The position numbers were made by a program, and so were the translations under genes. Source: Pseudomonadota bacterium (lineage in GTDB: Bacteria; Pseudomonadota; Alphaproteobacteria; Acetobacterales; Acetobacteraceae). Taken from it: 64,000 nucleotides of DNA. The notes under the pieces are model-generated. The model ran no database searches. It had not been told where the DNA came from and saw nothing but the letters and a program-made list of their open reading frames with translations. Positions 1-64,000 of this stretch are shown here, piece by piece. Position 1 is the stretch's first letter. Each line of letters opens with the position of its first letter. The stretch covers positions 1-64,000 of the forward strand of contig JAJZFA010000011.1 of the NCBI GenBank assembly GCA_021805565.1. The letters are read 5' to 3'.

Positions 1-252
1 GGAATCCCAATCCGGAGCTTTTGCGAATCCCCCATTTAGAGGTGAAGTGACGGTTCAGCTTACCTGTTGCATTTCGGACTCATCGGCATAACCGCGAGCG
101 CGACTCAGTCGCATTGAGAACTGCTGGCATATCGCACTCCAGATTGACATAAACCGGCGCAATCGATCATGTGGCGGCGTTTCAACCCATAGCCCGGTCC
201 CTGGGATCATGCGTATTATTCGACCGGACGAACCGGAAACGGCCGCCTAGCC
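1..252. other. upstream region, no gene recognised
   Basis: No coding sequence could be supported here. In related alphaproteobacteria nuoN and birA usually precede coaX. I looked for a BirA C-terminus: the frame open from about 92 to 250 does not resemble BirA. The stretch probably holds the promoter and leader of coaX, but no clear -35/-10 pair stands out. Confidence 0.4.
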
Positions 253-1062
253 ATGCTGCTTGTCATCGATGCCGGCAACACCAATATCGTGTTTGCTGTT
301 CACGATCCGTCCGGATGGCGCGGCGTCTGGCGCATTCGCACCGACGCGCAGCGCACGTCCGACGAATACGCCGTATGGCTGAACAGCCTGCTGACGCTGT
401 CCGATCTGAAACGCGACCAGATCGCCGCCGCAGTGATCGGAACGGTCGTCCCCGCCGCGCTGTATCATCTGCGTCGGCTGTGCCGGGATTGGTTCGGTGT
501 CGAACCGCTGATCGCTCGCGCGGCGCTGGACTGGGGTTTCGAGATCAAGGTCGATCAACCGAACGAGGTTGGCGCCGACCGGCTGCTGAATGCGATGGCG
601 GGGCATCGCAATTTCGGCGGTCCGATGGTGGTTGTCGATTTCGGTACCGCGACCACGTTCGATGTGGTAGATGCCTCTGGTGCTTATCTTGGCGGAGTGA
701 TCTGCCCAGGTATCAACCTCTCTCTGGAGGCGCTTCATCAGGCCGCCGCCCGCCTGCCGCGCATCGGCATCGGCAGGCCGCAGTCGGTGATCGGCCGTTC
801 AACCGTCCCAGCCATGCAATCGGGTATGTACTGGGGCTATATCGGCCTGATCGAAGGGCTGCTGACGCGGATAAAAGCTGAATTCGGCGGCCCGATGAAG
901 GTTGTCGCCACCGGCGGATTAGCCCCTTTATTCGCCGGGGGAACCATGATGATCGAGCATATCGAGCCCGACCTGACATTGGATGGCCTGCGGATGTTGG
1001 CGGAGCGCAATCCCGCGCCCACATTGCCCCGGGAGAGAACGCGATTGATTGAAACCGAATAA
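253..1062 (+). CDS. coaX: type III pantothenate kinase CoaX
   Basis: Phosphorylates pantothenate, the first step of coenzyme A synthesis, in the cytoplasm. The 269-residue length fits the family. Visible ASKHA-fold motifs are IDAGNTN at residues 5-11 (phosphate loop), GADR at 107-110 (pantothenate-binding region) and DFGTATTFD at 129-137, followed by GGVICPG. Type III kinases are not feedback-inhibited by CoA (family knowledge). It starts at ATG 253, where the DAGNTN motif falls close to the N-terminus as expected; the ribosome site is weak. It lies 21 bp before the ribonuclease J gene, the common alphaproteobacterial arrangement. Confidence 0.95.
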
Positions 1063-1083
1063 CACTGGAACGACACCTTAAAT

Positions 1084-2742
1084 ATGGACTCTGAAACAGG
1101 CGAACTGGCCTTCCTGCCGCTTGGCGGGACGGGCGAAATTGGCATGAACCTTAACCTTTACCGGTGGCGGGAAGGCAAAAACGAGAAATGGCTTGCCGTG
1201 GATTGCGGCATCGGCTTTGGCGGCAGCGAACTGCCGGAAGTCGAGGTCATGATGGCCGATCCGGCATTCATCGCCGGGCGCAGGGACAATCTGGTCGGGC
1301 TGGTCATCACCCACGCGCATGAAGATCACATCGGAGCGGTCGCGTGGCTGTGGCCGCAACTGCAATGCCCGGTCTATTGCACGCCGTTCGCCGCCGCGGT
1401 GCTGCGGCGTAAGCTGGGCGAGAACGGCCTGGTCAATCAGGTGAAGGTTCACGTCATCCAGCCCGGCGGTGCGTTCGACCTTAAGCCGTTCGCGCTGCGC
1501 TTTCTCCGTTTGGCGCATTCTATTCCCGAAGCGCAGGCACTGGCGATCGACACCCCGGCCGGCACGGTATTGCATACCGGCGACTGGAAGCTGGACGCCA
1601 ATCCGCTGATCGGGCCGCCGACCGATGAAGCCGCACTGGCGGAACTCGGCGAAAGGGGGGTGCTGGCGATCGTCTGCGATTCGACCAACGCGATGGTCGA
1701 GGGCCATTCCGGCAGCGAACTGGACGTGCGTCGCAGCCTGTCCGCGCTGATTCGCGACCTGCGCGGCCGCGTGGCGGTCACCTGCTTCGCGAGTAATGTC
1801 GCACGCATGGAATCGGTCGCACTGGCCGCCCGCGATGCCGGCCGCAGCGTCGCCATCGTCGGCCGGTCCCTGCGCAACATGGACGCCGCGGCCCGCGAAT
1901 GCGGATATCTCAAGACCCTGCCGCCGTTCCTGACCGAGGACGACATCGACGACGTGGCGGACGACAATATCTTGCTGCTGATCACCGGCAGCCAGGGCGA
2001 GGACCGCAGTGCCCTGTCCCGCATCGCCCGCGACGATCATCCGCGGGTGTCCCTCGGCGAAGGCGATACGGTTATCTATTCGTCCCGCATGATTCCCGGC
2101 AATGAGCGCGCCATCGGCACGGTGCAGGACAATCTGGTGCGCCGGGGCGTCCGCCTGATGACCGACGACGACCATCTGGTGCATGTGTCCGGCCATCCCG
2201 CGCGCGACGAACTGCGCCGCATGTATCGCCTGGTTAAGCCGCGCTACGCCGTGCCGGTGCATGGCGAATGGCGGCATTTGTCCGCCCACGCCGAACTCGC
2301 GCGCGAAGCCGGCGCGACCCCGTTCATGATGGAGGACGGCGATATCATCACCTTGTGGCCGAACCGTCCGGAGATTACCGGCAGCGCCCCGGTCGGGCGT
2401 CTGGTGCTGGATGGCGCCCGCCTGGTGCCGCTAAAGGGCGAAGTGATGTCGGCGCGCCGCCGCATGCTGTTCAATGGCATTGTCGTTGCCAGCATCGCGG
2501 TCGATCAGGCCGGCAAGCTGCTGGGCCGGCCGAAGGTCAGCGCGCCCGGCCTGCTGGACCCCGACGATGCCGATACAGACCGGGTGGCTGGCGATTTCGC
2601 CGAAACGCTGCGCGATCTGCCGGCGAATTTGCGGCGCGACGATGCGGCGTTGCAGGATGCCGCCCGATCCGCGCTGCGCCGCGTCCTCGGCCGCAAGCTC
2701 GGTAAGCGGCCGATGGTCGATGTGCACCTGATCCGGTTGTAA
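1084..2742 (+). CDS. rnj: ribonuclease J
   Basis: Metallo-beta-lactamase/beta-CASP nuclease for mRNA turnover and RNA 5'-end processing. The 552 residues are usual for the family. The zinc-binding motif HAHEDH is at residues 77-82, a second metal-ligand region is in HTGDWK, and the late motif VSGHPARDEL and the PVHGE box typical of RNase J are present. The C-terminal domain is retained. It sits directly between coaX and a DUF1467 gene, likely one operon. The long opposite-strand frame over its 5' half is a codon-bias shadow. Confidence 0.95.
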   Translation: MDSETGELAFLPLGGTGEIGMNLNLYRWREGKNEKWLAVDCGIGFGGSELPEVEVMMADPAFIAGRRDNLVGLVITHAHEDHIGAVAWLWPQLQCPVYCTPFAAAVLRRKLGENGLVNQVKVHVIQPGGAFDLKPFALRFLRLAHSIPEAQALAIDTPAGTVLHTGDWKLDANPLIGPPTDEAALAELGERGVLAIVCDSTNAMVEGHSGSELDVRRSLSALIRDLRGRVAVTCFASNVARMESVALAARDAGRSVAIVGRSLRNMDAAARECGYLKTLPPFLTEDDIDDVADDNILLLITGSQGEDRSALSRIARDDHPRVSLGEGDTVIYSSRMIPGNERAIGTVQDNLVRRGVRLMTDDDHLVHVSGHPARDELRRMYRLVKPRYAVPVHGEWRHLSAHAELAREAGATPFMMEDGDIITLWPNRPEITGSAPVGRLVLDGARLVPLKGEVMSARRRMLFNGIVVASIAVDQAGKLLGRPKVSAPGLLDPDDADTDRVAGDFAETLRDLPANLRRDDAALQDAARSALRRVLGRKLGKRPMVDVHLIRL

Positions 2743-2748
2743 GCGCCG

Positions 2749-3009
2749 ATGAACGGGTTCACCGGCACCGTACTCTTTCTGATCATTTGGTGGACCGCGC
2801 TGTTCGCGGTCCTGCCGATCGGCACGAAGCCGGTGGTGCGCGCCGACAGCGTCAGCGGATGGCGCGGCGCACCCGAGCATCCGCGGATGCTGCGAAAGGT
2901 TGTCATTACAACAATAGTTGCATGTTTTCTGTGGACCGGCAGTTATCTGCTGATCTCCAGCGGCGCGGTCAGTTTCCGGCATGGCTATTTCGCCGAACCC
3001 GACGATTGA
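2749..3009 (+). CDS. DUF1467 family small membrane protein
   Basis: An 86-residue protein with two hydrophobic segments, about residues 5-24 and 48-70, separated by a short polar loop that contains the PIGTKPV motif. DUF1467 proteins are short alphaproteobacterial membrane proteins of unknown function that recur between the ribonuclease J gene and proS. It starts 6 bp after the rnj stop, so it is presumably co-transcribed with it. The next gene follows only after 400 bp, suggesting the transcription unit ends here. Confidence 0.85.
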   Translation: MNGFTGTVLFLIIWWTALFAVLPIGTKPVVRADSVSGWRGAPEHPRMLRKVVITTIVACFLWTGSYLLISSGAVSFRHGYFAEPDD

Positions 3010-3409
3010 TTTTTTGATCGTTCCGCTGGGTTCCCCCGCCTCGGACAGGCGGAGGATCGTGTCCTCGGCCTGCCGGGCGGATGGCGTTTCCTCCCCAAAC
3101 CTGACCTGCCTACCGACCAGTAAGCCGCCACGGCTTTGTTAACCAAATGGACCCGGTCTGTCACGGGGTTTTGTTAAGATTCGCCGCGATAACGCTAAGT
3201 TTATTGCGTGGATTTATTGTGCGACGCAGCAAAATATCAGTCCAGCCCTGTCGTGCGCAGTATTGCCGCATCGCCGCATTGGCCGGACGTCCGGGCGGTC
3301 TCGTGGCGGTTTCGGGGCGGTTCGTGGCGGCCGGACACGCCCGGTAGCGGGTCGCGGCGAAACAGGTTAGGAACGCTTTCACCGAACCCAGATACGGAAT
3401 CCGATCCCG
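3010..3409. other. intergenic region before proS
   Basis: No gene was recognised in these 400 bp. A short hairpin (CCGCCT / AGGCGG, around 3038-3056) lies just after the DUF1467 gene and may be a transcription end, although it has no T-run. The 3130-3240 stretch is relatively AT-rich and is a plausible place for the proS promoter; I cannot assign boxes with confidence. Confidence 0.4.
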
Positions 3410-4726
3410 ATGCGCCTGTCCCGCGGCTTTATCCCGACCCTTAAGGAAACGCCTAATGAGGCACAGATAGCCTCGCACCGGCTGATGCTGCGCGCCGGCC
3501 TCGTGCGGCAGACGTCGGCCGGTATTTATGCATGGCTTCCACTTGGGCTCCGCGTTCTGCGCAATATCGAACGCATCGTGCGCGAAGAACAGAACAATGC
3601 GGGCGCACAGGAAATCCTGATGCCGACAATCCAGCCAGCCGAGTTATGGCGGGAAAGCGGGCGCTATGACGATTATGGCAAGGAAATGCTGCGCATCGCC
3701 GACCGGCACGGCCGCGAGATGCTGTACGGCCCGACCAATGAGGAAATGGTCACCGACCTGTTCCGCCAGTCGGTCAAAAGCTACAAGGAACTGCCGCAAA
3801 ATCTTTACCACATTCAATGGAAGTTTCGCGACGAGGTGCGCCCCCGGTTCGGCGTCATGCGCGGACGTGAGTTTCTGATGAAGGACGCCTATTCGTTCGA
3901 TCTCGACCACGCCGGCGCTGTTGCCAGCTATCGCCGGATGATGCTGGCCTATATGCGCACCTTCCAGCGCATGGGTCTGAGGGCGATCCCGATGGAGGCC
4001 GATACCGGCCCGATCGGCGGCGACCTGAGCCATGAATTCATCATCCTGGCGCCCACCGGCGAAAGCCAGGTGTTCTACGACGCGGCCTTCGAGGAGATCG
4101 ACGCGATAGCCGGGGGATACAACCATGACCGCCCCGACGATCTCGCTCGGTTTTTTCAGGAAATGACGAGCCACTACGCCGCCACCGACGAAAAGCACGA
4201 CACCGAACGCTGGAATCGGGTGGACGCCGGACGCAAGCGCGAGGGCCGGGGCATCGAGGTGGGTCACATCTTCTCCTTCGGCACCAAATATACCAAGGCG
4301 ATGGGGGTCACCGTCGCAGGCCCAGACGGCAAACCGGTTCATCCGGAAATGGGCAGCTATGGTATCGGCGTATCGCGGCTTGTTGGCGCGGTGATCGAGG
4401 CCAGTCACGACGGTTCCGGCATCGTCTGGCCGGACAGCATCGCCCCGTTCAAGGCGGCGATTCTGAACCTGAAGCCGGGCGACGCGGCCTGCGATGCGCT
4501 GTGCGAACAGCTATACGCCGCCCTGAACGGGAATGCGCTGTATGACGACCGGCCGGATCGGGCAGGGGCGAAATTCGCCGATGCCGACCTGATGGGCCAT
4601 CCATGGCAAATTGTCGTCGGCCCGCGCGGTGCCGCCGCCGGTTCGGTGGAACTGAAACGCCGTGCCACGGGCGAGAAATCGGAGGTAACGCCGGAAGAAG
4701 CGTTGCGCCGGATGGGCCAGGGGTAG
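3410..4726 (+). CDS. proS: prolyl-tRNA synthetase (short alphaproteobacterial type)
   Basis: Charges tRNA-Pro with proline. At 438 residues it is the short form that lacks the ~180-residue editing insertion found in E. coli-type ProS, the normal state in alphaproteobacteria. Class II motifs are visible: motif 2 around [21 protein letters not shown] and motif 3 around [12 protein letters not shown]-terminal anticodon-binding domain ends with the VGPRG...VELKRR region. It starts at ATG 3410, giving the family-typical [14 protein letters not shown]-terminus. lolC follows 23 bp downstream. Confidence 0.95.
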
Positions 4727-4749
4727 GCGCGGACCGGGGCGCACCGTAG

Positions 4750-6003
4750 ATGTTCGGTTCGTTCGAACGCATGGTCGCCGGCCGTTATTTGCGCGCGCGC
4801 AAGGGTGAGCGGTTCGTGTCCATCATCGCCACCTTCTCCCTGGTCGGTATCGCGCTCGGTGTCGCAACGTTGATCGTGGTGACCTCGGTCATGAGCGGAT
4901 TTCAGACCGAACTGGTGTCGCGCATCCTCGGCGTGAACGGCCACATCATGATCGAAGCCTATGCCGGGCAGAAAATCGGCGACTACCAGCCGCTGATCGC
5001 GGAGATCCGAACGCTGGGCGATGTGGCGTCGGCGACGCCGGTGCTGGATGGACAGGCCTTGCTCAGCACCAAAGGCGGCGGCGCCCGGGGTGGTCTGGTG
5101 CGCGGCATCGGCCTGGACGATCTGCGGGCACTGCACCCGATCGCCGACCATATCGTTGCCGGCAGCCTGGACGATTTTACCGGCGACGACGCGATCGCCG
5201 TTGGGACCGGACTAGCCGGCAGCTATCGCCTGCGCATCGGCGATCTGCTGACGATTATCTCGCCCGAGGGCGCGGCGACCGCGTTCGGCACCATCCCCCG
5301 CGTCCGAGCGTACAAGGTGGTCGCGGTGTTCGATGCGGGGCTGAACGATTACAATACCGGTGTCGTGTTCTTGCCGCTGCCGGCGGCGCAGGTGTTCTTC
5401 CAGAAGCCCGGCGCCGTCACCGGCATCGAAATCCGGCTGCACGATCCGGATCGGGCCAGCGCGGTGGGCCGAACACTGGCGCCGCTGCTGCAAGGCAGGC
5501 CGGTTTATGTGCGGGACTGGCGCCACGCCAACGATACCATCGTCGGCGTTCTGCAGGTCCAAAAGGATACGATGTTCATCGTACTTGGCATGATCGTTGT
5601 GGTGGCCGCGTTCAATGTGGTGTCTTCGCTGATCATGCTGGTCAAGGACAAGCGCGCCGACATCGCCGTGCTGCGGACGATTGGCGCGAGCAGTGCCGCG
5701 GTGATGCGCATTTTCCTGATGTGCGGCGCCTTCGTCGGCGTCAGCGGCACGCTGACCGGAACGGCGATCGGTATCGTGTTCTGCCATTATATTGTCGCGG
5801 TGCAGCACTTCGTGGAGCGGATCACCGGCGGGCGGGTGTTCGATGCCTCGGTTTTCATGCTGAGCGAATTGCCCAATGCGATCGACTGGGGCGACGTCGT
5901 CCGCGTGGTGTTACTGGGGCTGGTCGTGTCGCTGCTGGCGACACTGTATCCAAGCTGGCGCGCTGCTCGCACCGACCCGGTCGAGGCACTGCGGCATGAG
6001 TGA
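4750..6003 (+). CDS. lolC: lipoprotein-releasing ABC transporter permease LolC/E type
   Basis: Inner-membrane permease of the Lol system, which extracts outer-membrane lipoproteins and hands them to LolA. The 417 residues have one N-terminal transmembrane segment (about residues 25-50), a large periplasmic domain, and three C-terminal segments within an FtsX-like domain (from about residue 275). The motif MSGFQTEL after the first segment is typical. Many alphaproteobacteria use a single LolC/E-like permease as a homodimer; only one is seen here. Its last 8 bp overlap the lolD start (ATGAGTGA). Confidence 0.93.
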
Positions 6004-6667
6004 TCCGTTGGTTCTGCGCGGGGTGTCGCGGGTGTATCGCGGCGAGGCCGGCGCGTTGCAGGTGCTGCTCGGCGCCGATTTGACCGTGAAAGCGGGGGAA
6101 ATCGTTGCCCTGGTCGCGCCATCGGGCGCCGGCAAATCGACGCTGCTGCATGTGGCGGGCCTGTTGGACCGGCCCGACGGCGGGTCCGTGCTGATCGGGG
6201 GGCGCGAATCCGGCGCATTGCAGGACGCCGAACGCACCGCGATCCGGCGCGATACGATCGGGTTTGTTTATCAGTTCCATCACTTGCTGCCGGAATTCAC
6301 CGCGTTGGAGAACGTTGTGCTGCCGCAAATGATCGCGGGCCGGAACCGCCGAACGGCCGCGAATCGCGCTGGATCGCTGCTGTCGAACTTCGGTCTGGCC
6401 GCTCGGCTGGGCCATCTGCCGGGACAATTGTCGGGCGGGGAGCAGCAGCGTGTCGCGATCGCGCGGGCCCTGGCGAACAGCCCCAGCCTGCTGCTGGCCG
6501 ATGAACCGACCGGCAATCTGGATGTCGCGACGGCCGAGGCGGTGTTTGCCGCATTGCTGGAGATCGTGCGCGGCCAGGGCGTGGCGGCACTGATCGCCAC
6601 GCATAATCCAGACCTTGCGGCGCGAATGGACCGGATCGTTACGTTACGCGATGGGCGGCTGGTTTAA
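5996..6667 (+). CDS. lolD: lipoprotein-releasing ABC transporter ATPase LolD
   Basis: ATPase partner of the upstream permease. The 223 residues start at ATG 5996 inside the lolC stop region, an 8-bp translational coupling; an earlier in-frame start would add residues encoded within lolC and was rejected. Walker A is APSGAGKST at 41-49 (the usual first G is A), the signature is LSGGEQQR, Walker B is [10 protein letters not shown], and the H-loop is in ATHNP. The stop codon lies two bases before the IS630-type remnant on the other strand. Confidence 0.95.
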
Positions 6668-6668
6668 T

Positions 6669-6910
6669 CTGCTCGGTTACCTGCACATGACGCCAGGATT
6701 TGTGCGCATCGAGAGACACGAACAGATTGGCAGTGCCGTAACGGCGATATTCGCAATTGCAACGTTCGTATTGACCCGGAGCGCCGCGGATCGGTTGACC
6801 GACCTGTCCGATCGACGGGGTCGGACTGTCATGCACGCAAACCACCGGGCGCTTTGAGGCGGCTTCTTTGTCATAAAAGTCGAGCACATCCTTGCGTTGG
6901 GGTACCAAAT
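6669..6910 (-). pseudogene. IS630-family transposase remnant
   Basis: The minus-strand frame encodes an ~80-residue piece that I recognise as the central part of IS630-type DDE transposases: DVLDFY, then RPVVC.HDSP (first catalytic Asp region), GQPIRGAPGQ, YEYRRYGTANLF and DAHKSWRHVQVTEQ (second Asp region). The final DE portion and the whole N-terminal half are missing. Homology stops at about 6669, immediately after the lolD stop, so one end of the original insertion or of a later deletion lies there. No terminal inverted repeats were found. Confidence 0.75.
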
Positions 6911-7017
6911 CGTCAGCACCTGACCGGTCCCTCACCCATGCGCCACGGATGGATCGCGGCCCGCACTTCCGCTAAACTAACCCGCGGGAACGACAGGCGT
7001 CCGGCAAGGAACCAGCA

Positions 7018-8262
7018 ATGCCAGATAAGGCGGACACAGGCATCTCGCGGCGGCGCATGCTCCGCCGCACCGGCTTCGCGCTGGCAGGCGTATCGTCCGC
7101 CGCGCCATCCGCCCGAGCGGCGGCGGCGGACTTACCGCCCTGGATGCTGGAACAGGGCGCGCCGGTCAGCGAAAACCCATATGGCGTCCCGTCCCCGTTC
7201 GAAAAATCCGTCGTGCGCATTACCGGCGGAAAGCAGCCATTCCCGACCTCGGCCCACATGCTGACCCCGCTGCAAGACCTGGACGGCATCATCACGCCGA
7301 ATGGCCTGCACTATGTCCGCGACCATGGCGGCACGCCGGCGATCGACCCGGACCGGCACCGGCTGCTGGTGCATGGCATGGTCGATCGGCCGTTGTCGTT
7401 CGGCATGGACGATCTGACGCGGTTCCCGTCCGTGTCGCGCATTCATTTCCTGGAATGCTCCGGCAACACCCCGTTGTATAAATCGGGCAAGCCTGACTGG
7501 TCCGTGCAAATGACTCACGGCCTGGTCAGTTGCGCCGAATGGACCGGCGTCCGCCTGTCCGATGTGCTGGCGGAAGCCGGGGTCCAACCGGGCGCGGCCT
7601 GGATGCTGGCGGAAGGCGCGGACGCTGCCGCCTTGACGCGCTCGATTCCCGTCGCCAAGGCGCTGGACGATGCCATTCTGGCCTACGCGCAGAACGGCGA
7701 GCGCCTGCGGCCGGAACAGGGCTATCCGCTGCGCCTGTTGCTGCCAGGGTATGAAGGCAACACCTGCGTCAAATGGCTGCGCCGGCTGAAGCTGGGCGAC
7801 CAGCCGTTCCAAACGCGCGAGGAAACGTCGAAATACACCAGCCTGATGCCGGACGGCATCGCCCGGCAGTTCAACTTCACCATGGAGGCGAAGTCGGTGA
7901 TCACCCGGCCGTCGCCGGGATGCGGGCCGAAGCAGCCGGGGTTTTGCGAGATTAGCGGCCTGGCATGGTCCGGGCATGGCCGCGTTGTCCGGGTGGAGGT
8001 TTCCACCGATGGCGGCGCCATCTGGCGCGATGCCGCATTGCAAGACCCGGTGCTGCCGAAATGCCTGACCCGTTTCCGCCTGCCCTGGACCTGGGACGGT
8101 GGCCCCGCACTGCTGCAAAGCCGAACGACCGATGAGAAGGGGGAGGTGCAACCCACGCGGGAGCGGTTGCTGGCGGCGCGCGGCACGCATTATTACTATC
8201 ACTACAACGCCATCAACACGTGGCGGCTGGCACCGGGCGGGGAGGTGACACTTGCGCTGTAA
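7018..8262 (+). CDS. soxC: SoxC-like sulfite dehydrogenase, molybdopterin subunit
   Basis: Molybdenum enzyme of the sulfite oxidase family, predicted to be exported folded to the periplasm. The 414 residues start with a Tat signal (RRRMLRRTGFALAG, residues 11-24). The conserved molybdenum-ligating cysteine is Cys147 in HFLECSGNT. A C-terminal dimerisation domain is present. ATG 7018 has an AAGGA site 7 bp upstream. The cytochrome partner overlaps its last 11 bp. SoxCD normally oxidises protein-bound sulfane sulfur together with SoxXAYZB; none of those is visible here. Confidence 0.9.
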   Translation: MPDKADTGISRRRMLRRTGFALAGVSSAAPSARAAAADLPPWMLEQGAPVSENPYGVPSPFEKSVVRITGGKQPFPTSAHMLTPLQDLDGIITPNGLHYVRDHGGTPAIDPDRHRLLVHGMVDRPLSFGMDDLTRFPSVSRIHFLECSGNTPLYKSGKPDWSVQMTHGLVSCAEWTGVRLSDVLAEAGVQPGAAWMLAEGADAAALTRSIPVAKALDDAILAYAQNGERLRPEQGYPLRLLLPGYEGNTCVKWLRRLKLGDQPFQTREETSKYTSLMPDGIARQFNFTMEAKSVITRPSPGCGPKQPGFCEISGLAWSGHGRVVRVEVSTDGGAIWRDAALQDPVLPKCLTRFRLPWTWDGGPALLQSRTTDEKGEVQPTRERLLAARGTHYYYHYNAINTWRLAPGGEVTLAL

Positions 8263-8776
8263 CATCCTGCTGCTGGCCGCTCTGGGCCTGACGGCCGCCG
8301 CGCCACCGCCTTCGGGCGGCTTTGGCCGTCCCGCCACCCCGGCGGAGATCGCCGCCGCCGATATCGACGTGCGAGCCGATGGCGCCGGACTGCCGCCGGG
8401 CCACGGCAGCGTGGCGGAAGGTTCGGCGCTGTTCGCATCCGCCTGCGCCGCGTGTCATGGCGACCAGGGGCAGAAGCCGCTGACGGGGTTGCTACGCCTG
8501 ACGGGCGGGCGCGGGACGCTTGCGACAGCGAACCCGGTGCAGACGGTGGGCAGCTATTGGCCCTATGCGACGACGCTGTTCGATTACATCCGGCGCGCCA
8601 TGCCGTTTCCGGCACCCGGCTCCTTGTCGGACGATCAGGTGTATGCGCTGACTGCGTACGTGCTGCGGCTGAACGACATCGTGCCGGACGGAACCGAACT
8701 GGACGCGGCCACCCTGCCGAAGGTAAGGATGCCCAACCGGGACGGCTTCGTGCCCAATCCGGACGACGCGCACTGA
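8252..8776 (+). CDS. soxD: SoxD-like c-type cytochrome subunit
   Basis: Electron-accepting partner of the SoxC-like protein. The 174 residues comprise an N-terminal signal peptide (about 1-17) and a single cytochrome c domain with haem motif CAACH at 65-69. A likely methionine ligand lies in the MPFPAPGSL region, followed by the conserved ALTAYVL helix. The start is TTG 8252, supported by a strong GGAGG at 8241-8245, and it overlaps the soxC stop by 11 bp. Classical SoxD has two haem domains; this shorter single-haem form resembles SorB/SoxD-like partners. Confidence 0.85.
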   Translation: MRCNILLLAALGLTAAAPPPSGGFGRPATPAEIAAADIDVRADGAGLPPGHGSVAEGSALFASACAACHGDQGQKPLTGLLRLTGGRGTLATANPVQTVGSYWPYATTLFDYIRRAMPFPAPGSLSDDQVYALTAYVLRLNDIVPDGTELDAATLPKVRMPNRDGFVPNPDDAH

Positions 8777-8907
8777 GGGTTTGCGCGCGGTTCGCGGTGT
8801 TAACCCATTGCCACGCGGACGCTGCTATACGGCTTCTGGCCACGCACCCCCGGATGCGACTAGCATAGGGGCAGATCGATTATCTCACGCGATTAAGGTA
8901 GGCGCAC

Positions 8908-9441
8908 ATGGCGGGTTCGGTAAACAAGGTCATCCTGGTCGGCAACCTGGGCAAGGACCCGGAAATTCGCAATACGCAGGCCGGGACGAAAATCTGTAAC
9001 CTGACGATCGCCACCAGCGAAACCTGGAACGACCGTACGTCCGGGGAGCGCAAGGAACGGACGGAATGGCACCGGGTCGTCATTTTCAATGAACGTTTGG
9101 CCGAGGTCGCCGAGAAGTATTTGCGCAAGGGCCGCAAGGTGTACCTGGAAGGCTCGCTGGAAACGCGGAAATACACCGACCAGTCCGGCCAGGAAAAATA
9201 CACCACCGAGGTCGTCCTGAAGAATTTCCGCGGCGAACTGGTGCTGCTGGACAGCGGCCGCGGCGAGGAGGGCGGTGGCGGCTATGGCGGCGGGGCCGAA
9301 ACCGGCTCGTCTGGCGGCGGCGGTGGTGGCTATTCGGCCCGGGAACGTGCGCCCGCCGCCAGGCCAGCCGCACGCGGGGCAGGGGGGCCGTCCTGGGATG
9401 CACCGAAGGGCGGCGATCTGGACGACGAAATTCCGTTTTAG
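8908..9441 (+). CDS. ssb: single-stranded DNA-binding protein
   Basis: Coats single-stranded DNA in replication and repair. The 177 residues comprise an OB-fold (about 1-110, starting MAGSVNKVILVGNLGKDPE), a glycine-rich disordered linker with long Gly runs (about 115-145), and the conserved acidic tip DDEIPF that recruits partner proteins. A start at ATG 8908 with AAGG upstream fits. It stands alone, with 131 bp before it and 135 bp after it. Confidence 0.96.
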   Translation: MAGSVNKVILVGNLGKDPEIRNTQAGTKICNLTIATSETWNDRTSGERKERTEWHRVVIFNERLAEVAEKYLRKGRKVYLEGSLETRKYTDQSGQEKYTTEVVLKNFRGELVLLDSGRGEEGGGGYGGGAETGSSGGGGGGYSARERAPAARPAARGAGGPSWDAPKGGDLDDEIPF

Positions 9442-9576
9442 CCCAGGGTCGGAGTTGGTACGTAATACCGGCCGGCGTACATCCAACCCGCACCGGGTGT
9501 CGATCGCTTGCGGTCGCCACGATCATCGAGCAAAAATCCACCGCGATGCGTCAATGCAACCCGGGGGGATGCGCCC

Positions 9577-10170
9577 ATGGCTAAAACCGCCGTACCGAAA
9601 AAGCGCGCCGCGACAGGGTTACTCAGCCTGAAAGTCACGCTGCGCGACATCAGGCCGCCGGTTTGGCGCCGGATTGCGATGCACGGCACCATGACCCTGG
9701 AAGACCTGCATCTGGCAATTCAGGCCGTCATGGGCTGGGGTAATTGCCACCTGCATGATTTCGACGCGGGCGGCGAGCAGTACGGCGATCCAGCCACAAC
9801 GGACGATGTGGCAAACGAGCGCCGGATGACGCTGAACAGACTGGTGAAATCCGGCGTTAACCGCTTCCGTTACACCTACGACTTTGGCGACGACTGGGAA
9901 CATGATGTGCTGATCGAAAAAGCGCCTCCGGCCAACGACGCACAAGCCTTTCCCGCCTGCGTCGCCGGCAAGCGCAACTGTCCGCCGGAGGATTGCGGCG
10001 GCGCCGGGGGCTATGCGCAATTGCTCGGTATCCTCGCCGATCCCGCTCATCCAAACCGTGCCGAACAGCTTGAATGGCTTGGCGGCGCATTCGACCCGGA
10101 GGCGTTTTCCGTCGCGGACGCCGATGCCGCGCTTGCCGCTGTATTTGGGCGAAAGCAACCTCCCGCCTGA
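9577..10170 (+). CDS. pRiA4b ORF-3-like (TnpR/IS1096-type) domain protein
   Basis: Belongs to the 'plasmid pRiA4b ORF-3 family' found on plasmids, in insertion elements and in chromosomes; its function is unknown. The N-terminal half has the family hallmarks IRPPVWRRI, LHLAIQAVMGW, HLHDF and YTYDFGDDWEHDV, followed by a CxxxxRNCPPEDCGG cysteine motif and the late W/GG.FDPE motif. ATG 9577 is preferred over earlier in-frame starts because a GGGGGGA site lies just upstream (9563-9569). This gives 197 residues. It may be a mobile-element passenger that has become chromosomal. Confidence 0.85.
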   Translation: MAKTAVPKKRAATGLLSLKVTLRDIRPPVWRRIAMHGTMTLEDLHLAIQAVMGWGNCHLHDFDAGGEQYGDPATTDDVANERRMTLNRLVKSGVNRFRYTYDFGDDWEHDVLIEKAPPANDAQAFPACVAGKRNCPPEDCGGAGGYAQLLGILADPAHPNRAEQLEWLGGAFDPEAFSVADADAALAAVFGRKQPPA

Positions 10171-10304
10171 CGATCGGGTTTATACCAGCGGTCACAAAGA
10201 ATGACTGTCGGTTTCGTCTCTGTTACGCGCCAGCCGCCCGCCAACCCGGCGCGCGACACCAACCCGCTTAAAAGATGGAAGGGTCATCCTTCCCCCGGTT
10301 GATA

Positions 10305-10832
10305 TTACAACGCGCGGATCGCCTGTGGCGGCAAATCGGCCAGCAGCGCCGCGGCCGTGCGGCCAAGGACCGGATGGACCCACCCCGGCGCCACCTCCGC
10401 CAGCGGGGCAAGCACGAAGGCCCGCAGATGCGCCCGCGGATGCGGCAGGACCGGGTCCGGCGCATCGCGGACCAGGTCGCCGATCGCGACGATGTCGAGA
10501 TCCAGTGTCCGCGCCGCGTCGGGTAAACCGCGCTCGCGTCCACATTCGGTCTCGATGGCCAAAAGCTGGGCGAGTAAGGCGACCGGATCGATCCGCTGAC
10601 CCGACAGCGCCGCCACGGCGTTGACATACGGCGGCTGGCCCGACGGCGGAATCGGCGCGGTTTCGTACCAGCGCGACACACCGCTCAGGCGCAGGCCCGG
10701 CAGCGCATCCAGCATCGCCACGGCCCGCCGGCACGTGTCGAGCGGCGAGCGTCCGTCCCGGTTCGGAAGATTGGCACCCACGCCAATCAGGACCATGGCT
10801 GTCTCGTTTCGATCTTCACAAACCTGAGTCAT
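10305..10832 (-). CDS. folK: HPPK, folate biosynthesis pyrophosphokinase
   Basis: Transfers pyrophosphate from ATP to 6-hydroxymethyl-7,8-dihydropterin in folate synthesis. Family motifs are VGANLPNR, SRWYETAPIPP, PPYVNAV, and R.....ARTLDLDI, which holds the metal-binding aspartates. ATG 10832 has an AGAGG about 9 bp upstream; ATG 10796 (MVLIGVGANLP) fits the family N-terminus better but has a weaker site. It is divergent from the NYN-domain gene, with about 100 bp shared between them. Confidence 0.92.
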   Translation of the reverse strand: MTQVCEDRNETAMVLIGVGANLPNRDGRSPLDTCRRAVAMLDALPGLRLSGVSRWYETAPIPPSGQPPYVNAVAALSGQRIDPVALLAQLLAIETECGRERGLPDAARTLDLDIVAIGDLVRDAPDPVLPHPRAHLRAFVLAPLAEVAPGWVHPVLGRTAAALLADLPPQAIRAL

Positions 10833-10932
10833 GGCTATAAGCCTCTTTCTTCAAGGTCCGGCGATTCAGCCGGGACAGACCGATCGCGGATTTGTTTCAC
10901 TCATTTGCAACCAGAATAATAAGGTTACGACG

Positions 10933-11538
10933 ATGGTTTTTCTTCCCAACGAACGGGTCGCCCTGTTTATCGACGGCGCCAATCTTTATTCGGCCTCGCG
11001 CAATCTAGGGTTCGATGTCGATTATCGCAACCTGTTGAAATATTTCAAGGAAAAGGCGAACGTCATTCGAGCCTATTACTATTCGGCGGTGCTGGAAACG
11101 GAAGAATATTCGCCGCTGAAGCCGCTGACCGACTGGCTTGCCTATAACGGTTATGCCCTGGTGACAAAACCGGCGAAAGAATTCACCGACGCCGCCGGTC
11201 GCCGCCGGGTAAAGGGCAACATGGATATCGAAATCGCGGTCGATATGCTGGAATTGGCGGATCGCGTCGATCACATGGTGTTGTTCAGCGGCGATTCCGA
11301 CTTCCGGCGACTGGTCGAAGCGGTTCAACGCAAGGGCGTCCGGGTTTCCATCGTGTCGTCGGTGCGCAGCAGTCCGCCGATGGTGGCCGACGAACTGCGT
11401 CGCCAGTGCGACCATTTTCTCGAACTGGCGGATATCGCGCCTGAATTCACCCGCCGGCAGACGGAACCACGTCAGCGCGGCATGGGCGTGCGCAATACCC
11501 CGGCCGAACCCTATGCCGACCCGCACGAAGTGACCTGA
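10933..11538 (+). CDS. NYN-domain (LabA/DUF88) protein
   Basis: A predicted PIN-like RNase of the LabA/DUF88 group. Conserved acidic residues are in VALFIDGANLY, KGNMDIEIAVDML and LFSGDSDF, followed by RKGVRVSIVS. It starts at ATG 10933 (MVFLPNERVALFIDGANL), where family members begin; upstream in-frame sequence overlaps the folK leader and is not conserved-looking. This gives 201 residues. Substrate and role are unknown for these stand-alone alphaproteobacterial copies. It ends 13 bp before the convergent VOC gene. Confidence 0.88.
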   Translation: MVFLPNERVALFIDGANLYSASRNLGFDVDYRNLLKYFKEKANVIRAYYYSAVLETEEYSPLKPLTDWLAYNGYALVTKPAKEFTDAAGRRRVKGNMDIEIAVDMLELADRVDHMVLFSGDSDFRRLVEAVQRKGVRVSIVSSVRSSPPMVADELRRQCDHFLELADIAPEFTRRQTEPRQRGMGVRNTPAEPYADPHEVT

Positions 11539-11551
11539 ACCGGCGGCGCTG

Positions 11552-12040
11552 TCAGGCCGCGGCGGCGCGTTCCGTTGTCCATTGCCGCACGATCTCGCGG
11601 GCGTTGTTGTGACCGGGATCCATCGCTTCGTCGTGATCCGGACGTTTGGCGGTCAGTTCGATGACATAGCCGTTGGGATCCCGGAAATAGATCGAATCGA
11701 TAAACCGATGATCGGACACCCCGCGGGTCTCGATCCCCGCCGCCTTCCCCTTGGCGAACATCGATTGCAGCGTCTCCTGCGTTACCTCCAGCGCGATATG
11801 CAGATCGAAGTCGTGCCGCGGCTTGAACTCGAACGGCATATCGGGTGCCTCGAAGAACGCCAGGAACGAACCGTCGTCCATGCGGAAAAACGTGTGCAGA
11901 ACCTTCGTCGGCCTGCCGCTTTTGGTCACGCCGATCTCCAGTGCGCCGGTTAGCGGCAGGCCCAGGAAGTCCTCGTAGAACGCCCTGGTTTCCTCGGAAT
12001 TGCGGCAACGATAGGCCGCGTGATGCAAACGCTCGATCAT
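11552..12040 (-). CDS. VOC superfamily (glyoxalase/dioxygenase fold) protein
   Basis: A 162-residue single VOC module with paired beta-alpha-beta-beta-beta repeats: IERLHHAAYRCRN...TRAFYEDFLGLPL at the start and DSIYFRDPNGYVIELT near the end. Likely metal ligands are His6/His7 in the first half and the Glu of YVIELT. It starts at ATG 12040, supported by a GAGGAG 7 bp upstream; the longer frame runs into degenerate sequence. The substrate cannot be assigned from sequence alone. Confidence 0.85.
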   Translation of the reverse strand: MIERLHHAAYRCRNSEETRAFYEDFLGLPLTGALEIGVTKSGRPTKVLHTFFRMDDGSFLAFFEAPDMPFEFKPRHDFDLHIALEVTQETLQSMFAKGKAAGIETRGVSDHRFIDSIYFRDPNGYVIELTAKRPDHDEAMDPGHNNAREIVRQWTTERAAAA

Positions 12041-12352
12041 CGGCTTGCTCCTCAGGTTTTTTGCGACGTCACGTATTGGATATAGCCACGCATCTCCGCA
12101 GCGGTTCGGCGCAGGCCGCGCCCAGCGCGGTTTCCATCGCGGCCAGATATCGCGGCACCCAGGCAGGTAGCCGGTTGCCGCAGGAATGCCAGCATGCTGG
12201 CCAGCCGGATGTCGGTGCGCTTCAGCCACCCCACACAGGCTGTCAAGGCTGGGAGACGGCATCCAAAGCGTTTACGGATTGTGATCGTTCTATCGCGTTC
12301 GCCACCGGACGGCAACGACCGGCTATGACCCGACCGGTTAAGACCCGACCGG
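12041..12352 (-). other. probable decayed gene fragment, GST-like traces
   Basis: No intact gene lies between the VOC gene and the peroxidase. On the minus strand, coding-like sequence jumps between two frames: PSLTACVGWLKRTDIRLASM (about 12250-12190) and RLPAWVPRYLAAMETALG (about 12175-12120). Together these loosely resemble the C-terminal helical domain of glutathione S-transferases. At 12328-12358 a small direct repeat (GACCCGACCGGTTA) is also present. The GST reading is a weak inference. Confidence 0.3.
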
Positions 12353-12904
12353 TTATGACACGGTACGCGACAGTTCGGCGGCGATCGCGCGCGAAAGAAC
12401 GGGACCGCCGGGTTCGTCGTCCGATCCGAACGTGCCGGCAATGCGTCCGTCCCGGCCGATCAGAACCTTGTTGAAGTTCCACCGCGGCTGCCACTGCCGC
12501 TGGGCGGCAACCCACGCATAGAACGGCGCCGCGCGTGGGCCGATGACGTGGGAAATGGCGGCCAGCGGAAAATCGATGCCGAATCGGGTTTCGCAAAATT
12601 TCTTGACGGTGCCGTTATCCGCCGACTCCTGATTGAAATCCTGGCTGGGGATGCCAATCACCGTCAGGCCGGCCGCCGACTGCTCGGTTTGCAGCTTTTC
12701 CAGCGCATCGTATTGGTAGGTGTAACCGCAAAAGCTGGCGGTATTGGCCACCAGCAGAACGCGCCCCTTCAGACCGGCAAAATCGACGGTGCCCCCGTCG
12801 ATGCCTGGGAAACTGAATGCCCAGGCCTGTTGGTCCTTGTCTGCCGCCATCAGAAGCGCCCCTCCAGCGAGTGCAAGCAGGATCCTGCGTGTTGGTTCAG
12901 CCAT
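12353..12904 (-). CDS. exported glutathione peroxidase
   Basis: Thiol peroxidase that reduces peroxides. The 183 residues start at ATG 12904 with a hydrophobic signal segment (about 7-21), so the enzyme is probably periplasmic. The active-site motif is ANTASFCGYTYQYDAL with catalytic Cys59 in place of selenocysteine; the conserved Gln and Trp/Asn regions are represented by GIPSQDF and RWNFNKVLIGRDG. The start overlaps the stop of the upstream molybdopterin oxidoreductase gene by 8 bp (ATGGCTGA), so the two are co-translated. Confidence 0.9.
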   Translation of the reverse strand: MAEPTRRILLALAGGALLMAADKDQQAWAFSFPGIDGGTVDFAGLKGRVLLVANTASFCGYTYQYDALEKLQTEQSAAGLTVIGIPSQDFNQESADNGTVKKFCETRFGIDFPLAAISHVIGPRAAPFYAWVAAQRQWQPRWNFNKVLIGRDGRIAGTFGSDDEPGGPVLSRAIAAELSRTVS

Positions 12905-13565
12905 AGCGTTCCTCGGTCCATGGATCGGCGTTGTTATGATAGCCGCGGGTTTCCCAGAACCCTGGGTGGTCGCCGATCGTGAAGTGAATCCGGCGCAGCC
13001 ATTTTGCGGACTTCCACAGATATAGTTTCGGAACCAGCATCCGAACCGGGCCACCATGCTCCCGCGTAATCGGCTTGCCCTCCCATCGATGGACCAGCAT
13101 TGTACCCGGCTGGGCGAACTGGTCCAGGCGGATGTTCGCGGTGTAGCCGTCGTGAGCGGTGAAGATAACGTGGTTCACGTCCGAACGAGGTTTCACCAGG
13201 TCCAATATCGCGCTGGCCGCGACGCCCTCCCACCGATTGTCGTAACGCGACCACTGGGTGACGCAATGCATATCCGATATGTCGGTCGCCATCGGCAGTT
13301 CCATGAATTCGTCCAGCCGCAGGCTAAGCCGGTTTTCCACCGCGCCGTCGATATCCAGCCGGAATTTCTGTTCTGTCACATCCGGCTGGGTACCCAGATC
13401 GAGCACCGGCCAGTCCTTCACCAGCCGCTGTCCGGGCGGCAACCTGTCGCGATCCGGATCGGCGTTCGTGCCGGTCAGCAGGCGTCCTTCACGCGCCCAC
13501 TCCTGCTTGCGCTCGATCAGTTTGTCGCGGCTTTTGCCGGCGGTTCCGGTGTCGCTGTCTGGCAT
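12897..13565 (-). CDS. sulfite oxidase-fold molybdopterin oxidoreductase
   Basis: A compact member of the sulfite oxidase/YedY fold: 222 residues, no signal peptide, the molybdenum cysteine at Cys101 (SDMHCVTQWSRYDNRWEG), and the cofactor-contact region HGGPVRMLVPKLYLWKSAKW. The later dimerisation domain of true sulfite oxidases is absent. It starts at ATG 13565 (family-like N-terminus); an upstream ATG at 13637 is possible. It is coupled to the glutathione peroxidase, suggesting a shared redox-protection role. The substrate is unknown for this cytoplasmic subgroup. Confidence 0.85.
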   Translation of the reverse strand: MPDSDTGTAGKSRDKLIERKQEWAREGRLLTGTNADPDRDRLPPGQRLVKDWPVLDLGTQPDVTEQKFRLDIDGAVENRLSLRLDEFMELPMATDISDMHCVTQWSRYDNRWEGVAASAILDLVKPRSDVNHVIFTAHDGYTANIRLDQFAQPGTMLVHRWEGKPITREHGGPVRMLVPKLYLWKSAKWLRRIHFTIGDHPGFWETRGYHNNADPWTEERYG

Positions 13566-13744
13566 AAGGGTCTCGTGGCGGATCGCGTGGGTAACAATTA
13601 GGACTTGGCGGTTCCGCGGCAGGTTGCAAGGCGACATGGAGCGGGAACGCGGTTTCAGGCACCGAAACCACTGCCGCCTCGTTCCCAGCCCGGTGCGGCC
13701 AGTCTATGGTGGGGTTCCCCGATCGGCGAAAGGATTTTCCCGCA

Positions 13745-14107
13745 ATGACCCTGATCTTTCACCATGTGCACATCAAGACCGCCGACGTGGCCAAAACCGT
13801 CAGGTATTACATGGACAATTTCGGGGCCACACGGAAGGCGGAAATGCCCGGCCGTGGCTGGCAACTCGATCTACATGGCACGCAACTCAACATTACCGGT
13901 ATTATCGCCGAACAAAATCACGCACAGAACTATGGAATCGAACATTTGGCGGTGGTGACGGACGACTACCCAGCCACGCTGGCGAAACTGCGCGAAAACG
14001 GCGTCGCGGTGCTGGAGGAACGCAAGGGCGACCAGGGCAATCGAGTCGCTTTCGTCGCCGCCACCGATGGCGCGCAAATGGAAGTCATCGAAAAAATCCC
14101 CGACTGA
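13745..14107 (+). CDS. VOC superfamily protein
   Basis: A 120-residue single-module glyoxalase-fold protein. Putative metal ligands are in FHHVHIKT (N-terminal strand) and GIEHLAV, with Glu in QMEVIE near the end. It starts at ATG 13745, since the earlier frame would begin in unrelated sequence; AAAGGA lies upstream. It is unrelated in detail to the VOC gene at 11.6 kb. Function unknown; such single modules often act on small aromatic or aldehyde substrates. Confidence 0.85.
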   Translation: MTLIFHHVHIKTADVAKTVRYYMDNFGATRKAEMPGRGWQLDLHGTQLNITGIIAEQNHAQNYGIEHLAVVTDDYPATLAKLRENGVAVLEERKGDQGNRVAFVAATDGAQMEVIEKIPD

Positions 14108-14225
14108 AGCGCACGGCGCCGGCTGGTCCGCTTTCTTGCCAACGATGTGCGGACCTGCCACATCCCCGCAACACCATTTGCTTACCCCGCCCGCACCAGG
14201 GCTTCTAGCCGATCGGGAGCGCGCG

Positions 14226-15206
14226 ATGACACTTCGAAAACCCTCCTGCGTTGTCTTGGGCGGCGGCGGGTTCATTGGCACAAATCTATGCCGGCGCCTG
14301 GCGGACTCAGGCCATCGCGTCCGGGCGTTCGGACGGCGCCAGCCTTTCGCGGATGGTCTATCCGGCGTGGAATGGCACGCCGGCGATTTCAATGACACCG
14401 CGTCCGTGGCCGCCGCGATCGAATCCTTCGATGTGGTGTTCCACCTGATCCACGCCACGATGCCGCAGGCCGCCGATCTCGATATCCAGGGCGACGTGCG
14501 TAATAATGTCCTTCCGTCGATCGCCTTGCTGGAACAGTGTCACCGGGCGGGAACGAAGCGGGTGGTCTTCGCGTCGTCCGGTGGCACCGTGTATGGCAAC
14601 GCCCGGCAGATCCCCACGCCGGAAACCGCGCCCACGGACCCGATTTGCGCATACGGCATCAGCAAACTCGCGATCGAGAAATATCTGGCATTGTTCGAAC
14701 ACCGGTTCGGACTCGGGTTCCGGGTTTTGCGCATCGCCAACCCGTATGGGCCATTTCAGTTCGCCCTGAAAAACCAGGGTGTCATCGCCGCGCTGATCGG
14801 CCGGGCATTGCGGGATGAACCGGTGGAAATCTGGGGCGACGGATCGGTGGTCCGGGATTTTGTGTTCGCCGAGGATGTCGCCGATGCCCTGATCGCCGCC
14901 GCGACCGATCAGGGCGACGAACGGGTCTTTAACATCGGCGGCGGACAGGGCCGCAGCCTGCGCGATATCGTCGCTGCGATCGAACACGCGATGGGCAAGC
15001 GATTGCGGCTGGAATGGAAGCCCGCACGTGCGCTGGATGTGCCGGTTTCGGTCGTTTCGGTGGAGCGCGCGGCGCGCGTGCTGCACTGGGTGCCCGCTAC
15101 CCCCTTCGAGTCTGGATTGGAACGCACCATCGCCTGGGCGACGGCGACGGCGGCGTTGCCGGCGACGGGGGGGGCGTCTGTCCGGCTTAGCCCCGAGACG
15201 CGATAA
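14226..15206 (+). CDS. NAD-dependent epimerase/dehydratase (UDP-glucose 4-epimerase-like)
   Basis: Extended short-chain dehydrogenase acting on nucleotide sugars. The 326 residues carry the Rossmann motif GGGGFIG (about 11-17), Ser/Thr in FASSGGTVYG, and catalytic YGISK. The C-terminal substrate domain includes EIWGDGSVVRDFVFAEDVADAL. It starts at ATG 14226 with GGGAG upstream; earlier in-frame sequence overlaps the VOC gene. Its last 20 bp overlap the convergent glycosyltransferase gene. Together they suggest a small cell-surface glycan locus. Confidence 0.88.
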   Translation: MTLRKPSCVVLGGGGFIGTNLCRRLADSGHRVRAFGRRQPFADGLSGVEWHAGDFNDTASVAAAIESFDVVFHLIHATMPQAADLDIQGDVRNNVLPSIALLEQCHRAGTKRVVFASSGGTVYGNARQIPTPETAPTDPICAYGISKLAIEKYLALFEHRFGLGFRVLRIANPYGPFQFALKNQGVIAALIGRALRDEPVEIWGDGSVVRDFVFAEDVADALIAAATDQGDERVFNIGGGQGRSLRDIVAAIEHAMGKRLRLEWKPARALDVPVSVVSVERAARVLHWVPATPFESGLERTIAWATATAALPATGGASVRLSPETR

Positions 15207-16347
15207 CACCCAACAGGCGCTGCTCCAAACGGCGGGATTGGGCGAACATGTCGAAATTTGCGATGGCGGCTTGCCTGGCATTCTCGCCCAGGCGTTGACG
15301 CAACCCCGGTTCGTCGGTCAACCGCCGCAGGGCGGCTGCCAGGGCGCCGGGGTCCTGCTCCGGAATCAGAAAGCCGGTCTGTCCGTCCTCGATGGCCTCG
15401 CCGATGCCTGCGTGGCGGGATCCGATCACCGGCGTGCCGGCGGCCATCGCCTCGATCACCACCGTCGGCAGTCCCTCGGCATCGCCATCCGATGCAAGCT
15501 GGCTGGGTACGCACAGTGCCAGCGCCCCGCGCATCCAGCGGCGCAGCTCCGGGTTCGGCATCCAGCCCATGAATTCCACCTGCTTAAGCGCCGATGCCGC
15601 CTGCCGCAGTTCCTGTTCCATCGGGCCTTCTCCGACCAGGACCAGCCGTATGGTTCGGCCTTCGGCTTCCAGGCGCCGCACGGCTTCGATCAGCGACGGG
15701 ACGCCCTTCTTTTCCACGAATCGACCGGCGAACATCGCATACAGGGGCGCCGCCGGATCGTCCGGCCCATACGCCGGATCGATGTTGACCCCGGAGTGTT
15801 GAACCAGCAGCTTTTCCGGCGGGAACCCCCGCGCCAAAAGTTGGTCCCTGATAAAGCCGGAGACGCACAGAAACAGCGCCGTTTCCCGCCATAACGCGGG
15901 CAGGCGGCGTTTGAAGATAGTCGGCGGAAAGCGGCGGTATTGCTTGTGTTTCGTGGCGTCGGCCCCATAGAAACTGACGACCAGGGGCACCTTCAGCGCC
16001 CGAGCCAGCGGCAATGCCAGTGCGCCGCCCCGGCCGAAATGGGCATGGACCAGTTTCGGGCGCAACGCGCGCAGATCGGGGGCCGGCGGCAGAATGCCCA
16101 GGTGCTTGAACAGTTCCCGGTCGATGACTCCGAACGGGCCGTCGCGCCCGAGAAATAACGCTTGGTCGCTGAGACCGGCAAGCCCGTCATCGCGCGAGCG
16201 CCCGACCCAAACGGGATTGAGCCTGTCAAATCCAGCGTAAAGCCGTTGTAGAAAATGCAATTCGGAGCGCGGAATCAACCGGTCCCGATACACGAGGATC
16301 GTATCCCCTGACCGGCTTCCGGGACTACCCGAGCTGGCGGCCATCAT
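15187..16347 (-). CDS. glycosyltransferase family 4
   Basis: GT-B fold sugar transferase, 386 residues. The N-terminal half contains LVHAHFGRGGALALPLA; the nucleotide-sugar-binding C-terminal domain includes the FAGRFVEKKGV motif, LVLVGEGP, and the EX7E-type motif around EGLPTVVIEAMAAGTPVI. It transfers a sugar to a lipid-linked or polysaccharide acceptor, predicted at the inner face of the membrane. It converges on the epimerase gene with a 20-bp overlap, and the dispersed palindromic repeat lies 42 bp upstream of its start. Confidence 0.9.
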   Translation of the reverse strand: MMAASSGSPGSRSGDTILVYRDRLIPRSELHFLQRLYAGFDRLNPVWVGRSRDDGLAGLSDQALFLGRDGPFGVIDRELFKHLGILPPAPDLRALRPKLVHAHFGRGGALALPLARALKVPLVVSFYGADATKHKQYRRFPPTIFKRRLPALWRETALFLCVSGFIRDQLLARGFPPEKLLVQHSGVNIDPAYGPDDPAAPLYAMFAGRFVEKKGVPSLIEAVRRLEAEGRTIRLVLVGEGPMEQELRQAASALKQVEFMGWMPNPELRRWMRGALALCVPSQLASDGDAEGLPTVVIEAMAAGTPVIGSRHAGIGEAIEDGQTGFLIPEQDPGALAAALRRLTDEPGLRQRLGENARQAAIANFDMFAQSRRLEQRLLGVIASRG

Positions 16348-16388
16348 AACCTATCTCCGCGCCCAGCCATTGACGTTGTGCGCAGGGT

Positions 16389-16504
16389 TTTAGGGAATGC
16401 CCAGGACTTATCGCTCCGGATTACGACGCCGAACATGCCCTGGGGTCTTTAACTGAGCGGGCAGAATTATCGGTGTGCTGGCGCGCGCACGGCCGATACC
16501 GGAC
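16389..16504 (+). repeat. dispersed double-palindrome repeat, copy A
   Basis: One of three related ~115-bp non-coding units in this window. Copy A shares with the copy at 51265-51384 (inverted) the order ATGCCC, ACTTATCGCT.CGGATT, CATG.CC.., then GAGCGGGCAG, TTATCGG.GTGCTG and GGCCGAT. It ends against the rpmJ stop codon, so it forms the 3' untranslated region of rpmJ and may act as its transcription end. Copy A is the most diverged of the three in the second palindrome. Confidence 0.65.
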
Positions 16505-16630
16505 TCAGCCCTGGCGGCACTTCATGCGCGGGTTTTTCTTGTTGATAACGTAAACCCGGCCACGGCGGCGGACCACGCGGCAATTCTTGTCGCGGACCTT
16601 GGCGGAACGCAGGCTGTTACGAACTCTCAT
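16505..16630 (-). CDS. rpmJ: 50S ribosomal protein L36 (41-residue form)
   Basis: Too short for routine ORF calling but unmistakable: 41 residues beginning [20 protein letters not shown], then [15 protein letters not shown], ending in KCRQG. This is the zinc-independent (C-minus) L36 type with the extended KVRDKNC insertion, common in proteobacteria. It starts at ATG 16630 with AAGG about 13 bp upstream. It lies alone on the minus strand, between the glycosyltransferase gene and dapB, with a repeat unit directly downstream. Confidence 0.95.
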
Positions 16631-16813
16631 GACGCACTACTGACCTTGGCAAACTCGGAGGCGCGCTAGGTAGTTGGCCGTTCCCCCGCTGTCAAGCGTC
16701 AGGCGGCGGCTGTTGCCGGCGGCCGCCTGACGCCCCCTGACGGCCGATCCGATACCGCTGGACGCCCGGTCGTCTCCGACGCAGACTCCGCCGGTCGGGT
16801 CCAGGAGGCAATC

Positions 16814-17554
16814 ATGACGATACGCATCGGCATCGCCGGTATCACCGGCCGTATGGGCCAGCTTCTCAGCGTGGAAGCCGCCACCGCCGGCGCCGCCGTG
16901 TCCGGCGGTACCAGCCGGTCCAATCCAGATCTGGCGGCCCTGGCCGCGGCGTCCGACGCGGTGATCGACTTCACCAACGCGGCGACCGTCCTGGCGTCGG
17001 CGGAAATCATGGCGGCGTCGGGCAAGGCATGGATTCTGGGTACGTCGGGCCTGTCGGCCGCCGACGAAGAAGCCGCCGGACAGGCCGCGAAGCGTATTCC
17101 GGTGGTCTATGCCGCCAATTTCTCCGCCGGAGTCAATCTTGTTCTGGCGCTGGCCGAACGCATGGGCGCCGCCCTGCCGGCCGCGGATTACGATGCCGAG
17201 ATCGTCGAAATGCATCACCGCCAGAAGGTCGATGCGCCGTCCGGCACCGCGATCGGCATGGGGCGCGCGGTGGCCAAGGGACGCGGCGTGCGGCTGGACG
17301 ACGTCATCGAAAGCGGACGCCAAGGACATACCGGCGCGCGAAAAACCGGTGCGATCGGCTTCGCGGCCCTGCGCGGCGGCCAGGTGGTCGGAGAGCACAG
17401 CCTGATCTTCGCGGCGGGCAGCGAGCACATCGTGCTGACCCACCGGGCGTTCGATCGCCGCACCTTCGCGGCGGGCGCGGTCCGGGCGGCGCTGTGGGCG
17501 GTGTCGCGGCCACCGGGGCTGTATTCGATGATGGACGTGCTGGAGATCGAATAG
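16814..17554 (+). CDS. dapB: 4-hydroxy-tetrahydrodipicolinate reductase
   Basis: Reduces the dipicolinate intermediate in lysine/diaminopimelate synthesis. The 246 residues carry the Rossmann motif GIAGITGRMG at 6-15. The catalytic and substrate-binding box is EMHHRQKVDAPSGTA. Near the C-terminus a short conserved region (PGLYSMMDVL) matches family members. The reading frame starts at ATG 16814, where the dinucleotide-binding strand begins at residue 3. metK follows after 112 bp. Confidence 0.95.
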   Translation: MTIRIGIAGITGRMGQLLSVEAATAGAAVSGGTSRSNPDLAALAAASDAVIDFTNAATVLASAEIMAASGKAWILGTSGLSAADEEAAGQAAKRIPVVYAANFSAGVNLVLALAERMGAALPAADYDAEIVEMHHRQKVDAPSGTAIGMGRAVAKGRGVRLDDVIESGRQGHTGARKTGAIGFAALRGGQVVGEHSLIFAAGSEHIVLTHRAFDRRTFAAGAVRAALWAVSRPPGLYSMMDVLEIE

Positions 17555-17666
17555 TGCGCTCGTCTTGACCATGACGGCGGTTTCGGCCACACAGCGCCAA
17601 CTTCGGCACCCCGCCGGATGCCGCCGCCTGGCCGGCCAAAATCTATCGCGACGCGAGACATAACCC

Positions 17667-18854
17667 ATGCGGGACACGGGCGAGTATCTGTTTACCTCGG
17701 AGTCCGTCTCCGAAGGCCATCCCGACAAGGTCGCGGACCGGATCAGCGATACGGTGCTGGACGCATTCCTGGCGGCCGATCCCTATGCCCGCGTCGCCTG
17801 CGAGACGCTGGTCACCACCAACCGCGTCGTCCTGGCCGGCGAAACCCGCGGCCCGGAAACGGTGACGCGGGAATTGCTGACCCACCTGACCCGCATGGCT
17901 ATTCGCGATATCGGCTATGAGCAGGACGGGTTTCACTGGGCCAATGCCGATGTCGCCGTGCATCTGCATTCCCAGTCCAGCGATATCGCTCAAGGCGTCG
18001 ATAGCTCGGGCAACAAGGATGAGGGCGCCGGCGACCAAGGCATCATGTTCGGCTACGCCTGTCGCGAAACCGACACGCTGATGCCGGCGCCGCTGTATTA
18101 TTCGCATGAAATTCTCCGCACGATCCGCGATTTGCGCAAAGGCGGCGACATTGCCGTGCAAGGACTGCTGCCGGATGCGAAAAGCCAGGTCACCCTGCGC
18201 TATGTCGATGGCAAACCGGTCGGCGCTACATCGGTGGTGGTTTCCACCCAGCACGTGGCGGGGTTGGAACAGGCCGAAATCAAACGCATGCTGTGGCCGT
18301 TGGTGGAGAGCATCCTGCCGCGCGGCTGGATGTGCGCGGAGGACGAATTTCACGTCAACCCCACCGGTACCTTCGTCATCGGCGGTCCGGACGGCGACTG
18401 CGGCCTGACCGGGCGGAAAATCATTGTCGATACCTACGGCGGCGCCGCACCGCATGGCGGCGGCGCGTTCAGCGGCAAGGACCCGACCAAGGTGGATCGC
18501 TCCGCCGCGTATGCCTGCCGGTATCTGGCGAAAAACGTGGTCGCGGCCGGGCTGGCGGATCGTTGCACTCTGCAGATCAGCTATGCCATCGGCGTTGCGC
18601 GTCCGTTGTCGGTCTATGTGGACCTGCAAGGCACCGGCAAGGACGTGGACGAAAAGCGGCTGGAAAAAACCCTGCGCGACCTGATGAACCTGTCGCCGCG
18701 CGGCATCCGCGAGCATCTGCATCTGAACCGGCCGATCTATGTGCCCACCTCGGCGTACGGGCATTTTGGGCGGGAACCGGATGAGGCGAAGGGCACCTTC
18801 ACGTGGGAAAAGACGGATCTGGTGCCGGCGCTGAAGGCAGCGTTCGGGCGGTAA
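17667..18854 (+). CDS. metK: S-adenosylmethionine synthetase
   Basis: Makes S-adenosylmethionine from methionine and ATP. At 395 residues it is full length. Motifs are [13 protein letters not shown] (ATP and methionine binding), [12 protein letters not shown] and [16 protein letters not shown] (P-loop-like). A SAM riboswitch was looked for in the 112-bp leader and none was recognised. The downstream trmB start lies within its last 52 bp. A 514-codon opposite-strand frame across this gene is an artefact of codon bias. Confidence 0.96.
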
Positions 18855-19507
18855 AGCCGCCACCGGACCGCTTATACGGGCGGGCGCGCGGCCATAAGCT
18901 GCGCCCGCGCCAGGAACACCTGCTGCATGCGATCCTGCCCCGGCTGGCGATGCCGCAAACCCTGCCTTCTGGGCCGCTCTGGCTGGAAGTCGGTTTCGGC
19001 GGCGGCGAACATGCGCTTGCCCAGGTGCGTGCCCACCCGGGGGCAACGCTGATCGCCTGCGAGGTGTTCGAAAACGGAATATGTTCGTTACTGTCGGCGC
19101 TGGTGCCGGAAGGCGACGGGGCCAGCGCGCCGCTGCCACCGAATTTGCGGCTGTGGACCGATGACGCCCGAGTGCTGCTGCGAACACTGCCGGATGCCAG
19201 CCTGGACCGGCTGTTTTTGTTATTTCCCGACCCGTGGCCGAAAGCCAGGCATGCCAAGCGCCGGTTCGTGCATCCTGCGATGCTGCCCCTGCTGGGCCGG
19301 GTGCTCAAGCAAGGCGGGGAATGGCGTGTGGCGAGCGACGACCCGACCTATCAGGCCTGGGTGCGCGACGTGATGGCCGCGCAGACGGTGTTCGGCGTCG
19401 CGGAGCCCGCCACGATTCGCCCGGATGGCTGGCCGCCGACGCGATATGAAGCAAAGGCGCTGCGCGCCGGGCGTCAGCCGCTGTATTGGTCGTTCCGCCG
19501 CCGCTGA
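18803..19507 (+). CDS. trmB: tRNA (guanine-N7-)-methyltransferase
   Basis: Methylates G46 in the variable loop of tRNAs using SAM. The 234 residues have the SAM-binding strand [12 protein letters not shown], then [17 protein letters not shown], the family signature. The only in-frame start upstream of the conserved [15 protein letters not shown] segment is GTG 18803, which overlaps metK by 52 bp. This is long for an overlap but plausible as translational coupling. Making the methyl donor and a SAM-dependent tRNA methylase together is a sensible pairing. Confidence 0.92.
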
Positions 19508-19577
19508 TCGACCGAGCATCTTGCCGACCGATTAGCCAGCCGGTATCGCGCGCCTGGATTTTTCCCGCCGTCGCCCC

Positions 19578-19605
19578 TTGATCCGTTGGAACGAGGTGGT
19601 TATAC
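19578..19605 (+). promoter_or_regulatory. predicted promoter of tRNA-Ala
   Basis: TTGATC at 19578-19583 and TTATAC at 19600-19605 are separated by 16 bp and end 18 bp before the first base of the tRNA. They match the sigma-70 consensus reasonably well and lie in the right place. They are outside the integrated element, so the host tRNA keeps its own promoter. Confidence 0.5.
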
Positions 19606-19623
19606 CCCCGCTTCCGCCGGTTG

Positions 19624-19699
19624 GGGGCCGTAGCTCAGTTGGGAGAGCGCCTGAATGGCATTCAGGAGGTCAGGGGTTCGATTCCCCTCGGCTCCACCA
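19624..19699 (+). tRNA. tRNA-Ala (anticodon GGC)
   Basis: A full cloverleaf can be folded by eye. The acceptor stem is GGGGCCG paired with CGGCTCC (one G-T pair), the D arm is GCTC...GAGC, and the anticodon arm is CCTGA-ATGGCAT-TCAGG with anticodon GGC. The T arm is AGGGG-TTCGATT-CCCCT, followed by encoded ACCA. The 3' half, from the anticodon stem through CCA, is the integration site of the following element and is repeated at 36180-36238. Confidence 0.97.
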
Positions 19700-19708
19700 G
19701 CGGTTTCA
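19650..19708 (+). repeat. attL direct repeat (59 bp)
   Basis: Identical base for base to 36180-36238. It starts at the anticodon stem of tRNA-Ala and runs 9 bases past the CCA end. Bases flanking both copies differ (position 19649 versus 36179, and 19709 A versus 36239 G), which fixes the repeat limits. This left copy belongs to the intact tRNA; the right copy is a partial tRNA only. Confidence 0.93.
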
Positions 19709-19757
19709 ATCAGTTAGACCGAAAATAGAGTGTCATCTACCCATTGATGCAATACTC

Positions 19758-19778
19758 GCGGACCAACGGCGGACCAAC
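19758..19778 (+). repeat. left pair of GCGGACCAAC direct repeats
   Basis: Two 10-bp copies at 19758-19767 and 19769-19778, one base apart, 50 bp inside attL. An equally spaced pair occurs at 36036-36056 near attR. Short tandem direct repeats on both arms are typical of arm-type binding sites for tyrosine integrases; that role is inferred from position. Confidence 0.7.
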
Positions 19779-19855
19779 CGAACACGTGCGGACCTGCCGC
19801 GTCCTCCATCGCCAGCATCATCGTTCCCGGTCTGCGTTCGCTACCCCGCGATCGC

Positions 19856-20095
19856 CGAAGGACGGATTTATGTGTGTCGCGTGAGGGTTGCCGTCCGGCC
19901 TTGGGCAGTTGGCACGCGAGCCGATTTGACGACGCGGGGGCCTTCCCGGACCACTACCTATCGCTCAAAACGGTGTTCCGAGTGTTCCGGTGTTCCAAAT
20001 GTCTCTAAGTAACTGTTTTAAAATATAAATCTATGGAACACCTTGTGGATTTTGCCCGGAACACCGCTGTTGCCGGTGTTCCAAACCGAAGCGCC
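19856..20095 (+). repeat. GTGTTCC block, copy 1
   Basis: About 240 bp duplicated in diverged form at 21509-21750. Both copies contain AAGGACGG, then CCTATCGCTCAAAACGG, three close GTGTTCC motifs, an AT-rich gap, two inverted motifs (GGAACAC type) and a final GTGTTCC. In this copy six exact GTGTTCC/GGAACAC heptamers lie at 19973, 19982, 19990, 20035, 20058 and 20076 (first bases). The arrangement of direct and inverted motifs round an AT-rich core resembles a protein-binding or replication-origin region. Confidence 0.6.
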
Positions 20096-20115
20096 CGGCC
20101 TCCCAATGCTAACGA

Positions 20116-20590
20116 TTCAGTCCGGACGACTCGCCATCCGGCCATCGCGACAGCACAACCGGGCCATCGGCCAGGGGGTAGCATCCGCCAGGTTGCGCGC
20201 TCCGCTGAATTGCTTCGCCTCGATCGGCAGCATCATCGTCGCCGGTCGCCACTGTTCAGTCCGGACGACTCGCCATCCGGCCATCGCGACAGCACAACCG
20301 GGCCATCGGCCAGGGGGTAGCATCCGCCAGGTTGGGCGCTCCGCTGAGTTGCTTCGCCTCGATCGGCAGCATCATCGTCACCGGTCGCCGCTGTTCAGGC
20401 CTGGCGGCTCGCCATCCGGCCATTACGACGGCACGACCGGGCCATTGGCCGGGGGCAGTATCCGGCAGGTTGCGCGCTCCGCTGAGCTGCTTCGCCTCGA
20501 TCGCCAGCATCATCGTCACCGGTCGCCACTGTTTCGGGCCGGGCAGGTCGCCCGCCACGCATCGCGCCGGCATATCCGGCCCACCGGCCA
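20116..20590 (+). repeat. 139-bp tandem repeat array
   Basis: Three full units, 20116-20254, 20255-20393 and 20394-20532, each exactly 139 bp, followed by a partial, degenerate fourth unit. Units 1 and 2 differ at only a few positions; unit 3 is more diverged. Each begins TTCAG or similar and includes CTCGCCATCCGGCCAT and GCAGCATCATCGTC. A related fragment lies at about 19803-19835. Unit length is not a multiple of three, so this is not a repeat protein. Confidence 0.85.
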
Positions 20591-20633
20591 ACGCCAGCAC
20601 ATGGCGCGCGCCGGCGGCGTGCCGAAACGCACG

Positions 20634-21215
20634 TTATTCGGCAGCGCGCGCAAAAAGTGTTGGCTCCGTGTCTTCCGGGGGGATGAGACTCTGGATAAAC
20701 CTCACGAGGTCTCGCTGGCATTCCGAGAGCGCTTTATCGAGGTCGGCTATCAGATCCTCGGAGAGCCGATGCCTAAGGCCGAAACTGCGGACCATTTTAT
20801 GCTCCGCTCTATTCAATTCTCGCAATAGATTACTGAGCGCTTCACTGACCTTCGCAGCCTCTACCAGGCGCCCGCACGCATATTCTTCCTCCCGCCGTAG
20901 TTTGCGCACCTTCATTAGGGTCAACTGGTCGGCAGGCCGGACACACGGGGCTGCGTCGATCGGCGGCCCTCCGTTATGACCCAACGGCAAAGCGAACTGA
21001 CGAAGCGCCGCCTGGCGTTCGGTATCGGCCTGGGCATCGGCCTCCCGCCGCTCGTTAAGGAAAGCAACGACCGCTTCATGGTCGAACGACCAGTCGCGGC
21101 CTCGGCCACCTTGCGTAAGCACCGGGAAAGCGTCGCCGTATCGCGTCATATAGACGTTGAGGGTGGGAAGGCTACAGCCCAACATCTGTGTCAGTTCGGC
21201 CTTGTTGACTCGCAT
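20634..21215 (-). CDS. phage terminase small subunit (Nu1/DUF1441-like)
   Basis: 193 residues with an N-terminal winged helix-turn-helix (MRVNKAELTQMLGCSLPTLNVYMTRYG and the following DAFPVLTQGGRGRDWSFD), a short helical linker (AVVAFLNERREADAQADTERQ), and a C-terminal helical region after the LGHNGGPP segment. The layout matches small terminase subunits that recognise the packaging site of a phage. No large terminase subunit is present in the element. Satellites often carry their own small subunit to redirect a helper's packaging machine. Confidence 0.75.
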   Translation of the reverse strand: MRVNKAELTQMLGCSLPTLNVYMTRYGDAFPVLTQGGRGRDWSFDHEAVVAFLNERREADAQADTERQAALRQFALPLGHNGGPPIDAAPCVRPADQLTLMKVRKLRREEEYACGRLVEAAKVSEALSNLLRELNRAEHKMVRSFGLRHRLSEDLIADLDKALSECQRDLVRFIQSLIPPEDTEPTLFARAAE

Positions 21216-21508
21216 TTTGCAACCCTGGGATCGAAGTAATACTGCCGCCGGACGACAAAAAAAGCAACAAAACCAAGCATATTTTATTTTGCGAGAGGGA
21301 CCGTCAAGCCGGGGTCCGAATTACCCGTGGCACATTTTTTTGGCCGGGAGGGACCCATGAAATTCACGAATTCCAGACCTGCGCTTTTGGCATGTCAATA
21401 GGCAACCGCTGGCAAATGCCCCGGCAGACCTGGCGGCGTCGCATCCGGCTTCGAGAGTAAGCGTGTGCGATCTGGCCGAGTGCGCACGCTGCCCCTTTGG
21501 TTACCCAA

Positions 21509-21750
21509 GGACGGTGCTATGTGCGCCGCGCCGGCACGGCCGTCCGCCGTTGGACAGAGGGCAACGCGGGCGGGCTTGGACAACGGGGGTGCCTGCCTGG
21601 ACTTCTGCCTATCGCTCAAAACGGTGTTCCTGGTGTTCTGGTGTTCCATCGCTCATTAAGCAATTGTTAGTAAATGTGAATTCATCGAACACCTTTTGGA
21701 TTATGCCGGAACGCCACCATTGCCGGTGTTCCAAACCGGAGCGACCGGCG
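21509..21750 (+). repeat. GTGTTCC block, copy 2 (diverged)
   Basis: Second copy of the ~240-bp block at 19856-20095. CTATCGCTCAAAACGGTGTTCC is shared in part, as are the AT-rich middle and the closing GCCGGTGTTCCAAACCG. Here some heptamers are mutated: GTGTTCT at 21633, CGAACAC at 21686 and GGAACGC at 21718. Exact copies remain at 21624, 21641 and 21726. Loss of motifs suggests copy 1 is the maintained one. Confidence 0.6.
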
Positions 21751-21760
21751 TGCCAGCGAA

Positions 21761-21895
21761 AGCGGAAAAGGAATTGCCGCCTGGCGGTGCCCAATCGCGG
21801 ATCATGCCAGATTGGTCATCCAGCACGCTCGGTCCCGACTGGACGCGGCGACCGTCCGGCGTCGTCCTATCCCGGCCGCACGCGGTTTGCCGGCG
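21761..21895 (+). repeat. ~135-bp repeat, copy left of the toxin-antitoxin genes
   Basis: Aligns by eye with 22907-23043 in the same orientation. Shared segments include GCGGTGCCC.ATCGCGGATC, TCATCCAG.ACG.T.GGTCCC and the closing CGTCCGGCG region. The two copies flank the toxin-antitoxin pair. They could be recombination scars from acquisition of the cassette or binding sites of an element protein. Confidence 0.55.
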
Positions 21896-22081
21896 CCTTA
21901 CGCTCATCGTGCGCGGCCGTCCGGTATGGTTCATTCCGGCCGCAGGGGGCTTTGCCAGCGCCTTGCGCTCACTTTGTGCGGCCTATCCCCATCATTTGCC
22001 GATAGGGTGGCACCAGGCCACGCCGCGACGGTTACAGCGCCGGGTAAGGATGCGGGCAGGCGGACGCCTATTTCCGCCGGA

Positions 22082-22435
22082 TTATGCTGCCTCACGCCGG
22101 AGCGCCCGCGCGACCATATCGGGTTCCCTGGCAATCACCCGCAAATAGGCGAGGGCGGGCGCGTCGGGTTGCTTGCGGTTTTGTTCCCAGTCGCGGAGCG
22201 TCCCGACCGGCACATGGAACCGCGCCGAAAACTCGGCCTGCGAAATGCCCAGCCGTTTCCGCACCGAACGGGCGATCGCGGCAGCGGTCTCCGCCGCACT
22301 GAGGATTGCCGCCGCATCCGGATCGCTGGCGACATTCCGAGCGATATCCTCATCGGTCTGTGCGTCGATCGCAGCCCAGTCGGTATCCCGCGCGGCCTGC
22401 CGGGCCATTGCGGCGGTAACTTTCACTATAGCCAT
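22082..22435 (-). CDS. HTH antitoxin partner of BrnT-like toxin
   Basis: 117 residues: an N-terminal acidic segment (TDWAAIDAQTDEDIARNVASDPDAA) like BrnA-type antitoxins, and a C-terminal XRE helix-turn-helix (RKRLGISQAEFSARFHVPVGTLRDWEQNRKQPDAPALAYLRVI). It is expected to neutralise the upstream toxin and autorepress the pair. Its start overlaps the toxin stop by 10 bp, as is typical of toxin-antitoxin operons with the toxin first. Confidence 0.85.
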   Translation of the reverse strand: MAIVKVTAAMARQAARDTDWAAIDAQTDEDIARNVASDPDAAAILSAAETAAAIARSVRKRLGISQAEFSARFHVPVGTLRDWEQNRKQPDAPALAYLRVIAREPDMVARALRREAA

Positions 22436-22686
22436 GTAAGTTGCTCCTGACGGCTGGCCTTGCGAACCGAGATCACGCGGTAAGCATGGCCGCGTTTCGT
22501 ATAGGTGCAGACAAACAGCCTTCCATCGACCGGGCCGAAGACGTTCATACGGACCTCGCCATAATCCCGCCGGCTGTCCGCGATTTCAACGATACGGTTT
22601 TCGAGTACGATCAGACCAAGGGCCAGCGATACGCCGTGCTTGGCAAAATTCGCCGCGTCTTTTTCAGGATCGTACTCAATGTCCAT
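22426..22686 (-). CDS. brnT: BrnT-family RNase toxin
   Basis: 86 residues of the BrnT fold: DIEYDPEKDAANFAKHGVSL at the start, then a beta-sheet core with RRDYGEVRMNVFG and the conserved YRVISVRKASRQE near the end. BrnT toxins are RNases that slow translation under stress; here the likely role is stabilising the element in the chromosome or blocking phage growth. ATG 22686 heads the pair, and the antitoxin follows on the same strand. Confidence 0.88.
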   Translation of the reverse strand: MDIEYDPEKDAANFAKHGVSLALGLIVLENRIVEIADSRRDYGEVRMNVFGPVDGRLFVCTYTKRGHAYRVISVRKASRQEQLTWL

Positions 22687-23146
22687 GGTTCATATACGGC
22701 TAAGCCGCACGATATCAAGAGCACCCGTAGGGTCGTTCGAACCGTCCGGTCAATCTTTCAGGCACCCACAACCGGCAGACGGAGTGTTCCGTCGTGGGGT
22801 GCGTTGCCGCCGCGCCGATTGCGGGCGGGCGGAGCGTTCCGTCGCGGGATGCGCTATCGCCGCACCGAGGGCACAGGCTGGCGGCGTATCCCGCCGCACG
22901 ATGGCTTGCCGATGCGCCCGGAACCGGAAAGAAAATTGTTGCTTGCCGGTGCCCGATCGCGGATCGTGCCGGATCGCTCATCCAGTACGTTGGTCCCGGC
23001 TGGATGCCTCGGCCGTCCCGCATCGTCCGTCCGGCGCACACGCCAACCGCGACGGCGATGCGGGCAGGGGAGGCGACCATTTCCCGTTTTGCCCGATTTT
23101 GCGCGCCTGAATTACTCAATTTATCATACGAAATGCGGTATATACT
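22687..23146. other. non-coding region with repeats upstream of brnT
   Basis: No gene was recognised. It holds two tandem 50-bp units (about 22772-22871, marked by GGAG.GTTCCGTCG.GGG at 22781 and 22831). The second copy of the ~135-bp repeat follows (22907-23043). The brnT promoter presumably lies close to 22690-22740, which is locally AT-richer. Confidence 0.5.
22907..23043 (+). repeat. ~135-bp repeat, copy right of the toxin-antitoxin genes
   Basis: Direct-orientation partner of 21761-21895, roughly three-quarters identical by eye. It is non-coding in both places; no conserved reading frame is kept between the copies. Confidence 0.55.
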
Positions 23147-25198
23147 TCAATTTACTTCGGTGCCTTCAATAATGTCTTCTCCGGCATCGAAAATCTTCGG
23201 CAGCACGTGATACAGGCGCATCTTCCCATAGCCGGGCGGACAAAGGCTTCTCGCCGCCTTGTTGTCCGCCCCCGCCAAGATGAAGCCCTGGTCTACGAGG
23301 AAGCGGATTGCCTGACGTCGGTCGAGGCCTGTGAAGACTTCCTTCGTGGCCTCGACCGTCAGGTAGTAGTGCCATACATCCGGGCTCTTCAGGGAGTCGG
23401 GCTTGCGGCGTCGCCATCCGGCGCGGGCCACCGTGCGAAAATGCTCCGTGGCAGGCGACGGGGGCGGCGGCGATGGATCAATCTCCGCCTCTTCGATTTT
23501 CAGTCGCCGCTTTTCCCATTTCTCCTGATCGGTTTGCGGTTTCTCGATTCGCGATTCCTTGGTTGGCTGTTCCTGGCTTTGTTGTCCCTGGCCTTGCGGT
23601 TCATTTTGCTCCGAGTGGCGCCATTCATGAAACCGCGAATCGCCGTGACGCGTTAGAAAATCGCGAAGTTGTGCCACTGCCTGTGCATCTTCGTGCGCAC
23701 CCCGCGTGCCTCGCTCCTTCAACCAATCCTTGAAGCACGTATAGGCCGCACCGGTTGCGATGTCGTGATCCCAGCCGGTGATGCCGGCTTGCGTTGCTCT
23801 TTCGCCGGCCACCGCGACCAGGGCAAAGCGCCGCGCGACGCTGCGCACCTGCCCGCCCGCATCCGGGTAAGGCCGAATCCACTTCGTTACCAACCGCTGC
23901 ATCCAGTCGCGGTTATCGTCGGCAAAACCCGGTTCGGCAGCCTTCGCCACCAGATATTCCAGGAACGCGACCGCCGCCGAACCGTAGGCGCGGGTTGTTC
24001 CGGCGCGAAGGGACTGGATGAATGTTTCGGCATCGGCCGTTCCATGCAGTTCCTCGAACAGGCCCAGCCCCTTGCCGGCATCGGCGGGGATATCGACCAG
24101 GCGCACTTCCTGTCCGGCCTTCACGCGGCGGCCGGGACCGCCCTCGGCAATTTTATCCCCCAGGGACAGTTCGCCGGTACTCAGGAACAGAACCCGGAAC
24201 CGGGCAGGCGCCCGCAGGCCGCCGGCGCGATCCGACCTGGCCTTGCCCTGGCCGCTCGCCAGCAAATACGCGGTATCGCCGACACCCCGCGCATCGGCCT
24301 GCCCCAGCTCATCGAGGGGTAACAGCGTGTCGCTTTGCGCCAGCGCCAGCCCTTCCATGGCATTGTCGGTTGCGCGCCACTGGCGGATATAGCCCGCAGC
24401 GCCGCTGCCAGGGCTTCCGCCCCATACGCTGGCCGCGACACGCAGCGCCGTGGTCTTGCCGACGCGCGACGCGCCCCGGAAGTGCAAGCCGCCGCCTTCC
24501 TCCCCGGCCCCTTCCAAAAGCGGCCCGGCGAACGCGGCGGAGACCGCGAGCAAGAGCCGCGAATTGCCTACGCACCGCGCGGCGACCGATGCCTGCCAAT
24601 CCGCCACCGTGCCCATCGCGTTGAACAAAGACGCATCGTGTATCGCGGGCTGATAAACGACCTCCACCGATGGCGTTCCGAACGTGCGATCCGGCAGCAC
24701 GAACACCGGGACGCCATCGATCCGGTGCCACCCCGTGCGGGTTACGATCCGGGCGCGCCGGTCGGTCGATACGCGCGACAGGTATTCAGCCAGGAGGCCG
24801 CGCGTGCCGTGCGACGGGTTCACGTACAGCCCGCGCCGCGCGAGCTGGTTTCGCAGATCGCCGCCGTCGCCGGCGAACAGATCGCGCCTTATGACCATAT
24901 GCTGAAGCGCCCCGTCGAAATCCCTGAAACGCAGCATCAGGCCCCAGGCGGACGATTCATCGTCGCGTGTCTGCGACATGACTTCGAACGGCCCCGATAC
25001 CGGCAGCGGGGCGCCTTCCGATATCTTGAAAAGGCCGTTAGGGCGCATTTCCAGGATGCCGCCGCTGGTCCTGATAGACGGCGCCTCCCCTGCCGGCGCG
25101 TCGCTTCCCCGCGTATCGCCGGCGGATTGAGGCGGTATGGTCTCGGCTTGCCCGACCGCATCCCGGATGGCTGTCCGGGCGCCTTTTTTCGCGGTCAT
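23147..25198 (-). CDS. DUF927-domain helicase-like protein
   Basis: 683 residues. The DUF927 region, which occurs in primase-helicases of phages and mobile elements, carries a Walker A GASRVGKTT at 242-250, a Walker B-like DTLLPLDELGQ around 293-303, and conserved TRTGWH upstream. A low-complexity Gln/Pro/Glu-rich, charged linker (about 540-600) precedes a C-terminal domain that may be a winged helix. The start overlaps the Toprim gene stop by 4 bp (ATGA), so primase and helicase functions are co-translated as a replication module. Confidence 0.85.
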   Translation of the reverse strand: MTAKKGARTAIRDAVGQAETIPPQSAGDTRGSDAPAGEAPSIRTSGGILEMRPNGLFKISEGAPLPVSGPFEVMSQTRDDESSAWGLMLRFRDFDGALQHMVIRRDLFAGDGGDLRNQLARRGLYVNPSHGTRGLLAEYLSRVSTDRRARIVTRTGWHRIDGVPVFVLPDRTFGTPSVEVVYQPAIHDASLFNAMGTVADWQASVAARCVGNSRLLLAVSAAFAGPLLEGAGEEGGGLHFRGASRVGKTTALRVAASVWGGSPGSGAAGYIRQWRATDNAMEGLALAQSDTLLPLDELGQADARGVGDTAYLLASGQGKARSDRAGGLRAPARFRVLFLSTGELSLGDKIAEGGPGRRVKAGQEVRLVDIPADAGKGLGLFEELHGTADAETFIQSLRAGTTRAYGSAAVAFLEYLVAKAAEPGFADDNRDWMQRLVTKWIRPYPDAGGQVRSVARRFALVAVAGERATQAGITGWDHDIATGAAYTCFKDWLKERGTRGAHEDAQAVAQLRDFLTRHGDSRFHEWRHSEQNEPQGQGQQSQEQPTKESRIEKPQTDQEKWEKRRLKIEEAEIDPSPPPPSPATEHFRTVARAGWRRRKPDSLKSPDVWHYYLTVEATKEVFTGLDRRQAIRFLVDQGFILAGADNKAARSLCPPGYGKMRLYHVLPKIFDAGEDIIEGTEVN

Positions 25199-26232
25199 TC
25201 AGCGTATTCCGCCTGTAACGTATCGTTGAAATCTTTTCCGGTCGGCGGATGCGCCACCTTGACGACGCGGCCTTGTGCCTGAAAGGCGCCGATCGCGCGG
25301 GCGAAGGCTTTCCGGGTTGCCGGGTTTTTGCCGTCTTCGTCTTTAAGCAGGATCACCGATCGCACGGCGGGCGGCAGCTTTACGTTTGCCATGTTAGCGA
25401 GGGAGACAGCGCACAGGACCCGCAGTTCGGGACATGCCATGACAACCGACAGCGCTGTTTCGATGCCCTCCCCGATCGCCACGACCTCCCCGTCCGGCGC
25501 CCGCGCCAGGGGTTTCTTGGAGGCGCCGCGCCATAGCCGGATCGCCCCGCCCGCCAGGCGCCCGAGCGACATCTTGGGATCCTGAAGCGGTGCCTTGCGC
25601 CAGCGCGCGTCGCCGTCCGGAGCCAGCCATGTGCGATGGACAGACACCATGTCGCCGGCATCGTTCGTGACAGCGGCCAGCATGGCAGGCCAGCACCGGC
25701 CGCTTTCGCGATTCCAGATCGCGGGGTGATACCGGATGCTACGGGGCTGGCGGGCCAGCTCCGCCAGATCGATCCCGCGCCCCGCGAGATAGGACGCGAC
25801 CGGCGTACCGGCCAGCCGTTCGGTGCCGGACAGGAACATGCCGATCGCCGCCTGCCGCGTGGCGGCTTCGTCCCGGCTGACCGCCGCGGGATCGGCCGGC
25901 GGAGGCGGCGGATGGCGCTGTTCGTCCGGTGCGGGCGTATCGCTTAACCCGAGCCAGGCCTTGGCCCAGGCGATCGCGTCGCGCATGTTTCCGCCGCAGG
26001 CGACGAAGGCAACCAGGTCCAGCGCGTCGCCTGTTTCACCGCTGGCAAAATCCGACCAGACGCCGGCCTTTTGCCCCGACAGGTGGACGCACAGGCTTCG
26101 CCGCGATGTGCCGGTCAGGCTTGGGTGGACCCATTCATGCGCAATGCGCTTGCCACCGGGCAGCAGGCGTTCGGCCAGTCCGGGCGCCTGTGCGGCCAGC
26201 ATGCGCGACAGGTCCTTCGCATCAATGGACAA
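25195..26232 (-). CDS. Toprim-domain primase
   Basis: 345 residues. An N-terminal part with the zinc-finger-less primase pattern (GQKAGVWSDFASGETGDALDLVA) precedes a Toprim domain with GEGIETALSV (catalytic Glu) and the acidic LLKDEDG motif. The domain is found in primases of satellites and prophages. The start is TTG 26232, overlapping the upstream gene by 11 bp. With the DUF927 protein it probably drives replication of the excised element. Confidence 0.88.
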   Translation of the reverse strand: MSIDAKDLSRMLAAQAPGLAERLLPGGKRIAHEWVHPSLTGTSRRSLCVHLSGQKAGVWSDFASGETGDALDLVAFVACGGNMRDAIAWAKAWLGLSDTPAPDEQRHPPPPPADPAAVSRDEAATRQAAIGMFLSGTERLAGTPVASYLAGRGIDLAELARQPRSIRYHPAIWNRESGRCWPAMLAAVTNDAGDMVSVHRTWLAPDGDARWRKAPLQDPKMSLGRLAGGAIRLWRGASKKPLARAPDGEVVAIGEGIETALSVVMACPELRVLCAVSLANMANVKLPPAVRSVILLKDEDGKNPATRKAFARAIGAFQAQGRVVKVAHPPTGKDFNDTLQAEYAE

Positions 26233-26851
26233 GGCCGCCCCCTGGCATCGGGCGGGCGCAGCCGGCCGCGATCGCGGCCAGCAGGCCGGGGCTGAAGGAC
26301 GCCGCCGGACGAACGGGCCGCGGCGCCCGATGCAAGGCGGACAGCGCCGTCCGCAGGGCTTCGATGTGCTGGGTCAGGTCGCGGTCGGCACTGGCGGGCG
26401 GGGCGCCGCGCCTGGCATCGGCCACCGCGCGACCGGCGGCCTGGATGACTCTGACCGCCGCGATTTGCGCCGGGAGCGTCGCCGGGCCGGGGCGCCGGTT
26501 AAGGGCGTGAAACCACCATTGCGCCCCCCATCCGGTCAGGATGGAGAAGTCGACCGGGCCGGCGGAACCGGCCGCGCGTGGCAGCGCCGGCCAGCAACCC
26601 GGATCGCGCGACAGAAGCCGCTGGCGGATTTCTGTCAGGGCGGCGTCCAGTTCATCGAGAGGCCGCGGGCCGGCGTGATGGTCGCGCGCGGCGACACGGG
26701 ACAGGCAACCGGCCGCCGCACGGAACGCGCGCCTGTCGGCACGGGACCACGCGCCGCCCGGAAATGCCGGCGGATGGCACAGGCCGTTGACGGCCAGGGC
26801 CGCGTCGAAGCGCCAGTACGGCGGGACGATAAGGCGCCAAGGCGCGGGCAT
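26222..26851 (-). CDS. uncharacterised element protein
   Basis: A 209-residue protein of unknown function. It is Ala/Arg/Pro-rich with predicted helices, and the only notable segment is GWGAQWWFHALNRRPGPATLP. It starts at ATG 26851, whose first base is the last base of the AlpA-like gene's stop (TAATG overlap), and it is followed by the Toprim gene. The position between the regulator and the primase suggests a replication accessory role, but no domain was recognised. Confidence 0.6.
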   Translation of the reverse strand: MPAPWRLIVPPYWRFDAALAVNGLCHPPAFPGGAWSRADRRAFRAAAGCLSRVAARDHHAGPRPLDELDAALTEIRQRLLSRDPGCWPALPRAAGSAGPVDFSILTGWGAQWWFHALNRRPGPATLPAQIAAVRVIQAAGRAVADARRGAPPASADRDLTQHIEALRTALSALHRAPRPVRPAASFSPGLLAAIAAGCARPMPGGGLVH

Positions 26852-27081
26852 TAGCGGGGTTTCCGCGCGCGGGCGACTGTGACGGCCGAGGTGGACGTCA
26901 CCGTGCGGGCTTGCAGCCATGCCAGAAGCGCCGATTCGGTGTAAACGACGCGCCGTTCCGTCAGCTTCACGAAGGATGGGCCGCCACCATCCTGGCGAAG
27001 CCGCTGCATGGTTCGCGCGCTGAGGCCGACAAGTTGGGCCGCGGCGGCTTCTTTCAGGACATTATCCGGTTTGCCGGTCAC
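26851..27081 (-). CDS. AlpA/MerR-type DNA-binding protein
   Basis: 76 residues with a helix-turn-helix (KEAAAAQLVGLSARTMQRLRQDGGGPSFVKLTERRVVYTESALLAWL), the usual pattern of AlpA-like regulators and excisionases. The start is GTG 27081. It heads the replication operon (209-residue protein, Toprim, DUF927), so it may control excision or replication of the element. Confidence 0.8.
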   Translation of the reverse strand: MTGKPDNVLKEAAAAQLVGLSARTMQRLRQDGGGPSFVKLTERRVVYTESALLAWLQARTVTSTSAVTVARARKPR

Positions 27082-27123
27082 GATTCGGGTCTCCGCCAGG
27101 GGGTGCCTTAGACGGCCACAGGT

Positions 27124-28623
27124 TTAGCGGAGGTGGGTTAGTCCGGCGTCCGGCGGTCTCCCCTGCGCTCCCCTGGTCTCCGGCGCTTCCCGCGAGCGAA
27201 GCCTTTCGAAAAATTCGGGAGTTAACATCCCTTCAATCGGTTCGTAGGCCACCTGCTTGATGATACGTTCGACCTCATCGCGAAGTGGGTGCGTTTGCAC
27301 ATCATCCTGGATTTGAATGCCTAGTCCATCGGCCTTCGGAGTGAATGGATGTCCAGGAAGGTTTATGACGCACCAGCCCATCATATCGTCGATAAAGTCG
27401 GCTATCAAATATTCGGATTCATCCTTCAAGGGTATAGACTTCGGGCTGAAGCACCGAGACACCAATTCTACAAGGAGAATTTTTTTCTCGCTTAAATGTA
27501 GGGTGTGTGTCTTAGGAGGATTTTTATTGTGCGGTAATTTTGATTGATTTTGTATTGCATTAAGAAAGTCATTGACGGTGCTGTTGCCTTTTGGCGTACA
27601 TTCTTGGATTATGTCGAACATTTCGATATCTTTGTCTATATCGATCCCGTTTTTTTTGGCGGCTTCCGTCAGGACGGATCGTAATATACCATCTATGTTC
27701 TTGCGCGTAATACTGTGAATCGAGATTTTGGATTTTGCTCTTTTGAGCGCGATAAGTCCGCATCCAATAGCGTCCCAAATTTCAGGAATCGACTCCGGTT
27801 TTGGTTCCGGGTTCGAATTATTCCCCTTTCCGGCCGGGGTGGCGATATCTTCCGGGATACCCCAAAGATGAATCCGGACATCCGGCCGCGCATATAATTT
27901 TGCCCGGTTCGCGCCTTCCCACTCCGCTGCCGGAATCAAGCGACGTTTGCCGCCGTTCCCCTTTGAGCTGTCCGCCTGGAATATGCCGTTGCCAAGCATA
28001 TCCGCTAGATCGCCCAGAAGGCCATCGTCGGCGACCGCCGCTTCAATCCGGAAGGTCTCTTCGATATGACGCCAGTCGCCGACATAGAGAGGCGCCGCCC
28101 CGAGCGGAATGCCGGCCGAGGGCCAAAGACGAATGTTACGATAATCGATGCCACCGATGCGCATCCTTCCCGACGCCCACGCCGCGAAAAAAGATAGATC
28201 GCGGTCGGTGTTGTTCCACAAGCTTGGGTCGATCAGACCGCGTTGCGGATCCGGTCCTATCAACGCGGATGCCTTCCAAGTGCCAAGCCGCAAATTTCGC
28301 CGGAGCGCGGAGATTATCCCGGCCGCTCGTTCATCGACACGCTTCAGCGGTTCGGCGAGGTGGGTGTCCCACAGCCGGGCCAGATCGAACGGTCCCGCAG
28401 AGCTACCGTGAACAATGGTGACGGGTGGCCGGACAAACGGGCAGTCGTAATCAGAAGCGGGATACATCGGCCACACAAAGTTTTCGGCATATAATGTCTT
28501 GACAAGTATTTCCAACAGACCAATTCGTCTTTCTCTGTCTATCGTTAGGATTGCCCGCAACGGCGGAAGTCCATTCCGGTCCGCATCCAGCATCCAGTGA
28601 TGCCGGTCCTGTATAAGTGCCAA
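27124..28623 (-). CDS. large uncharacterised protein in an AT-rich patch
   Basis: About 499 residues, with no domain recognised. The start is uncertain. The frame is open to 28953 but overlaps the previous gene; TTG 28623 has a GAGG site 6-7 bp upstream and is preferred, with ATG 28593 as the alternative. The middle third (about 27400-27760) is much richer in A+T than its neighbours and encodes a lysine/isoleucine-rich segment (KKNGIDIDKDIEMFDIIQE). Composition suggests a separate origin from the rest of the island. Confidence 0.6.
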   Translation of the reverse strand: MALIQDRHHWMLDADRNGLPPLRAILTIDRERRIGLLEILVKTLYAENFVWPMYPASDYDCPFVRPPVTIVHGSSAGPFDLARLWDTHLAEPLKRVDERAAGIISALRRNLRLGTWKASALIGPDPQRGLIDPSLWNNTDRDLSFFAAWASGRMRIGGIDYRNIRLWPSAGIPLGAAPLYVGDWRHIEETFRIEAAVADDGLLGDLADMLGNGIFQADSSKGNGGKRRLIPAAEWEGANRAKLYARPDVRIHLWGIPEDIATPAGKGNNSNPEPKPESIPEIWDAIGCGLIALKRAKSKISIHSITRKNIDGILRSVLTEAAKKNGIDIDKDIEMFDIIQECTPKGNSTVNDFLNAIQNQSKLPHNKNPPKTHTLHLSEKKILLVELVSRCFSPKSIPLKDESEYLIADFIDDMMGWCVINLPGHPFTPKADGLGIQIQDDVQTHPLRDEVERIIKQVAYEPIEGMLTPEFFERLRSREAPETRGAQGRPPDAGLTHLR

Positions 28624-28855
28624 TGGTGCCTCACACGCATCTTTCTCACGATTGAACGAAGCCGGCGTGGCAGGCACGCGTGAGGATCGTGCCGTTCGGC
28701 GGCCAGACCTAGCCACGCCTGTCGGGATGCTGGCCGTCCGGCCGGGTCGTGGCAAGTAAATCGATGCGTGCAGTCCTGAAACAACGTCCGGCACGGGAGG
28801 CGAACCGCCCGGCCAAAGTACAGCCTTCCGGTGAGCCGCCGCGATTGGCCGCCCG

Positions 28856-29317
28856 CTATCCACGACCGGCGCCGTCCCTGAAATCGCGGAGCAGCGCCGC
28901 GACCATGCGAGCATCCCAGTGCCCATCGGGTCCCGGATCGTCCGCCATTTCACCAGCCCAGCGCAGCATCATGGCAGCACGGGCCATCAGGCCCGCGATC
29001 GTCGTGGCGGGCATGGCGCAAATGCTATCCAGCAACGCTTTTTGCCGGTCGTGGAACGGTGCGGCAGCCGCATCCCGCGCGACGTCATCGGCGACCGGCG
29101 TCGCGCCGTCGCTGTAGAATCCATCTATGCGGTCCTCCAGCGCCACGAACGCCTGGCACAGGCCGATCAGTTCGCGATCCGGTTCCAGGCCTGGGGGCGC
29201 GGCGCCGGCGCGGGTTGCGCCGCCGGTTAGCGCCGCCAGGGCCACGGCGCCGGCAACGTGGCCGAACAGCGGACGCCGGCCGGTTCGCGCGTCCGGTTCC
29301 GGGGGTGAAAGGGCCAT
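28856..29317 (-). CDS. small Tat-signal-like protein, uncharacterised
   Basis: 153 residues with an N-terminal twin-arginine-like hydrophobic segment (TGRRPLFGHVAGAVALAALTGG) and a helical body with the DRQKALLDSICAMPATTIAGLMARA motif. I recall similar short proteins with Tat-like signals in alphaproteobacterial prophage regions; their function is unknown. The start overlaps the preceding gene's stop (TGATG). It is the last of three tightly coupled genes. Confidence 0.65.
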   Translation of the reverse strand: MALSPPEPDARTGRRPLFGHVAGAVALAALTGGATRAGAAPPGLEPDRELIGLCQAFVALEDRIDGFYSDGATPVADDVARDAAAAPFHDRQKALLDSICAMPATTIAGLMARAAMMLRWAGEMADDPGPDGHWDARMVAALLRDFRDGAGRG

Positions 29318-29730
29318 CAGCGGGTCTCCCCGGTCAGCAGAACATCCCGCGCCATTCCGGCCGTCATCCGGATCGTGGCCGATTCCATCAGGGCGGCGAC
29401 ACCTTCGTAGCGGGCCTTCAGGGACAAAAGCTCCCCCGTGAACTCGGCTGCCTGCAACGCCCCGATTTCCCGCACATAGGCGAGCATCCGTACCTCATCG
29501 GCGTGCATGACATGCGCCGCTACCCGCATCACGCGATAATCGACCGACGCTTCCGCCAGCCAATCCCGCAGCGTGCCGAGCCTGTCCAGCACGCTGCTGC
29601 CCTCACCGGGGAAGGTCAGGGCGGCGTAGTCCGCGATCGTGGCGGCGCGGAATTCCGGTGATCCGGTACCGTTGCCGGCGCCGCGGGCCGGGCGCTTTGC
29701 CGGGGGTGCCCGGCGGGATTGCGATTTCAT
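29317..29730 (-). CDS. uncharacterised helical protein
   Basis: 137 residues, basic N-terminus (KSQSRRAPPAKRPARGAG) and a helical body without recognised motif (YRVMRVAAHVMHADEVRMLAYVREIG). It sits between two small proteins with Tat-like signals, overlapping both by a few bases, and must be translated with them. Function unknown. Confidence 0.6.
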   Translation of the reverse strand: MKSQSRRAPPAKRPARGAGNGTGSPEFRAATIADYAALTFPGEGSSVLDRLGTLRDWLAEASVDYRVMRVAAHVMHADEVRMLAYVREIGALQAAEFTGELLSLKARYEGVAALMESATIRMTAGMARDVLLTGETR

Positions 29731-30389
29731 GCCCGCGCCCCCTTGCCGTTACGTGCGAAGGCCGCGACCGTAAGTGCCGGATCGACGGATGCCATGTCCT
29801 GGATGAGCCGTTGCCGCCGTTCCGCAAGGGGCGCATGCACGGCGCACAGGTGCCTTAGGTCGCCCCAGCCGATCCGGTCTATATCGAGGTTGCCGGCCTG
29901 CACGACCGCCAGCAGCACGCTTGCTATCAGGCCGCGAAGGTCCTTAGCCGTCCGGTCCAGTTCATCCTGTGTCGCGCGGGCGGCATCGACCCATTCGACG
30001 CGGCCGAACGCGACGGCAAGCTGGTTAGCGGCGTCTTCCAGCGTGAGCGCGGGACAGAACACAATCTTGTCCTGAATCGCGAAGCATTCGCCGAGATTGG
30101 TATCGAAATCCGCATACAATCCATTGTATGCCGGCCCTGAGGGCATGTTGGACAGGTACGCGTCCATGGCCGTGCGCCGCCGCACGAGGTTATGGAGTTC
30201 GGCGCTGAGGGCCGCGATGGCGGTTGTGCCGGGAACCGGTACCGGCGGCGGCCGTTCCCCGGCCGGGGCGTTTTCCGCCCGGCCGCTGTTGCCGGGGGCA
30301 CCGGTCGCGGCGGCGACAGCGGCGAATGCCGGCAGCTTTGCCAACAGTGTCCGGCGGGATGGTGTCTGTGTCGCATCAGCCTTTGGCAT
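29727..30389 (-). CDS. small Tat-signal-like protein, uncharacterised
   Basis: 220 residues starting at ATG 30389 with AGGA upstream. It has a twin-arginine-like signal (PSRRTLLAKLPAFAAVAAATGAP), then a Pro-rich stretch and a helical body. Architecture resembles the protein at 28856-29317, which suggests the two share ancestry, although sequence identity is low. It heads the leftward operon and is divergent from the ribbon-helix-helix gene. Confidence 0.65.
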   Translation of the reverse strand: MPKADATQTPSRRTLLAKLPAFAAVAAATGAPGNSGRAENAPAGERPPPVPVPGTTAIAALSAELHNLVRRRTAMDAYLSNMPSGPAYNGLYADFDTNLGECFAIQDKIVFCPALTLEDAANQLAVAFGRVEWVDAARATQDELDRTAKDLRGLIASVLLAVVQAGNLDIDRIGWGDLRHLCAVHAPLAERRQRLIQDMASVDPALTVAAFARNGKGARA

Positions 30390-30446
30390 TGTTTTTTCCT
30401 GTCCTTGGTTAGGCCTGTGAGGCGGCGGCGTTCTGCATGATGGTAT

Positions 30447-30532
30447 TTGATGCAAAGATGCAAACGCACAAAAGCATCAATTTCTGGGATGCGCAAGGTG
30501 CGTGTGCACCATTGATTCACAAAGTGCGTTTG
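30447..30532. promoter_or_regulatory. nested inverted repeats between divergent genes
   Basis: Three inverted repeats lie in 86 bp: TTGATGC (30447) with GCATCAA (30474); CAAACGCAC (30461) with GTGCGTTTG (30524); and the palindrome GGTGCGTGTGCACC (30497-30510). They sit between the leftward operon start (30389) and the ribbon-helix-helix gene (30536), the usual place of an operator bound by such a regulator. Binding itself is inferred. Confidence 0.55.
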
Positions 30533-30535
30533 AGT

Positions 30536-30733
30536 ATGTTCGTCACTATGACGGGAAATACCGATCCGATCCTTCGGAAAACGATATCGATGCCTGCCAG
30601 CGTATGGCAAAAAATAGAAAATTTTCAGTTTGATAACCGCATCAAACGAGAGTCCGAAGCGATTCGGCGCGTTATCGAGCTTGGCCTTGAAGCGGCCGAG
30701 GCACACGGCAACGCGAAGCCGGAGACTACGTGA
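30536..30733 (+). CDS. ribbon-helix-helix regulator
   Basis: 65 residues from ATG 30536 (or 30548). A beta-strand ILRKTISMPASVWQKI is followed by two helices ending SEAIRRVIELGLEAAEAH, the ribbon-helix-helix pattern of small repressors (CopG/Arc type). A frame open further upstream (ATG 30437) would run through the inverted repeats and does not look coding. It is probably a repressor of its own promoter and of the divergent leftward operon. Confidence 0.75.
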   Translation: MFVTMTGNTDPILRKTISMPASVWQKIENFQFDNRIKRESEAIRRVIELGLEAAEAHGNAKPETT

Positions 30734-30790
30734 ACGCTTGGGGTAGCGGTATCGGTGGCGATCCGGCGGGCGTTTCCAGAACCACCGCGA

Positions 30791-31189
30791 ATGGCTAAGC
30801 CGCGCGCTATTCCGGCTTGGCCCCGAGCGCTATGCGAAGACTGGGTGGCGGCTTACGTGGGGCAGCTTTCGCTTAGCGCGTTCCGTAACGAGGTCGATGC
30901 CGGCCGGATTCCCGCCGCCGTCAGGCTAACGGCCGGGCGCAAGGCGTGGCTCATCGAGGACCTTGACGGCTACCTCGATCGACGGCGCGGCGGATTGTCC
31001 CAATCCGCCCGCGAACCGTCGCTGGCGGAAATGGTTGCGCAGTGGGATGACGCCTGTGCGGCGTTCGATGTCGCCGGAAGCAAGCAGACCGAGGCACCGC
31101 GCCGTGCCAGGTCAGGCAGGCCGGTGCCCGCTGCCAGACGAGGCAAGGCCTCAACGGGCGAAGCCGGGATCCTGCCCGGATCGCGATGA
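30791..31189 (+). CDS. AlpA-like HTH protein with disordered tail
   Basis: 132 residues from ATG 30791 (GTG 30755 possible). The N-terminal half reads like an excisionase/AlpA domain: CEDWVAAYVGQLSLSAFRNEVDAGRIPAAVRLTAGRKAWLIEDLDGYLDRR. The C-terminal third is Arg/Pro/Ala-rich and probably disordered. It follows the ribbon-helix-helix gene on the plus strand, possibly as the second gene of a control operon, and ends just before the 106-bp tandem array. Confidence 0.65.
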   Translation: MAKPRAIPAWPRALCEDWVAAYVGQLSLSAFRNEVDAGRIPAAVRLTAGRKAWLIEDLDGYLDRRRGGLSQSAREPSLAEMVAQWDDACAAFDVAGSKQTEAPRRARSGRPVPAARRGKASTGEAGILPGSR

Positions 31190-31249
31190 CACGCCGTCCC
31201 GATCGAGGCAGCGCCAACGGCCGCACCCGATTGCGGATGCCTCAACAGG

Positions 31250-31720
31250 CATGGAACATCGTCGTGGCTGGTCGCGCGGCCGTCGCCGGGCTGCCGCTGC
31301 CGTGCCTGTGCCGCCGCGCCAGGCGCATCGGCTGGCCGGAGCCTTCAACGGCCGGGCGTGCCGTCGTGGCCGGTCGCGGGGCCGTCGCCGGGCTTGCCGT
31401 TGCCGTCCGTGTGCCGCCGTGCCCCGCCAGGTGCATCGTCCGGCCGGAGCCTTCAACGGGCGGGCGTGCCGTCGTGGCCGGTCGCGCGGCCGTCGCCTGG
31501 CTGCCTCTGGCGTGCCTGTGCCGCCGCGCCCCGCAGGTGCATCGTCCGGCCGGGGCCTTCAACGGGCGGGCGTGCCGTCCTGGCCGGTTGCGTGGCCGTC
31601 GCCGGGCTTGCCGTTGCCGTCCGTGTGACGCGCCCCCGCCAGGTGCATCGTCCGGCCGGGGCCTTCAACGGCCGGGCGTGCCGTCATGGCCGGTTGTGTG
31701 GCCGTCGCCAGTCTGCCGCG
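31250..31720 (+). repeat. ~106-bp tandem repeat array
   Basis: At least four units, marked by CCTTCAACGG at 31342, 31450, 31556 and 31662 (spacing 108, 106, 106 bp), with a partial unit before and after. Each contains GGGCGTGCCGTC.TGGCCGGT and GCCGTCGCC. It is extremely GC-rich. Every frame is open, but the 106-bp spacing shifts register each unit, so the apparent Arg-rich ORFs are not genes. The 580 bp from 31190 to 31769 hold nothing else recognisable. Confidence 0.85.
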
Positions 31721-31769
31721 CGGCGATTCCGGCGAGCCGGAGCGCCGCGCCCGGCCTGCCCGCGGGGCC

Positions 31770-32570
31770 TTAATGCGCTCCCTTCGCGATTTCCTCCATG
31801 AGCGCGCGCATCATTTCCTTTTCGAAGTTTCGGCGGGCATAGGTATTGACCATTTCCTCGAACGGGAATCGCGCCGCGTATGTCGGGTTGCGGCGGGCGA
31901 AGTAGAACGCGGGCACGACTTTACCCTTCGATACAAGCTGGTAGATGCCCAGCGGCGCGCCATCGACTTTGCTGTGCGCGACGAAGTAATCGGTTCCGCC
32001 GAACTGCCTTACCCCGTCGATATCATTGCCGCCGCGACGGGCCGCCATACGCGCCCGTTTTAGCTGCTTCAGCCGTTTGTCCGATACGTTGGCGCGATAC
32101 CCCGTTTCCCCCAGCGCGCTCAGCCGCGACAGGATTTTCACCATGATCCGGCCGGGCACGTTTCCGTACGCGTCCAGGTCGAAGCCTTCGGCCGGGATAA
32201 TGTGCTGACCCGGTTGCATCAATCCTTTCGCGATCAATGCTTTTTCAGACCGCTTAAGGTTGCGGGGGCCTCCCTCGATTTCCGGCTTCAGGTATTTCCG
32301 GGGCGACAATCCCTTTGCGGCATCGTCGCTGATGTAGACCATGGATGTGAGGTTGTCCCGTGTCGCCGCCATGTAGCGGACCGAGTTCATGGTGAAAGGG
32401 GTTGGCCGGTCGAACAAGGTCTCCATCCGCGTCATGACCTCGGTACGCGCTCCGGTTGCCAACCGCGTTAATGTTTTCGCCATCGCTGTAGGTATGTGCT
32501 TGTCGGCAAGTGCCAGCAGCGATTTTTCCATGCGTAAAAAGGCCGATGGATCGATCTTGAGTTCTATCAC
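31770..32570 (-). CDS. phage minor tail/neck protein (gpZ-like)
   Basis: 266 residues resembling prophage minor tail proteins of the lambda gpZ group. An N-terminal helical stretch (IPTAMAKTLTRLATGARTEV) is followed by the characteristic FDRPTPFTMNSVRY, LSPRKYLKPEIEGGPRNLKRSEKAL and LDAYGNVPGRIM segments. In a complete phage it would lie with tail genes; here it is the only recognisable structural protein. It could alter or complete helper-phage particles. Confidence 0.65.
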   Translation of the reverse strand: MIELKIDPSAFLRMEKSLLALADKHIPTAMAKTLTRLATGARTEVMTRMETLFDRPTPFTMNSVRYMAATRDNLTSMVYISDDAAKGLSPRKYLKPEIEGGPRNLKRSEKALIAKGLMQPGQHIIPAEGFDLDAYGNVPGRIMVKILSRLSALGETGYRANVSDKRLKQLKRARMAARRGGNDIDGVRQFGGTDYFVAHSKVDGAPLGIYQLVSKGKVVPAFYFARRNPTYAARFPFEEMVNTYARRNFEKEMMRALMEEIAKGAH

Positions 32571-32714
32571 GGTGTCAGTCCTTTCGTCCGCAACGGCTTT
32601 GTTTCTTTATTACAATACACGTTCCGGCCGGGCGTGTCCGGCGCGATTCCTTTGGCGCCGTTCTTTTGACGCGATTGCTCCGGCGATCCGGAGCGCGCGC
32701 GCCGGCCCGCGCGG

Positions 32715-33026
32715 TCAGCCGCCGTCGTTGTTGTACGTTCCGCTGTCGAATGGGCTTCCATCGGTGTTGACCGGCCCATCGCCGCCGCGCATTGCCCCGC
32801 GCACATAGGCCAGCGCGATTTCCTCCATCAGCGCGGCCTTTTCCGGCAACGCCCGCGTGGCCATGATTTGCGCGATTCCGGACAGGCCGCCGATCAGCAG
32901 CGCCATCAGGTTCTTTTCGCTGTCGCCCCGTTCCAGCCGGCGGCGCATTTTGTCCCTGAGTGCCTCGATTACGGTTTTGCGGCCGGCCTCGCCCGCGATC
33001 TCCCATGCCTCATCCGCCGCGTTCAT
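32715..33026 (-). CDS. small uncharacterised protein
   Basis: 103 residues, helical (TVIEALRDKMRRRLERGDSEKNLMALLIGGLSGIAQIMA), ending in a Gly/Asn-rich tail. The start overlaps the stop of the upstream coiled-coil gene by 4 bp (ATGA). No family recognised. Its stop is 145 bp upstream of the gpZ-like gene. Confidence 0.6.
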   Translation of the reverse strand: MNAADEAWEIAGEAGRKTVIEALRDKMRRRLERGDSEKNLMALLIGGLSGIAQIMATRALPEKAALMEEIALAYVRGAMRGGDGPVNTDGSPFDSGTYNNDGG

Positions 33027-34183
33027 GGCCGCCTCCCGAGCGCGTCCATTTGCGCCCGAGACAACGGCGGCCCGCCGTCGTCGTCCCCGGTATCCACCGG
33101 GATTGTTACGTCGCGGACGACCGATGGCGGCTGAAACTTTTGGCTAGAGGTATTCAGCTCGCTATCCAGCCTGACCTTACCTGCCGCGACGCGGGCTTCG
33201 CGTTCGATCAGGCTTTGAACTTGCCAGGGCCGTATCCTGCCCGCGATATCGGTAAAGATGGCGTCTGGCGCGGGCCGTGGAATTCCACCGGAAGCCTGAA
33301 GCCACAGCGTATCCATTTCGGCCGGTGTCAAGGGTTCCTTGCGGTCTATGCTTATATCCAGCGGGGCCGTGGCGATCTGGAGCGGCTTTCCGTGAGGCGA
33401 GGCATCCGCATCGGCGGCAGGGGCAGGCACCGGTTCCGGCGCGTGCGCGGGAGGGTTCGGCCGGGCGGTGCTATTGGCTGCCCTAGGTGTTCGCCGGCGC
33501 TGGTTCTCGATGCGCCCGACGTGCTGCCGCAGCGTGGCAATAAGTTCGTTGTCCGGCCGGTGCGCTTCGAACAGAGCGACCGATTCCGGATTCCCGCGCC
33601 ACGCGGTGTTCAGCGCGACCGGTTCGTCGTCCAGGATCATCCGGAAGCCGCCGATAAAGGGCTGGAACATGTCCCTGACCGGATTGACCAGCTTGGTGTC
33701 GGTCAGCAGCGGGCCTACCAGGATGCCGGCGGCACTTAGCGCGAAGCCGTCCTGGAGAATTTGCCCCAGTTGAACCGCCTGTGTGCGCAACCGTGCCGCC
33801 AGGTCGTATCTGGCCTTTACTGAAACGGACAACAGTTTCACCTCAAGCTCGGAGCGAGCACTGTATATTTCATCGTCGGCGGTCTCGGTCATGCCCGGAA
33901 TACGCTCTTGGAGCGATTTGATTCCAGTTTGTTCGCGTTGAGCCTTCGCCAGCTTCGCGGCCGCTGTTTCGGCTTCTTTCGCGCAGGCAGCCTGGCCAGA
34001 ACTGTCGGCCAGAATCGCATTCATTTCGGCATCCGCCTGTGCCGCGGCGGCATCGATTTCGTCCCGCGCGGCGGCCTGCAAACGCGCCGCCAGTTTCTTT
34101 TCCAGGTCCAGCACCTTTGTATAGCCGGCCAGCGCGGATTGCGCCCGTTGCCTTGCTTTTTCCAGGCTGTCGTTCGGTTCCAT
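33023..34183 (-). CDS. coiled-coil element protein
   Basis: 386 residues. The first ~130 residues are strongly heptad-like and Ala/Glu/Lys-rich (LEKKLAARLQAAARDEIDAA, AKEAETAAAKLAKAQREQ), a coiled-coil. A middle globular part (VGPLLTDTKLVNPVRDMFQPF) is followed by a Pro/Ala-rich linker and a C-terminal region. No domain recognised. The scaffold-like coiled-coil beside a tail-like gene makes a morphogenesis role thinkable, but this is speculative. Confidence 0.6.
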   Translation of the reverse strand: MEPNDSLEKARQRAQSALAGYTKVLDLEKKLAARLQAAARDEIDAAAAQADAEMNAILADSSGQAACAKEAETAAAKLAKAQREQTGIKSLQERIPGMTETADDEIYSARSELEVKLLSVSVKARYDLAARLRTQAVQLGQILQDGFALSAAGILVGPLLTDTKLVNPVRDMFQPFIGGFRMILDDEPVALNTAWRGNPESVALFEAHRPDNELIATLRQHVGRIENQRRRTPRAANSTARPNPPAHAPEPVPAPAADADASPHGKPLQIATAPLDISIDRKEPLTPAEMDTLWLQASGGIPRPAPDAIFTDIAGRIRPWQVQSLIEREARVAAGKVRLDSELNTSSQKFQPPSVVRDVTIPVDTGDDDGGPPLSRAQMDALGRRP

Positions 34184-34541
34184 AGCGATGTCCTTTACGG
34201 GTGGGATAGGGTGGCGACGCCGGAGAGACCGGCGCCGGTTAGGGCTTCAGCCGGTCGCGCGCGTTGCCGGATCGCGGTTTCCTGGCGGTATTGCGGCCGT
34301 CGCGGATTGTGCCGCCGCCCGGCCGGGCAACGGGACCGGCCGCACAGGGCAGGCCGCTGTGCGCTGCCGGAACGACGGAACCGGACGCGGGAGCGCCGGC
34401 AAGGTTTGCCGCCCCTGGTTTCCGGCCGGAGCGCCCGCACGTTGCGTCCGGGAAGAGTCTGGCATTTGTCCGGTGTCCTTCGCTATTGTGGCCGGACACA
34501 CCATGCCGCAATCCGGAAGACGGCTTATCCGGTGCCTTCCT
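34184..34541. other. intergenic region left of the integrase
   Basis: No gene seen in these 358 bp. The stretch is Arg/Pro-codon-like in all frames and GC-rich except its ends. It lies upstream of the coiled-coil gene and downstream of the integrase stop, so it should hold the leftward promoter for 33023-34183. Confidence 0.4.
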
Positions 34542-35804
34542 CTACTCTCCCCTACCGTCCGCCACGGTCAGCACGTGTTCGGCCCATGCCCGCAAAGCGG
34601 CCTCCCGCTCCTTCAGGAATTCGTGCCGCTGATAGACGGCCATGACGCCTTTGATCGACCCCTGCACGTGATTGAGCAGCCTGTCGGCGACATGGACGGC
34701 GTAGCCGAGGCGGGCCAGCCCGGTGACGCCGGTGCGCCGGAAATCGTGCCAGTGCCAGTACGGCGCCGCCGGCGGCGTCCGTCCTTTCGGCACCGCGGGG
34801 CGCTGTTTGGCGATCGCCGCTTTCAGATCCCCGTGCGCCTTCGAGAAGCCGGAGACAGGGGTCAGGTTGTTGGTGGTGAACACCAGGCGTTGGCCGTCCG
34901 CCCGTGGCACGCCGCGTAAAATCGCCCGCGCGGGTTCCGCCATGTGGACAATGTGGGCTTTGCGGTTTTTCGATCGCGTGCCGGGGATGGTCCATACGGA
35001 CAGGTCTGGCGTTAACTCCGCCCATCGCATCCCGGCGACCTCTCCCCGGCGCTGAAGCGTCAGGATGAGCAACCGGATCAGCGGGCCGAACGGATAGGGC
35101 GCGATCGCGGCGGCGCACCAGGCTTCGCGTAGTTCTGCGTCCGACAGAACACGGTCGCGGCTGAGTTCCCGGCGGTCCAGTTTGACCGATGTGAAGGGAT
35201 TTGCCGCGACCAGCCGGCGGCCGATCGCCCAGTTGAACGCCGCCCTGCCATAGTCGCGGGTCCGGCTGGCCACGACGGGCCGCGACATCGCCATGCCGTC
35301 GATGAGCTGCTGCACCGCGCCGGACCCGACCAGGTGTGCCGGACAGCCGAGCAGGGAGGCGAAGCCGGTGCGCAGCGCGCGCGGAGCCTCGATGCGGTGT
35401 GCCGGACTCCGGTCGGCCAGCCCGGTTGCGGCCCACTGGCCGATCAGCGCGCCGAAGGTGAACGCATCGGCGACCCGCGCCCGTTCGGCCGCGCCGGCCT
35501 CGGCCACCCGCGTTGCGGCGACGGCTTTGCGTTCGGCGGCCGGGTCCTGGCCGAGGCGGACTTTCGCTCGGGCGACTTCGGCCATGCGGCGTGCCGCCGC
35601 CGGGGTGACTTCGCCATAGGTTCCCAGGACCATGCGCGTGCGCCGGCCTGCCCGGCCACCAGTTTGGTACTGCAGGATGAAGGTTTTGGCGCCTTTTTCA
35701 GTCACTCTGAGGCCGAAGCCATGCAGATCGTCATCGAACACGATCAGATCGCGGCGGCCTTGCGGACAGGTGAGGGCGTCGATTTCGCTTTTTATGAGTT
35801 TCAC
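34542..35804 (-). CDS. int: P4-type tyrosine recombinase (integrase)
   Basis: 420 residues. The N-terminal arm-binding domain (VKLIKSEIDALTCPQGRRDLIVFDDDLHGFGLRVTEKGAKTF, DUF4102 type) is followed by a core-binding domain and a catalytic domain with Arg in TLQRRGEVAGMRW, HDFRRTG and nucleophile Tyr in VMAVYQRHEF. It starts at GTG 35804, giving the family N-terminus; an ATG at 35849 lies inside the repeat cluster. The gene is about 375 bp inside attR, as is usual for such elements. Confidence 0.93.
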   Translation of the reverse strand: MKLIKSEIDALTCPQGRRDLIVFDDDLHGFGLRVTEKGAKTFILQYQTGGRAGRRTRMVLGTYGEVTPAAARRMAEVARAKVRLGQDPAAERKAVAATRVAEAGAAERARVADAFTFGALIGQWAATGLADRSPAHRIEAPRALRTGFASLLGCPAHLVGSGAVQQLIDGMAMSRPVVASRTRDYGRAAFNWAIGRRLVAANPFTSVKLDRRELSRDRVLSDAELREAWCAAAIAPYPFGPLIRLLILTLQRRGEVAGMRWAELTPDLSVWTIPGTRSKNRKAHIVHMAEPARAILRGVPRADGQRLVFTTNNLTPVSGFSKAHGDLKAAIAKQRPAVPKGRTPPAAPYWHWHDFRRTGVTGLARLGYAVHVADRLLNHVQGSIKGVMAVYQRHEFLKEREAALRAWAEHVLTVADGRGE

Positions 35805-36179
35805 GGCGCGGGCACCGATGGAACACCATGGAACACCGGACATTTGCAAGGTGTTCCATGGTTTCGGCGGTTTGGAACCTGCGATATCAGTATCTTATAT
35901 ATGTGTGGAACACTGGAACACCATAGAACACCTGATTTAACGTGTTCTTGGGCACATAGACCGTGAACAAGATAGGTACACACGCTGGCCTGTCGCATGG
36001 TCCGGACCCTTCTGATGCTCCGCCGTGTTTTTCCCGCGGACCAACCGCGGACCAACGGATTCGGGTATCCTTAGCGTCTCATGGCGGCGTGTGTCACGAT
36101 CCGGGTTTGCTATGCCTTTGAAATGGCGCCTATTGGCGGTTAGTGGCAGCGTGCGGCATTTCATGCCGGTTGCGATATT
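35805..36179. other. right non-coding end with GTGTTCC motifs
   Basis: Between the integrase start and attR. Exact heptamers GGAACAC/GTGTTCC lie at 35820, 35830, 35851, 35907 and 35915, with near copies at 35874, 35925 and 35942, around an AT-rich TATATATGTG core. The integrase promoter must lie here, so the motif probably both regulates int and marks the right arm. The paired GCGGACCAAC repeats follow at 36036. Confidence 0.6.
36036..36056 (+). repeat. right pair of GCGGACCAAC direct repeats
   Basis: Copies at 36036-36045 and 36047-36056, separated by one base, exactly as in the left pair (19758-19778), and 124 bp inside attR. Shared orientation and spacing at both ends support arm-type integrase binding sites. 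Confidence 0.7.
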
Positions 36180-36238
36180 CCTGAATGGCATTCAGGAGGT
36201 CAGGGGTTCGATTCCCCTCGGCTCCACCAGCGGTTTCA
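36180..36238 (+). repeat. attR direct repeat (59 bp)
   Basis: Perfect copy of 19650-19708, comprising the anticodon stem through CCA of tRNA-Ala plus nine bases. It lacks the tRNA 5' half, so it is not a functional tRNA gene. It marks the right boundary of the element. Confidence 0.93.
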
Positions 36239-36375
36239 GTATAATCCCCGCTACGTCCATCGCCGTCGAATCGTCGCGCGCGCATGGTCTGGCGCGTGCC
36301 TGCGATCGAACGGTACCGCCCGAATCATCGCGGGGGAGGACAAGCCGAACGCGGCGTGGCAGACTGCGTTTCATC

Positions 36376-36900
36376 ATGCGCCAGCTTCTGCTTCTCCGGC
36401 ACGCGAAGTCCACCTGGGACGACGCCTCGATGCCCGACCGGGACCGCCCGCTCAACGCGCGCGGGCGGCGATCCGCCGCCGCGATGCGCCAGGCCATGCG
36501 CGATCTTGGCCTGGCCCCCGATATGGTTTTGGTGTCCACCGCCAGACGCACGATGGAAACACTGGAAGCGCTGGAGCCATGGGACGACACACCGCTGATC
36601 GAGCCGATGGATAGCCTGTATCTGGCCAGCCCGATGCAACTGATGGCGGCGCTGCATGGCGTGGCGGAAACGGTGCGCAGCGTGCTGCTGATCGCCCATA
36701 ATCCTGGCTTACACGATCTTGCGCTGGGCCTGATCGGCTCGTCTGGCGGCGTCAACGAACGGGCCTTCGCGGAGGGGTTTCCAACCGCCGCCCTGGCCGA
36801 GTTCGTCGTGGCCGGGTCCTGGTGGGACCTGCGCGAAGGCGGCGGGCGGCTGATCCGCTTCCTGACGCCGCGGATGCTGGAGGGCGCCGGTTCGTCCTGA
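36376..36900 (+). CDS. SixA-type histidine phosphatase
   Basis: 174 residues of the histidine phosphatase superfamily. The catalytic motif LLLRHAKS is at residues 4-11 (RHAK rather than RHGE, as in SixA), with a second catalytic region AHNPGLHDLAL. SixA dephosphorylates phosphohistidine in signalling proteins in E. coli. It starts at ATG 36376; an earlier in-frame start would lie in the att region. Its stop overlaps the next start (TGATG), coupling it to the CHAD-domain gene. Confidence 0.88.
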   Translation: MRQLLLLRHAKSTWDDASMPDRDRPLNARGRRSAAAMRQAMRDLGLAPDMVLVSTARRTMETLEALEPWDDTPLIEPMDSLYLASPMQLMAALHGVAETVRSVLLIAHNPGLHDLALGLIGSSGGVNERAFAEGFPTAALAEFVVAGSWWDLREGGGRLIRFLTPRMLEGAGSS

Positions 36901-38348
36901 TGGAACTGGAACTGACAGCGGATGCGGCGGCGATCGCGGCGCTGGCCAGGTTGAAGGCATTAACCGGCTGCCGGACGGGGCGCCCGGTTGGGCGGTCCGT
37001 CAAAATCGTGTGGCATGATAGTCCGGATCGTACGCTGCTGGCGGCCGGCCTGACTTTGGCCGAACAGAACGGTGTGCGCGTGCTGGAACGCCTGGTTCCC
37101 GCCGCGGACACCTGGCTGCCCGCCCAGCCGGCGCCGGTGGTCGCCGTGCAGGATCGGTTGCCCGTCACGCTGGCGCCGATGGCAGCGTTCGAGGGGCGCC
37201 AAACCGTTAGCATCCACACTGTCGGCGGCCAGCCTGTTACCATAACCATAGCAAAAGGCGTGCTCCGCGCGGTTGCCGCGTCGCAGCCCGCGATCCGGAT
37301 CAGGATAAGCGGCGTCGCCGGCTCCGTGCGGGAGGCCGCGGCGCTGATCGCCGGGGCCGGGGTCATCGGCGTGCCGCTGGCGACGCTGGCGGCGGAGGGT
37401 ATCGCACTGGCGACCGGCCAGCCCGCCGCCCCGCGCCATAGCGGTCCACCAGTCTTGCCGGCGGGGCCGCTAAGCGCGACCGCCGCACTGCGGCATAGTC
37501 TGGGGCATCTGACCGATGCGATGCTGGCGCATGCCCCGGCGGCGATCGAGGCTGGTGGCGGCGGACCCGAGGCCGTCCATCAGATGCGTGTCGCGGTTCG
37601 GCGTGCCCGTTCCGCGCTGACTGTCTTCCGGACGGCTGTTGCGCCGCATGCGCTGGACGGGGTTGCCCAGGGTCTGCGCGACCTGGGTGTCCGGCTGGGA
37701 CCAGTGCGCGACTGGGACGTGTTTGCCGGGGAGACCATGCCGGTCATCCTGCGGGCGATGCCCGACGATGTCCGGCTGGGTCGCCTGATGGCGGCGGTGT
37801 CGCGTCGCCGGGCGCAGTGCCGGGCGGCGCTGGGCACGTACCTTGGCGATCCAGCTTTCCGGCTGCTGGGTATCGAACTGGCATGGTTCGCGGCGGCGGA
37901 GCTGTGTCGCACGCCGGATGACGCCGCCGGGAAAGAACCCATCCCGCCGCCGCTGACGGAATTCGCCGCACCGGTGCTGCGGCACCGTTGGAAGAAACTG
38001 GACGGGGCCGGGAAGCGGATCGACGCGCTCGATATTCCGTCGCTGCATGCGGTCCGGCTGCGGGCTAAGCGCGCCCGTTACGCGGCTGAGCTATTTCTGC
38101 CGCTTTACCCAGGCAAGGCACCGCGGCGGTTTATCCAGCGGCTGAGCGTGTTGCAGCAGCGAATGGGGGTCTTGAACGACGGCGCGGTCGCGGCGTACCT
38201 GCTGACCGACCTCGGTGGCGCGCCAGGGCGGCATGCCTATGCGATCGGGGTGGTGACCGGGTTTCTGGCCGCGCGTGGGATGGCGATGCGCCCGCGAATC
38301 GTCTCGGCGTTTGAAAAATTCCGTCGCCAGCCGACTTTTTGGGATTGA
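36900..38348 (+). CDS. CHAD-domain protein with degenerate CYTH-like N-terminus
   Basis: 482 residues. The C-terminal CHAD domain (from about 200) has the conserved HQMRVAVRRARSAL and LRAKRARYAAELF basic helices, which bind polyphosphate in family members. The N-terminal part looks like a CYTH triphosphatase domain but its signature reads MELELT instead of ExExK, so it may not be catalytic. It begins one base inside the upstream phosphatase stop. A link with polyphosphate is inferred from the domain, not shown. Confidence 0.82.
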   Translation: MELELTADAAAIAALARLKALTGCRTGRPVGRSVKIVWHDSPDRTLLAAGLTLAEQNGVRVLERLVPAADTWLPAQPAPVVAVQDRLPVTLAPMAAFEGRQTVSIHTVGGQPVTITIAKGVLRAVAASQPAIRIRISGVAGSVREAAALIAGAGVIGVPLATLAAEGIALATGQPAAPRHSGPPVLPAGPLSATAALRHSLGHLTDAMLAHAPAAIEAGGGGPEAVHQMRVAVRRARSALTVFRTAVAPHALDGVAQGLRDLGVRLGPVRDWDVFAGETMPVILRAMPDDVRLGRLMAAVSRRRAQCRAALGTYLGDPAFRLLGIELAWFAAAELCRTPDDAAGKEPIPPPLTEFAAPVLRHRWKKLDGAGKRIDALDIPSLHAVRLRAKRARYAAELFLPLYPGKAPRRFIQRLSVLQQRMGVLNDGAVAAYLLTDLGGAPGRHAYAIGVVTGFLAARGMAMRPRIVSAFEKFRRQPTFWD

Positions 38349-38463
38349 TGGACGGGCCGGCCGGGACGATCCGTTGCCTGGAACGGCGTTGCAAAGGCCG
38401 GTTCGCATTTCCAACGCCCGCCGCGTAGAACCTGAACCGACATCGCCGTATCGGAGGACACCC

Positions 38464-39768
38464 ATGAATCTGTATCGCCTGCTGCAAAAGCGTGCCGCCG
38501 CCGGCCATCCCGTCAGCGTCGGACTGATTGGCGCCGGCAAGTTCGGGTCGATGTTCCTGTCGCAGGTGCCCAGCACCCCTGGGCTGCACGTCGCCGCCAT
38601 TGCCGACCTGTCGCCCGAACGGGCCCGTCATGCCTGCCGGGATGTCGGCTGGACCGAAGAACGCATCGCCGCCACCCGTTTCGTCGATGACGCCGCCGCG
38701 ATGATCGCCTTTCCCGAGGTCGAGGTCGTAGTGGAAGCCACCGGCCATGCCCCAGCCGGTATCGCCCACGCCCGCCGGGCGATCCGCGAGGGCAAGCACA
38801 TCGTCATGGTGAACGTCGAAGCCGACGTACTGGCCGGCCCGCTGTTGGCCCGCGAGGCGGAGGCCGCCGGCGTGGTGTACAGCCTGGCATATGGCGATCA
38901 GCCGGCCCTGATTTGCGAACTGGTGGACTGGGCGCGGTCTTGCGGGTTTCCGGTCATCGCCGCCGGTAAGGGTACCAAATACCGGCCCGAATATCACGCG
39001 TCCACGCCCGAAACCGTTTGGGGCCATTATGGGCTGACGGCCGAGCAGGCGAAAACCGGCGGGATGAACCCGCAAATGTTCAACTCGTTCCTCGACGGCA
39101 CCAAGTCGGGGATCGAGATGGCGGCCGTCGCCAACGCCTCCGGCCTGAGGCCGGCACCGGACGGGCTGGTATTTCCGCCCGTGGGAACCCACGAAATGGC
39201 GGACAGGCTGCGGCCGGGAAGCACCGGAACACTGCATCACAGCGGGCAGGTGGAGGTGATTTCAAGCATTCATCGCGACGGCAGTCCGGTGACCAACGAC
39301 CTGCGCTGGGGCGTGTTCGTGGTGTTCGAGGCGCCAAACGACTATGCCCAACGCTGTTTCCAGGAATATGGCGTTACGACGGATTCCACCGGCCGGGTGT
39401 CGGCGCTGTACCGGCCGTTCCATCTGATCGGGCTGGAATTGAATGTGTCGATCCTGTCGGCGGCCCTGCGCAAGGAAGCGACCGGCGCACCCACGGGCTT
39501 CCGCGGCGACGTGGTGTCCACCGCCAAACGCGATCTGCGCGCCGGGGAAATGCTGGACGGCGAAGGCGGCGCCTGCGTCTGGGGCAAACTGATGACAGCG
39601 GCGGACAGCTTGCGCCGTGGCGGCCTGCCGATCGGGCTGGCCAACCGTGTGCCATTGGTGCGCGATGTGGCGATGGGACAGCCAGTCACATGGGACGATG
39701 TGCGAATCGATACCGAAGGCGACGCCTATAAATACCGGCGAGCGATGGAAGCGGCGTTCCCCGCCTAA
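38464..39768 (+). CDS. NAD(P)-dependent oxidoreductase with SAF domain
   Basis: 434 residues. An N-terminal Rossmann domain (VGLIGAGKFGSMF, about 19-31) with the homoserine-dehydrogenase-like layout AVVEATGHAPAGIAHARRAI is followed by a C-terminal SAF domain (TAKRDLRAGEMLDGEGG). Such proteins are widespread in alphaproteobacteria and act on sugar-acid-like substrates; the exact substrate cannot be told. ATG 38464 has GGAGG upstream. It ends before a bidirectional-looking terminator. Confidence 0.8.
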   Translation: MNLYRLLQKRAAAGHPVSVGLIGAGKFGSMFLSQVPSTPGLHVAAIADLSPERARHACRDVGWTEERIAATRFVDDAAAMIAFPEVEVVVEATGHAPAGIAHARRAIREGKHIVMVNVEADVLAGPLLAREAEAAGVVYSLAYGDQPALICELVDWARSCGFPVIAAGKGTKYRPEYHASTPETVWGHYGLTAEQAKTGGMNPQMFNSFLDGTKSGIEMAAVANASGLRPAPDGLVFPPVGTHEMADRLRPGSTGTLHHSGQVEVISSIHRDGSPVTNDLRWGVFVVFEAPNDYAQRCFQEYGVTTDSTGRVSALYRPFHLIGLELNVSILSAALRKEATGAPTGFRGDVVSTAKRDLRAGEMLDGEGGACVWGKLMTAADSLRRGGLPIGLANRVPLVRDVAMGQPVTWDDVRIDTEGDAYKYRRAMEAAFPA

Positions 39769-39797
39769 ACTCCGTTGGCGGGCCGTAAAAAAGCAAA

Positions 39798-39820
39798 AAG
39801 GCCGGGAATGACCCGGCCTT
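39798..39820 (-). terminator. rho-independent terminator
   Basis: Stem AAGGCCGGG / CCCGGCCTT with loop AATGA. Read on the minus strand it is followed by a T-rich run (revcomp of the A-rich 39786-39797), so it terminates the small secreted-protein gene at 39844. It also lies 30 bp after the plus-strand SAF gene stop and may act on both. Confidence 0.85.
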
Positions 39821-39843
39821 CGTGCAGTCTTCCAGCGACGGTG

Positions 39844-40074
39844 TTAGCCGCCGGCATTGATCGTGCGGCCCTCGGCGGTGCGCGGCGCATCCACCCGGGT
39901 GTGGTTGCGGTGACCGAATATCTCGGAAAACACCGTCTTGTCGTGGTAAGCCTGATTCGGGAACGCCTGCGAGCCGTACTGGGTCGGTTCGGCGCCGCCA
40001 AATCCGCCTTCCGCGAATGCGGTGCCCATTCCAAGGCTCATAACGGCAACGGCGGCGAGGATCATTTTATTCAT
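39844..40074 (-). CDS. small secreted protein
   Basis: 76 residues from ATG 40074 with GGAG 8 bp upstream. A signal peptide (MNKMILAAVAVMSLGMGTAFA) is followed by a 55-residue mature part without cysteines (GGFGGAEPTQYGSQAFPNQ). Family unknown. Its own terminator follows at 39798-39820, so it is a monocistronic gene, probably well expressed. Confidence 0.75.
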   Translation of the reverse strand: MNKMILAAVAVMSLGMGTAFAEGGFGGAEPTQYGSQAFPNQAYHDKTVFSEIFGHRNHTRVDAPRTAEGRTINAGG

Positions 40075-40323
40075 CGTAAGTCTCCATAATCTGTCCGGCG
40101 CGATCATGCGCTTGAACCCCTAGATGAGGCGGCACACGCCGGAAGATAATGCTGCAATGCAGCATAGGACTTATGCCTCAGCCGGTGAAATAGGGGCGGC
40201 ACAGCAGGGGCGGCGCAATCGAAGGCCAATGACGCAACGACACCTCCGGTTTCGCGGACCGGCGCTGATTCACGCGGGGGGACGGCTGCCACGGGCGGGT
40301 TTTGCAGGCCGCCCCTGGCGGTA

Positions 40324-41928
<1,605 letters not shown>

Positions 41929-41989
41929 TGGTTTCACTCCCGGTTCGGGCGGCACGGTTTTACCGTTGCTCGGGCTATGCGCGACGAAA

Positions 41990-42071
41990 TTCTCATATTG
42001 CGGGATTTTAGCGCCGTCAAGAGGGATTGGGGATAATCCCGTGTTGCGAATTTTTTTGTATTTCTCATATT
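41990..42071. promoter_or_regulatory. repeated TTCTCATATT sites, possible IclR operator
   Basis: TTCTCATATT occurs at 41990-41999 and 42062-42071 in the same orientation between the divergent monooxygenase and IclR genes, each followed within a few bases by TGCG. The spacing (72 bp) and location fit regulator binding near both promoters. Role inferred. Confidence 0.45.
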
Positions 42072-42110
42072 ATGCGAAAATATGTGGATTTCTCTTTCAA
42101 AGGCAGCGCG

Positions 42111-42941
42111 ATGGATCGGATGACCGCTTCCGCACCGGGCCGGCCGGGTGCGGGCGAGACGAGCGTGACCCGCGTTCTTGGCATCCTGGATTTGTTCACG
42201 CCGGAGGCGCCGGTATGGACGGCCGATACGATGATCGAGCATCTTTTGCTGGGCCGGGCGACGATATATCGATATGTCCGCGCGTTGTGCGATGCCGGGT
42301 TTCTGGTGCCGGTCGCCGGGGCCGGGTATGCGCTGGGGCCGCGGTTTATCGAGTTCGACCGGAACATCCGTTTGGCCGATCCGTTGCTGCATATCGTGCC
42401 GCCGGTGATGGCGGAGCTTCGGGACACGGTCGCCGGCGGGCAGTTGCTGTGCGCATTCTACGGACTGCGTGTGCTGGCCGTGCTGCAGGACAAGACCGAT
42501 CCGGACATCACCATGAGCATGGAGCGCGGCCGCCCGTTTCCGCTGTTTCAGGGATCGCCGTCGCGGGTGATCCTGGCGCATTTGCCCACCTATCGGTTGC
42601 GCAACCTGGCGTTGAACCATCAGGCGGCGATCGCCGCGGCGGGGCTGGGGCAGAACTGGGCGGAATTTCGCGATGGGCTGCGGGCGGTGCGGCGGATGGG
42701 TTATCTGGTTGCCAGCGACATCGACAAGGCGCTTGTCGGTATCTCCGCGCCGATTTTCCATGCGCCTGGGTCGGTGGTGGCGAGCCTGTGCCTGGTTCGC
42801 ACGAAAGAGCGGGTGACGCCGGACGATGCGGCGTATCTGGGGCGCCTAGCGGTCACGGCGTGTCAGCGGATTTCCGCCGAACTTCAGGCGTTCCGGCTGA
42901 GACAGACGGATGCGGCGTTTCCGGTATCGCGCGTGCGGTAG
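42111..42941 (+). CDS. IclR-family transcription regulator
   Basis: 276 residues from ATG 42111. The N-terminal winged helix (SVTRVLGILDLFTPEAPVWTADTMIEHLLLGRATIYRYVRALCDAGFL) is followed by a GAF-like ligand domain with RGRPFPLFQGSPSRVILAHL. It is expected to regulate the divergent monooxygenase gene in response to a ketone or related metabolite. A start upstream at 42027 would lie within the likely operator. Confidence 0.85.
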   Translation: MDRMTASAPGRPGAGETSVTRVLGILDLFTPEAPVWTADTMIEHLLLGRATIYRYVRALCDAGFLVPVAGAGYALGPRFIEFDRNIRLADPLLHIVPPVMAELRDTVAGGQLLCAFYGLRVLAVLQDKTDPDITMSMERGRPFPLFQGSPSRVILAHLPTYRLRNLALNHQAAIAAAGLGQNWAEFRDGLRAVRRMGYLVASDIDKALVGISAPIFHAPGSVVASLCLVRTKERVTPDDAAYLGRLAVTACQRISAELQAFRLRQTDAAFPVSRVR

Positions 42942-43004
42942 GGATCGCTGGGTCGGGCGGCGTCCGTGGCCGGCTGGGTATCAGGCGATGTCCGGCCCTT
43001 AGTA

Positions 43005-43046
43005 ATTGCTCGACGCTGCCGCTTGTAGCGATTATCGTCGAGCAAT
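43005..43046. repeat. 11-bp perfect inverted repeat
   Basis: ATTGCTCGACG (43005-43015) and CGTCGAGCAAT (43036-43046) with a 20-bp loop, downstream of the IclR gene. There is no T-run, so a simple terminator is doubtful. It lies between two transcription units in the 214-bp gap. Confidence 0.5.
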
Positions 43047-43155
43047 CCATAAGCGCCCATGACACCCCGACGACCCGGACGATTTTCTTTGACGGGCGGA
43101 CAATGCGACGGGTCAGATACAAAGGTATGAAATTCCTGGCGGAAGGCTTGCCCCC

Positions 43156-43896
43156 ATGGTCCGTATCGTCTTGGCCGCACTCGCCTTGCTGTTGCCGTTC
43201 GCCGGCGCCGGCCCGGCATCGGCCGACGATGCCGATGTGGCGCTGGTGCTGGTGACCGACGTGTCCCGCAGTATCGACGACACCGAGTTCAAGCTGGAAA
43301 AGGACGGTTACGTCAGTGCCTTCACCAGTCCGCGCGTGTTGCAGGCCATCCGCGGCGGGTCCGCCGGCAGGATCGCCGTCGCCTATGTGGAATTTGCCAG
43401 CGTGTTCGAGGTGAGCACCGTGCTGGGATGGACCATGATCGGCGACAAGGCGTCGGCGGAGGCGTTCGCCGGTCGCCTGGCCGCGGCGCCGCGGTCGTTC
43501 TGGGGCCGTACGGCGATCGGCGCCGGGGTGGATCAGGCCGTGCGGCTTCTGGCCGAATCGGGAATAAAAGCCACACGGCTTGTCATCGATGTCTGCGGCG
43601 ACGGCACCAACAACGCCGGACGCGAGGTGTCGGAGGCGCGCGACGACGCGCTGAAGGCTGGCATCACCATCAACGGGCTGGCGATTATCAACGACCATCC
43701 GGTCTCGTGGACATTCGCCCATGTGCAGCCGCCGGGCGGCCTTGCCAAATATTACCGCGACAATGTGACCGGTGGCACAGGCAGTTTTGTCCTGGAAGTG
43801 CATGATTTCGCGACGTTTGGCGAGGCGATGACACGCAAGCTGGCCGATGAGATCGCGGCGGCGCCGCCGGACGGCACCTTCGCATTCCGCCACTGA
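43156..43896 (+). CDS. DUF1194 (VWA-domain) exported protein
   Basis: 246 residues with a signal peptide (residues 1-23, ending ASA) and a von Willebrand A-like fold: the MIDAS motif is DVSRS, and the later SFWGRTAIGAGVDQA and VIDVCGDGTNNAG segments match DUF1194. This family is common in alphaproteobacteria; its function is unknown. Predicted periplasmic. It ends 79 bp before an ABC transporter operon. Confidence 0.82.
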   Translation: MVRIVLAALALLLPFAGAGPASADDADVALVLVTDVSRSIDDTEFKLEKDGYVSAFTSPRVLQAIRGGSAGRIAVAYVEFASVFEVSTVLGWTMIGDKASAEAFAGRLAAAPRSFWGRTAIGAGVDQAVRLLAESGIKATRLVIDVCGDGTNNAGREVSEARDDALKAGITINGLAIINDHPVSWTFAHVQPPGGLAKYYRDNVTGGTGSFVLEVHDFATFGEAMTRKLADEIAAAPPDGTFAFRH

Positions 43897-43975
43897 CGGG
43901 TTCTGTCGCCGGGCATGCCACCCATCCGCCGATCGCCCCTTGGCGGATGGGCGCGCGCGCCGTATCGGAGCGGCC

Positions 43976-44716
43976 ATGAACGCCATCGAAACCGAACATC
44001 TCACCAAGCGATACGGCCCCGTGCTGGCGGTGGACGATATCGGTTTCGCCGTCCCCGCCGGCTCCACAACCGGCCTGCTCGGTGGCAACGGAGCCGGCAA
44101 AACAACCACCATCGCCATGCTGCTCGGCCTGCTCGTCCCCACCGCCGGACGGATCGCCGTGCTCGGCCACGACATGGCACGTGACCGGTTCGCCGCCCTG
44201 GCCCGGATGAACTTCTCCTCGCCCTATGTCGCCCTGCCGTCCCGCCTGACGGTGCGGGAAAACCTGATCGTTTACGGCCATCTTTACGATGTCCGGGGCG
44301 TGTCGGACCGCATCGCGGCACTGGCGCGGGAACTCGATCTGGGACCGATCCTGGACCGGCCGGCGGGCCAGTTGTCAGCCGGCCAGAAAACCCGCGTCGC
44401 GCTGGCCAAGGCGCTGATCAACCGTCCCGACGTTCTGCTGCTGGATGAACCCACCGCCAGCCTGGACCCCGATACCGGCGATCTGGTGCGCACATGGCTG
44501 GAACAATACCGCGCCGAAACCGGCTGCACGATCCTGCTGGCCAGCCACAACATGGCGGAGGTCGAACGCCTGTGTTCGGACGTCGTGATGCTGAAACAGG
44601 GCCGGGTGGTCGATCGCGGAACCCCGGCGGCTCTGCTGGCGCGGTATGAACGGCAGGATCTCGAATCGGTGTTCCTCGACATCGCCCGCGACCGCCGGCA
44701 AGCGGTGCCGGCATGA
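43976..44716 (+). CDS. ABC transporter ATPase
   Basis: 246 residues from ATG 43976 with GGAG upstream. Walker A is GGNGAGKTTT, the signature is LSAGQKTR, Walker B is LLLDEPTASLD, and the H-loop is SHN. The order ATPase-then-permease and the sequence style are those of ABC-2 exporters (NodI-like). The stop overlaps the permease start by 4 bp (ATGA). The substrate is unknown, possibly a glycan or hydrophobic compound. Confidence 0.9.
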   Translation: MNAIETEHLTKRYGPVLAVDDIGFAVPAGSTTGLLGGNGAGKTTTIAMLLGLLVPTAGRIAVLGHDMARDRFAALARMNFSSPYVALPSRLTVRENLIVYGHLYDVRGVSDRIAALARELDLGPILDRPAGQLSAGQKTRVALAKALINRPDVLLLDEPTASLDPDTGDLVRTWLEQYRAETGCTILLASHNMAEVERLCSDVVMLKQGRVVDRGTPAALLARYERQDLESVFLDIARDRRQAVPA

Positions 44717-45513
44717 GGCCGGGCCTCCGCCGTATCTGGGGCCTGATGTACCGGCACCTGGCGCTGTACCGCCGGTCCTGGCCACGCATGCTGGAACTGG
44801 CATACTGGCCGGTTCTGCAAATGTGCATCTGGGGTTTCACCGCACGCTTCCTCGCGGCGCGGATGGGCAATCCCGGCCTGATCGCGGGCGCCACGCTGCT
44901 GGGCGGGGTGCTGCTGTGGGAAGTGACGCTGCGCAGCCAGATGGGGATGTCGATCTCATTCCTGGAGGAAATCTGGTCGCGCAATCTGGGCCACGTGTTC
45001 GTCAGCCCGCTGCGCCCGTTCGAGCTGATCGCCGCGCTGATCGGCATGTCGGTCATCCGCATGCTGCTTGGCGTGATGCCGGCGATCCTGCTGGCCTGGG
45101 GCTTGTATGCGTTCAACCTGTTCACCCTGGGGCCGGTGCTGATCCTGTTCTTTATCAATCTGATGATCATGGGCTGGGCGGTTGCGCTGGGCGTGGTGTC
45201 GCTGATCCTGCGGCATGGGTCCGGGGCGGAACCGCTCGCCTGGGGCGTGCTGTTCGGGCTGGCGCCGTTTTCCGCCGTGTTCTACCCGGTGTCGGTCCTG
45301 CCCGCGTTCGTCCGGCCGCTGGCCTACGCGCTGCCCACGACCCATGTGTTCGAGGGTATGCGCGCCGCGCTCTCGCAGGGCACGATACGGTGGGACCATC
45401 TGGCCGCCGCGTTCGGCCTGAACCTGATTTGGCTTGCCGGTGCCGCGTGGCTGTTCGCGCGGCAATTCCACGCGGCCCGCGTCAGCGGCGCCCTGATTGC
45501 TATTGGTGAATGA
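44713..45513 (+). CDS. ABC-2 type transporter permease
   Basis: 266 residues with about six hydrophobic segments and the ABC-2 signature near the C-terminus (PTTHVFEGMRAAL). It partners the ATPase upstream (4-bp overlap) and overlaps the phosphatase gene downstream (ATGA), forming a compact three-gene operon. NodJ-like in size and layout. Confidence 0.85.
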   Translation: MRPGLRRIWGLMYRHLALYRRSWPRMLELAYWPVLQMCIWGFTARFLAARMGNPGLIAGATLLGGVLLWEVTLRSQMGMSISFLEEIWSRNLGHVFVSPLRPFELIAALIGMSVIRMLLGVMPAILLAWGLYAFNLFTLGPVLILFFINLMIMGWAVALGVVSLILRHGSGAEPLAWGVLFGLAPFSAVFYPVSVLPAFVRPLAYALPTTHVFEGMRAALSQGTIRWDHLAAAFGLNLIWLAGAAWLFARQFHAARVSGALIAIGE

Positions 45514-46130
45514 TGGAGACTTCGTTCTGGCTGATCCGCCATGCCTTGGTGGCGGAAGCCGCCCGGGCCGTCTTGTACGGCGTGATGGATGTGCCGCTGT
45601 GCGAGATCGCGCTGGCGGAACAGGCGTCGGCGTACCGGGCTTTGGCCGCCAGATTGCCCCGGCCGGCAGACTGGCTGGTGACGCCGCTATCGCGCACCCG
45701 CCGGACCGCCGAAACACTGTTGGCGTATGGATATCCGAGCGTTGCGCTGGGCGTGGAAGCTGGGCTGATCGAGCAGTCGCTGGGTGAATGGCAAGGCCTG
45801 CCGCATGCGGATTTACCGCCGAAACTGCTGCGGCCGGCACATGCATTCTGGCCGCTGGCCGGCGACGAAAAGCCGCCCGGCGGCGAAAGCATGGCAGAGG
45901 TCGTCGTGCGTGTGGGAGCGGCCATGGAACGGTTGGCGGAGGTTCATGCCGGCCGCGATGTGGTGATCGTGAGCCACGGTGGCGCGATCCGCGGCGCCAT
46001 CGCCCACGCGCTGGGCATCGGGCCGGACAATGCTTTGCACATTTCGGTGCAGAACCTGTCGCTGAGCCGGCTACACCGGTCGGCCGATGGTTGGCGGGTG
46101 CAGAGCGTGAACGAGGCGCCGGGTTGTTGA
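45510..46130 (+). CDS. histidine phosphatase family protein (CobC-like)
   Basis: 206 residues. The catalytic segment is WLIRHALV (RHA rather than RHG), with TPLSRTRRTAETLL, and the second catalytic histidine is in SHGGAIRGAIAHAL. Related members include alpha-ribazole phosphatases and phosphoglycerate mutases; no cobalamin synthesis genes are adjacent. ATG 45510 overlaps the permease stop by 4 bp. Confidence 0.82.
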   Translation: MMETSFWLIRHALVAEAARAVLYGVMDVPLCEIALAEQASAYRALAARLPRPADWLVTPLSRTRRTAETLLAYGYPSVALGVEAGLIEQSLGEWQGLPHADLPPKLLRPAHAFWPLAGDEKPPGGESMAEVVVRVGAAMERLAEVHAGRDVVIVSHGGAIRGAIAHALGIGPDNALHISVQNLSLSRLHRSADGWRVQSVNEAPGC

Positions 46131-46274
46131 AGGCGGGAGTGGACGTCTCGCGATAAATATAACGGCGCGGCGGACACACGTATTTCGACCGGCGTCCGGT
46201 CAATTTTCTTGATAAATCAATGCATTAATTCCTGTTTCGGTAACAGAGGCAAAATCGCGGGCGGCCGCCGAAGT

Positions 46275-46643
46275 TCAGGCCGCCTCAGCCCGGCGGCAAT
46301 CGAGTTGCTGCAAGGGCGGCACAGGCGGTTTCCCGGTAACACCGAAACGGCTGCCGAGATACGCCCGGAAGCTCACGCCATTTTTCGGGCAGGTCTTGGT
46401 AAGACCGGGAAACGTATCGCGGCCGAACCGCGCGCGCAGTGCACGCCGACGGTCTTTATCCGGTTTGACACGGTAGGCCTTGAGGTCGGCGTAGAAATCC
46501 CAGATCGGCGTTCTCATGTTCTGCTGAGCAGCGCGGTGCGGGCCGGTGAACGTGTTCCGCGTATGCACCAGCCGCTCCGCGTGTATCCAGCACAGGGCAT
46601 GGCGGCCGACATCGAACTATCCGGCACCGCCGTTTAGCGCCAC
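46275..46643 (-). pseudogene. IS66-family transposase remnant
   Basis: The minus strand reads like the C-terminal half of an IS66 transposase with an internal deletion: GGAG-stop-FDVGRHALCWIHAERLVH, then FYADLKAYR, RRALRARF joined directly to GRDTFPGLTKTCPKNGVSF.AYLGSRF. A stop interrupts the DxGQFD-like region, and the conserved middle block between RARF and the LTKTC end is missing. No terminal repeats or partner genes (tnpA/tnpB) were found. It is an old, inactive insertion. Confidence 0.7.
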
Positions 46644-46730
46644 GGCATCGCGCGGGAAGCAGTGCGCATGGAAGCTGCCCCAAAGAAGAAGTTGCAACAA
46701 TGCATTGGGACAGCCGACCCTTCGACTGCT

Positions 46731-47143
46731 TTACGGTGACCGCACAGACGGGCCTTGATAGGGCATAGCAACCAAGGCCGATGCCGTCGCGACGAAAGCT
46801 TCCGCCGCTGCCAAGGCTTGCTCCGCCTTTTCTGGTGGGACGGGCGCGGCCTCATAGTCGGCGGCAAGGCGCAGGATTTGGACGTTCTGGAGAGCCTTGC
46901 CGATCTCCGCCGGGAAGATACGTAGCTTCACGAGATGCATGGAGAAGGCCGCTATAAGGCCATGGTGCGTTTTGAACTCGCGCCGCGCACAGGCTCAACC
47001 CCTGCCCATGCCAGACAGGCGCGCGCGGCGTCATACATCGCGTAGTAGGCGCGGCTGCACGAACCGTCAGTGTCGCCGAGATCAAGCAGAGCCTTGGCGC
47101 TTTTGACGCCTGTTTCAGCTTTTTGCAGGAAGGGATTCGTCAT
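46731..47143 (-). pseudogene. HEPN-domain toxin gene, frameshifted
   Basis: The frame starts at ATG 47143 (MTNPFLQKAETGVKSAKALLDL, then SRAYYAMYDAARACL) and stops after SSKRT MAL. Continuing in another frame restores HHGLIAAFSMHLVKLRIF and a natural C-terminus ending at 46731. The break lies at a run of four A (about 46979-46982); one added A would restore the frame, so a single-base deletion is likely. The start overlaps the MNT gene stop by 4 bp, the standard arrangement of MNT-HEPN pairs. Confidence 0.75.
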
Positions 47144-47484
47144 AGCCGAATTCCTTCGCGTTGAATGTTGCCTATCAGGGCTGGGTTTTTCGCACGCTCG
47201 GGGTGATCCAGAGCGTCGCCCCACAGCGGATACGGTGATACGGACACGCCGGTTTCGACCAGGACATCGAAGGTGATGTCGGACATGGCCCAAACCGTGT
47301 CCCAAATATTGCCCTGCGGCCCGTGCAGAACGATCGCCAAGTCAACGTCGCTCTCAGGCTGAAAATCGCCACGGGCGCGAGAGCCATACAGACGCACTTC
47401 ATCGACCGTGTAATTCTTGCGGAGGGCATCAAGGAAAAGGCTAATAGCCCGCTCCACTTCTGGCTGGTGCGCAGTCTTGCTCAC
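47140..47484 (-). CDS. MNT-type nucleotidyltransferase (antitoxin)
   Basis: 114 residues with the minimal nucleotidyltransferase motif GSRARGDFQPESDVDL and a later acidic residue in FDVLVE. MNT proteins pair with HEPN RNase-type toxins and can inactivate them by adding AMP. Here the partner is frameshifted, so the pair is probably inactive, although the antitoxin gene is still intact. Confidence 0.85.
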   Translation of the reverse strand: MSKTAHQPEVERAISLFLDALRKNYTVDEVRLYGSRARGDFQPESDVDLAIVLHGPQGNIWDTVWAMSDITFDVLVETGVSVSPYPLWGDALDHPERAKNPALIGNIQREGIRL

Positions 47485-48200
47485 GATCGATCTCTCGAAG
47501 TTTGAAGCATTTTCGAAGAATTATACCAAAAATGCCGTCACAAAGCTACCGCGCTCATCCGTCCCCCCACTATGGCATCCAGGTCCAGGCTGAGGGAATA
47601 ATGCGCCAATATTTCAAGGGCGTGTCGCAATCTTCTCGACTGGCGCCCCATTTTAAGCAGGCTCATGAGTTGCCAGACTGGTTCGCGATCCGGAGATTCA
47701 CAACCCTCTGAAGCGAAAGACCCCAGACAACACAAACAGCGCTCGAAAGCGGGGCTGATACTCCGGCCGAGGCCGGAGCACTCACGAATTTTGCAATTTC
47801 GGGTTCCCCCCAAATCAGGCCGCTGGTCAAGCGAAAACCCTGTTTTTGCTCATGAGTGAGTTTGTGCCGATTTCCGGCCCTCTCGGGCCGATTGCGCTGG
47901 CAACCCGAACGGAAAACCCATCTCTTTCGCCGCACCCTGCCCAATCGCCTCCGCCCCGGGCGAGAGAAAATCCTTGGCATGCCTTCCGGCTATTCGCTCG
48001 GCCGCGACGCCACCGTGCGGATCAGGGTCTATGCCAGGACTTGGTACGCCAGATACCGATCGTCCACTCGCCGCATCGCCGCCAGATCGTCCACGCTCAC
48101 CGGGACAAGCCGACGATATAACGTCGAACCCGCGACCTTTTAGCCGGTACAGGCCCCCAGGGGCCTGCGCACTTTACCTGCTTCAAACACGATTCTCGAG
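47485..48200. other. 716-bp stretch without recognised gene
   Basis: Several short open frames are present, but none shows family motifs or consistent codon use; it may be decayed DNA next to the MNT-HEPN and IS66 remnants. Visible structures are a perfect hairpin CTCCGGCC-GA-GGCCGGAG at 47761-47778 and a second (CAGGCCCC..GGGGCCTG) at about 48148-48165, just beyond the quinone reductase stop. Confidence 0.4.
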
Positions 48201-49172
48201 CTAGGGCAGCAGCACCGTACTTCCGGTCGTTTTACGCGACTCCAGCGCGGTATGCGCGGCGCCGGCATCTTTCAGGCTGAACGTTTGATTGACCTGAATT
48301 TTCACCGCTCCGCTGCCGACCGCGGCGAACAGGTCGGCGGCCACACGCTCCAGATCGCTCCGCTTTGCCGTATAGGTCGCCAGTGTCGGGCGGGTCAGGA
48401 ACAGGCTGCCCTTGGCCGCCAGCAGCCCCAGTTCCACCGGGGGCACCGGCCCCGAGGCATTGCCATAGCTCACCATCAACCCTAGCGGCGCCAGCGAATC
48501 GAGGCTTGCGGCGAACGTGTCCTTACCGACGCTGTCGTAAACCACCGGCACCATCGCCCCGCCGGTGATCCGCTTGACCTCCGATGCCAGCGCGGCGTGT
48601 CCGATCACCGTGTGCGCGGCCCCGTTTGCCTGGGCCAGCGCCGCTTTTTCCGCGCTGGAAACCACGCCGATCACCGTTGCACCGAGGTGTTTGGCCCACT
48701 GGCACAGAATCAGACCGACCCCCCCAGCCGCGGCATGTACCACGATCGTATCGCCGGGCTGCACGGCATGGGTCCGGCGCAGCAGATATTGCGCGGTCAT
48801 GCCTTGCAGCATCATGGCGGCGCCGGTCTGGAAGCCGATGCTGTCCGGCAGTTTGACCAGCCGATCGGCGGCGATCACCCGTTCGGTCGCATAGCCGCCA
48901 AGCGCGCCGGCATAGGCGACACGATCGCCGGCCGCCAGGCCAACGACGCCGGATCCCACCGCCAGCACCGTTCCGGCGCCTTCCTGGCCGATGATCAGCG
49001 GCAGGTTCGGCGCCTTGTACAGGCCGGTGCGAAAATAAACGTCGATGAAATTCAGCCCGACCGCCTCATGCCTGATCAACGCCTCCAGCGGTCCGGGTTC
49101 GGGTGTGGGGACGTCTTCCCATACCATCACCTCCGGACCGCCGTTGGTATGGATGCGGATCGCCTTCGTCAT
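48201..49172 (-). CDS. qor: NADPH:quinone oxidoreductase
   Basis: Zinc-free medium-chain dehydrogenase that reduces quinones with NADPH. The 323 residues have the NADPH-binding motif HAAAGGVGLILCQWAKHLGATVIGV, the family segment NFIDVYFRTGLY, and a conserved C-terminus (HTALESRKTTGSTVLLP). It starts at ATG 49172, with GGAG 8 bp upstream. It lies downstream of ogt on the same strand, with a 24-bp gap, and could be co-transcribed. Confidence 0.92.
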   Translation of the reverse strand: MTKAIRIHTNGGPEVMVWEDVPTPEPGPLEALIRHEAVGLNFIDVYFRTGLYKAPNLPLIIGQEGAGTVLAVGSGVVGLAAGDRVAYAGALGGYATERVIAADRLVKLPDSIGFQTGAAMMLQGMTAQYLLRRTHAVQPGDTIVVHAAAGGVGLILCQWAKHLGATVIGVVSSAEKAALAQANGAAHTVIGHAALASEVKRITGGAMVPVVYDSVGKDTFAASLDSLAPLGLMVSYGNASGPVPPVELGLLAAKGSLFLTRPTLATYTAKRSDLERVAADLFAAVGSGAVKIQVNQTFSLKDAGAAHTALESRKTTGSTVLLP

Positions 49173-49196
49173 CGTGTTTCTCCGTACGGCGGAAGT

Positions 49197-49652
49197 TTAG
49201 AGCAAAGTCCGGTTTGGATTCTCCAACGCCAGCAGCCAGCGTTTGGTTTGCAATCCATCGCCGCCGGAGTAGCCGCCAATGTGCGTGGCCGCAACAACCC
49301 GATGGCAGGGAATAATCACCGGGACCGGATTATGGCCGTTCGCCTGACCCACGGACCGTGCGCTGCCACCCGCCGTGGCGGCGATTTCGCGGTAGCCGCG
49401 GGTTTCGCCATACGGAATGGCGCACAGCGCTTGCCACACGCCGCGGCGATACGCCGTGCCGGCCGGCGCCAGCGGCAGGTCGAAGGCCCGCAGGTCGCCG
49501 TCGAAATAGGCGTGCAGTTGCGCCCGCGCCCGCTGCAACACGGGCGACGGCGCCTGATCCGCGACCCAACCCCAATCCAGCGACACGATCGCACCGTCTT
49601 CCTCGAAAACGGTAATATCGCCTACCGGTGTATGAAGCGAAATCCATGGCAC
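49197..49652 (-). CDS. ogt: methylated-DNA-protein-cysteine methyltransferase
   Basis: Repairs O6-alkylguanine by transferring the alkyl group to its own cysteine. The active-site motif is PVIIPCHRVV. Before it are the DNA-binding helix (GETRGYREIAATAG) and GQANGHNPVP. GTG 49652 with AGGGA upstream is preferred, giving 151 residues; an ATG at 49772 would overlap the pduO gene by more than 50 bp. Confidence 0.88.
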   Translation of the reverse strand: MPWISLHTPVGDITVFEEDGAIVSLDWGWVADQAPSPVLQRARAQLHAYFDGDLRAFDLPLAPAGTAYRRGVWQALCAIPYGETRGYREIAATAGGSARSVGQANGHNPVPVIIPCHRVVAATHIGGYSGGDGLQTKRWLLALENPNRTLL

Positions 49653-49719
49653 GGGCAGTGTTCCCTGTTCATAACCCAAACGCCGGACCGGATCGGGCCA
49701 GATGTCAGAACCGGTTTCG

Positions 49720-50274
49720 TCACGACCGATTGGCACCCGGCACCCACAACACCTCGGCGGCACCATTTTCATTCAGCACGCGGGCCAGCACGAACAGATG
49801 GTCCGACAGCCGGTTGAGATAGCGCCCGGCGACCGGATTGACATCCCCGGCCGCGACCACCGAACGTTCGGCCCGCCGGACGGCGACGCGGGCCATATGG
49901 GCGAACGCCGCCGCATCGGTGCCGCCGGGCAGGATGAAGCTGGTCAGGGCCGCCAGCCTTGCGTTCATGGCCGCGACCTCGGCTTCCAGGCGTGCGACCG
50001 CGGCATCGGTCATGCGAAGCCGGTCCCCTCCCGTGCCGGGAACGCACAGATCGGCGCCGGCGTCGAACAGATCGTTCTGCACGCGCGCCAGCATCGCGTC
50101 TTCGTCCGGCCGGCCCCGCGTATGGATTCGCAACACGCCGATGCTGGCGTTGGCCTCATCGACCGCGCCCAAGGCCTCGATCCTGGGGGCCGCCTTGGAT
50201 ATGCGCGTCCCGTCGCCCAGCGACGTTTCGCCTGTGTCGCCACCCCGCGTCACGACCCGGTTAATTCGTACCAT
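49720..50274 (-). CDS. pduO: cob(I)alamin adenosyltransferase, PduO type
   Basis: Adds the adenosyl group to cobalamin using ATP. The 184 residues have TRGGDTGETSLGDGTRISK (ATP loop), DEANASIG and RRAERSV plus NRLSDHLFVLAR, typical of PduO/MMAB. The order on the minus strand is tonB-like gene, pduO, ogt, qor, with only 12 bp between the tonB-like stop and this start. A TonB partner could serve cobalamin import, but this is only an association. Confidence 0.93.
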   Translation of the reverse strand: MVRINRVVTRGGDTGETSLGDGTRISKAAPRIEALGAVDEANASIGVLRIHTRGRPDEDAMLARVQNDLFDAGADLCVPGTGGDRLRMTDAAVARLEAEVAAMNARLAALTSFILPGGTDAAAFAHMARVAVRRAERSVVAAGDVNPVAGRYLNRLSDHLFVLARVLNENGAAEVLWVPGANRS

Positions 50275-50286
50275 CGTCAGGCATCC

Positions 50287-51252
50287 TCAATAGGGTTCGA
50301 AAACAAACTGGAACGGAAAATCGAACGGAACGGTGCGTCCGTCCTTCATTGCTGGGTGAAACCGCCATTTCATCACGGCGTTCAACGCCGCCTGATCCAG
50401 CGACGTCACGCCCGAACTTTGCTCGACATCCGCCCCGGCGGTAAGGCCGTTCGCGCCGACATGGATCAGGATAACCACGGTGCCGTGCTGGTTGTGCATT
50501 TGCGCGTCCGCCGGATAGGCGGGCGGCCGGTTGCGGAATTTGTCGTCCGGCGAGGCAGGCAGCACGTGCCCACCCATGACGACGGCATTGGATTCGCTCT
50601 CGGTGCCGGCCAGATCGAACACCGGCGCCTGTTGCGGACGCGGCGGCACCGGTTGCGCCTCGGCCGGCTTCGGCGGCGGCGGGGGCTGGACCGGCTGGGG
50701 CTGGGCCGGCTGTGGAACGACCGGTTGGGGAGCGATCGGTTGAGGCGGGGCGGGCTTTGGAGGATCTGGGTTGGCGGGCGGCGGGGGCGCGACCTCGCCC
50801 TGTTGGGCATCGGGCAGCGGCGGGACCGGCTTGGCGTCCGGTTCGGACGGTGTGTCTATCCGGCCTTCGGGCTCCGGCTTTTCGGGCTTTTCGGCCTCGG
50901 GCTTGGCCGCTTCGGGCTTGGCAGCCTCGGGCTTGGCGGCTTCGACTTTCGGCGGTTCCGGCTTCGCCGGACGGGCCGGAACTGGCTTGCGGGCGTCCGG
51001 CTGGGCGGGCTGCGCGCCCTTCTGCTCCACCATGAGCAATTCGATGGTGCCCTGCTCTTGCGGTTCGGCCTTACGCGGCCGGCCCAGCGGCAGAAAACGT
51101 GGCATGAACACGATGAATAGCGCCCCGAGCAGATGGGCGCAAACCGAAAGCAGCACGGCGATCGTCAGAAACCGCCGGCGGCGTTGCGCCGCGGGGTCGA
51201 TCCGGCGGCGGGCCGGCAGCCATCCGAAGGGTGCGATCGTCAGCCGTTCCAT
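50287..51252 (-). CDS. tonB: TonB-family energy-transducing protein
   Basis: 321 residues: an inner-membrane anchor (LTIAVLLSVCAHLLGALFIVF, about residues 25-45), a long Pro/Lys/Glu-rich spacer (about 70-225) spanning the periplasm, and a C-terminal TonB domain (YPADAQMHNQHGTVVILIHVGANG, then LDQAALNAVMKWRFHPA). It starts at ATG 51252; the open frame continues upstream through the dispersed repeat, but that part is not coding. ExbB/ExbD are not in the window. Confidence 0.88.
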   Translation of the reverse strand: MERLTIAPFGWLPARRRIDPAAQRRRRFLTIAVLLSVCAHLLGALFIVFMPRFLPLGRPRKAEPQEQGTIELLMVEQKGAQPAQPDARKPVPARPAKPEPPKVEAAKPEAAKPEAAKPEAEKPEKPEPEGRIDTPSEPDAKPVPPLPDAQQGEVAPPPPANPDPPKPAPPQPIAPQPVVPQPAQPQPVQPPPPPKPAEAQPVPPRPQQAPVFDLAGTESESNAVVMGGHVLPASPDDKFRNRPPAYPADAQMHNQHGTVVILIHVGANGLTAGADVEQSSGVTSLDQAALNAVMKWRFHPAMKDGRTVPFDFPFQFVFEPY

Positions 51253-51264
51253 CGTTTCCGCGCG

Positions 51265-51384
51265 TGTTAGGGCAGCATCGGCGATCAGTGCGTCAGCACG
51301 CCGATAAAGCTGCCCGATCAAACAAAGGCTAAGGCCATGCCCGACGCCACAATCCGAAGCGATAAGTGTTGGGCATGGCCTTAT
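51265..51384 (-). repeat. dispersed double-palindrome repeat, copy C
   Basis: The best-preserved copy. On the minus strand, the first palindrome is TAAGGCCATGCCC / GGGCATGGCCTTA (13-bp perfect arms at 51371-51383 and 51330-51342, 28-bp loop). The second is GGGCAGCTTTATCGGC with GCCGATGCTGCCC, around 51316 to 51271. Within it, TTTATCGGCGTGCTGACGCA is shared with copy B. It lies in the tonB leader. Confidence 0.75.
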
Positions 51385-51506
51385 GGCTGCCCTGTAGCCC
51401 GGCTGACGCCGTTTTGATACAGCACGGCGCCCGTCCCGGATGCAATTGGGCAAGCAGGCCATCAGGCCGGGTTTTTCCGCCGGACGGCGCGCCACGATAC
51501 GGCCTT

Positions 51507-51534
51507 GACGCTCGCCGAAGCGGATGCGAGCGTC
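51507..51534. promoter_or_regulatory. perfect inverted repeat before the luciferase-like gene
   Basis: GACGCTCGC (51507-51515) and GCGAGCGTC (51526-51534), 10-bp loop, 20 bp before the start codon and directly ahead of the ribosome site GGGGAG. It could be an operator or an RNA stem that affects translation; no regulator gene is adjacent. Confidence 0.45.
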
Positions 51535-51553
51535 TCCTCAGGGGAGAAAATCC

Positions 51554-52786
51554 ATGAAATTCGGCGTTTTCTACGAACATCAGTTGCCACGGCCCTGGAC
51601 CGCCACCAGCGAATACGAGTTGTTCCAGAATTCGCTGTCGCAGGTCGAATTGGCCGACCGGCTTGGCTATGACTATATGTGGGAAGTCGAACATCACTTC
51701 CTGGAAGAATATTCCCATTCCTCGGCGCCGGAAGTCTTCCTCGCGGCGGCCAGCCAGCGCACCAAGCGGATCCGGCTGGGCCACGGCATCGTTCAGTTGA
51801 CGACGAACCAGCCGCACCGGATCGCCGAACGGGTGGCCACGCTGGATCAAATTTCCGGCGGGCGGGTGGAACTCGGCATGGGCGAGGGCGCCGGCCCGGC
51901 GGAACTGCATCCGTTCGGCGTACGTGTGCGCGACAAGCGGGAGCGTTGGGAGGAGGCGGTGCAGGCCATCATTCCGATGTTCACCCAGGATAGTTGGGAA
52001 TTCCACGGCAAGTATCACGATTTTCCGGCGCGCAATGTGGTACCGAAGCCGTATCAAAAGCCGCACCCGCCGCTATGGGTGGCATGTTCCAACATCCGCA
52101 CCATTGGGGAAGCGGGGCAGTGGGGCATGGGGGCGCTGGGGTTCAGTTTCGTTTCGCCCGACGCGGCCAAGGCGTGGGTGCATAAATACTACAACATGTT
52201 TCTGCACCAGCCGCGGCGGCTGACGGAGTACGCGACCAATCCGAACGTGGCGATCGTGAACGGGTTCATGTGCGCGCCGACGGACGAGGAAGCGCTGGAG
52301 AAAGCGGCCGGCTGGACATTCTTTATTTTTGCCCTGTCGTATTACGGGCGAAAGGGTGTCGATGCGCCGGGCAAGGGCGATTTGTGGCGGGAGTATCAGG
52401 ATTGGCGGCATACCGAAAAGGCTCAGGCGGCGCTGCGCAACGGGTTGATCGGTTCGCCGGACACCATCCGCAAGCGGCTGCGCCAGTTCGAGGAGGCGCA
52501 TGTCGATCAGGCGATCCTGCTGAATCAGGCGGGTAAGACGAGCCACCAGGATATCTGCGAAAGCCTGGACCTGTTCGCGCGCGAGGTGATGCCGGAATTT
52601 CACGATCGTCAGGCGGCGCAGGATGCGTGGAAGCGGGATGTCCTGGATGGGCGGATCGTGCTGGAAGATCTGGATACGGAACGATACGATCTATATTCTC
52701 ATCAGAACGAGGATATCGTCCGCATGACGCCCGAACAGTTGAAACAGCGTATGGCGGAAAAAGACCGGCTGGCCACCGCCGGTTAA
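51554..52786 (+). CDS. luciferase-like (LLM-class) flavin monooxygenase
   Basis: 410 residues of the bacterial luciferase fold (TIM barrel), starting KFGVFYEHQLPRPW and with WEVEHHFLEEYSHSSAPEVFLAA, RLGHGIVQLTTNQPHRIAERVATLDQISGGR and PHPPLWVA. It uses reduced flavin from a separate reductase. ATG 51554 has GGGGAG 7 bp upstream. A second luciferase-like gene follows after 23 bp, probably in one operon. Substrate unknown. Confidence 0.88.
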   Translation: MKFGVFYEHQLPRPWTATSEYELFQNSLSQVELADRLGYDYMWEVEHHFLEEYSHSSAPEVFLAAASQRTKRIRLGHGIVQLTTNQPHRIAERVATLDQISGGRVELGMGEGAGPAELHPFGVRVRDKRERWEEAVQAIIPMFTQDSWEFHGKYHDFPARNVVPKPYQKPHPPLWVACSNIRTIGEAGQWGMGALGFSFVSPDAAKAWVHKYYNMFLHQPRRLTEYATNPNVAIVNGFMCAPTDEEALEKAAGWTFFIFALSYYGRKGVDAPGKGDLWREYQDWRHTEKAQAALRNGLIGSPDTIRKRLRQFEEAHVDQAILLNQAGKTSHQDICESLDLFAREVMPEFHDRQAAQDAWKRDVLDGRIVLEDLDTERYDLYSHQNEDIVRMTPEQLKQRMAEKDRLATAG

Positions 52787-52809
52787 AGAAAACGCGAAGG
52801 AACTTCGAT

Positions 52810-53847
52810 ATGAAGCTTGCTTTGTCCATCGGCTATTCGAGCGCGAAACTGGACCTGCCGGTTGCACTGGTTCAGCGCGCCGAGGAACTGGGTTATGACT
52901 CGGTCTGGTCGGCGGAAGCATACGGGTCCGATGCGGTGACTCCGCTGGCGTTCCTGGCGGCCGTGACGAAAAAAATCCGCCTGGGCACAGGCATCATGCA
53001 GTTGGCGGCGCGTACGCCGGCCAATGCGGCGATGTGTGCGGGTACCGTGGATGCGCTGGCGGGCGGCGGACGGTTCATCGCCGGGTTGGGTGTGTCCGGC
53101 CCGCAGATTGTGGAGGGATGGTATGGGCAGCCGTGGGGGCGGCCGTATTACCGGCTGAAAGACTACGTCGCCATCATGCGCAAGATATTCGCTCGCGACG
53201 AACCCGTGGCGCATGACGGGCGGGAGATCAGCCTGCCCTATACCGGCGAAGGCGCGTCCGGCGTCGGCAAGCCGCTGAAATCGATCCTGCACATGAACCG
53301 CGATATTCCGATCTATCTGGCGACGGGTGGCGAATCGACCGTGAAATTGACGGCGGAAATCGCCGATGGGTGGATTCCGATGGGGTTCGTTCCCGGTTGC
53401 ATGGACGAATACGGTCCCTGGCTGGAAGAAGGCTTCCGCCGCGCGGGGAATGGCAAAAGCCTGAAGGATTTCGACATCCAGGCTAATGTTCATGTGGAAG
53501 TCGCGGACGACGTGAAGGCGGCGCTCGACCGGCTTAAGCCGGAAGTCGCGCTTTACGTCGGCGGCATGGGACACAAGGACAAGAATTTCCACAAGGACCA
53601 GATGATCCGGCGCGGTTTCGGCGACGCGGCGGATCGGGTGCAGGAACTATATCTGGCGCATCGCAAGGAAGAAGCCATCGCGGCGGTGCCCGATGAGTGG
53701 GTGGATATGAAGTCGCTGGTAGGACCGCCGGGACGTATCCGTGAGCGGTTTCGCGCGTGGGAGGATTCCGGGGCGACCAGCATAACCGTGCGGTCCCGCC
53801 ATCCCGAAGCCATCGAAGTCATTGCAAAAGCCGCTCGGTTGAACTGA
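52810..53847 (+). CDS. luciferase-like flavin- or F420-dependent oxidoreductase
   Basis: 345 residues. Motifs: DSVWSAEAYGSDAVTPLAFLAA, RLGTGIMQLAARTPANAAMCAGTVDALAGGGRFIAGLGVSGPQ and IPIYLATGG. It is closer to the F420-type subgroup than the upstream paralogue; F420 use is not shown by sequence alone. ATG 52810 has AAGGAA upstream. It is the second gene of a two-gene operon with the luciferase-like protein at 51554. Confidence 0.85.
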   Translation: MKLALSIGYSSAKLDLPVALVQRAEELGYDSVWSAEAYGSDAVTPLAFLAAVTKKIRLGTGIMQLAARTPANAAMCAGTVDALAGGGRFIAGLGVSGPQIVEGWYGQPWGRPYYRLKDYVAIMRKIFARDEPVAHDGREISLPYTGEGASGVGKPLKSILHMNRDIPIYLATGGESTVKLTAEIADGWIPMGFVPGCMDEYGPWLEEGFRRAGNGKSLKDFDIQANVHVEVADDVKAALDRLKPEVALYVGGMGHKDKNFHKDQMIRRGFGDAADRVQELYLAHRKEEAIAAVPDEWVDMKSLVGPPGRIRERFRAWEDSGATSITVRSRHPEAIEVIAKAARLN

Positions 53848-53892
53848 ATGCGAATTTCGTTACACGGCCGATGACTCGGGTTCGTGGCCGGG

Positions 53893-54666
53893 TTACCCGC
53901 CGAAGCGCGGCAGGTGCCGCGCCAGCCCGGCATACGCCTCATCGTCGGTGCGATCGTAACGCAGCGGCGTGACGACGATTTTGCCCGCTCGCATGGCGCT
54001 GTAATCGCTTTCGGGTCCCTGCTGGATATCGCCGCGCCGGAAGTTCAGCCAGTGATAGGACATGCCGCGCGGATCGACGCGGGTTTCCACATGCATGCCG
54101 GCGACCGCGCCTTCCCCCTGACGCGCCAGGGTCATCGGGCCGGCCTCGGCGGCGGGGATCGGCGGGAAGTTGATGTTCAACACCGCATTTTGCCCCCAGC
54201 CCATGGCCCACAGGCGCCGTATCGTTTCGGCCCCCAATGTGCGCGCGGTGTCCCACGGCACCTCGTCGCGTTTCGCAAAGGCCTGGCTGAGCGCGAGTGC
54301 GGGAACACCCAGCATCATCGCCGTCATCGCGCCGCCGACGGTGCCGGAAAACACCGTTTCCAGACCCAGATTGAGGCCCCTGTTGACCCCCGACAGCACC
54401 AGTTGCGGGGGATTGTCCTTCAGGATGTGGCACAGGCCCATCGCCGCGCAGTCGCCGGGTGTGCCGGTCACACCGAAACGGCGCTCGCCGCGTTCGCTGA
54501 CCCGCAGCGCATGATGCAGGCTGATGGCGTGGGACTGCCCGCTTTGGTCGTGTTCGGGGGCCACAACCCAGACCTCGCGGGCGATTTGCGCGGCGATCTC
54601 CTCCAGCACCCGCATGCCGGGGGCATCGATCCCGTCGTCGTTCGTCAGCATTACCCGATCCAGCAC
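53893..54666 (-). CDS. surE: 5'/3'-nucleotidase SurE
   Basis: Survival protein that hydrolyses nucleoside monophosphates. The 257 residues carry the metal-binding motif LTNDDG near the N-terminus, then VVAPEHDQSGQSHAIS, GTPGDC and LVLSGVNRGLNLG. GTG 54666 is preferred because of an AGGGAG site 8 bp upstream; ATG 54651 would also keep the motif. Downstream the convergent plus-strand luciferase-like gene ends at 53847. Confidence 0.93.
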   Translation of the reverse strand: MLDRVMLTNDDGIDAPGMRVLEEIAAQIAREVWVVAPEHDQSGQSHAISLHHALRVSERGERRFGVTGTPGDCAAMGLCHILKDNPPQLVLSGVNRGLNLGLETVFSGTVGGAMTAMMLGVPALALSQAFAKRDEVPWDTARTLGAETIRRLWAMGWGQNAVLNINFPPIPAAEAGPMTLARQGEGAVAGMHVETRVDPRGMSYHWLNFRRGDIQQGPESDYSAMRAGKIVVTPLRYDRTDDEAYAGLARHLPRFGG

Positions 54667-54829
54667 CGCGCGTACTCCCTGTTGGCCAGCCTGTTTGCCC
54701 CGGTTGCGAACCGCGCGGCAAGGGCGGGCCGAACGCATCCGCCCACCTTGCCGGAATATTGCCGGAAATTGACTTGCCGGGTTCCGCCATTCCGGGCAAC
54801 AGATGCGGAATGACTGTGATTCGTCCCGC

Positions 54830-55312
54830 ATGAACCCGCTTGCCTGGCTGATCGGCCTTGTTCTTCCGGCCTGCGGGTTTCCCGCGGCGGAAGGCTTGCC
54901 GCCCGCGCAGCCGATCGATGTCGCGCACATCGTGCGTCCGTCCACCCCGAACACCGCGCTGGCCGCGCCGGACGGGTTCGCCCCGTTGCCCGAGCTGGCG
55001 ACCCCGCATTATCCGGTTCCGCCGGATCGGCTGTTTGCCCTGGTCGGGGAAGTCGCCGCAAGCCAGCCGCGAACCTTTACCGCGGCCATCTACCCCGCCC
55101 AGCTTCAGGGCCAATACGTCGCCCGTAGTGCGATCTTTAATTTCCCCGACCTGATCATGGTGCAGGTGCAACCGGACGGCGCCGACGGCAGCGGCCTGAT
55201 CGTCTATTCCCGCAGCGTCTATGGCCAGTCCGACCTCGGCGTGAACCGCAAGCGCATCGTGGCGTGGCTTGCCGCACTTCAGGCGAAACTTCCCCCATCC
55301 AGCGAGAGATAA
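54830..55312 (+). CDS. DUF1499 family protein, putative lipoprotein
   Basis: 160 residues starting at ATG 54830. The signal segment ends in LPAC, a possible lipobox, so it is probably a lipoprotein. The body matches DUF1499 in style (RTFTAAIYPAQLQGQYVARSAIFNFPDLIMVQV, then YSRSVYGQSDLGVNRKRIVAWL). Function unknown. It is 7 bp before the ABC exporter gene. Confidence 0.8.
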   Translation: MNPLAWLIGLVLPACGFPAAEGLPPAQPIDVAHIVRPSTPNTALAAPDGFAPLPELATPHYPVPPDRLFALVGEVAASQPRTFTAAIYPAQLQGQYVARSAIFNFPDLIMVQVQPDGADGSGLIVYSRSVYGQSDLGVNRKRIVAWLAALQAKLPPSSER

Positions 55313-55319
55313 TTCGGTC

Positions 55320-57098
55320 ATGCGCGGTATCGGCCCCTTCCTGAAGGACGCCTGGCGTCTGGCGCGGCCCTATTTCATGACGTCGGACGAACGATGGTCG
55401 GCGCGCCTGCTGTTGCTGTCCATCGTCGCCATGAACCTGACCCTGGTGGGCTTCAGTGTCGTCCTGAGCTTCTGGCGGCGGGAGTTCTATAACGCGCTGC
55501 AGGACAAGGACTGGAAAGCATTTCTCGAACTCCTGTTTCTGTACCGGCATACGCCCAGCGGATTGCTGCCTGGATTTTGCGAAGTCGCCGCGATTTTCAT
55601 CCTGCTGTACGTCTATTCGGTTTACTTGAACCAGTTGCTGCAAATCCGCTGGCGCCGCTGGATGACGCGGGAATTCCTGGCGGAATGGCTGTCAGACCGA
55701 GCATATTATCATATTAGTCTGACGGTGGACGCCGCGGCGATCGGAACGGACAACCCGGACCAGCGCGTCGCCGAGGATCTGCGCGATTTCGCCGATACGA
55801 CGTTGAGCCTAGGTCTTGGCCTGCTGTCGAACGTGGTGTCGATGTTCAGCTTCATCAGCATCCTATGGGGTCTGTCCGGGTCTGTCGTGGTGTTCGGCAT
55901 GCCCATCCCCGGCTACATGGTGTGGGTCGCGCTGGCCTATGCGGTGGTTGGCACATGGCTGACCCATCTCGTCGGACGGCCGCTGGCGATCCTGAGTTTC
56001 CGCCAGCAGCGGGTGGAGGCGGATTTCCGGTACGCGCTGGTGCGAATCCGGGAAAATATGGAAAATATCGCGCTATATCGCGGCGAAGAAGAAGAGGCCG
56101 TCACCCTGCGCGCACGCTTCGCCGCGGTGATCGCCAACTGGCGGCAGATTATGTCGCGGACAAAACTGCTGAACACGCTGACCAGCGGGTACGATCAGGT
56201 GGCCGGCATTTTTCCGATCGTTGTCGCCGCGCCGCGCTATTTCGCCGGCACCATGCAGCTTGGCGGGCTGATGCAGACGGCCGGCGCGTTCGGCCAGGTG
56301 CAGGGGGCGATGTCGTGGTTTGTCTCGTCCTATGTGCAACTGGCCACATGGCGCGCCATCGTCGAACGTCTGGCGACTTTTCACCGGGCGATCGAAAAGG
56401 CTCGGGCGGAAACGCATGGCGGATTCGATCCCGCCGTATCGCCGGATGGCGATGTCCGGCTGAACGATGTGACCATGATGCTGCCGGACGGCACAAAACT
56501 GCTGGAAGGCGCCGATTTACTGCTGACGCGGGGCCATTCGGTTATCGTTACCGGGCGTTCCGGATCCGGCAAGACCACGCTGTTTCGCGTGCTGGCCGGC
56601 ATCTGGCCGTTCGGATCCGGTTCCGTGCGGATACCGGAGCGGTCGTTCTTCCTGCCGCAACGTCCGTATATGCCGCTGGGCACGCTGCGGCACGCAATCA
56701 CCTATCCAAACCCGGTGGATGCATTCAGCGAGCAGGACATGCTGCAGGTGTTGCGCGATGTTGGGCTGCCGCTGCTGTGCGACAGGCTGGAATACGACGA
56801 CAACTGGCCAATGCGCCTGTCGATGGGCGAACAGCAGCGGCTTGGCTTTGCCCGGGCGATCCTGGCGAAGCCGGATTGGATTTTCCTCGACGAAGCCACG
56901 GCCAGCGTCGATCCCGAGGCCGAGGCCGAATTATATGGAATTCTGAAAGCGCGGTTGCCGGACGCGACCCTGGTATCGATCGCACATCGCACGTCGGTGG
57001 CGGCGTTCCATGAACGGCGGCTGACCCTGTCGCGTACCGCCGGCGAATCGGGCGCTCTGGCGGCGTCCGCCGTCGTGCCGGAACCAGCCGGTGACTGA
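55320..57098 (+). CDS. SbmA/YddA-type ABC transporter (fused membrane and ATPase domains)
   Basis: 592 residues: an SbmA/BacA-like membrane domain (about 1-340; ABC_membrane_2) and an ATPase domain with Walker A GRSGSGKTT, signature LSMGEQQR, Walker B IFLDEATASVD and H-loop AHR. Members import or export peptides, vitamin B12 or lipids. ATG 55320 follows the DUF1499 gene by 7 bp. The peptidase gene start overlaps its stop by 8 bp (GTGACTGA). Confidence 0.9.
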   Translation: MRGIGPFLKDAWRLARPYFMTSDERWSARLLLLSIVAMNLTLVGFSVVLSFWRREFYNALQDKDWKAFLELLFLYRHTPSGLLPGFCEVAAIFILLYVYSVYLNQLLQIRWRRWMTREFLAEWLSDRAYYHISLTVDAAAIGTDNPDQRVAEDLRDFADTTLSLGLGLLSNVVSMFSFISILWGLSGSVVVFGMPIPGYMVWVALAYAVVGTWLTHLVGRPLAILSFRQQRVEADFRYALVRIRENMENIALYRGEEEEAVTLRARFAAVIANWRQIMSRTKLLNTLTSGYDQVAGIFPIVVAAPRYFAGTMQLGGLMQTAGAFGQVQGAMSWFVSSYVQLATWRAIVERLATFHRAIEKARAETHGGFDPAVSPDGDVRLNDVTMMLPDGTKLLEGADLLLTRGHSVIVTGRSGSGKTTLFRVLAGIWPFGSGSVRIPERSFFLPQRPYMPLGTLRHAITYPNPVDAFSEQDMLQVLRDVGLPLLCDRLEYDDNWPMRLSMGEQQRLGFARAILAKPDWIFLDEATASVDPEAEAELYGILKARLPDATLVSIAHRTSVAAFHERRLTLSRTAGESGALAASAVVPEPAGD

Positions 57099-58824
57099 CG
57101 CGCCGCGTTTTGCCGATATCGCCGAACCAACGCCGGATCGTGCAGGTTTAACCGAATCCTATGCTGCCATCGGTGCGGCGCTGGATCGTGGGGATCGCGC
57201 CGCCGCGCTGGACGATTGGGACAGGCTGCGGCGGCGCTATGAAACCTGGGCGGCGCTGGTGCATCTGCGGTTCGCGCAGGACACGACCGATGCCGCCGCG
57301 CGGGCCGATCGCGATTACGCCGACGCGCTGTCGCCGGAGGCGGCCGATCTTGAAACCGCCCTGAAACGCCGGTTGCTGGCGGACCCCGACCACGAAGGCC
57401 TGGCCGCGTTGACCGGGCCGCACGCATTGCGGCTGTGGCAAACAGACATCGCCACGTTCGATCCCGCGATCAAGCCGCAACTCGAAGAAGAATCCCGGCT
57501 GGTCGCTCGTTACACCGAATTGCTGGCCTCGGCGCACCTGACGATCGGCAGCCAGACGGTCAATCTGGCCGGGCTGGGTCCGTATGCCGAACATCCGGAC
57601 CGAGCCGTGCGGCACGAAGCCGAACGGGTGCGATGGGATTTCTTCGCGGCGCACAGCGATGAACTCGACTCGCTGTACGACCAGCTCGTGAAGCTGCGTC
57701 ACGGCATGGCCCGTACACTGGGTTTCGCGGACTATACACCGTTGGCGTACCGGCGGTTGCGCCGGGTGGATTACGGTCCGGAGGACGTCGTTCGGTACCG
57801 CCAGCAGATTGTGCGGCATGTGGTTCCCCTGGTTGGCCGCCTGCTAGAGGCACGCCGCGCCGACCATGGCTGGGACCGGTTGCGTTACTGGGATGAGGCA
57901 CTGATCGATCCGGCGGGCAATCCCGGGCCGGTGGGCGATCACGATGCGCTGGTCGATGCCGCACAGTCGATGTTCGATGCGATGGACCCACGGCTGGCCT
58001 CGTTTTACCGGCTGATGCGCCAGGGCGGCTTCATGGACCTGAAGAACCGGCCGGGTAAGGCGGGCGGCGGGTTCTGCACGTCGTTTCCGGTCGCCGGGGT
58101 GCCGTTCATTTTCGCGAACTTCAACGGCACACACGACGATATCGGCGTCTTTACGCATGAAATGGGGCATGCCTTCCAGAACTGGGAAAGCCGCCGCCAG
58201 CCCGGCGTGGATTACCTGTGGCCGACGATGGAAGCGGCGGAAATCGACTCGATGGCGCTGGAGTTTCTGTCTTATCCGGCGATCGGCCACTTGGTGGGCG
58301 AAGCCGCCGCCGGCCGGTTTCGCCGCATGCATCTGATCGGCGCGCTGGCCTTCCTGCCGTATGGCGCCTGCGTCGATCATTTTCAGCACGATGTTTATGC
58401 GCGGCCGGACGCGACCCCGGCCGAACGGCACGCGATGTGGGTTCGGCTGGAAAAAATCTACATGCCGTGGACCGATTACGGCGATCTGGCGTTTCTGGCG
58501 AAAGGCGGCCGCTGGCAGGCCAAGCCGCATATTTACGGCTCGCCGTTCTATTATATCGACTACACGCTGGCGCAGTGTTGCGCGATGCAGTTCTGGGTGA
58601 AGTCGCGTCGGGATTACGCGGCGGCCATGGATGCCTATGCGGAATTGTGCGCGCGCGGCGGGTCGGCGCCGTTCCAGGATTTGGTGCAATCGGCAGGCCT
58701 GATGTCGCCGTTCGCGGACGGCGCGCTGGCCGGCGTGGTGCGCGAGGCGGCGTCCGTGCTGGGTCTGGCGTCGGACACGTTTACTGGTCAGACTATTTTC
58801 GCGCCAAACCCGCCCCGCTCGTGA
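57091..58824 (+). CDS. M3-family oligoendopeptidase
   Basis: 577 residues. The zinc-binding motif HEMGH is at 356-360, followed by the conserved Glu region PTMEAAEIDSMALEF and the late PFYYIDYTLAQC segment. It cleaves peptides in the cytoplasm; pairing with a peptide-type ABC transporter is suggestive. The start is GTG 57091, coupled to the transporter gene. Confidence 0.9.
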   Translation: MTDAPRFADIAEPTPDRAGLTESYAAIGAALDRGDRAAALDDWDRLRRRYETWAALVHLRFAQDTTDAAARADRDYADALSPEAADLETALKRRLLADPDHEGLAALTGPHALRLWQTDIATFDPAIKPQLEEESRLVARYTELLASAHLTIGSQTVNLAGLGPYAEHPDRAVRHEAERVRWDFFAAHSDELDSLYDQLVKLRHGMARTLGFADYTPLAYRRLRRVDYGPEDVVRYRQQIVRHVVPLVGRLLEARRADHGWDRLRYWDEALIDPAGNPGPVGDHDALVDAAQSMFDAMDPRLASFYRLMRQGGFMDLKNRPGKAGGGFCTSFPVAGVPFIFANFNGTHDDIGVFTHEMGHAFQNWESRRQPGVDYLWPTMEAAEIDSMALEFLSYPAIGHLVGEAAAGRFRRMHLIGALAFLPYGACVDHFQHDVYARPDATPAERHAMWVRLEKIYMPWTDYGDLAFLAKGGRWQAKPHIYGSPFYYIDYTLAQCCAMQFWVKSRRDYAAAMDAYAELCARGGSAPFQDLVQSAGLMSPFADGALAGVVREAASVLGLASDTFTGQTIFAPNPPRS

Positions 58825-58836
58825 TAGAATTATGTC

Positions 58837-59283
58837 ATGGTCTCCTCGTCTCTTTATGACCGCGATTTCTACGCTTGGGCTAATGAACAGGCTGGACTTC
58901 TGCGCGCTGGCAAGCTGACGCAGGCCGATATCGAACACATCGCCGAAGAAATCGAGAGCATGGGAAAATCCGAGAAGCGTGAGCTGGTGAGCCGGCTGAC
59001 GGTCCTGCTTCTCCATCTGCTCAAGTGGCAATTCCAGGCTCCGAAGCGCAGCAAAAGTTGGCAAAATAGCGTCGAGATTCAGCGAATCAGCCTGGACTCG
59101 CATCTGCGCGACAATCCCAGCCTCAAATCCGTCCTGGATAACGCGACGTCCGAAGCCTACCGCGTAGCGCGTCTGGAGGCTGAAAGCGAAACCGGTATCG
59201 ACAAGGATATCTTCCCGGCGATCTGCCCCTGGTCCTTCGATCAGATGATGGCCGAAGACTTCTGGCCGGTAACAGAGACATAA
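58837..59283 (+). CDS. DUF29 family protein
   Basis: 148 residues, DUF29: LYDRDFYAWANEQAGLLRAGKLTQADIEHIAEEIESMGKSEKRELVSRL, followed by a helical part with the LLKWQFQ motif and the C-terminal PWSFDQMM. A cyanobacterial- and proteobacterial-wide family of unknown function, frequently mobile. ATG 58837. Confidence 0.88.
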   Translation: MVSSSLYDRDFYAWANEQAGLLRAGKLTQADIEHIAEEIESMGKSEKRELVSRLTVLLLHLLKWQFQAPKRSKSWQNSVEIQRISLDSHLRDNPSLKSVLDNATSEAYRVARLEAESETGIDKDIFPAICPWSFDQMMAEDFWPVTET

Positions 59284-59408
59284 AGGCGTATAACCGGTCG
59301 GTTCCGGGGTAGCAGATTTTTTGGTGGCGCGGATGCTCGCCGAACCCGCTGCGATGGCCGCGTAGGACGAATTTTCGCAACAGGTTCAGCGACCTGAACC
59401 TCCCCGGA

Positions 59409-60590
59409 TCAGGCCAGCCGGCTTTTGGCGCCCCAGTTCTGTTCCAGATTATGGATCAGCGCCGGACTGAAATGGCAGGATGCCTGTTCGCGCGCATACA
59501 CGGCGTTATAGCGACGGAACAGATCCAGCGGCTCCACCGCCACCCGGAAGGCACGCCGGTTACCGGTGGCCCCGACAGCACCGGAACTGGTCAGCATCGC
59601 CACAGTCCGTTCGATCGCCGCGTCCATATCCGCCGCTGGTACGATTTCGTCGCAAATCAGCCGGCCCTCGGGGCTGTCGCACTCCAGGCGCCGTTCCGCC
59701 TGGATCAACTGACGGGCAAGCCGGTCGCCGGTGAACCGGGGCAGGCGCAAATTCGCCGCGCCCGGAATAATGCCTTCCTTGCGGGCCGGCAACGTCATGT
59801 AAGCATCGTGCGCGGCCAGAACGTAATCCATCGTCAGCAATATCTGACAATGACCGCCAATTGCCCAACCCTCGACCGCCGCGATCCAGGGTTTTTCCAC
59901 CCCGGCGCCGTTGACATCGTCGGGAACCGCGTCCGGCGTGGCGACGCCCCGGAAATACTTGTGAACAAAACCGAGTTCGCGTTGCACATACCAAAGATAC
60001 GGAATCGTCCCCTGGTACAAATGCGTCAGATTGATGCCGCTGCCGAAAATCCGCCGTCCAGCATATTTGGCATGCGTCACCGGTTCGCCGCGCAGCACGG
60101 CGATGTCGCTTCCAGGATCGAGAATCGCGGCATCGACGGCGATTTCCATCGCGTCGATCGTTCCCTGATCTTCCGCATTCAAATACCGCGCGTTGCTACT
60201 GAGCAGATGCACCGCTCGGCCGAACCGTTTCAGCCGTACCGGCCCGACATCGGCAAAACCCTGTGCGTCCAGCGTGGCCAGCACCGCCTCGGCTTCGGGG
60301 CGCGGCAGCAGCATCGCGTGGCACAAATGCGTGCCGCAGCGCGGATGCGCCAGGAAATGGGACACCAGCAGGCTCTGATCGATTTCCAGCCCCTGCTTGT
60401 CCTTCAGCAAGCGGGCGGCGTCCGCCGCAAGCTCCGCTTGCGTGGGCACAAGGCCGGGGTAAGCTTCGGCGGCGAGGCGGACCAGTTCCTCCAGCCGGAC
60501 GAACCGGGTGAAGCCGCCGGTCAGGGCGCTGTACACCGCCTCGGCATTATCGCGCAAAAAGCCATCGCGTGCGGAACGATTCTGATACAT
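59409..60590 (-). CDS. DpgC-like crotonase-fold dioxygenase
   Basis: 393 residues of the crotonase superfamily with the long N-terminal helical extension seen in DpgC, which oxidises a dihydroxyphenylacetyl-CoA without metal or cofactor. The fold motifs are KYAGRRIFGSGINLTHLYQG, VEGWAIGGHCQILLTMDYVLAA (oxyanion region) and KEGIIPGAANLRLPRFTG. Position after a phenylacetate-CoA ligase gene supports an aryl-CoA substrate. Annotation as plain enoyl-CoA hydratase is the fallback. Confidence 0.7.
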   Translation of the reverse strand: MYQNRSARDGFLRDNAEAVYSALTGGFTRFVRLEELVRLAAEAYPGLVPTQAELAADAARLLKDKQGLEIDQSLLVSHFLAHPRCGTHLCHAMLLPRPEAEAVLATLDAQGFADVGPVRLKRFGRAVHLLSSNARYLNAEDQGTIDAMEIAVDAAILDPGSDIAVLRGEPVTHAKYAGRRIFGSGINLTHLYQGTIPYLWYVQRELGFVHKYFRGVATPDAVPDDVNGAGVEKPWIAAVEGWAIGGHCQILLTMDYVLAAHDAYMTLPARKEGIIPGAANLRLPRFTGDRLARQLIQAERRLECDSPEGRLICDEIVPAADMDAAIERTVAMLTSSGAVGATGNRRAFRVAVEPLDLFRRYNAVYAREQASCHFSPALIHNLEQNWGAKSRLA

Positions 60591-60690
60591 CGGTGTTATT
60601 CCCTTGGCCTTAGGGCCTTGTCCTGGATCTTTAGTTTGAGCGGGCAGCTTTATCGGCGTGCTGACGCACTTATAGCCGATGCCGCCCTTA
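60591..60690 (+). repeat. dispersed double-palindrome repeat, copy B
   Basis: The second palindrome is almost identical to copy C (GCAGCTTTATCGGCGTGCTG shared, then GACGCA and GCCGATG). The first half is partly decayed (GGCCTTAGGGCCTTG). It lies between the DpgC-like gene and the ligase gene and contains the ligase stop codon at 60650-60652. Confidence 0.7.
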
Positions 60691-61963
60691 GATCGAGAAC
60701 CCGTTTCGCCTTGCCCTGCGACCGTTCCAGCGTTCCCGGTTCCACGACCCGCACCTTCGTCGTCACGCCGGCGAACACCTTGATCGCATGTTCCATTCGC
60801 GCCCCGATCTCCGCCAGTTCGGCGCCGGTCAGTTGCCCGGCCAGTGCCGTCCGGGTTTCCACCAGCACGTCGAGTTCGTCCAGGCTGCCCGGCCGGCGCA
60901 CTTCCAGCAGATAATGCGGCGCCAGACGATCGTCCCTGGCCAGTACCGCTTCGATATTAGATGGGAACACGTTGACGCCGCGGATGATCAGCATGTCGTC
61001 GCTGCGCCCGCTCAGGCGATCGATCCGCCGCATGGCCCGGGTGGTGGGCGGCAGCAGCCGCGTCAGGTCGCGCGTGCGATAGCGGATCACCGGCATGCCC
61101 TGCTTGGTCAGCGTGGTGATGACCAGTTCGCCCTGTTCGCCGTCCGCGACCGGCAGGCCGGTGGCCGGATCGACGATCTCGGGGAAGAAATGATCTTCCC
61201 AGAACGTCAGGGCACCCTTGGAATCCGAACATTCCTGCGCGACGCCGGGCCCCATGACTTCCGACAGGCCATAAATGTCCAGTGCTTCCAAACCGAGCCG
61301 CTGTTCGATCTCGTCGCGCATGCCGGTGCCCCAGGGTTCGGCACCGAAAATCCCCAGGCGCAGGCTGCAACCGCGCGCATCCAGGCCTTGTCGGCCGAAC
61401 TCTTCGGCGATCGCCAGCATATACGACGGCGTGACCATAATAATGTCGGGCGTGAAATCCGTAATGATTTGCACCTGGCGTTCGGTAAATCCGCCGCTGA
61501 CCGGAATGACCGCCGCGCCCAGACATTCGCCGCCGTAATGTGCGCCGAGGCCGCCGGTGAACAGGCCGTATCCGTATGCGATATGGATTTTATCCGACGC
61601 CCGGCCACCCGCACCCCGAATCGACCGAGCCATCAGGTGCGACCAGGTCTCGATATCGCCCTTGGTATAGCCGCATACGGTCGGTTTGCCGGTCGTGCCG
61701 CTGGAGGCGTGGATGCGGACGATCTGGTCCATCGGCACCGCGAACATGCCAAACGGATAGTTCTGGCGCAGGTCTTCTTTCGCTATCAGCGGCAGCCGAC
61801 GCAGATCGTCCAGGTGGCGAATGTCGTCCGGATGCACCCCGGCCGCATCGAATTTGGCCTTATAGTGCGGCACCTGTTCGTAGGCCCGGCGCACCACGTC
61901 GCGCAGCCGGCTGGTTTGCAGCGCGCGCAGTTCGTCGATACTGGCAGTTTCGATCGCATCCAT
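60650..61963 (-). CDS. paaK: phenylacetate-CoA ligase
   Basis: 437 residues of the ANL superfamily: ATP-binding loop IHASSGTTGKPTVCGYT (about 90-106), EPWGTGMRDEIE and YGLSEVMGPGV, then YRTRDLTRLLPPTTR. It activates phenylacetate or a similar arylacetate as the CoA ester. The last ~12 residues (RAASAISASARR) are encoded by repeat copy B; the family normally ends soon after GKAKRVLDLR. The start at 61963 is 28 bp after the CoA-transferase stop. Confidence 0.9.
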   Translation of the reverse strand: MDAIETASIDELRALQTSRLRDVVRRAYEQVPHYKAKFDAAGVHPDDIRHLDDLRRLPLIAKEDLRQNYPFGMFAVPMDQIVRIHASSGTTGKPTVCGYTKGDIETWSHLMARSIRGAGGRASDKIHIAYGYGLFTGGLGAHYGGECLGAAVIPVSGGFTERQVQIITDFTPDIIMVTPSYMLAIAEEFGRQGLDARGCSLRLGIFGAEPWGTGMRDEIEQRLGLEALDIYGLSEVMGPGVAQECSDSKGALTFWEDHFFPEIVDPATGLPVADGEQGELVITTLTKQGMPVIRYRTRDLTRLLPPTTRAMRRIDRLSGRSDDMLIIRGVNVFPSNIEAVLARDDRLAPHYLLEVRRPGSLDELDVLVETRTALAGQLTGAELAEIGARMEHAIKVFAGVTTKVRVVEPGTLERSQGKAKRVLDLRAASAISASARR

Positions 61964-61991
61964 CGCGCGCCTCCCGCTTGTGGTTGGCGGA

Positions 61992-63194
61992 TTAAATCAC
62001 GCCCGCGGTTCGCAGCCTACCCAGTTCTTCGGCCGATAATCCCAGGCGCCCCTGGAAGATTTCCGTATTATGCGATCCCAGTTCCCGCCCCAGCCAGTTC
62101 ACCTTGCCGGGCGTCTCGGTAAGGCGGGGCACGACGTTGGCAACCGCCAGTTCGCCCGCGCGAGGGTCGGTCAAGCGCAGGATATTCTCCCGCGCCGCGT
62201 ATTGCGGATCCTCGAAGATTTCGTCGATGGCATAAACCGGCCCGCACGGAACCTGCGATCGTTCGCACGCCGCCATCAGGTCCGCTCGGTCCACCGTCGC
62301 GGTCCACGCGCCAACCATTTCGTCCACCAGCGCCCGGTCCCGTTCCCGCGCCGCCAGGGTGCCCCAGCTTGACGTATCCGCCAGATCGGGGCGGCCCATG
62401 GCATCGGCCAGCCGCGCGAAAATCTTGTCGTTGGTGCAGGCGATGGCGATCCAGCGATCGTCCTTGGTGGGGTAATGGCTGTGCGGCACCACGTTGACGG
62501 TGCCCGGTCCCATACGCTGGCGGACGAAACCCTTATAGGCGAAAGCCGGGGCAAGTTCGTCCAGAATGCGGAAGATCGGCTCGTACAGGCCGATATCCAC
62601 GATCTGTCCACGACCGGTTTTCTCACGCGCCTGCAACGCCAGCAGAGTGCCGAGCGCGCCGTATAGCCCGGCCATGTAGTCCGGGATTGTCGCCGATCCA
62701 GGCGTTACCGGTGCTCGGTCGGGATACCCCGCCAGGAACGACAGCCCGCCGAACGCGTTGCCGATGCGGCCGAAGCCCGGCCGGTCCTTGTACGGCCCGG
62801 TTTGGCCATAGCCGGAGATACGGACCATGATCAGCCTTGGATTGACCGCGCTGAGCACGTCGTAGCCAAGCCCCCAATTTTCCAGCGTGCCGGGCTGGAA
62901 GTTCTCGACCAGGACATCGGATTCAGCGACAAGCCGTTTCAGCAGCCCGGCGCCGTCCGGTTTGCGCAAGTCCAGGGTGATGCAGCGTTTGTTGCGCGAT
63001 TCCGATAGCCACGGCAGCGAATCGCCGCATTCGGTCATCGTGCCGAAACGCCGGGTAGCGTCGCCCACAACAGGCAGTTCGATCTTGATGACGTCGGCAC
63101 CGAACTCGCCCAGTTGAGTGGCGCAGAACGGTCCCGCCAGAAAGGTGGACACATCCAGCACCTTGCAGCCCTGTAGCGCCTGCACGTCGATCAT
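61992..63194 (-). CDS. CaiB/BaiF-family CoA transferase
   Basis: 400 residues of the class III CoA-transferase family: KVLDVSTFLAGPFCATQLGEFGADVIKIE, the catalytic-region NPRLIMVRISGYGQTGPY and GRPDLADT...LVDEM. It moves CoA between organic acids. ATG 63194 overlaps the stop of the CitE-like gene (ATGA). Frames open further upstream belong to the neighbouring gene. In CaiB-CitE pairs elsewhere the lyase splits the CoA ester made by the transferase. Confidence 0.9.
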   Translation of the reverse strand: MIDVQALQGCKVLDVSTFLAGPFCATQLGEFGADVIKIELPVVGDATRRFGTMTECGDSLPWLSESRNKRCITLDLRKPDGAGLLKRLVAESDVLVENFQPGTLENWGLGYDVLSAVNPRLIMVRISGYGQTGPYKDRPGFGRIGNAFGGLSFLAGYPDRAPVTPGSATIPDYMAGLYGALGTLLALQAREKTGRGQIVDIGLYEPIFRILDELAPAFAYKGFVRQRMGPGTVNVVPHSHYPTKDDRWIAIACTNDKIFARLADAMGRPDLADTSSWGTLAARERDRALVDEMVGAWTATVDRADLMAACERSQVPCGPVYAIDEIFEDPQYAARENILRLTDPRAGELAVANVVPRLTETPGKVNWLGRELGSHNTEIFQGRLGLSAEELGRLRTAGVI

Positions 63195-64000
63195 CGGACG
63201 GACTCCAGCACCCTGCGGGCGCGTTGCACAATGGGGTAGTCGATGAACTGACCCTCCAACTGGATCGATGCCAGGCCTTTTGCCTCGGCTTCCCCGAACG
63301 CCGCGACGATACGGTGCGCGTGCGCGACGGCGGCCTCGTCGGGGGTGAAAGCGGCGTTCGCCGGAGCGATCTGATCGGGATGGATGCACATCTTGCCCTG
63401 AAAGCCCAACGCCGCCGCATGCTTCGCCGAGGCAATAAATCCCTCCATATCGCGCAAATCGGCCCAGACCGTATCCAGCGGCGGTTCCATCCCCGCCGCT
63501 CGGGACTGCATGACGCAGGCCGACCGGTAGGGCAGCAGTTCGGCTTCCGACCGCGTCCAGACCATGCCTATGTCCAGGGTGAAATCGCCCGCACCGAACG
63601 CCAGACGTTTCACCCTCGTGCCGGACCGGCAAACGCGGGCCAGATTGGCGATGCCCAAAGCGGTTTCGACGATGGGGATCAGGTCGATGCCACCAACGGG
63701 AAGGCCACGTTCGCGTTCCAGATTGCCGATCAGCCACTCGGCGGTGCGCAACTCGTGCGCGTGTTCCACTTTCGGTAAAACAATGCCATCCAAGCCGGAC
63801 AGGACGACCGCGGCGATGTCGCCATGGCACCATTCGGTGGTCAGGCCATTGACGCGAACGTAAAGCTTTCCCGCACGCGGCTGTCCGAATGTCGCGGCAA
63901 CCATCGCCCGCGTCGCGGATTTTTCCGATACCGCCACGGCGTCTTCCAGGTCGAGTATGGCGCCCCCGGCGGGCAGGCTCAGCGCTTTTTCGGTCCGGCG
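63191..64000 (-). CDS. HpcH/HpaI aldolase/CitE family CoA ester lyase, 5' end beyond window
   Basis: At least 270 residues; the gene runs past the right edge, so the N-terminus is missing. Frame-wise the edge begins RRTEKALSLPAGGAILDLEDAVA, then KLYVRVNGLTTEW, IPIVETALGI and CIHPDQIAPANAAFTPDE, the CitE-like pattern. It probably cleaves a CoA ester such as a malyl- or citramalyl-CoA. The gene leads the operon with CaiB-like, ligase and DpgC-like genes. Confidence 0.88.
   Translation of the reverse strand, partial: RRTEKALSLPAGGAILDLEDAVAVSEKSATRAMVAATFGQPRAGKLYVRVNGLTTEWCHGDIAAVVLSGLDGIVLPKVEHAHELRTAEWLIGNLERERGLPVGGIDLIPIVETALGIANLARVCRSGTRVKRLAFGAGDFTLDIGMVWTRSEAELLPYRSACVMQSRAAGMEPPLDTVWADLRDMEGFIASAKHAAALGFQGKMCIHPDQIAPANAAFTPDEAAVAHAHRIVAAFGEAEAKGLASIQLEGQFIDYPIVQRARRVLESVR

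Follow-up and report, generated by a model that had tools for sequence, protein, structure and literature searches.

The DNA between two perfect 59-bp repeats, about 16.5 kb long and inserted at the 3' end of a tRNA-Ala gene, is very probably an integrated phage satellite that would function like a cos-type PICI (Table 1). Its putative helper dependence, suggested earlier from gene content, is now anchored by a cos site of lambda type that immediately precedes the small terminase gene. Cos-type satellites would thereby extend to a bacterial family for which literature searches found none; the searches likewise found no description of this satellite group. Such elements could be recognized by a prophage-type cos beside a tRNA gene together with DUF927 and the int-alpA RNA, capsid and terminase genes not being needed.

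Boundaries and gene content

The first-pass annotation had placed a 16.5-kb element at tRNA-Ala, and this held: the repeats lie 16,530 bp apart within the window (the whole analysed stretch of 64,000 nucleotides), and the second-best match to the tRNA-Ala end elsewhere in the draft genome has 89% identity. An uninterrupted site was sought in 14 same-genus loci, where the right flank never adjoins tRNA-Ala. The probable arm-type repeats are identical at 25/25 positions in a same-genus element, and a tandem resembling them lies near attR (~36034-36056). The annotated integrase (PF00589 1.3e-9, Arm-DNA-bind_3 1.7e-18), Toprim primase and DUF927 protein were all borne out by profiles.

Table 1. 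Features of the element and its integration site (window positions; a dot marks features without strand).
Feature	Position	Strand	Evidence or remark
tRNA-Ala(ggc), integration target	19624..19699	+	ARAGORN, Rfam tRNA
attL, 59-bp repeat	19650..19708	.	100% identity with 36180-36238
Probable integrase arm-type repeats (GGACCAAC-type)	19755..19779	.	inferred
Iteron cluster 1 (GGTGTTCC / GGAACACC), AT-rich core inside	19972..20082	.	near-duplicate of cluster 2
Three 139-bp direct repeats	20116..20531	.	
Small terminase, Nu1 family	20634..21215	-	PHROG 57 7.5e-9; PDB profiles 6hn7, 1j9i
cos site, lambda type	21251..21367	-	prophage-only profiles; lambda and MD8 ends
Iteron cluster 2, AT-rich core inside, candidate origin	21623..21732	.	
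HTH protein, probable BrnT partner (antitoxin)	22082..22435	-	PF01381 1.9e-6
BrnT-type toxin	22426..22686	-	PF04365 4e-19
DUF927 replication initiator / helicase	23147..25198	-	PF06048 1.7e-77
Toprim primase	25195..26232	-	PF13362 (Toprim_3) 4.5e-18; DUF7146 2.1e-29; PHROG 510
o232	26222..26920	-	present in L020, 38% identity
AlpA-like regulator / excisionase	26851..27081	-	HTH_17 1.1e-8; PHROG 66 5.1e-9
o539, 499-aa AT-rich ORF, TTG start	27124..28623	-	first gene past int-alpA RNA; L020 homologue
int-alpA RNA (RF02996)	28650..28719	-	37.0 bits, Rfam cut-off 35.8
o153	28856..29317	-	weak homologues in sister satellites
o137	29317..29730	-	no profile matches
o220	29727..30389	-	no profile matches
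Repressor-like ORF	30437..30733	+	PHROG 4738 2.8e-5
Regulator-like ORF	30755..31189	+	PHROG 25900 3.4e-5
Five 98-nt repeat copies, spacing 102-108 bp	31218..31737	.	
gpZ-like minor tail protein	31770..32570	-	PHROG 1924 2.9e-62
o103, start overlapping preceding gene's stop	32715..33026	-	no Pfam match; PHROG 0.029 only
386-aa protein	33023..34183	-	no Pfam or PHROG match
Tyrosine integrase	34542..35849	-	Pfam, PHROG
Iteron cluster 3, beside int	35820..35922	.	
attR, 59-bp repeat	36180..36238	.	perfect copy of attL

Against PDB profiles, the DUF927 protein matched 8tch 'Pathogenicity island protein' (4.7e-12), which we take to be the SaPI Rep, and 5dgk 'Active helicase' (2e-18). Of 16 iterons across the window, 12 fall inside the element (p=5.6e-5, the word having been picked after looking), and similar iterons lie 3' of DUF927 in the same-genus genome L020. 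The candidate origin lies beyond the 3' end of rep and has iterons on either side of an AT-rich core, as in Gram-negative PICIs, a likeness of sequence only, with the BrnT and HTH genes intervening in the window. Judged by these profile matches and repeats, the replication module with its iterons is SaPI-Rep-like.

The lone small terminase and the gpZ-like tail protein of the first-pass annotation were also recovered. The former matched 1j9i (terminase small subunit, 1.1e-7) and shares 62% identity with its L020 counterpart, its Phage_Nu1 score (6.3e-6, 26.3 bits) being under the Pfam cut-off of 30; the latter is ~34% identical to proteins of Pseudomonas F10-like phages. The claimed absences were equally confirmed: TerL and portal profiles had zero matches among window ORFs of at least 60 aa, no capsid family was found among the element ORFs scanned in PHROGs, no lysis gene was matched in the element, and no relaxase or other conjugation family occurred among the Pfam-scanned ORFs. 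In the draft genome (98.5% complete), PF05876 and PF03354 gave no TerL, and a cognate helper prophage was absent, as the genome had no TerL, second cos, second gpZ or second Nu1.

The cos site and its relatives

The cos site consists of a cosQ (GGGTCCC, 21350-21356), a 24-nt spacer, a cosN (GGTAATTCGGAC, 21314-21325) and a cosB-like tract reaching the terminase start. Profiles built from prophages only detected it in the window (nhmmer 4.5e-10, cmsearch 6.2e-16), with no second match in the 4.49-Mb draft genome. In lambda, cosQ reads GGGTCCT and the spacer has 23 nt, with cosN next in both. Moreover, the ends of the MD8 record have 12 nt (GGTAATTCGAGC) in common with the element at the homologous position, and the conserved motif falls at the termini deposited for MD8 and F10. 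The combination that defines a cos-packaged satellite, a helper-type cos and no TerL, is present, and cutting is predicted at this site.

Among 299 genomes of the family, 36 cos sites were found. Seventeen adjoin a large-terminase gene (13 of them used to build the cos model), 14 adjoin DUF927/Toprim without TerL, mostly next to a tRNA (none of them used in model building), and the remaining five were placed in neither group. No TerL was found in the sequence retrieved around the 14 satellite-type sites, and 12 of the 14 have no adjacent small terminase, so that the site must be more than a promoter of TerS; two of the 14 matches are weak (G084 6.7e-4, G204b 1.7e-4). The cos model had no match in 11 other Toprim-DUF927 loci (L093-L095, L097-L099, L101-L104, L111), some ending at contig ends, or in two Pseudomonas DUF927 loci (L021, L022).

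The same gene order at tRNA-Ala, proposed earlier as a check, was indeed seen elsewhere: L020 carries o539-AlpA-o232-Toprim-DUF927-cos-TerS at the same tRNA-Ala(ggc), and in two further genera (G145, G361) the tRNA-Ala(ggc) gene hosts AlpA-Toprim-DUF927-cos, and the att repeats are perfect. Perfect repeats of 45-65 bp were found in 10 of the 15 elements tested, at tRNA-Ala, -Thr or -Lys, with spans of 10.2-20.2 kb; six of these 10 belong to the 14 satellite-type cos sites. The gpZ-like gene also occurs in G048, ordered DUF927-gpZ-cos-TerS, and in G165, and the satellite gpZ proteins come from more than one lineage (at least two changes forced).

Known elements and alternative readings

The first-pass annotation had likened the element to PICI and P4-type satellites; PICI-type function is supported, P4-type membership is not. 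With Gram-negative PICIs it shares integrase, replication module and master regulator in a conserved organization, at 16.5 kb versus a typical 12-15 kb. Gram-negative PICIs are further defined by att sites that prophages never use and by excision, replication and packaging induced by a helper. According to PMC6092414, the cos-packaged Gram-negative PICI EcCICFT073 has cos and no TerS, like 12 of our 14 satellites, and its cosB could not be identified; the element differs from PICIs of this type in its own TerS, cosQ-cosN-cosB-like stretch, tail gene, two opposed regulator ORFs and int-alpA RNA leader. Strict membership in the family of Fillol-Salom et al. (2018), with only the host group new, has a little under an even chance: integrase, regulator, replication module, iteron origin and cos agree with it, as do the resemblance of DUF927 to a pathogenicity-island protein and perhaps a size of ~15 kb, whereas the phage tail gene here and in G048 and G165 does not, and two regulator-like ORFs, if real genes, run against the others while Gram-negative PICIs are described as unidirectional (main text of PMC6092414, which mentions neither Alphaproteobacteria nor Acetobacter). 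Because of the gpZ-like gene, the element was not filed as a strict Gram-negative PICI.

P4 (NC_001609; PMC8628076) resembles the element in having its integrase next to att, an AlpA-like ORF, and origins built of iterons together with a repeated cis region. P4-like membership was rejected, since no Psu, delta, epsilon or P4-alpha Pfam family was found among the scanned ORFs; PHROG scans of the element ORFs gave no sid, a P4-like criterion that has a custom profile in PMC8628076. SaPIs have the initiator helicase family and the terS-or-cos packaging strategy in common with the element and differ in gene order, host and regulator (Stl versus AlpA-like). A cf-PICI, with capsid, portal and protease genes, was dismissed for want of a portal or TerL in the window and of a capsid family in the scanned ORFs. 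PICMIs share int, AlpA and primase; according to PMC10803314 they integrate at fis, use primases of other families and probably package by the headful mechanism, and the element, with Toprim_3/DUF7146 and DUF927 at tRNA-Ala, was not assigned to that DUF3987/DUF5906 group at fis.

The cos, Nu1-type TerS and gpZ of the element recur in F10/MD8-like siphophages and in the family's 17 cos prophages, which, unlike the element, also carry TerL (and portal where the stretch reaches). A lambda/F10-like prophage in decay, stripped of its morphogenesis genes and keeping TerS, cos and gpZ by chance, would explain why all three resemble one phage type, and gpZ-cos-TerS is contiguous on the F10 circle, as it is beside DUF927 in G048. 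This origin is nevertheless improbable: the replication core recurs with cos and without TerL at 14 sites in 299 genomes, six with perfect att repeats, 12 of the 14 lack TerS, the gpZ proteins of the satellites do not form a single lineage, and the element's core ORFs are open. Of the refuting findings named earlier, TerL and portal did not turn up in the window, nor TerL at the 14 sites, but in a full prophage (G035, L076) a DUF927 homologue (39%) has TerL and portal ~7 kb away, so phages having such a replication gene exist; since the Toprim gene also occurs in cos prophages (G146, G204a, G245, G287), satellites are not alone in having these replication genes.

The conserved site lies just upstream of TerS in prophages, as a terminase promoter or operator would; were it one rather than cos, packaging would be headful or absent. 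We give this reading very little credence, since the site is kept in TerS-less satellites beside tRNA genes, coincides with the deposited MD8 and F10 termini and matches the cosQ-spacer-cosN order of lambda. Least probable is an integrative plasmid-like or mobilizable island moving by conjugation: DUF927 and Toprim relatives do occur on plasmids, and the Toprim protein matches part of the TraI model, far under its cut-off, but the scanned ORFs lack conjugation families and cos and small terminase would have no role.

The int-alpA RNA and accessory genes

The int-alpA RNA was found in 16 of the 30 satellite-type sources (five of the 16 having gone into building the RNA model) and in 0 of 13 controls (E<=0.01). 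The RNA model R2 scored the element copy at 2.9e-19, a copy that itself belongs to the model. The loop (28679-28685) covaries with two downstream targets, at 28644-28650 and at 28629-28635, the second being what appears to be the next gene's ribosome-binding site; the pairing was matched in 7 and 2 of 20000 shuffles (distinct rows, words picked by eye, counts ignoring relatedness). The C4 antisense RNA (RF01695), which has a match in P4, was not reported at the gathering cut-off in 19500-36400. In P4, the C4 loop has complementary targets and the C4/CI RNA keeps its operon off; in both elements a structured RNA precedes the replication gene, C4 there and int-alpA here. The int-alpA RNA, an orphan in Rfam, resembles a C4-like immunity RNA and may serve as an off-switch, which would give it a testable function in turning satellites on and off.

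In the satellite cycle we propose, the int-alpA loop, complementary to the apparent ribosome-binding site of the first operon gene and to another copy of it a little upstream, would silence the operon at rest, as C4/CI does in P4. When a lambda/F10-like helper enters the cell or becomes induced, the AlpA operon would be turned on, AlpA and integrase would excise the element as a circle, and primase and DUF927 would start its replication in the iteron region and generate concatemers. A small terminase, either the satellite's own or that of the helper, would then recruit the helper's large terminase to the satellite cos, and helper heads and tails would package the DNA; prophages of the same cos type are the predicted helpers. 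A bolder reading, tentative and somewhat less probable than strict PICI membership, sees a widespread satellite lineage in its own right among Acetobacteraceae-like bacteria. Its members would owe dormancy and immunity to superinfection to the int-alpA RNA, a single loop of which would compete for the two covarying targets, one a decoy and the other the first operon gene's ribosome-binding site; this C4-like switch would have evolved apart from that of P4. To this would be added a stolen cos and, in some members, independent capture of gpZ, encoded beside cos in phage, bringing their own tail-completion protein to their own DNA end.

Among the regulators, the annotated AlpA protein stood by HTH_17, its PF05930 score (0.004) being under the cut-off, and the supposed ribbon-helix-helix protein (30437-30733) matched a PHROG repressor and nothing in Pfam; this ORF and that at 30755-31189 run against the other genes, if they are real genes. 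The reported coiled-coil protein is present as an ORF, has no profile match and, among 145 relatives searched, matched only its own genome. The HTH protein is paired with the BrnT-type toxin because their genes overlap; this probable toxin-antitoxin pair, together with the cos site, the iterons and the int-alpA RNA, adds to the features of the first-pass annotation, which had reported none of them.

Integration site and gene content of the element

The element in the window, a candidate phage satellite, is bounded by a perfect 59-bp direct repeat of the 3' half of tRNA-Ala(ggc), and across the 64-contig draft genome of 4.49 Mb perfect matches to the end of this tRNA were confined to the two repeat sites. 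Profile searches bore out, with reservations, the genes named in the first-pass annotation. Its statement that a large terminase (TerL) and a portal are lacking was upheld, as iterated profiles of both found neither in the window, and the minor tail protein gpZ was the sole match there to the virion proteins of phage F10. Moreover, a PF05876 or PF03354 terminase was absent from the genome (controls were positive in 3 of 14 genomes for each). The gpZ profile had no match in the PDB. PADLOC recognized no defence system, giving weak matches only, the best at 1.9e-4 (HTH).

In a search for the empty site, the right flank of the element stood beside tRNA-Ala in none of 14 same-genus loci. The left flank and the tRNA were intact in several relatives with different downstream sequence, one of these being the same-genus sister element L020 itself. 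A tRNA-end repeat of 45-65 bp was present beyond int in 10 of 15 elements tested, enclosing spans of 10.2-20.2 kb at tRNA-Ala (window, G361 and G145), tRNA-Thr (G168, G344, G341, G228 and G321) and tRNA-Lys (G304 and G356); six of these ten have the main cos type. The repeat was absent from G084 and G378, and the fetched stretches of G048, G151 and G225 contain no int. The G344 element has two AlpA and two o539-like genes and may represent a tandem or nested pair of satellites. The satellites in G151:C1 and G225:C33 (L155, L156) lie at tRNA-Pro with a BrnT-like gene and a second DUF927 fragment, the former also with an HTH partner.

Features of the element and of related loci (window coordinates unless a contig or locus is named)
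Feature	Position	Details
tRNA-Ala(ggc)	19624-19699	
59-bp direct repeat	19650-19708; 36180-36238	
30-nt copy	19803-19832	related to the 139-bp repeats
Iteron regions	19925-20105; 21576-21755	flank TerS-cos; near-duplicates (77-84%)
Three 139-bp direct repeats	20116-20531	between TerS and attL; 97% and 63% to first
cosN	21314-21325	upstream of TerS
BrnT toxin gene overlapping HTH gene	22082-22686	inside element
ORF after int-alpA RNA	28623 (TTG start)	499 aa
int-alpA RNA, RF02996	28650-28719 (-)	Rfam; 1.57 kb before alpA
Five 98-nt repeat copies	31218-31737	between gpZ and opposed regulator ORFs; spacing 102-108 bp; 61-91% to reference
G035 stretch with DUF927 homologue	G035:C48 (L076), about 2883-15806	
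G344 att-bounded element	G344:C39 (L112, L163, L174), 42926-63189	20 kb
G321 cos-like stretch	G321:C1 (L098), about 3947852-3948587	between DUF927 and tRNA-Thr
DUF3800-VIII RNA, RF03075	L105, 16801-16871	57.4 bits; inside G145 satellite

A lambda-type cos site in prophages and satellites

The names cosQ, cosN and cosB are those of phage lambda. The order of parts is alike in lambda (cosQ GGGTCCT, 23 nt, cosN GGGCGGCGACCT) and in the window (GGGTCCC, 24 nt, GGTAATTCGGAC); the three names are also explained in PMC6092414. The linear map of F10 encodes the small terminase (TerS) first and gpZ last, and the same motif, first spotted by eye, lies upstream of TerS in family prophages, the window, L020 and G048. 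The deposited ends of phages MD8 and F10 both have GGTAATTCGAGC; those of JBD68 are without it, yet are located in the cos motif. A first profile, built from 11 prophages and F10 only and searched against 46 sequences (836 kb), matched the window (4.5e-10), L020 (4.5e-8) and L073 (8.2e-10), and also six satellites without a TerS match (L106, L112, L108, L105, L109 and L110). A second, sequence-only model of 13 prophage sites matched the window at 6.2e-16 and had no match in two DUF927 loci of Pseudomonas or in 11 further loci with Toprim and DUF927. Among eight model-negative loci inspected without scoring, GGGTCC was absent in six and on the other strand in G341, and G321, a sister satellite lacking the main cos type, had GGGTCCT and then GGGCGGCGAGAG, which resembles lambda cosN.

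Across 299 family genomes, the cos model found 36 sites in 33 genomes; a class-wide draw of 337 genomes contained 7 with a match, of which two, counting the window's own genome, belong to the same family. A site was counted as prophage if a same-strand TerL lay no more than 3 kb away, and as satellite if such a TerL was missing and DUF927 or Toprim lay no more than 8 kb away. This yielded 17 prophage sites, 14 satellite sites (window included) and 5 left unassigned (G030, G043, G165:C20, G326 and G353), with L020 as an additional satellite outside the 36. The model was built from 13 of the 17 prophage sites and none of the 14 satellite sites, two of which scored weakly (G084, 6.7e-4; G204b, 1.7e-4). 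TerL had no match anywhere in the fetched stretches of all 14 satellite sites. An opposite-strand tRNA was present in all 14 of these stretches, in 0 of 17 prophage stretches and in 3 of the 5 remaining ones. Its distance from cos was within 0.71 kb at 11 satellite sites, 1.55 kb in the window, 2.9 kb in G204b and 8.5 kb in G084, the last too distant for its layout to be regarded as equivalent. TerS beside cos and gpZ within 12 kb of it were both limited to the same 2 of 14 satellite sites (window and G048), TerS being beside cos in L020 as well. Copying of the satellite cos from a same-genus prophage is not claimed, since the window's identity was at most 0.60; the best matches of the G344 cos, to G279 and G237 (0.70 and 0.67), are suggestive of such a source.

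Replication module, iterons and int-alpA RNA

The DUF927 profile matched 5dgk ('Active helicase') and 8tch ('Pathogenicity island protein'), the latter presumably the SaPI Rep. The window contains 16 copies of the iteron word GGTGTTCC/GGAACACC, 12 of which fall in the element (binomial p=5.6e-5 for a word selected post hoc). They form three clusters, each surrounding an AT-rich stretch: one just inside each element end and one adjoining cos. Enrichment of this word 3' of DUF927 is also seen in G145 and G321; at this place L020 is enriched in GTGTTCCA, several other loci have variants, and G048 and G234 have no such word. The duplicated iteron regions around TerS-cos are reminiscent of the annotated duplicated cis region of the satellite P4.

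Of 15 further satellite loci searched for the int-alpA RNA family RF02996, four had a hit above the cut-off (L111, L073, L112 and L098). Matches at the equivalent position of L108 and L106 fell below it, none was listed for L110, and 7 prophage loci lacked the RNA. A model of five copies (the window and these four loci) recovered 11 further satellite loci at E<=2.7e-5, which brings the count to 16 of 30 satellite-type sources, a set in which two are one contig and several end before alpA. None of 13 controls (prophage, F10 and P4) matched at E<=0.01, the best being 0.1. In all 16 copies, a hairpin-loop 7-mer pairs with two downstream 7-mers at 6 or 7 of 7 Watson-Crick positions, and in 15 the second target lies 2-8 nt before ATG, GTG or TTG; in the window, where this was checked, that codon opens the next ORF. 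Three loop positions covary with the targets (e.g., CCTCATG/CATGAGG, CCCCACG/CGTGGGG, CATCACG/CGTGATG and CTTCACG/CGTGAAG). When targets were shuffled among distinct rows, pairing as good as that observed arose in 7 of 20000 trials for target 1 (10 rows) and in 2 of 20000 for target 2 (9 rows), with words picked by eye and no correction for relatedness of rows. The Rfam consensus also pairs, with one G-U (loop CCuUua, end uaAgGG). In P4, the C4 antisense RNA lies at 8420-8507, and the C4-target family scores just below the cut-off; by analogy, the int-alpA RNA might act as an immunity switch. In the literature searched, this motif was found only as a tabulated entry.

Satellite or prophage remnant

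Relatives matching Toprim, TerS, gpZ or cos were fetched, first as 40 stretches and then as 29 further loci. The suggestion to look for the same gene order at tRNA-Ala elsewhere led to L020 (a MAG contig), in which o539-AlpA-o232-Toprim-DUF927-TerS occupies the equivalent tRNA-Ala(ggc) and the proteins are 62% (AlpA), 76% (Toprim), 69% (DUF927) and 62% (TerS) identical. A DUF927 search of genome contigs gave 3 loci. Single-protein searches of viral contigs returned no relative with DUF927 or gpZ and one weak locus, L023, with TerS; an alignment search with DUF927 yielded 35 distant loci (best-segment identity 23-44%). Homologue alignments of o539 and o153 were too weak as a basis for further work. 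Toprim matches occurred in 152 of 299 family genomes and TerS matches in 18, the Toprim family being broad and most of its carriers not claimed as satellites.

From its anatomy, we conclude with high confidence that the element is a phage satellite that operates in the manner of a cos-type PICI; it is not classed as a strict PICI because the defining absence of structural genes does not hold for it. Literature searches found no account of phage satellites in Acetobacteraceae, most subscription papers being beyond their reach. For phage satellites and small terminase in alphaproteobacteria they found only Streptomyces work, for phage-inducible chromosomal islands in Alphaproteobacteria or Acetobacter nothing on such elements judging by the entries listed, and in a looser form no satellite paper among the matches listed. 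The accessible parts of PMC10111431 and PMC11389934 do not mention Alphaproteobacteria.

That the element is instead the remnant of a decayed prophage appears very improbable. It gains some weight, at the expense of the satellite reading, from G035, where a DUF927 homologue (39% identity) lies ~7 kb from TerL and portal, with a gpZ match too, probably a full prophage with a DUF927 replication gene. Four cos prophages (G146, G204a, G245 and G287) also carry Toprim; therefore, carriers of DUF927 or Toprim are not all satellites. On a gpZ tree of 20 proteins, the four rows from satellites or candidates (window, G165, G048 and G353) need 3 changes, at least 2 of them forced by well-supported branches. 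The tree thus gives no support to one common origin of the satellite copies, and gpZ has passed between phages and satellites more than once. Such repeated transfer, as read from the tree, argues against a passive remnant, though not for any particular function of gpZ. Within the tree, the window and G165 are sisters (support 87/77). G165:C97 (L093) has Toprim-DUF927-gpZ at its start and G165:C20 (L152) has cos and tRNA-Ala at its start; the two contigs are probably one split satellite.
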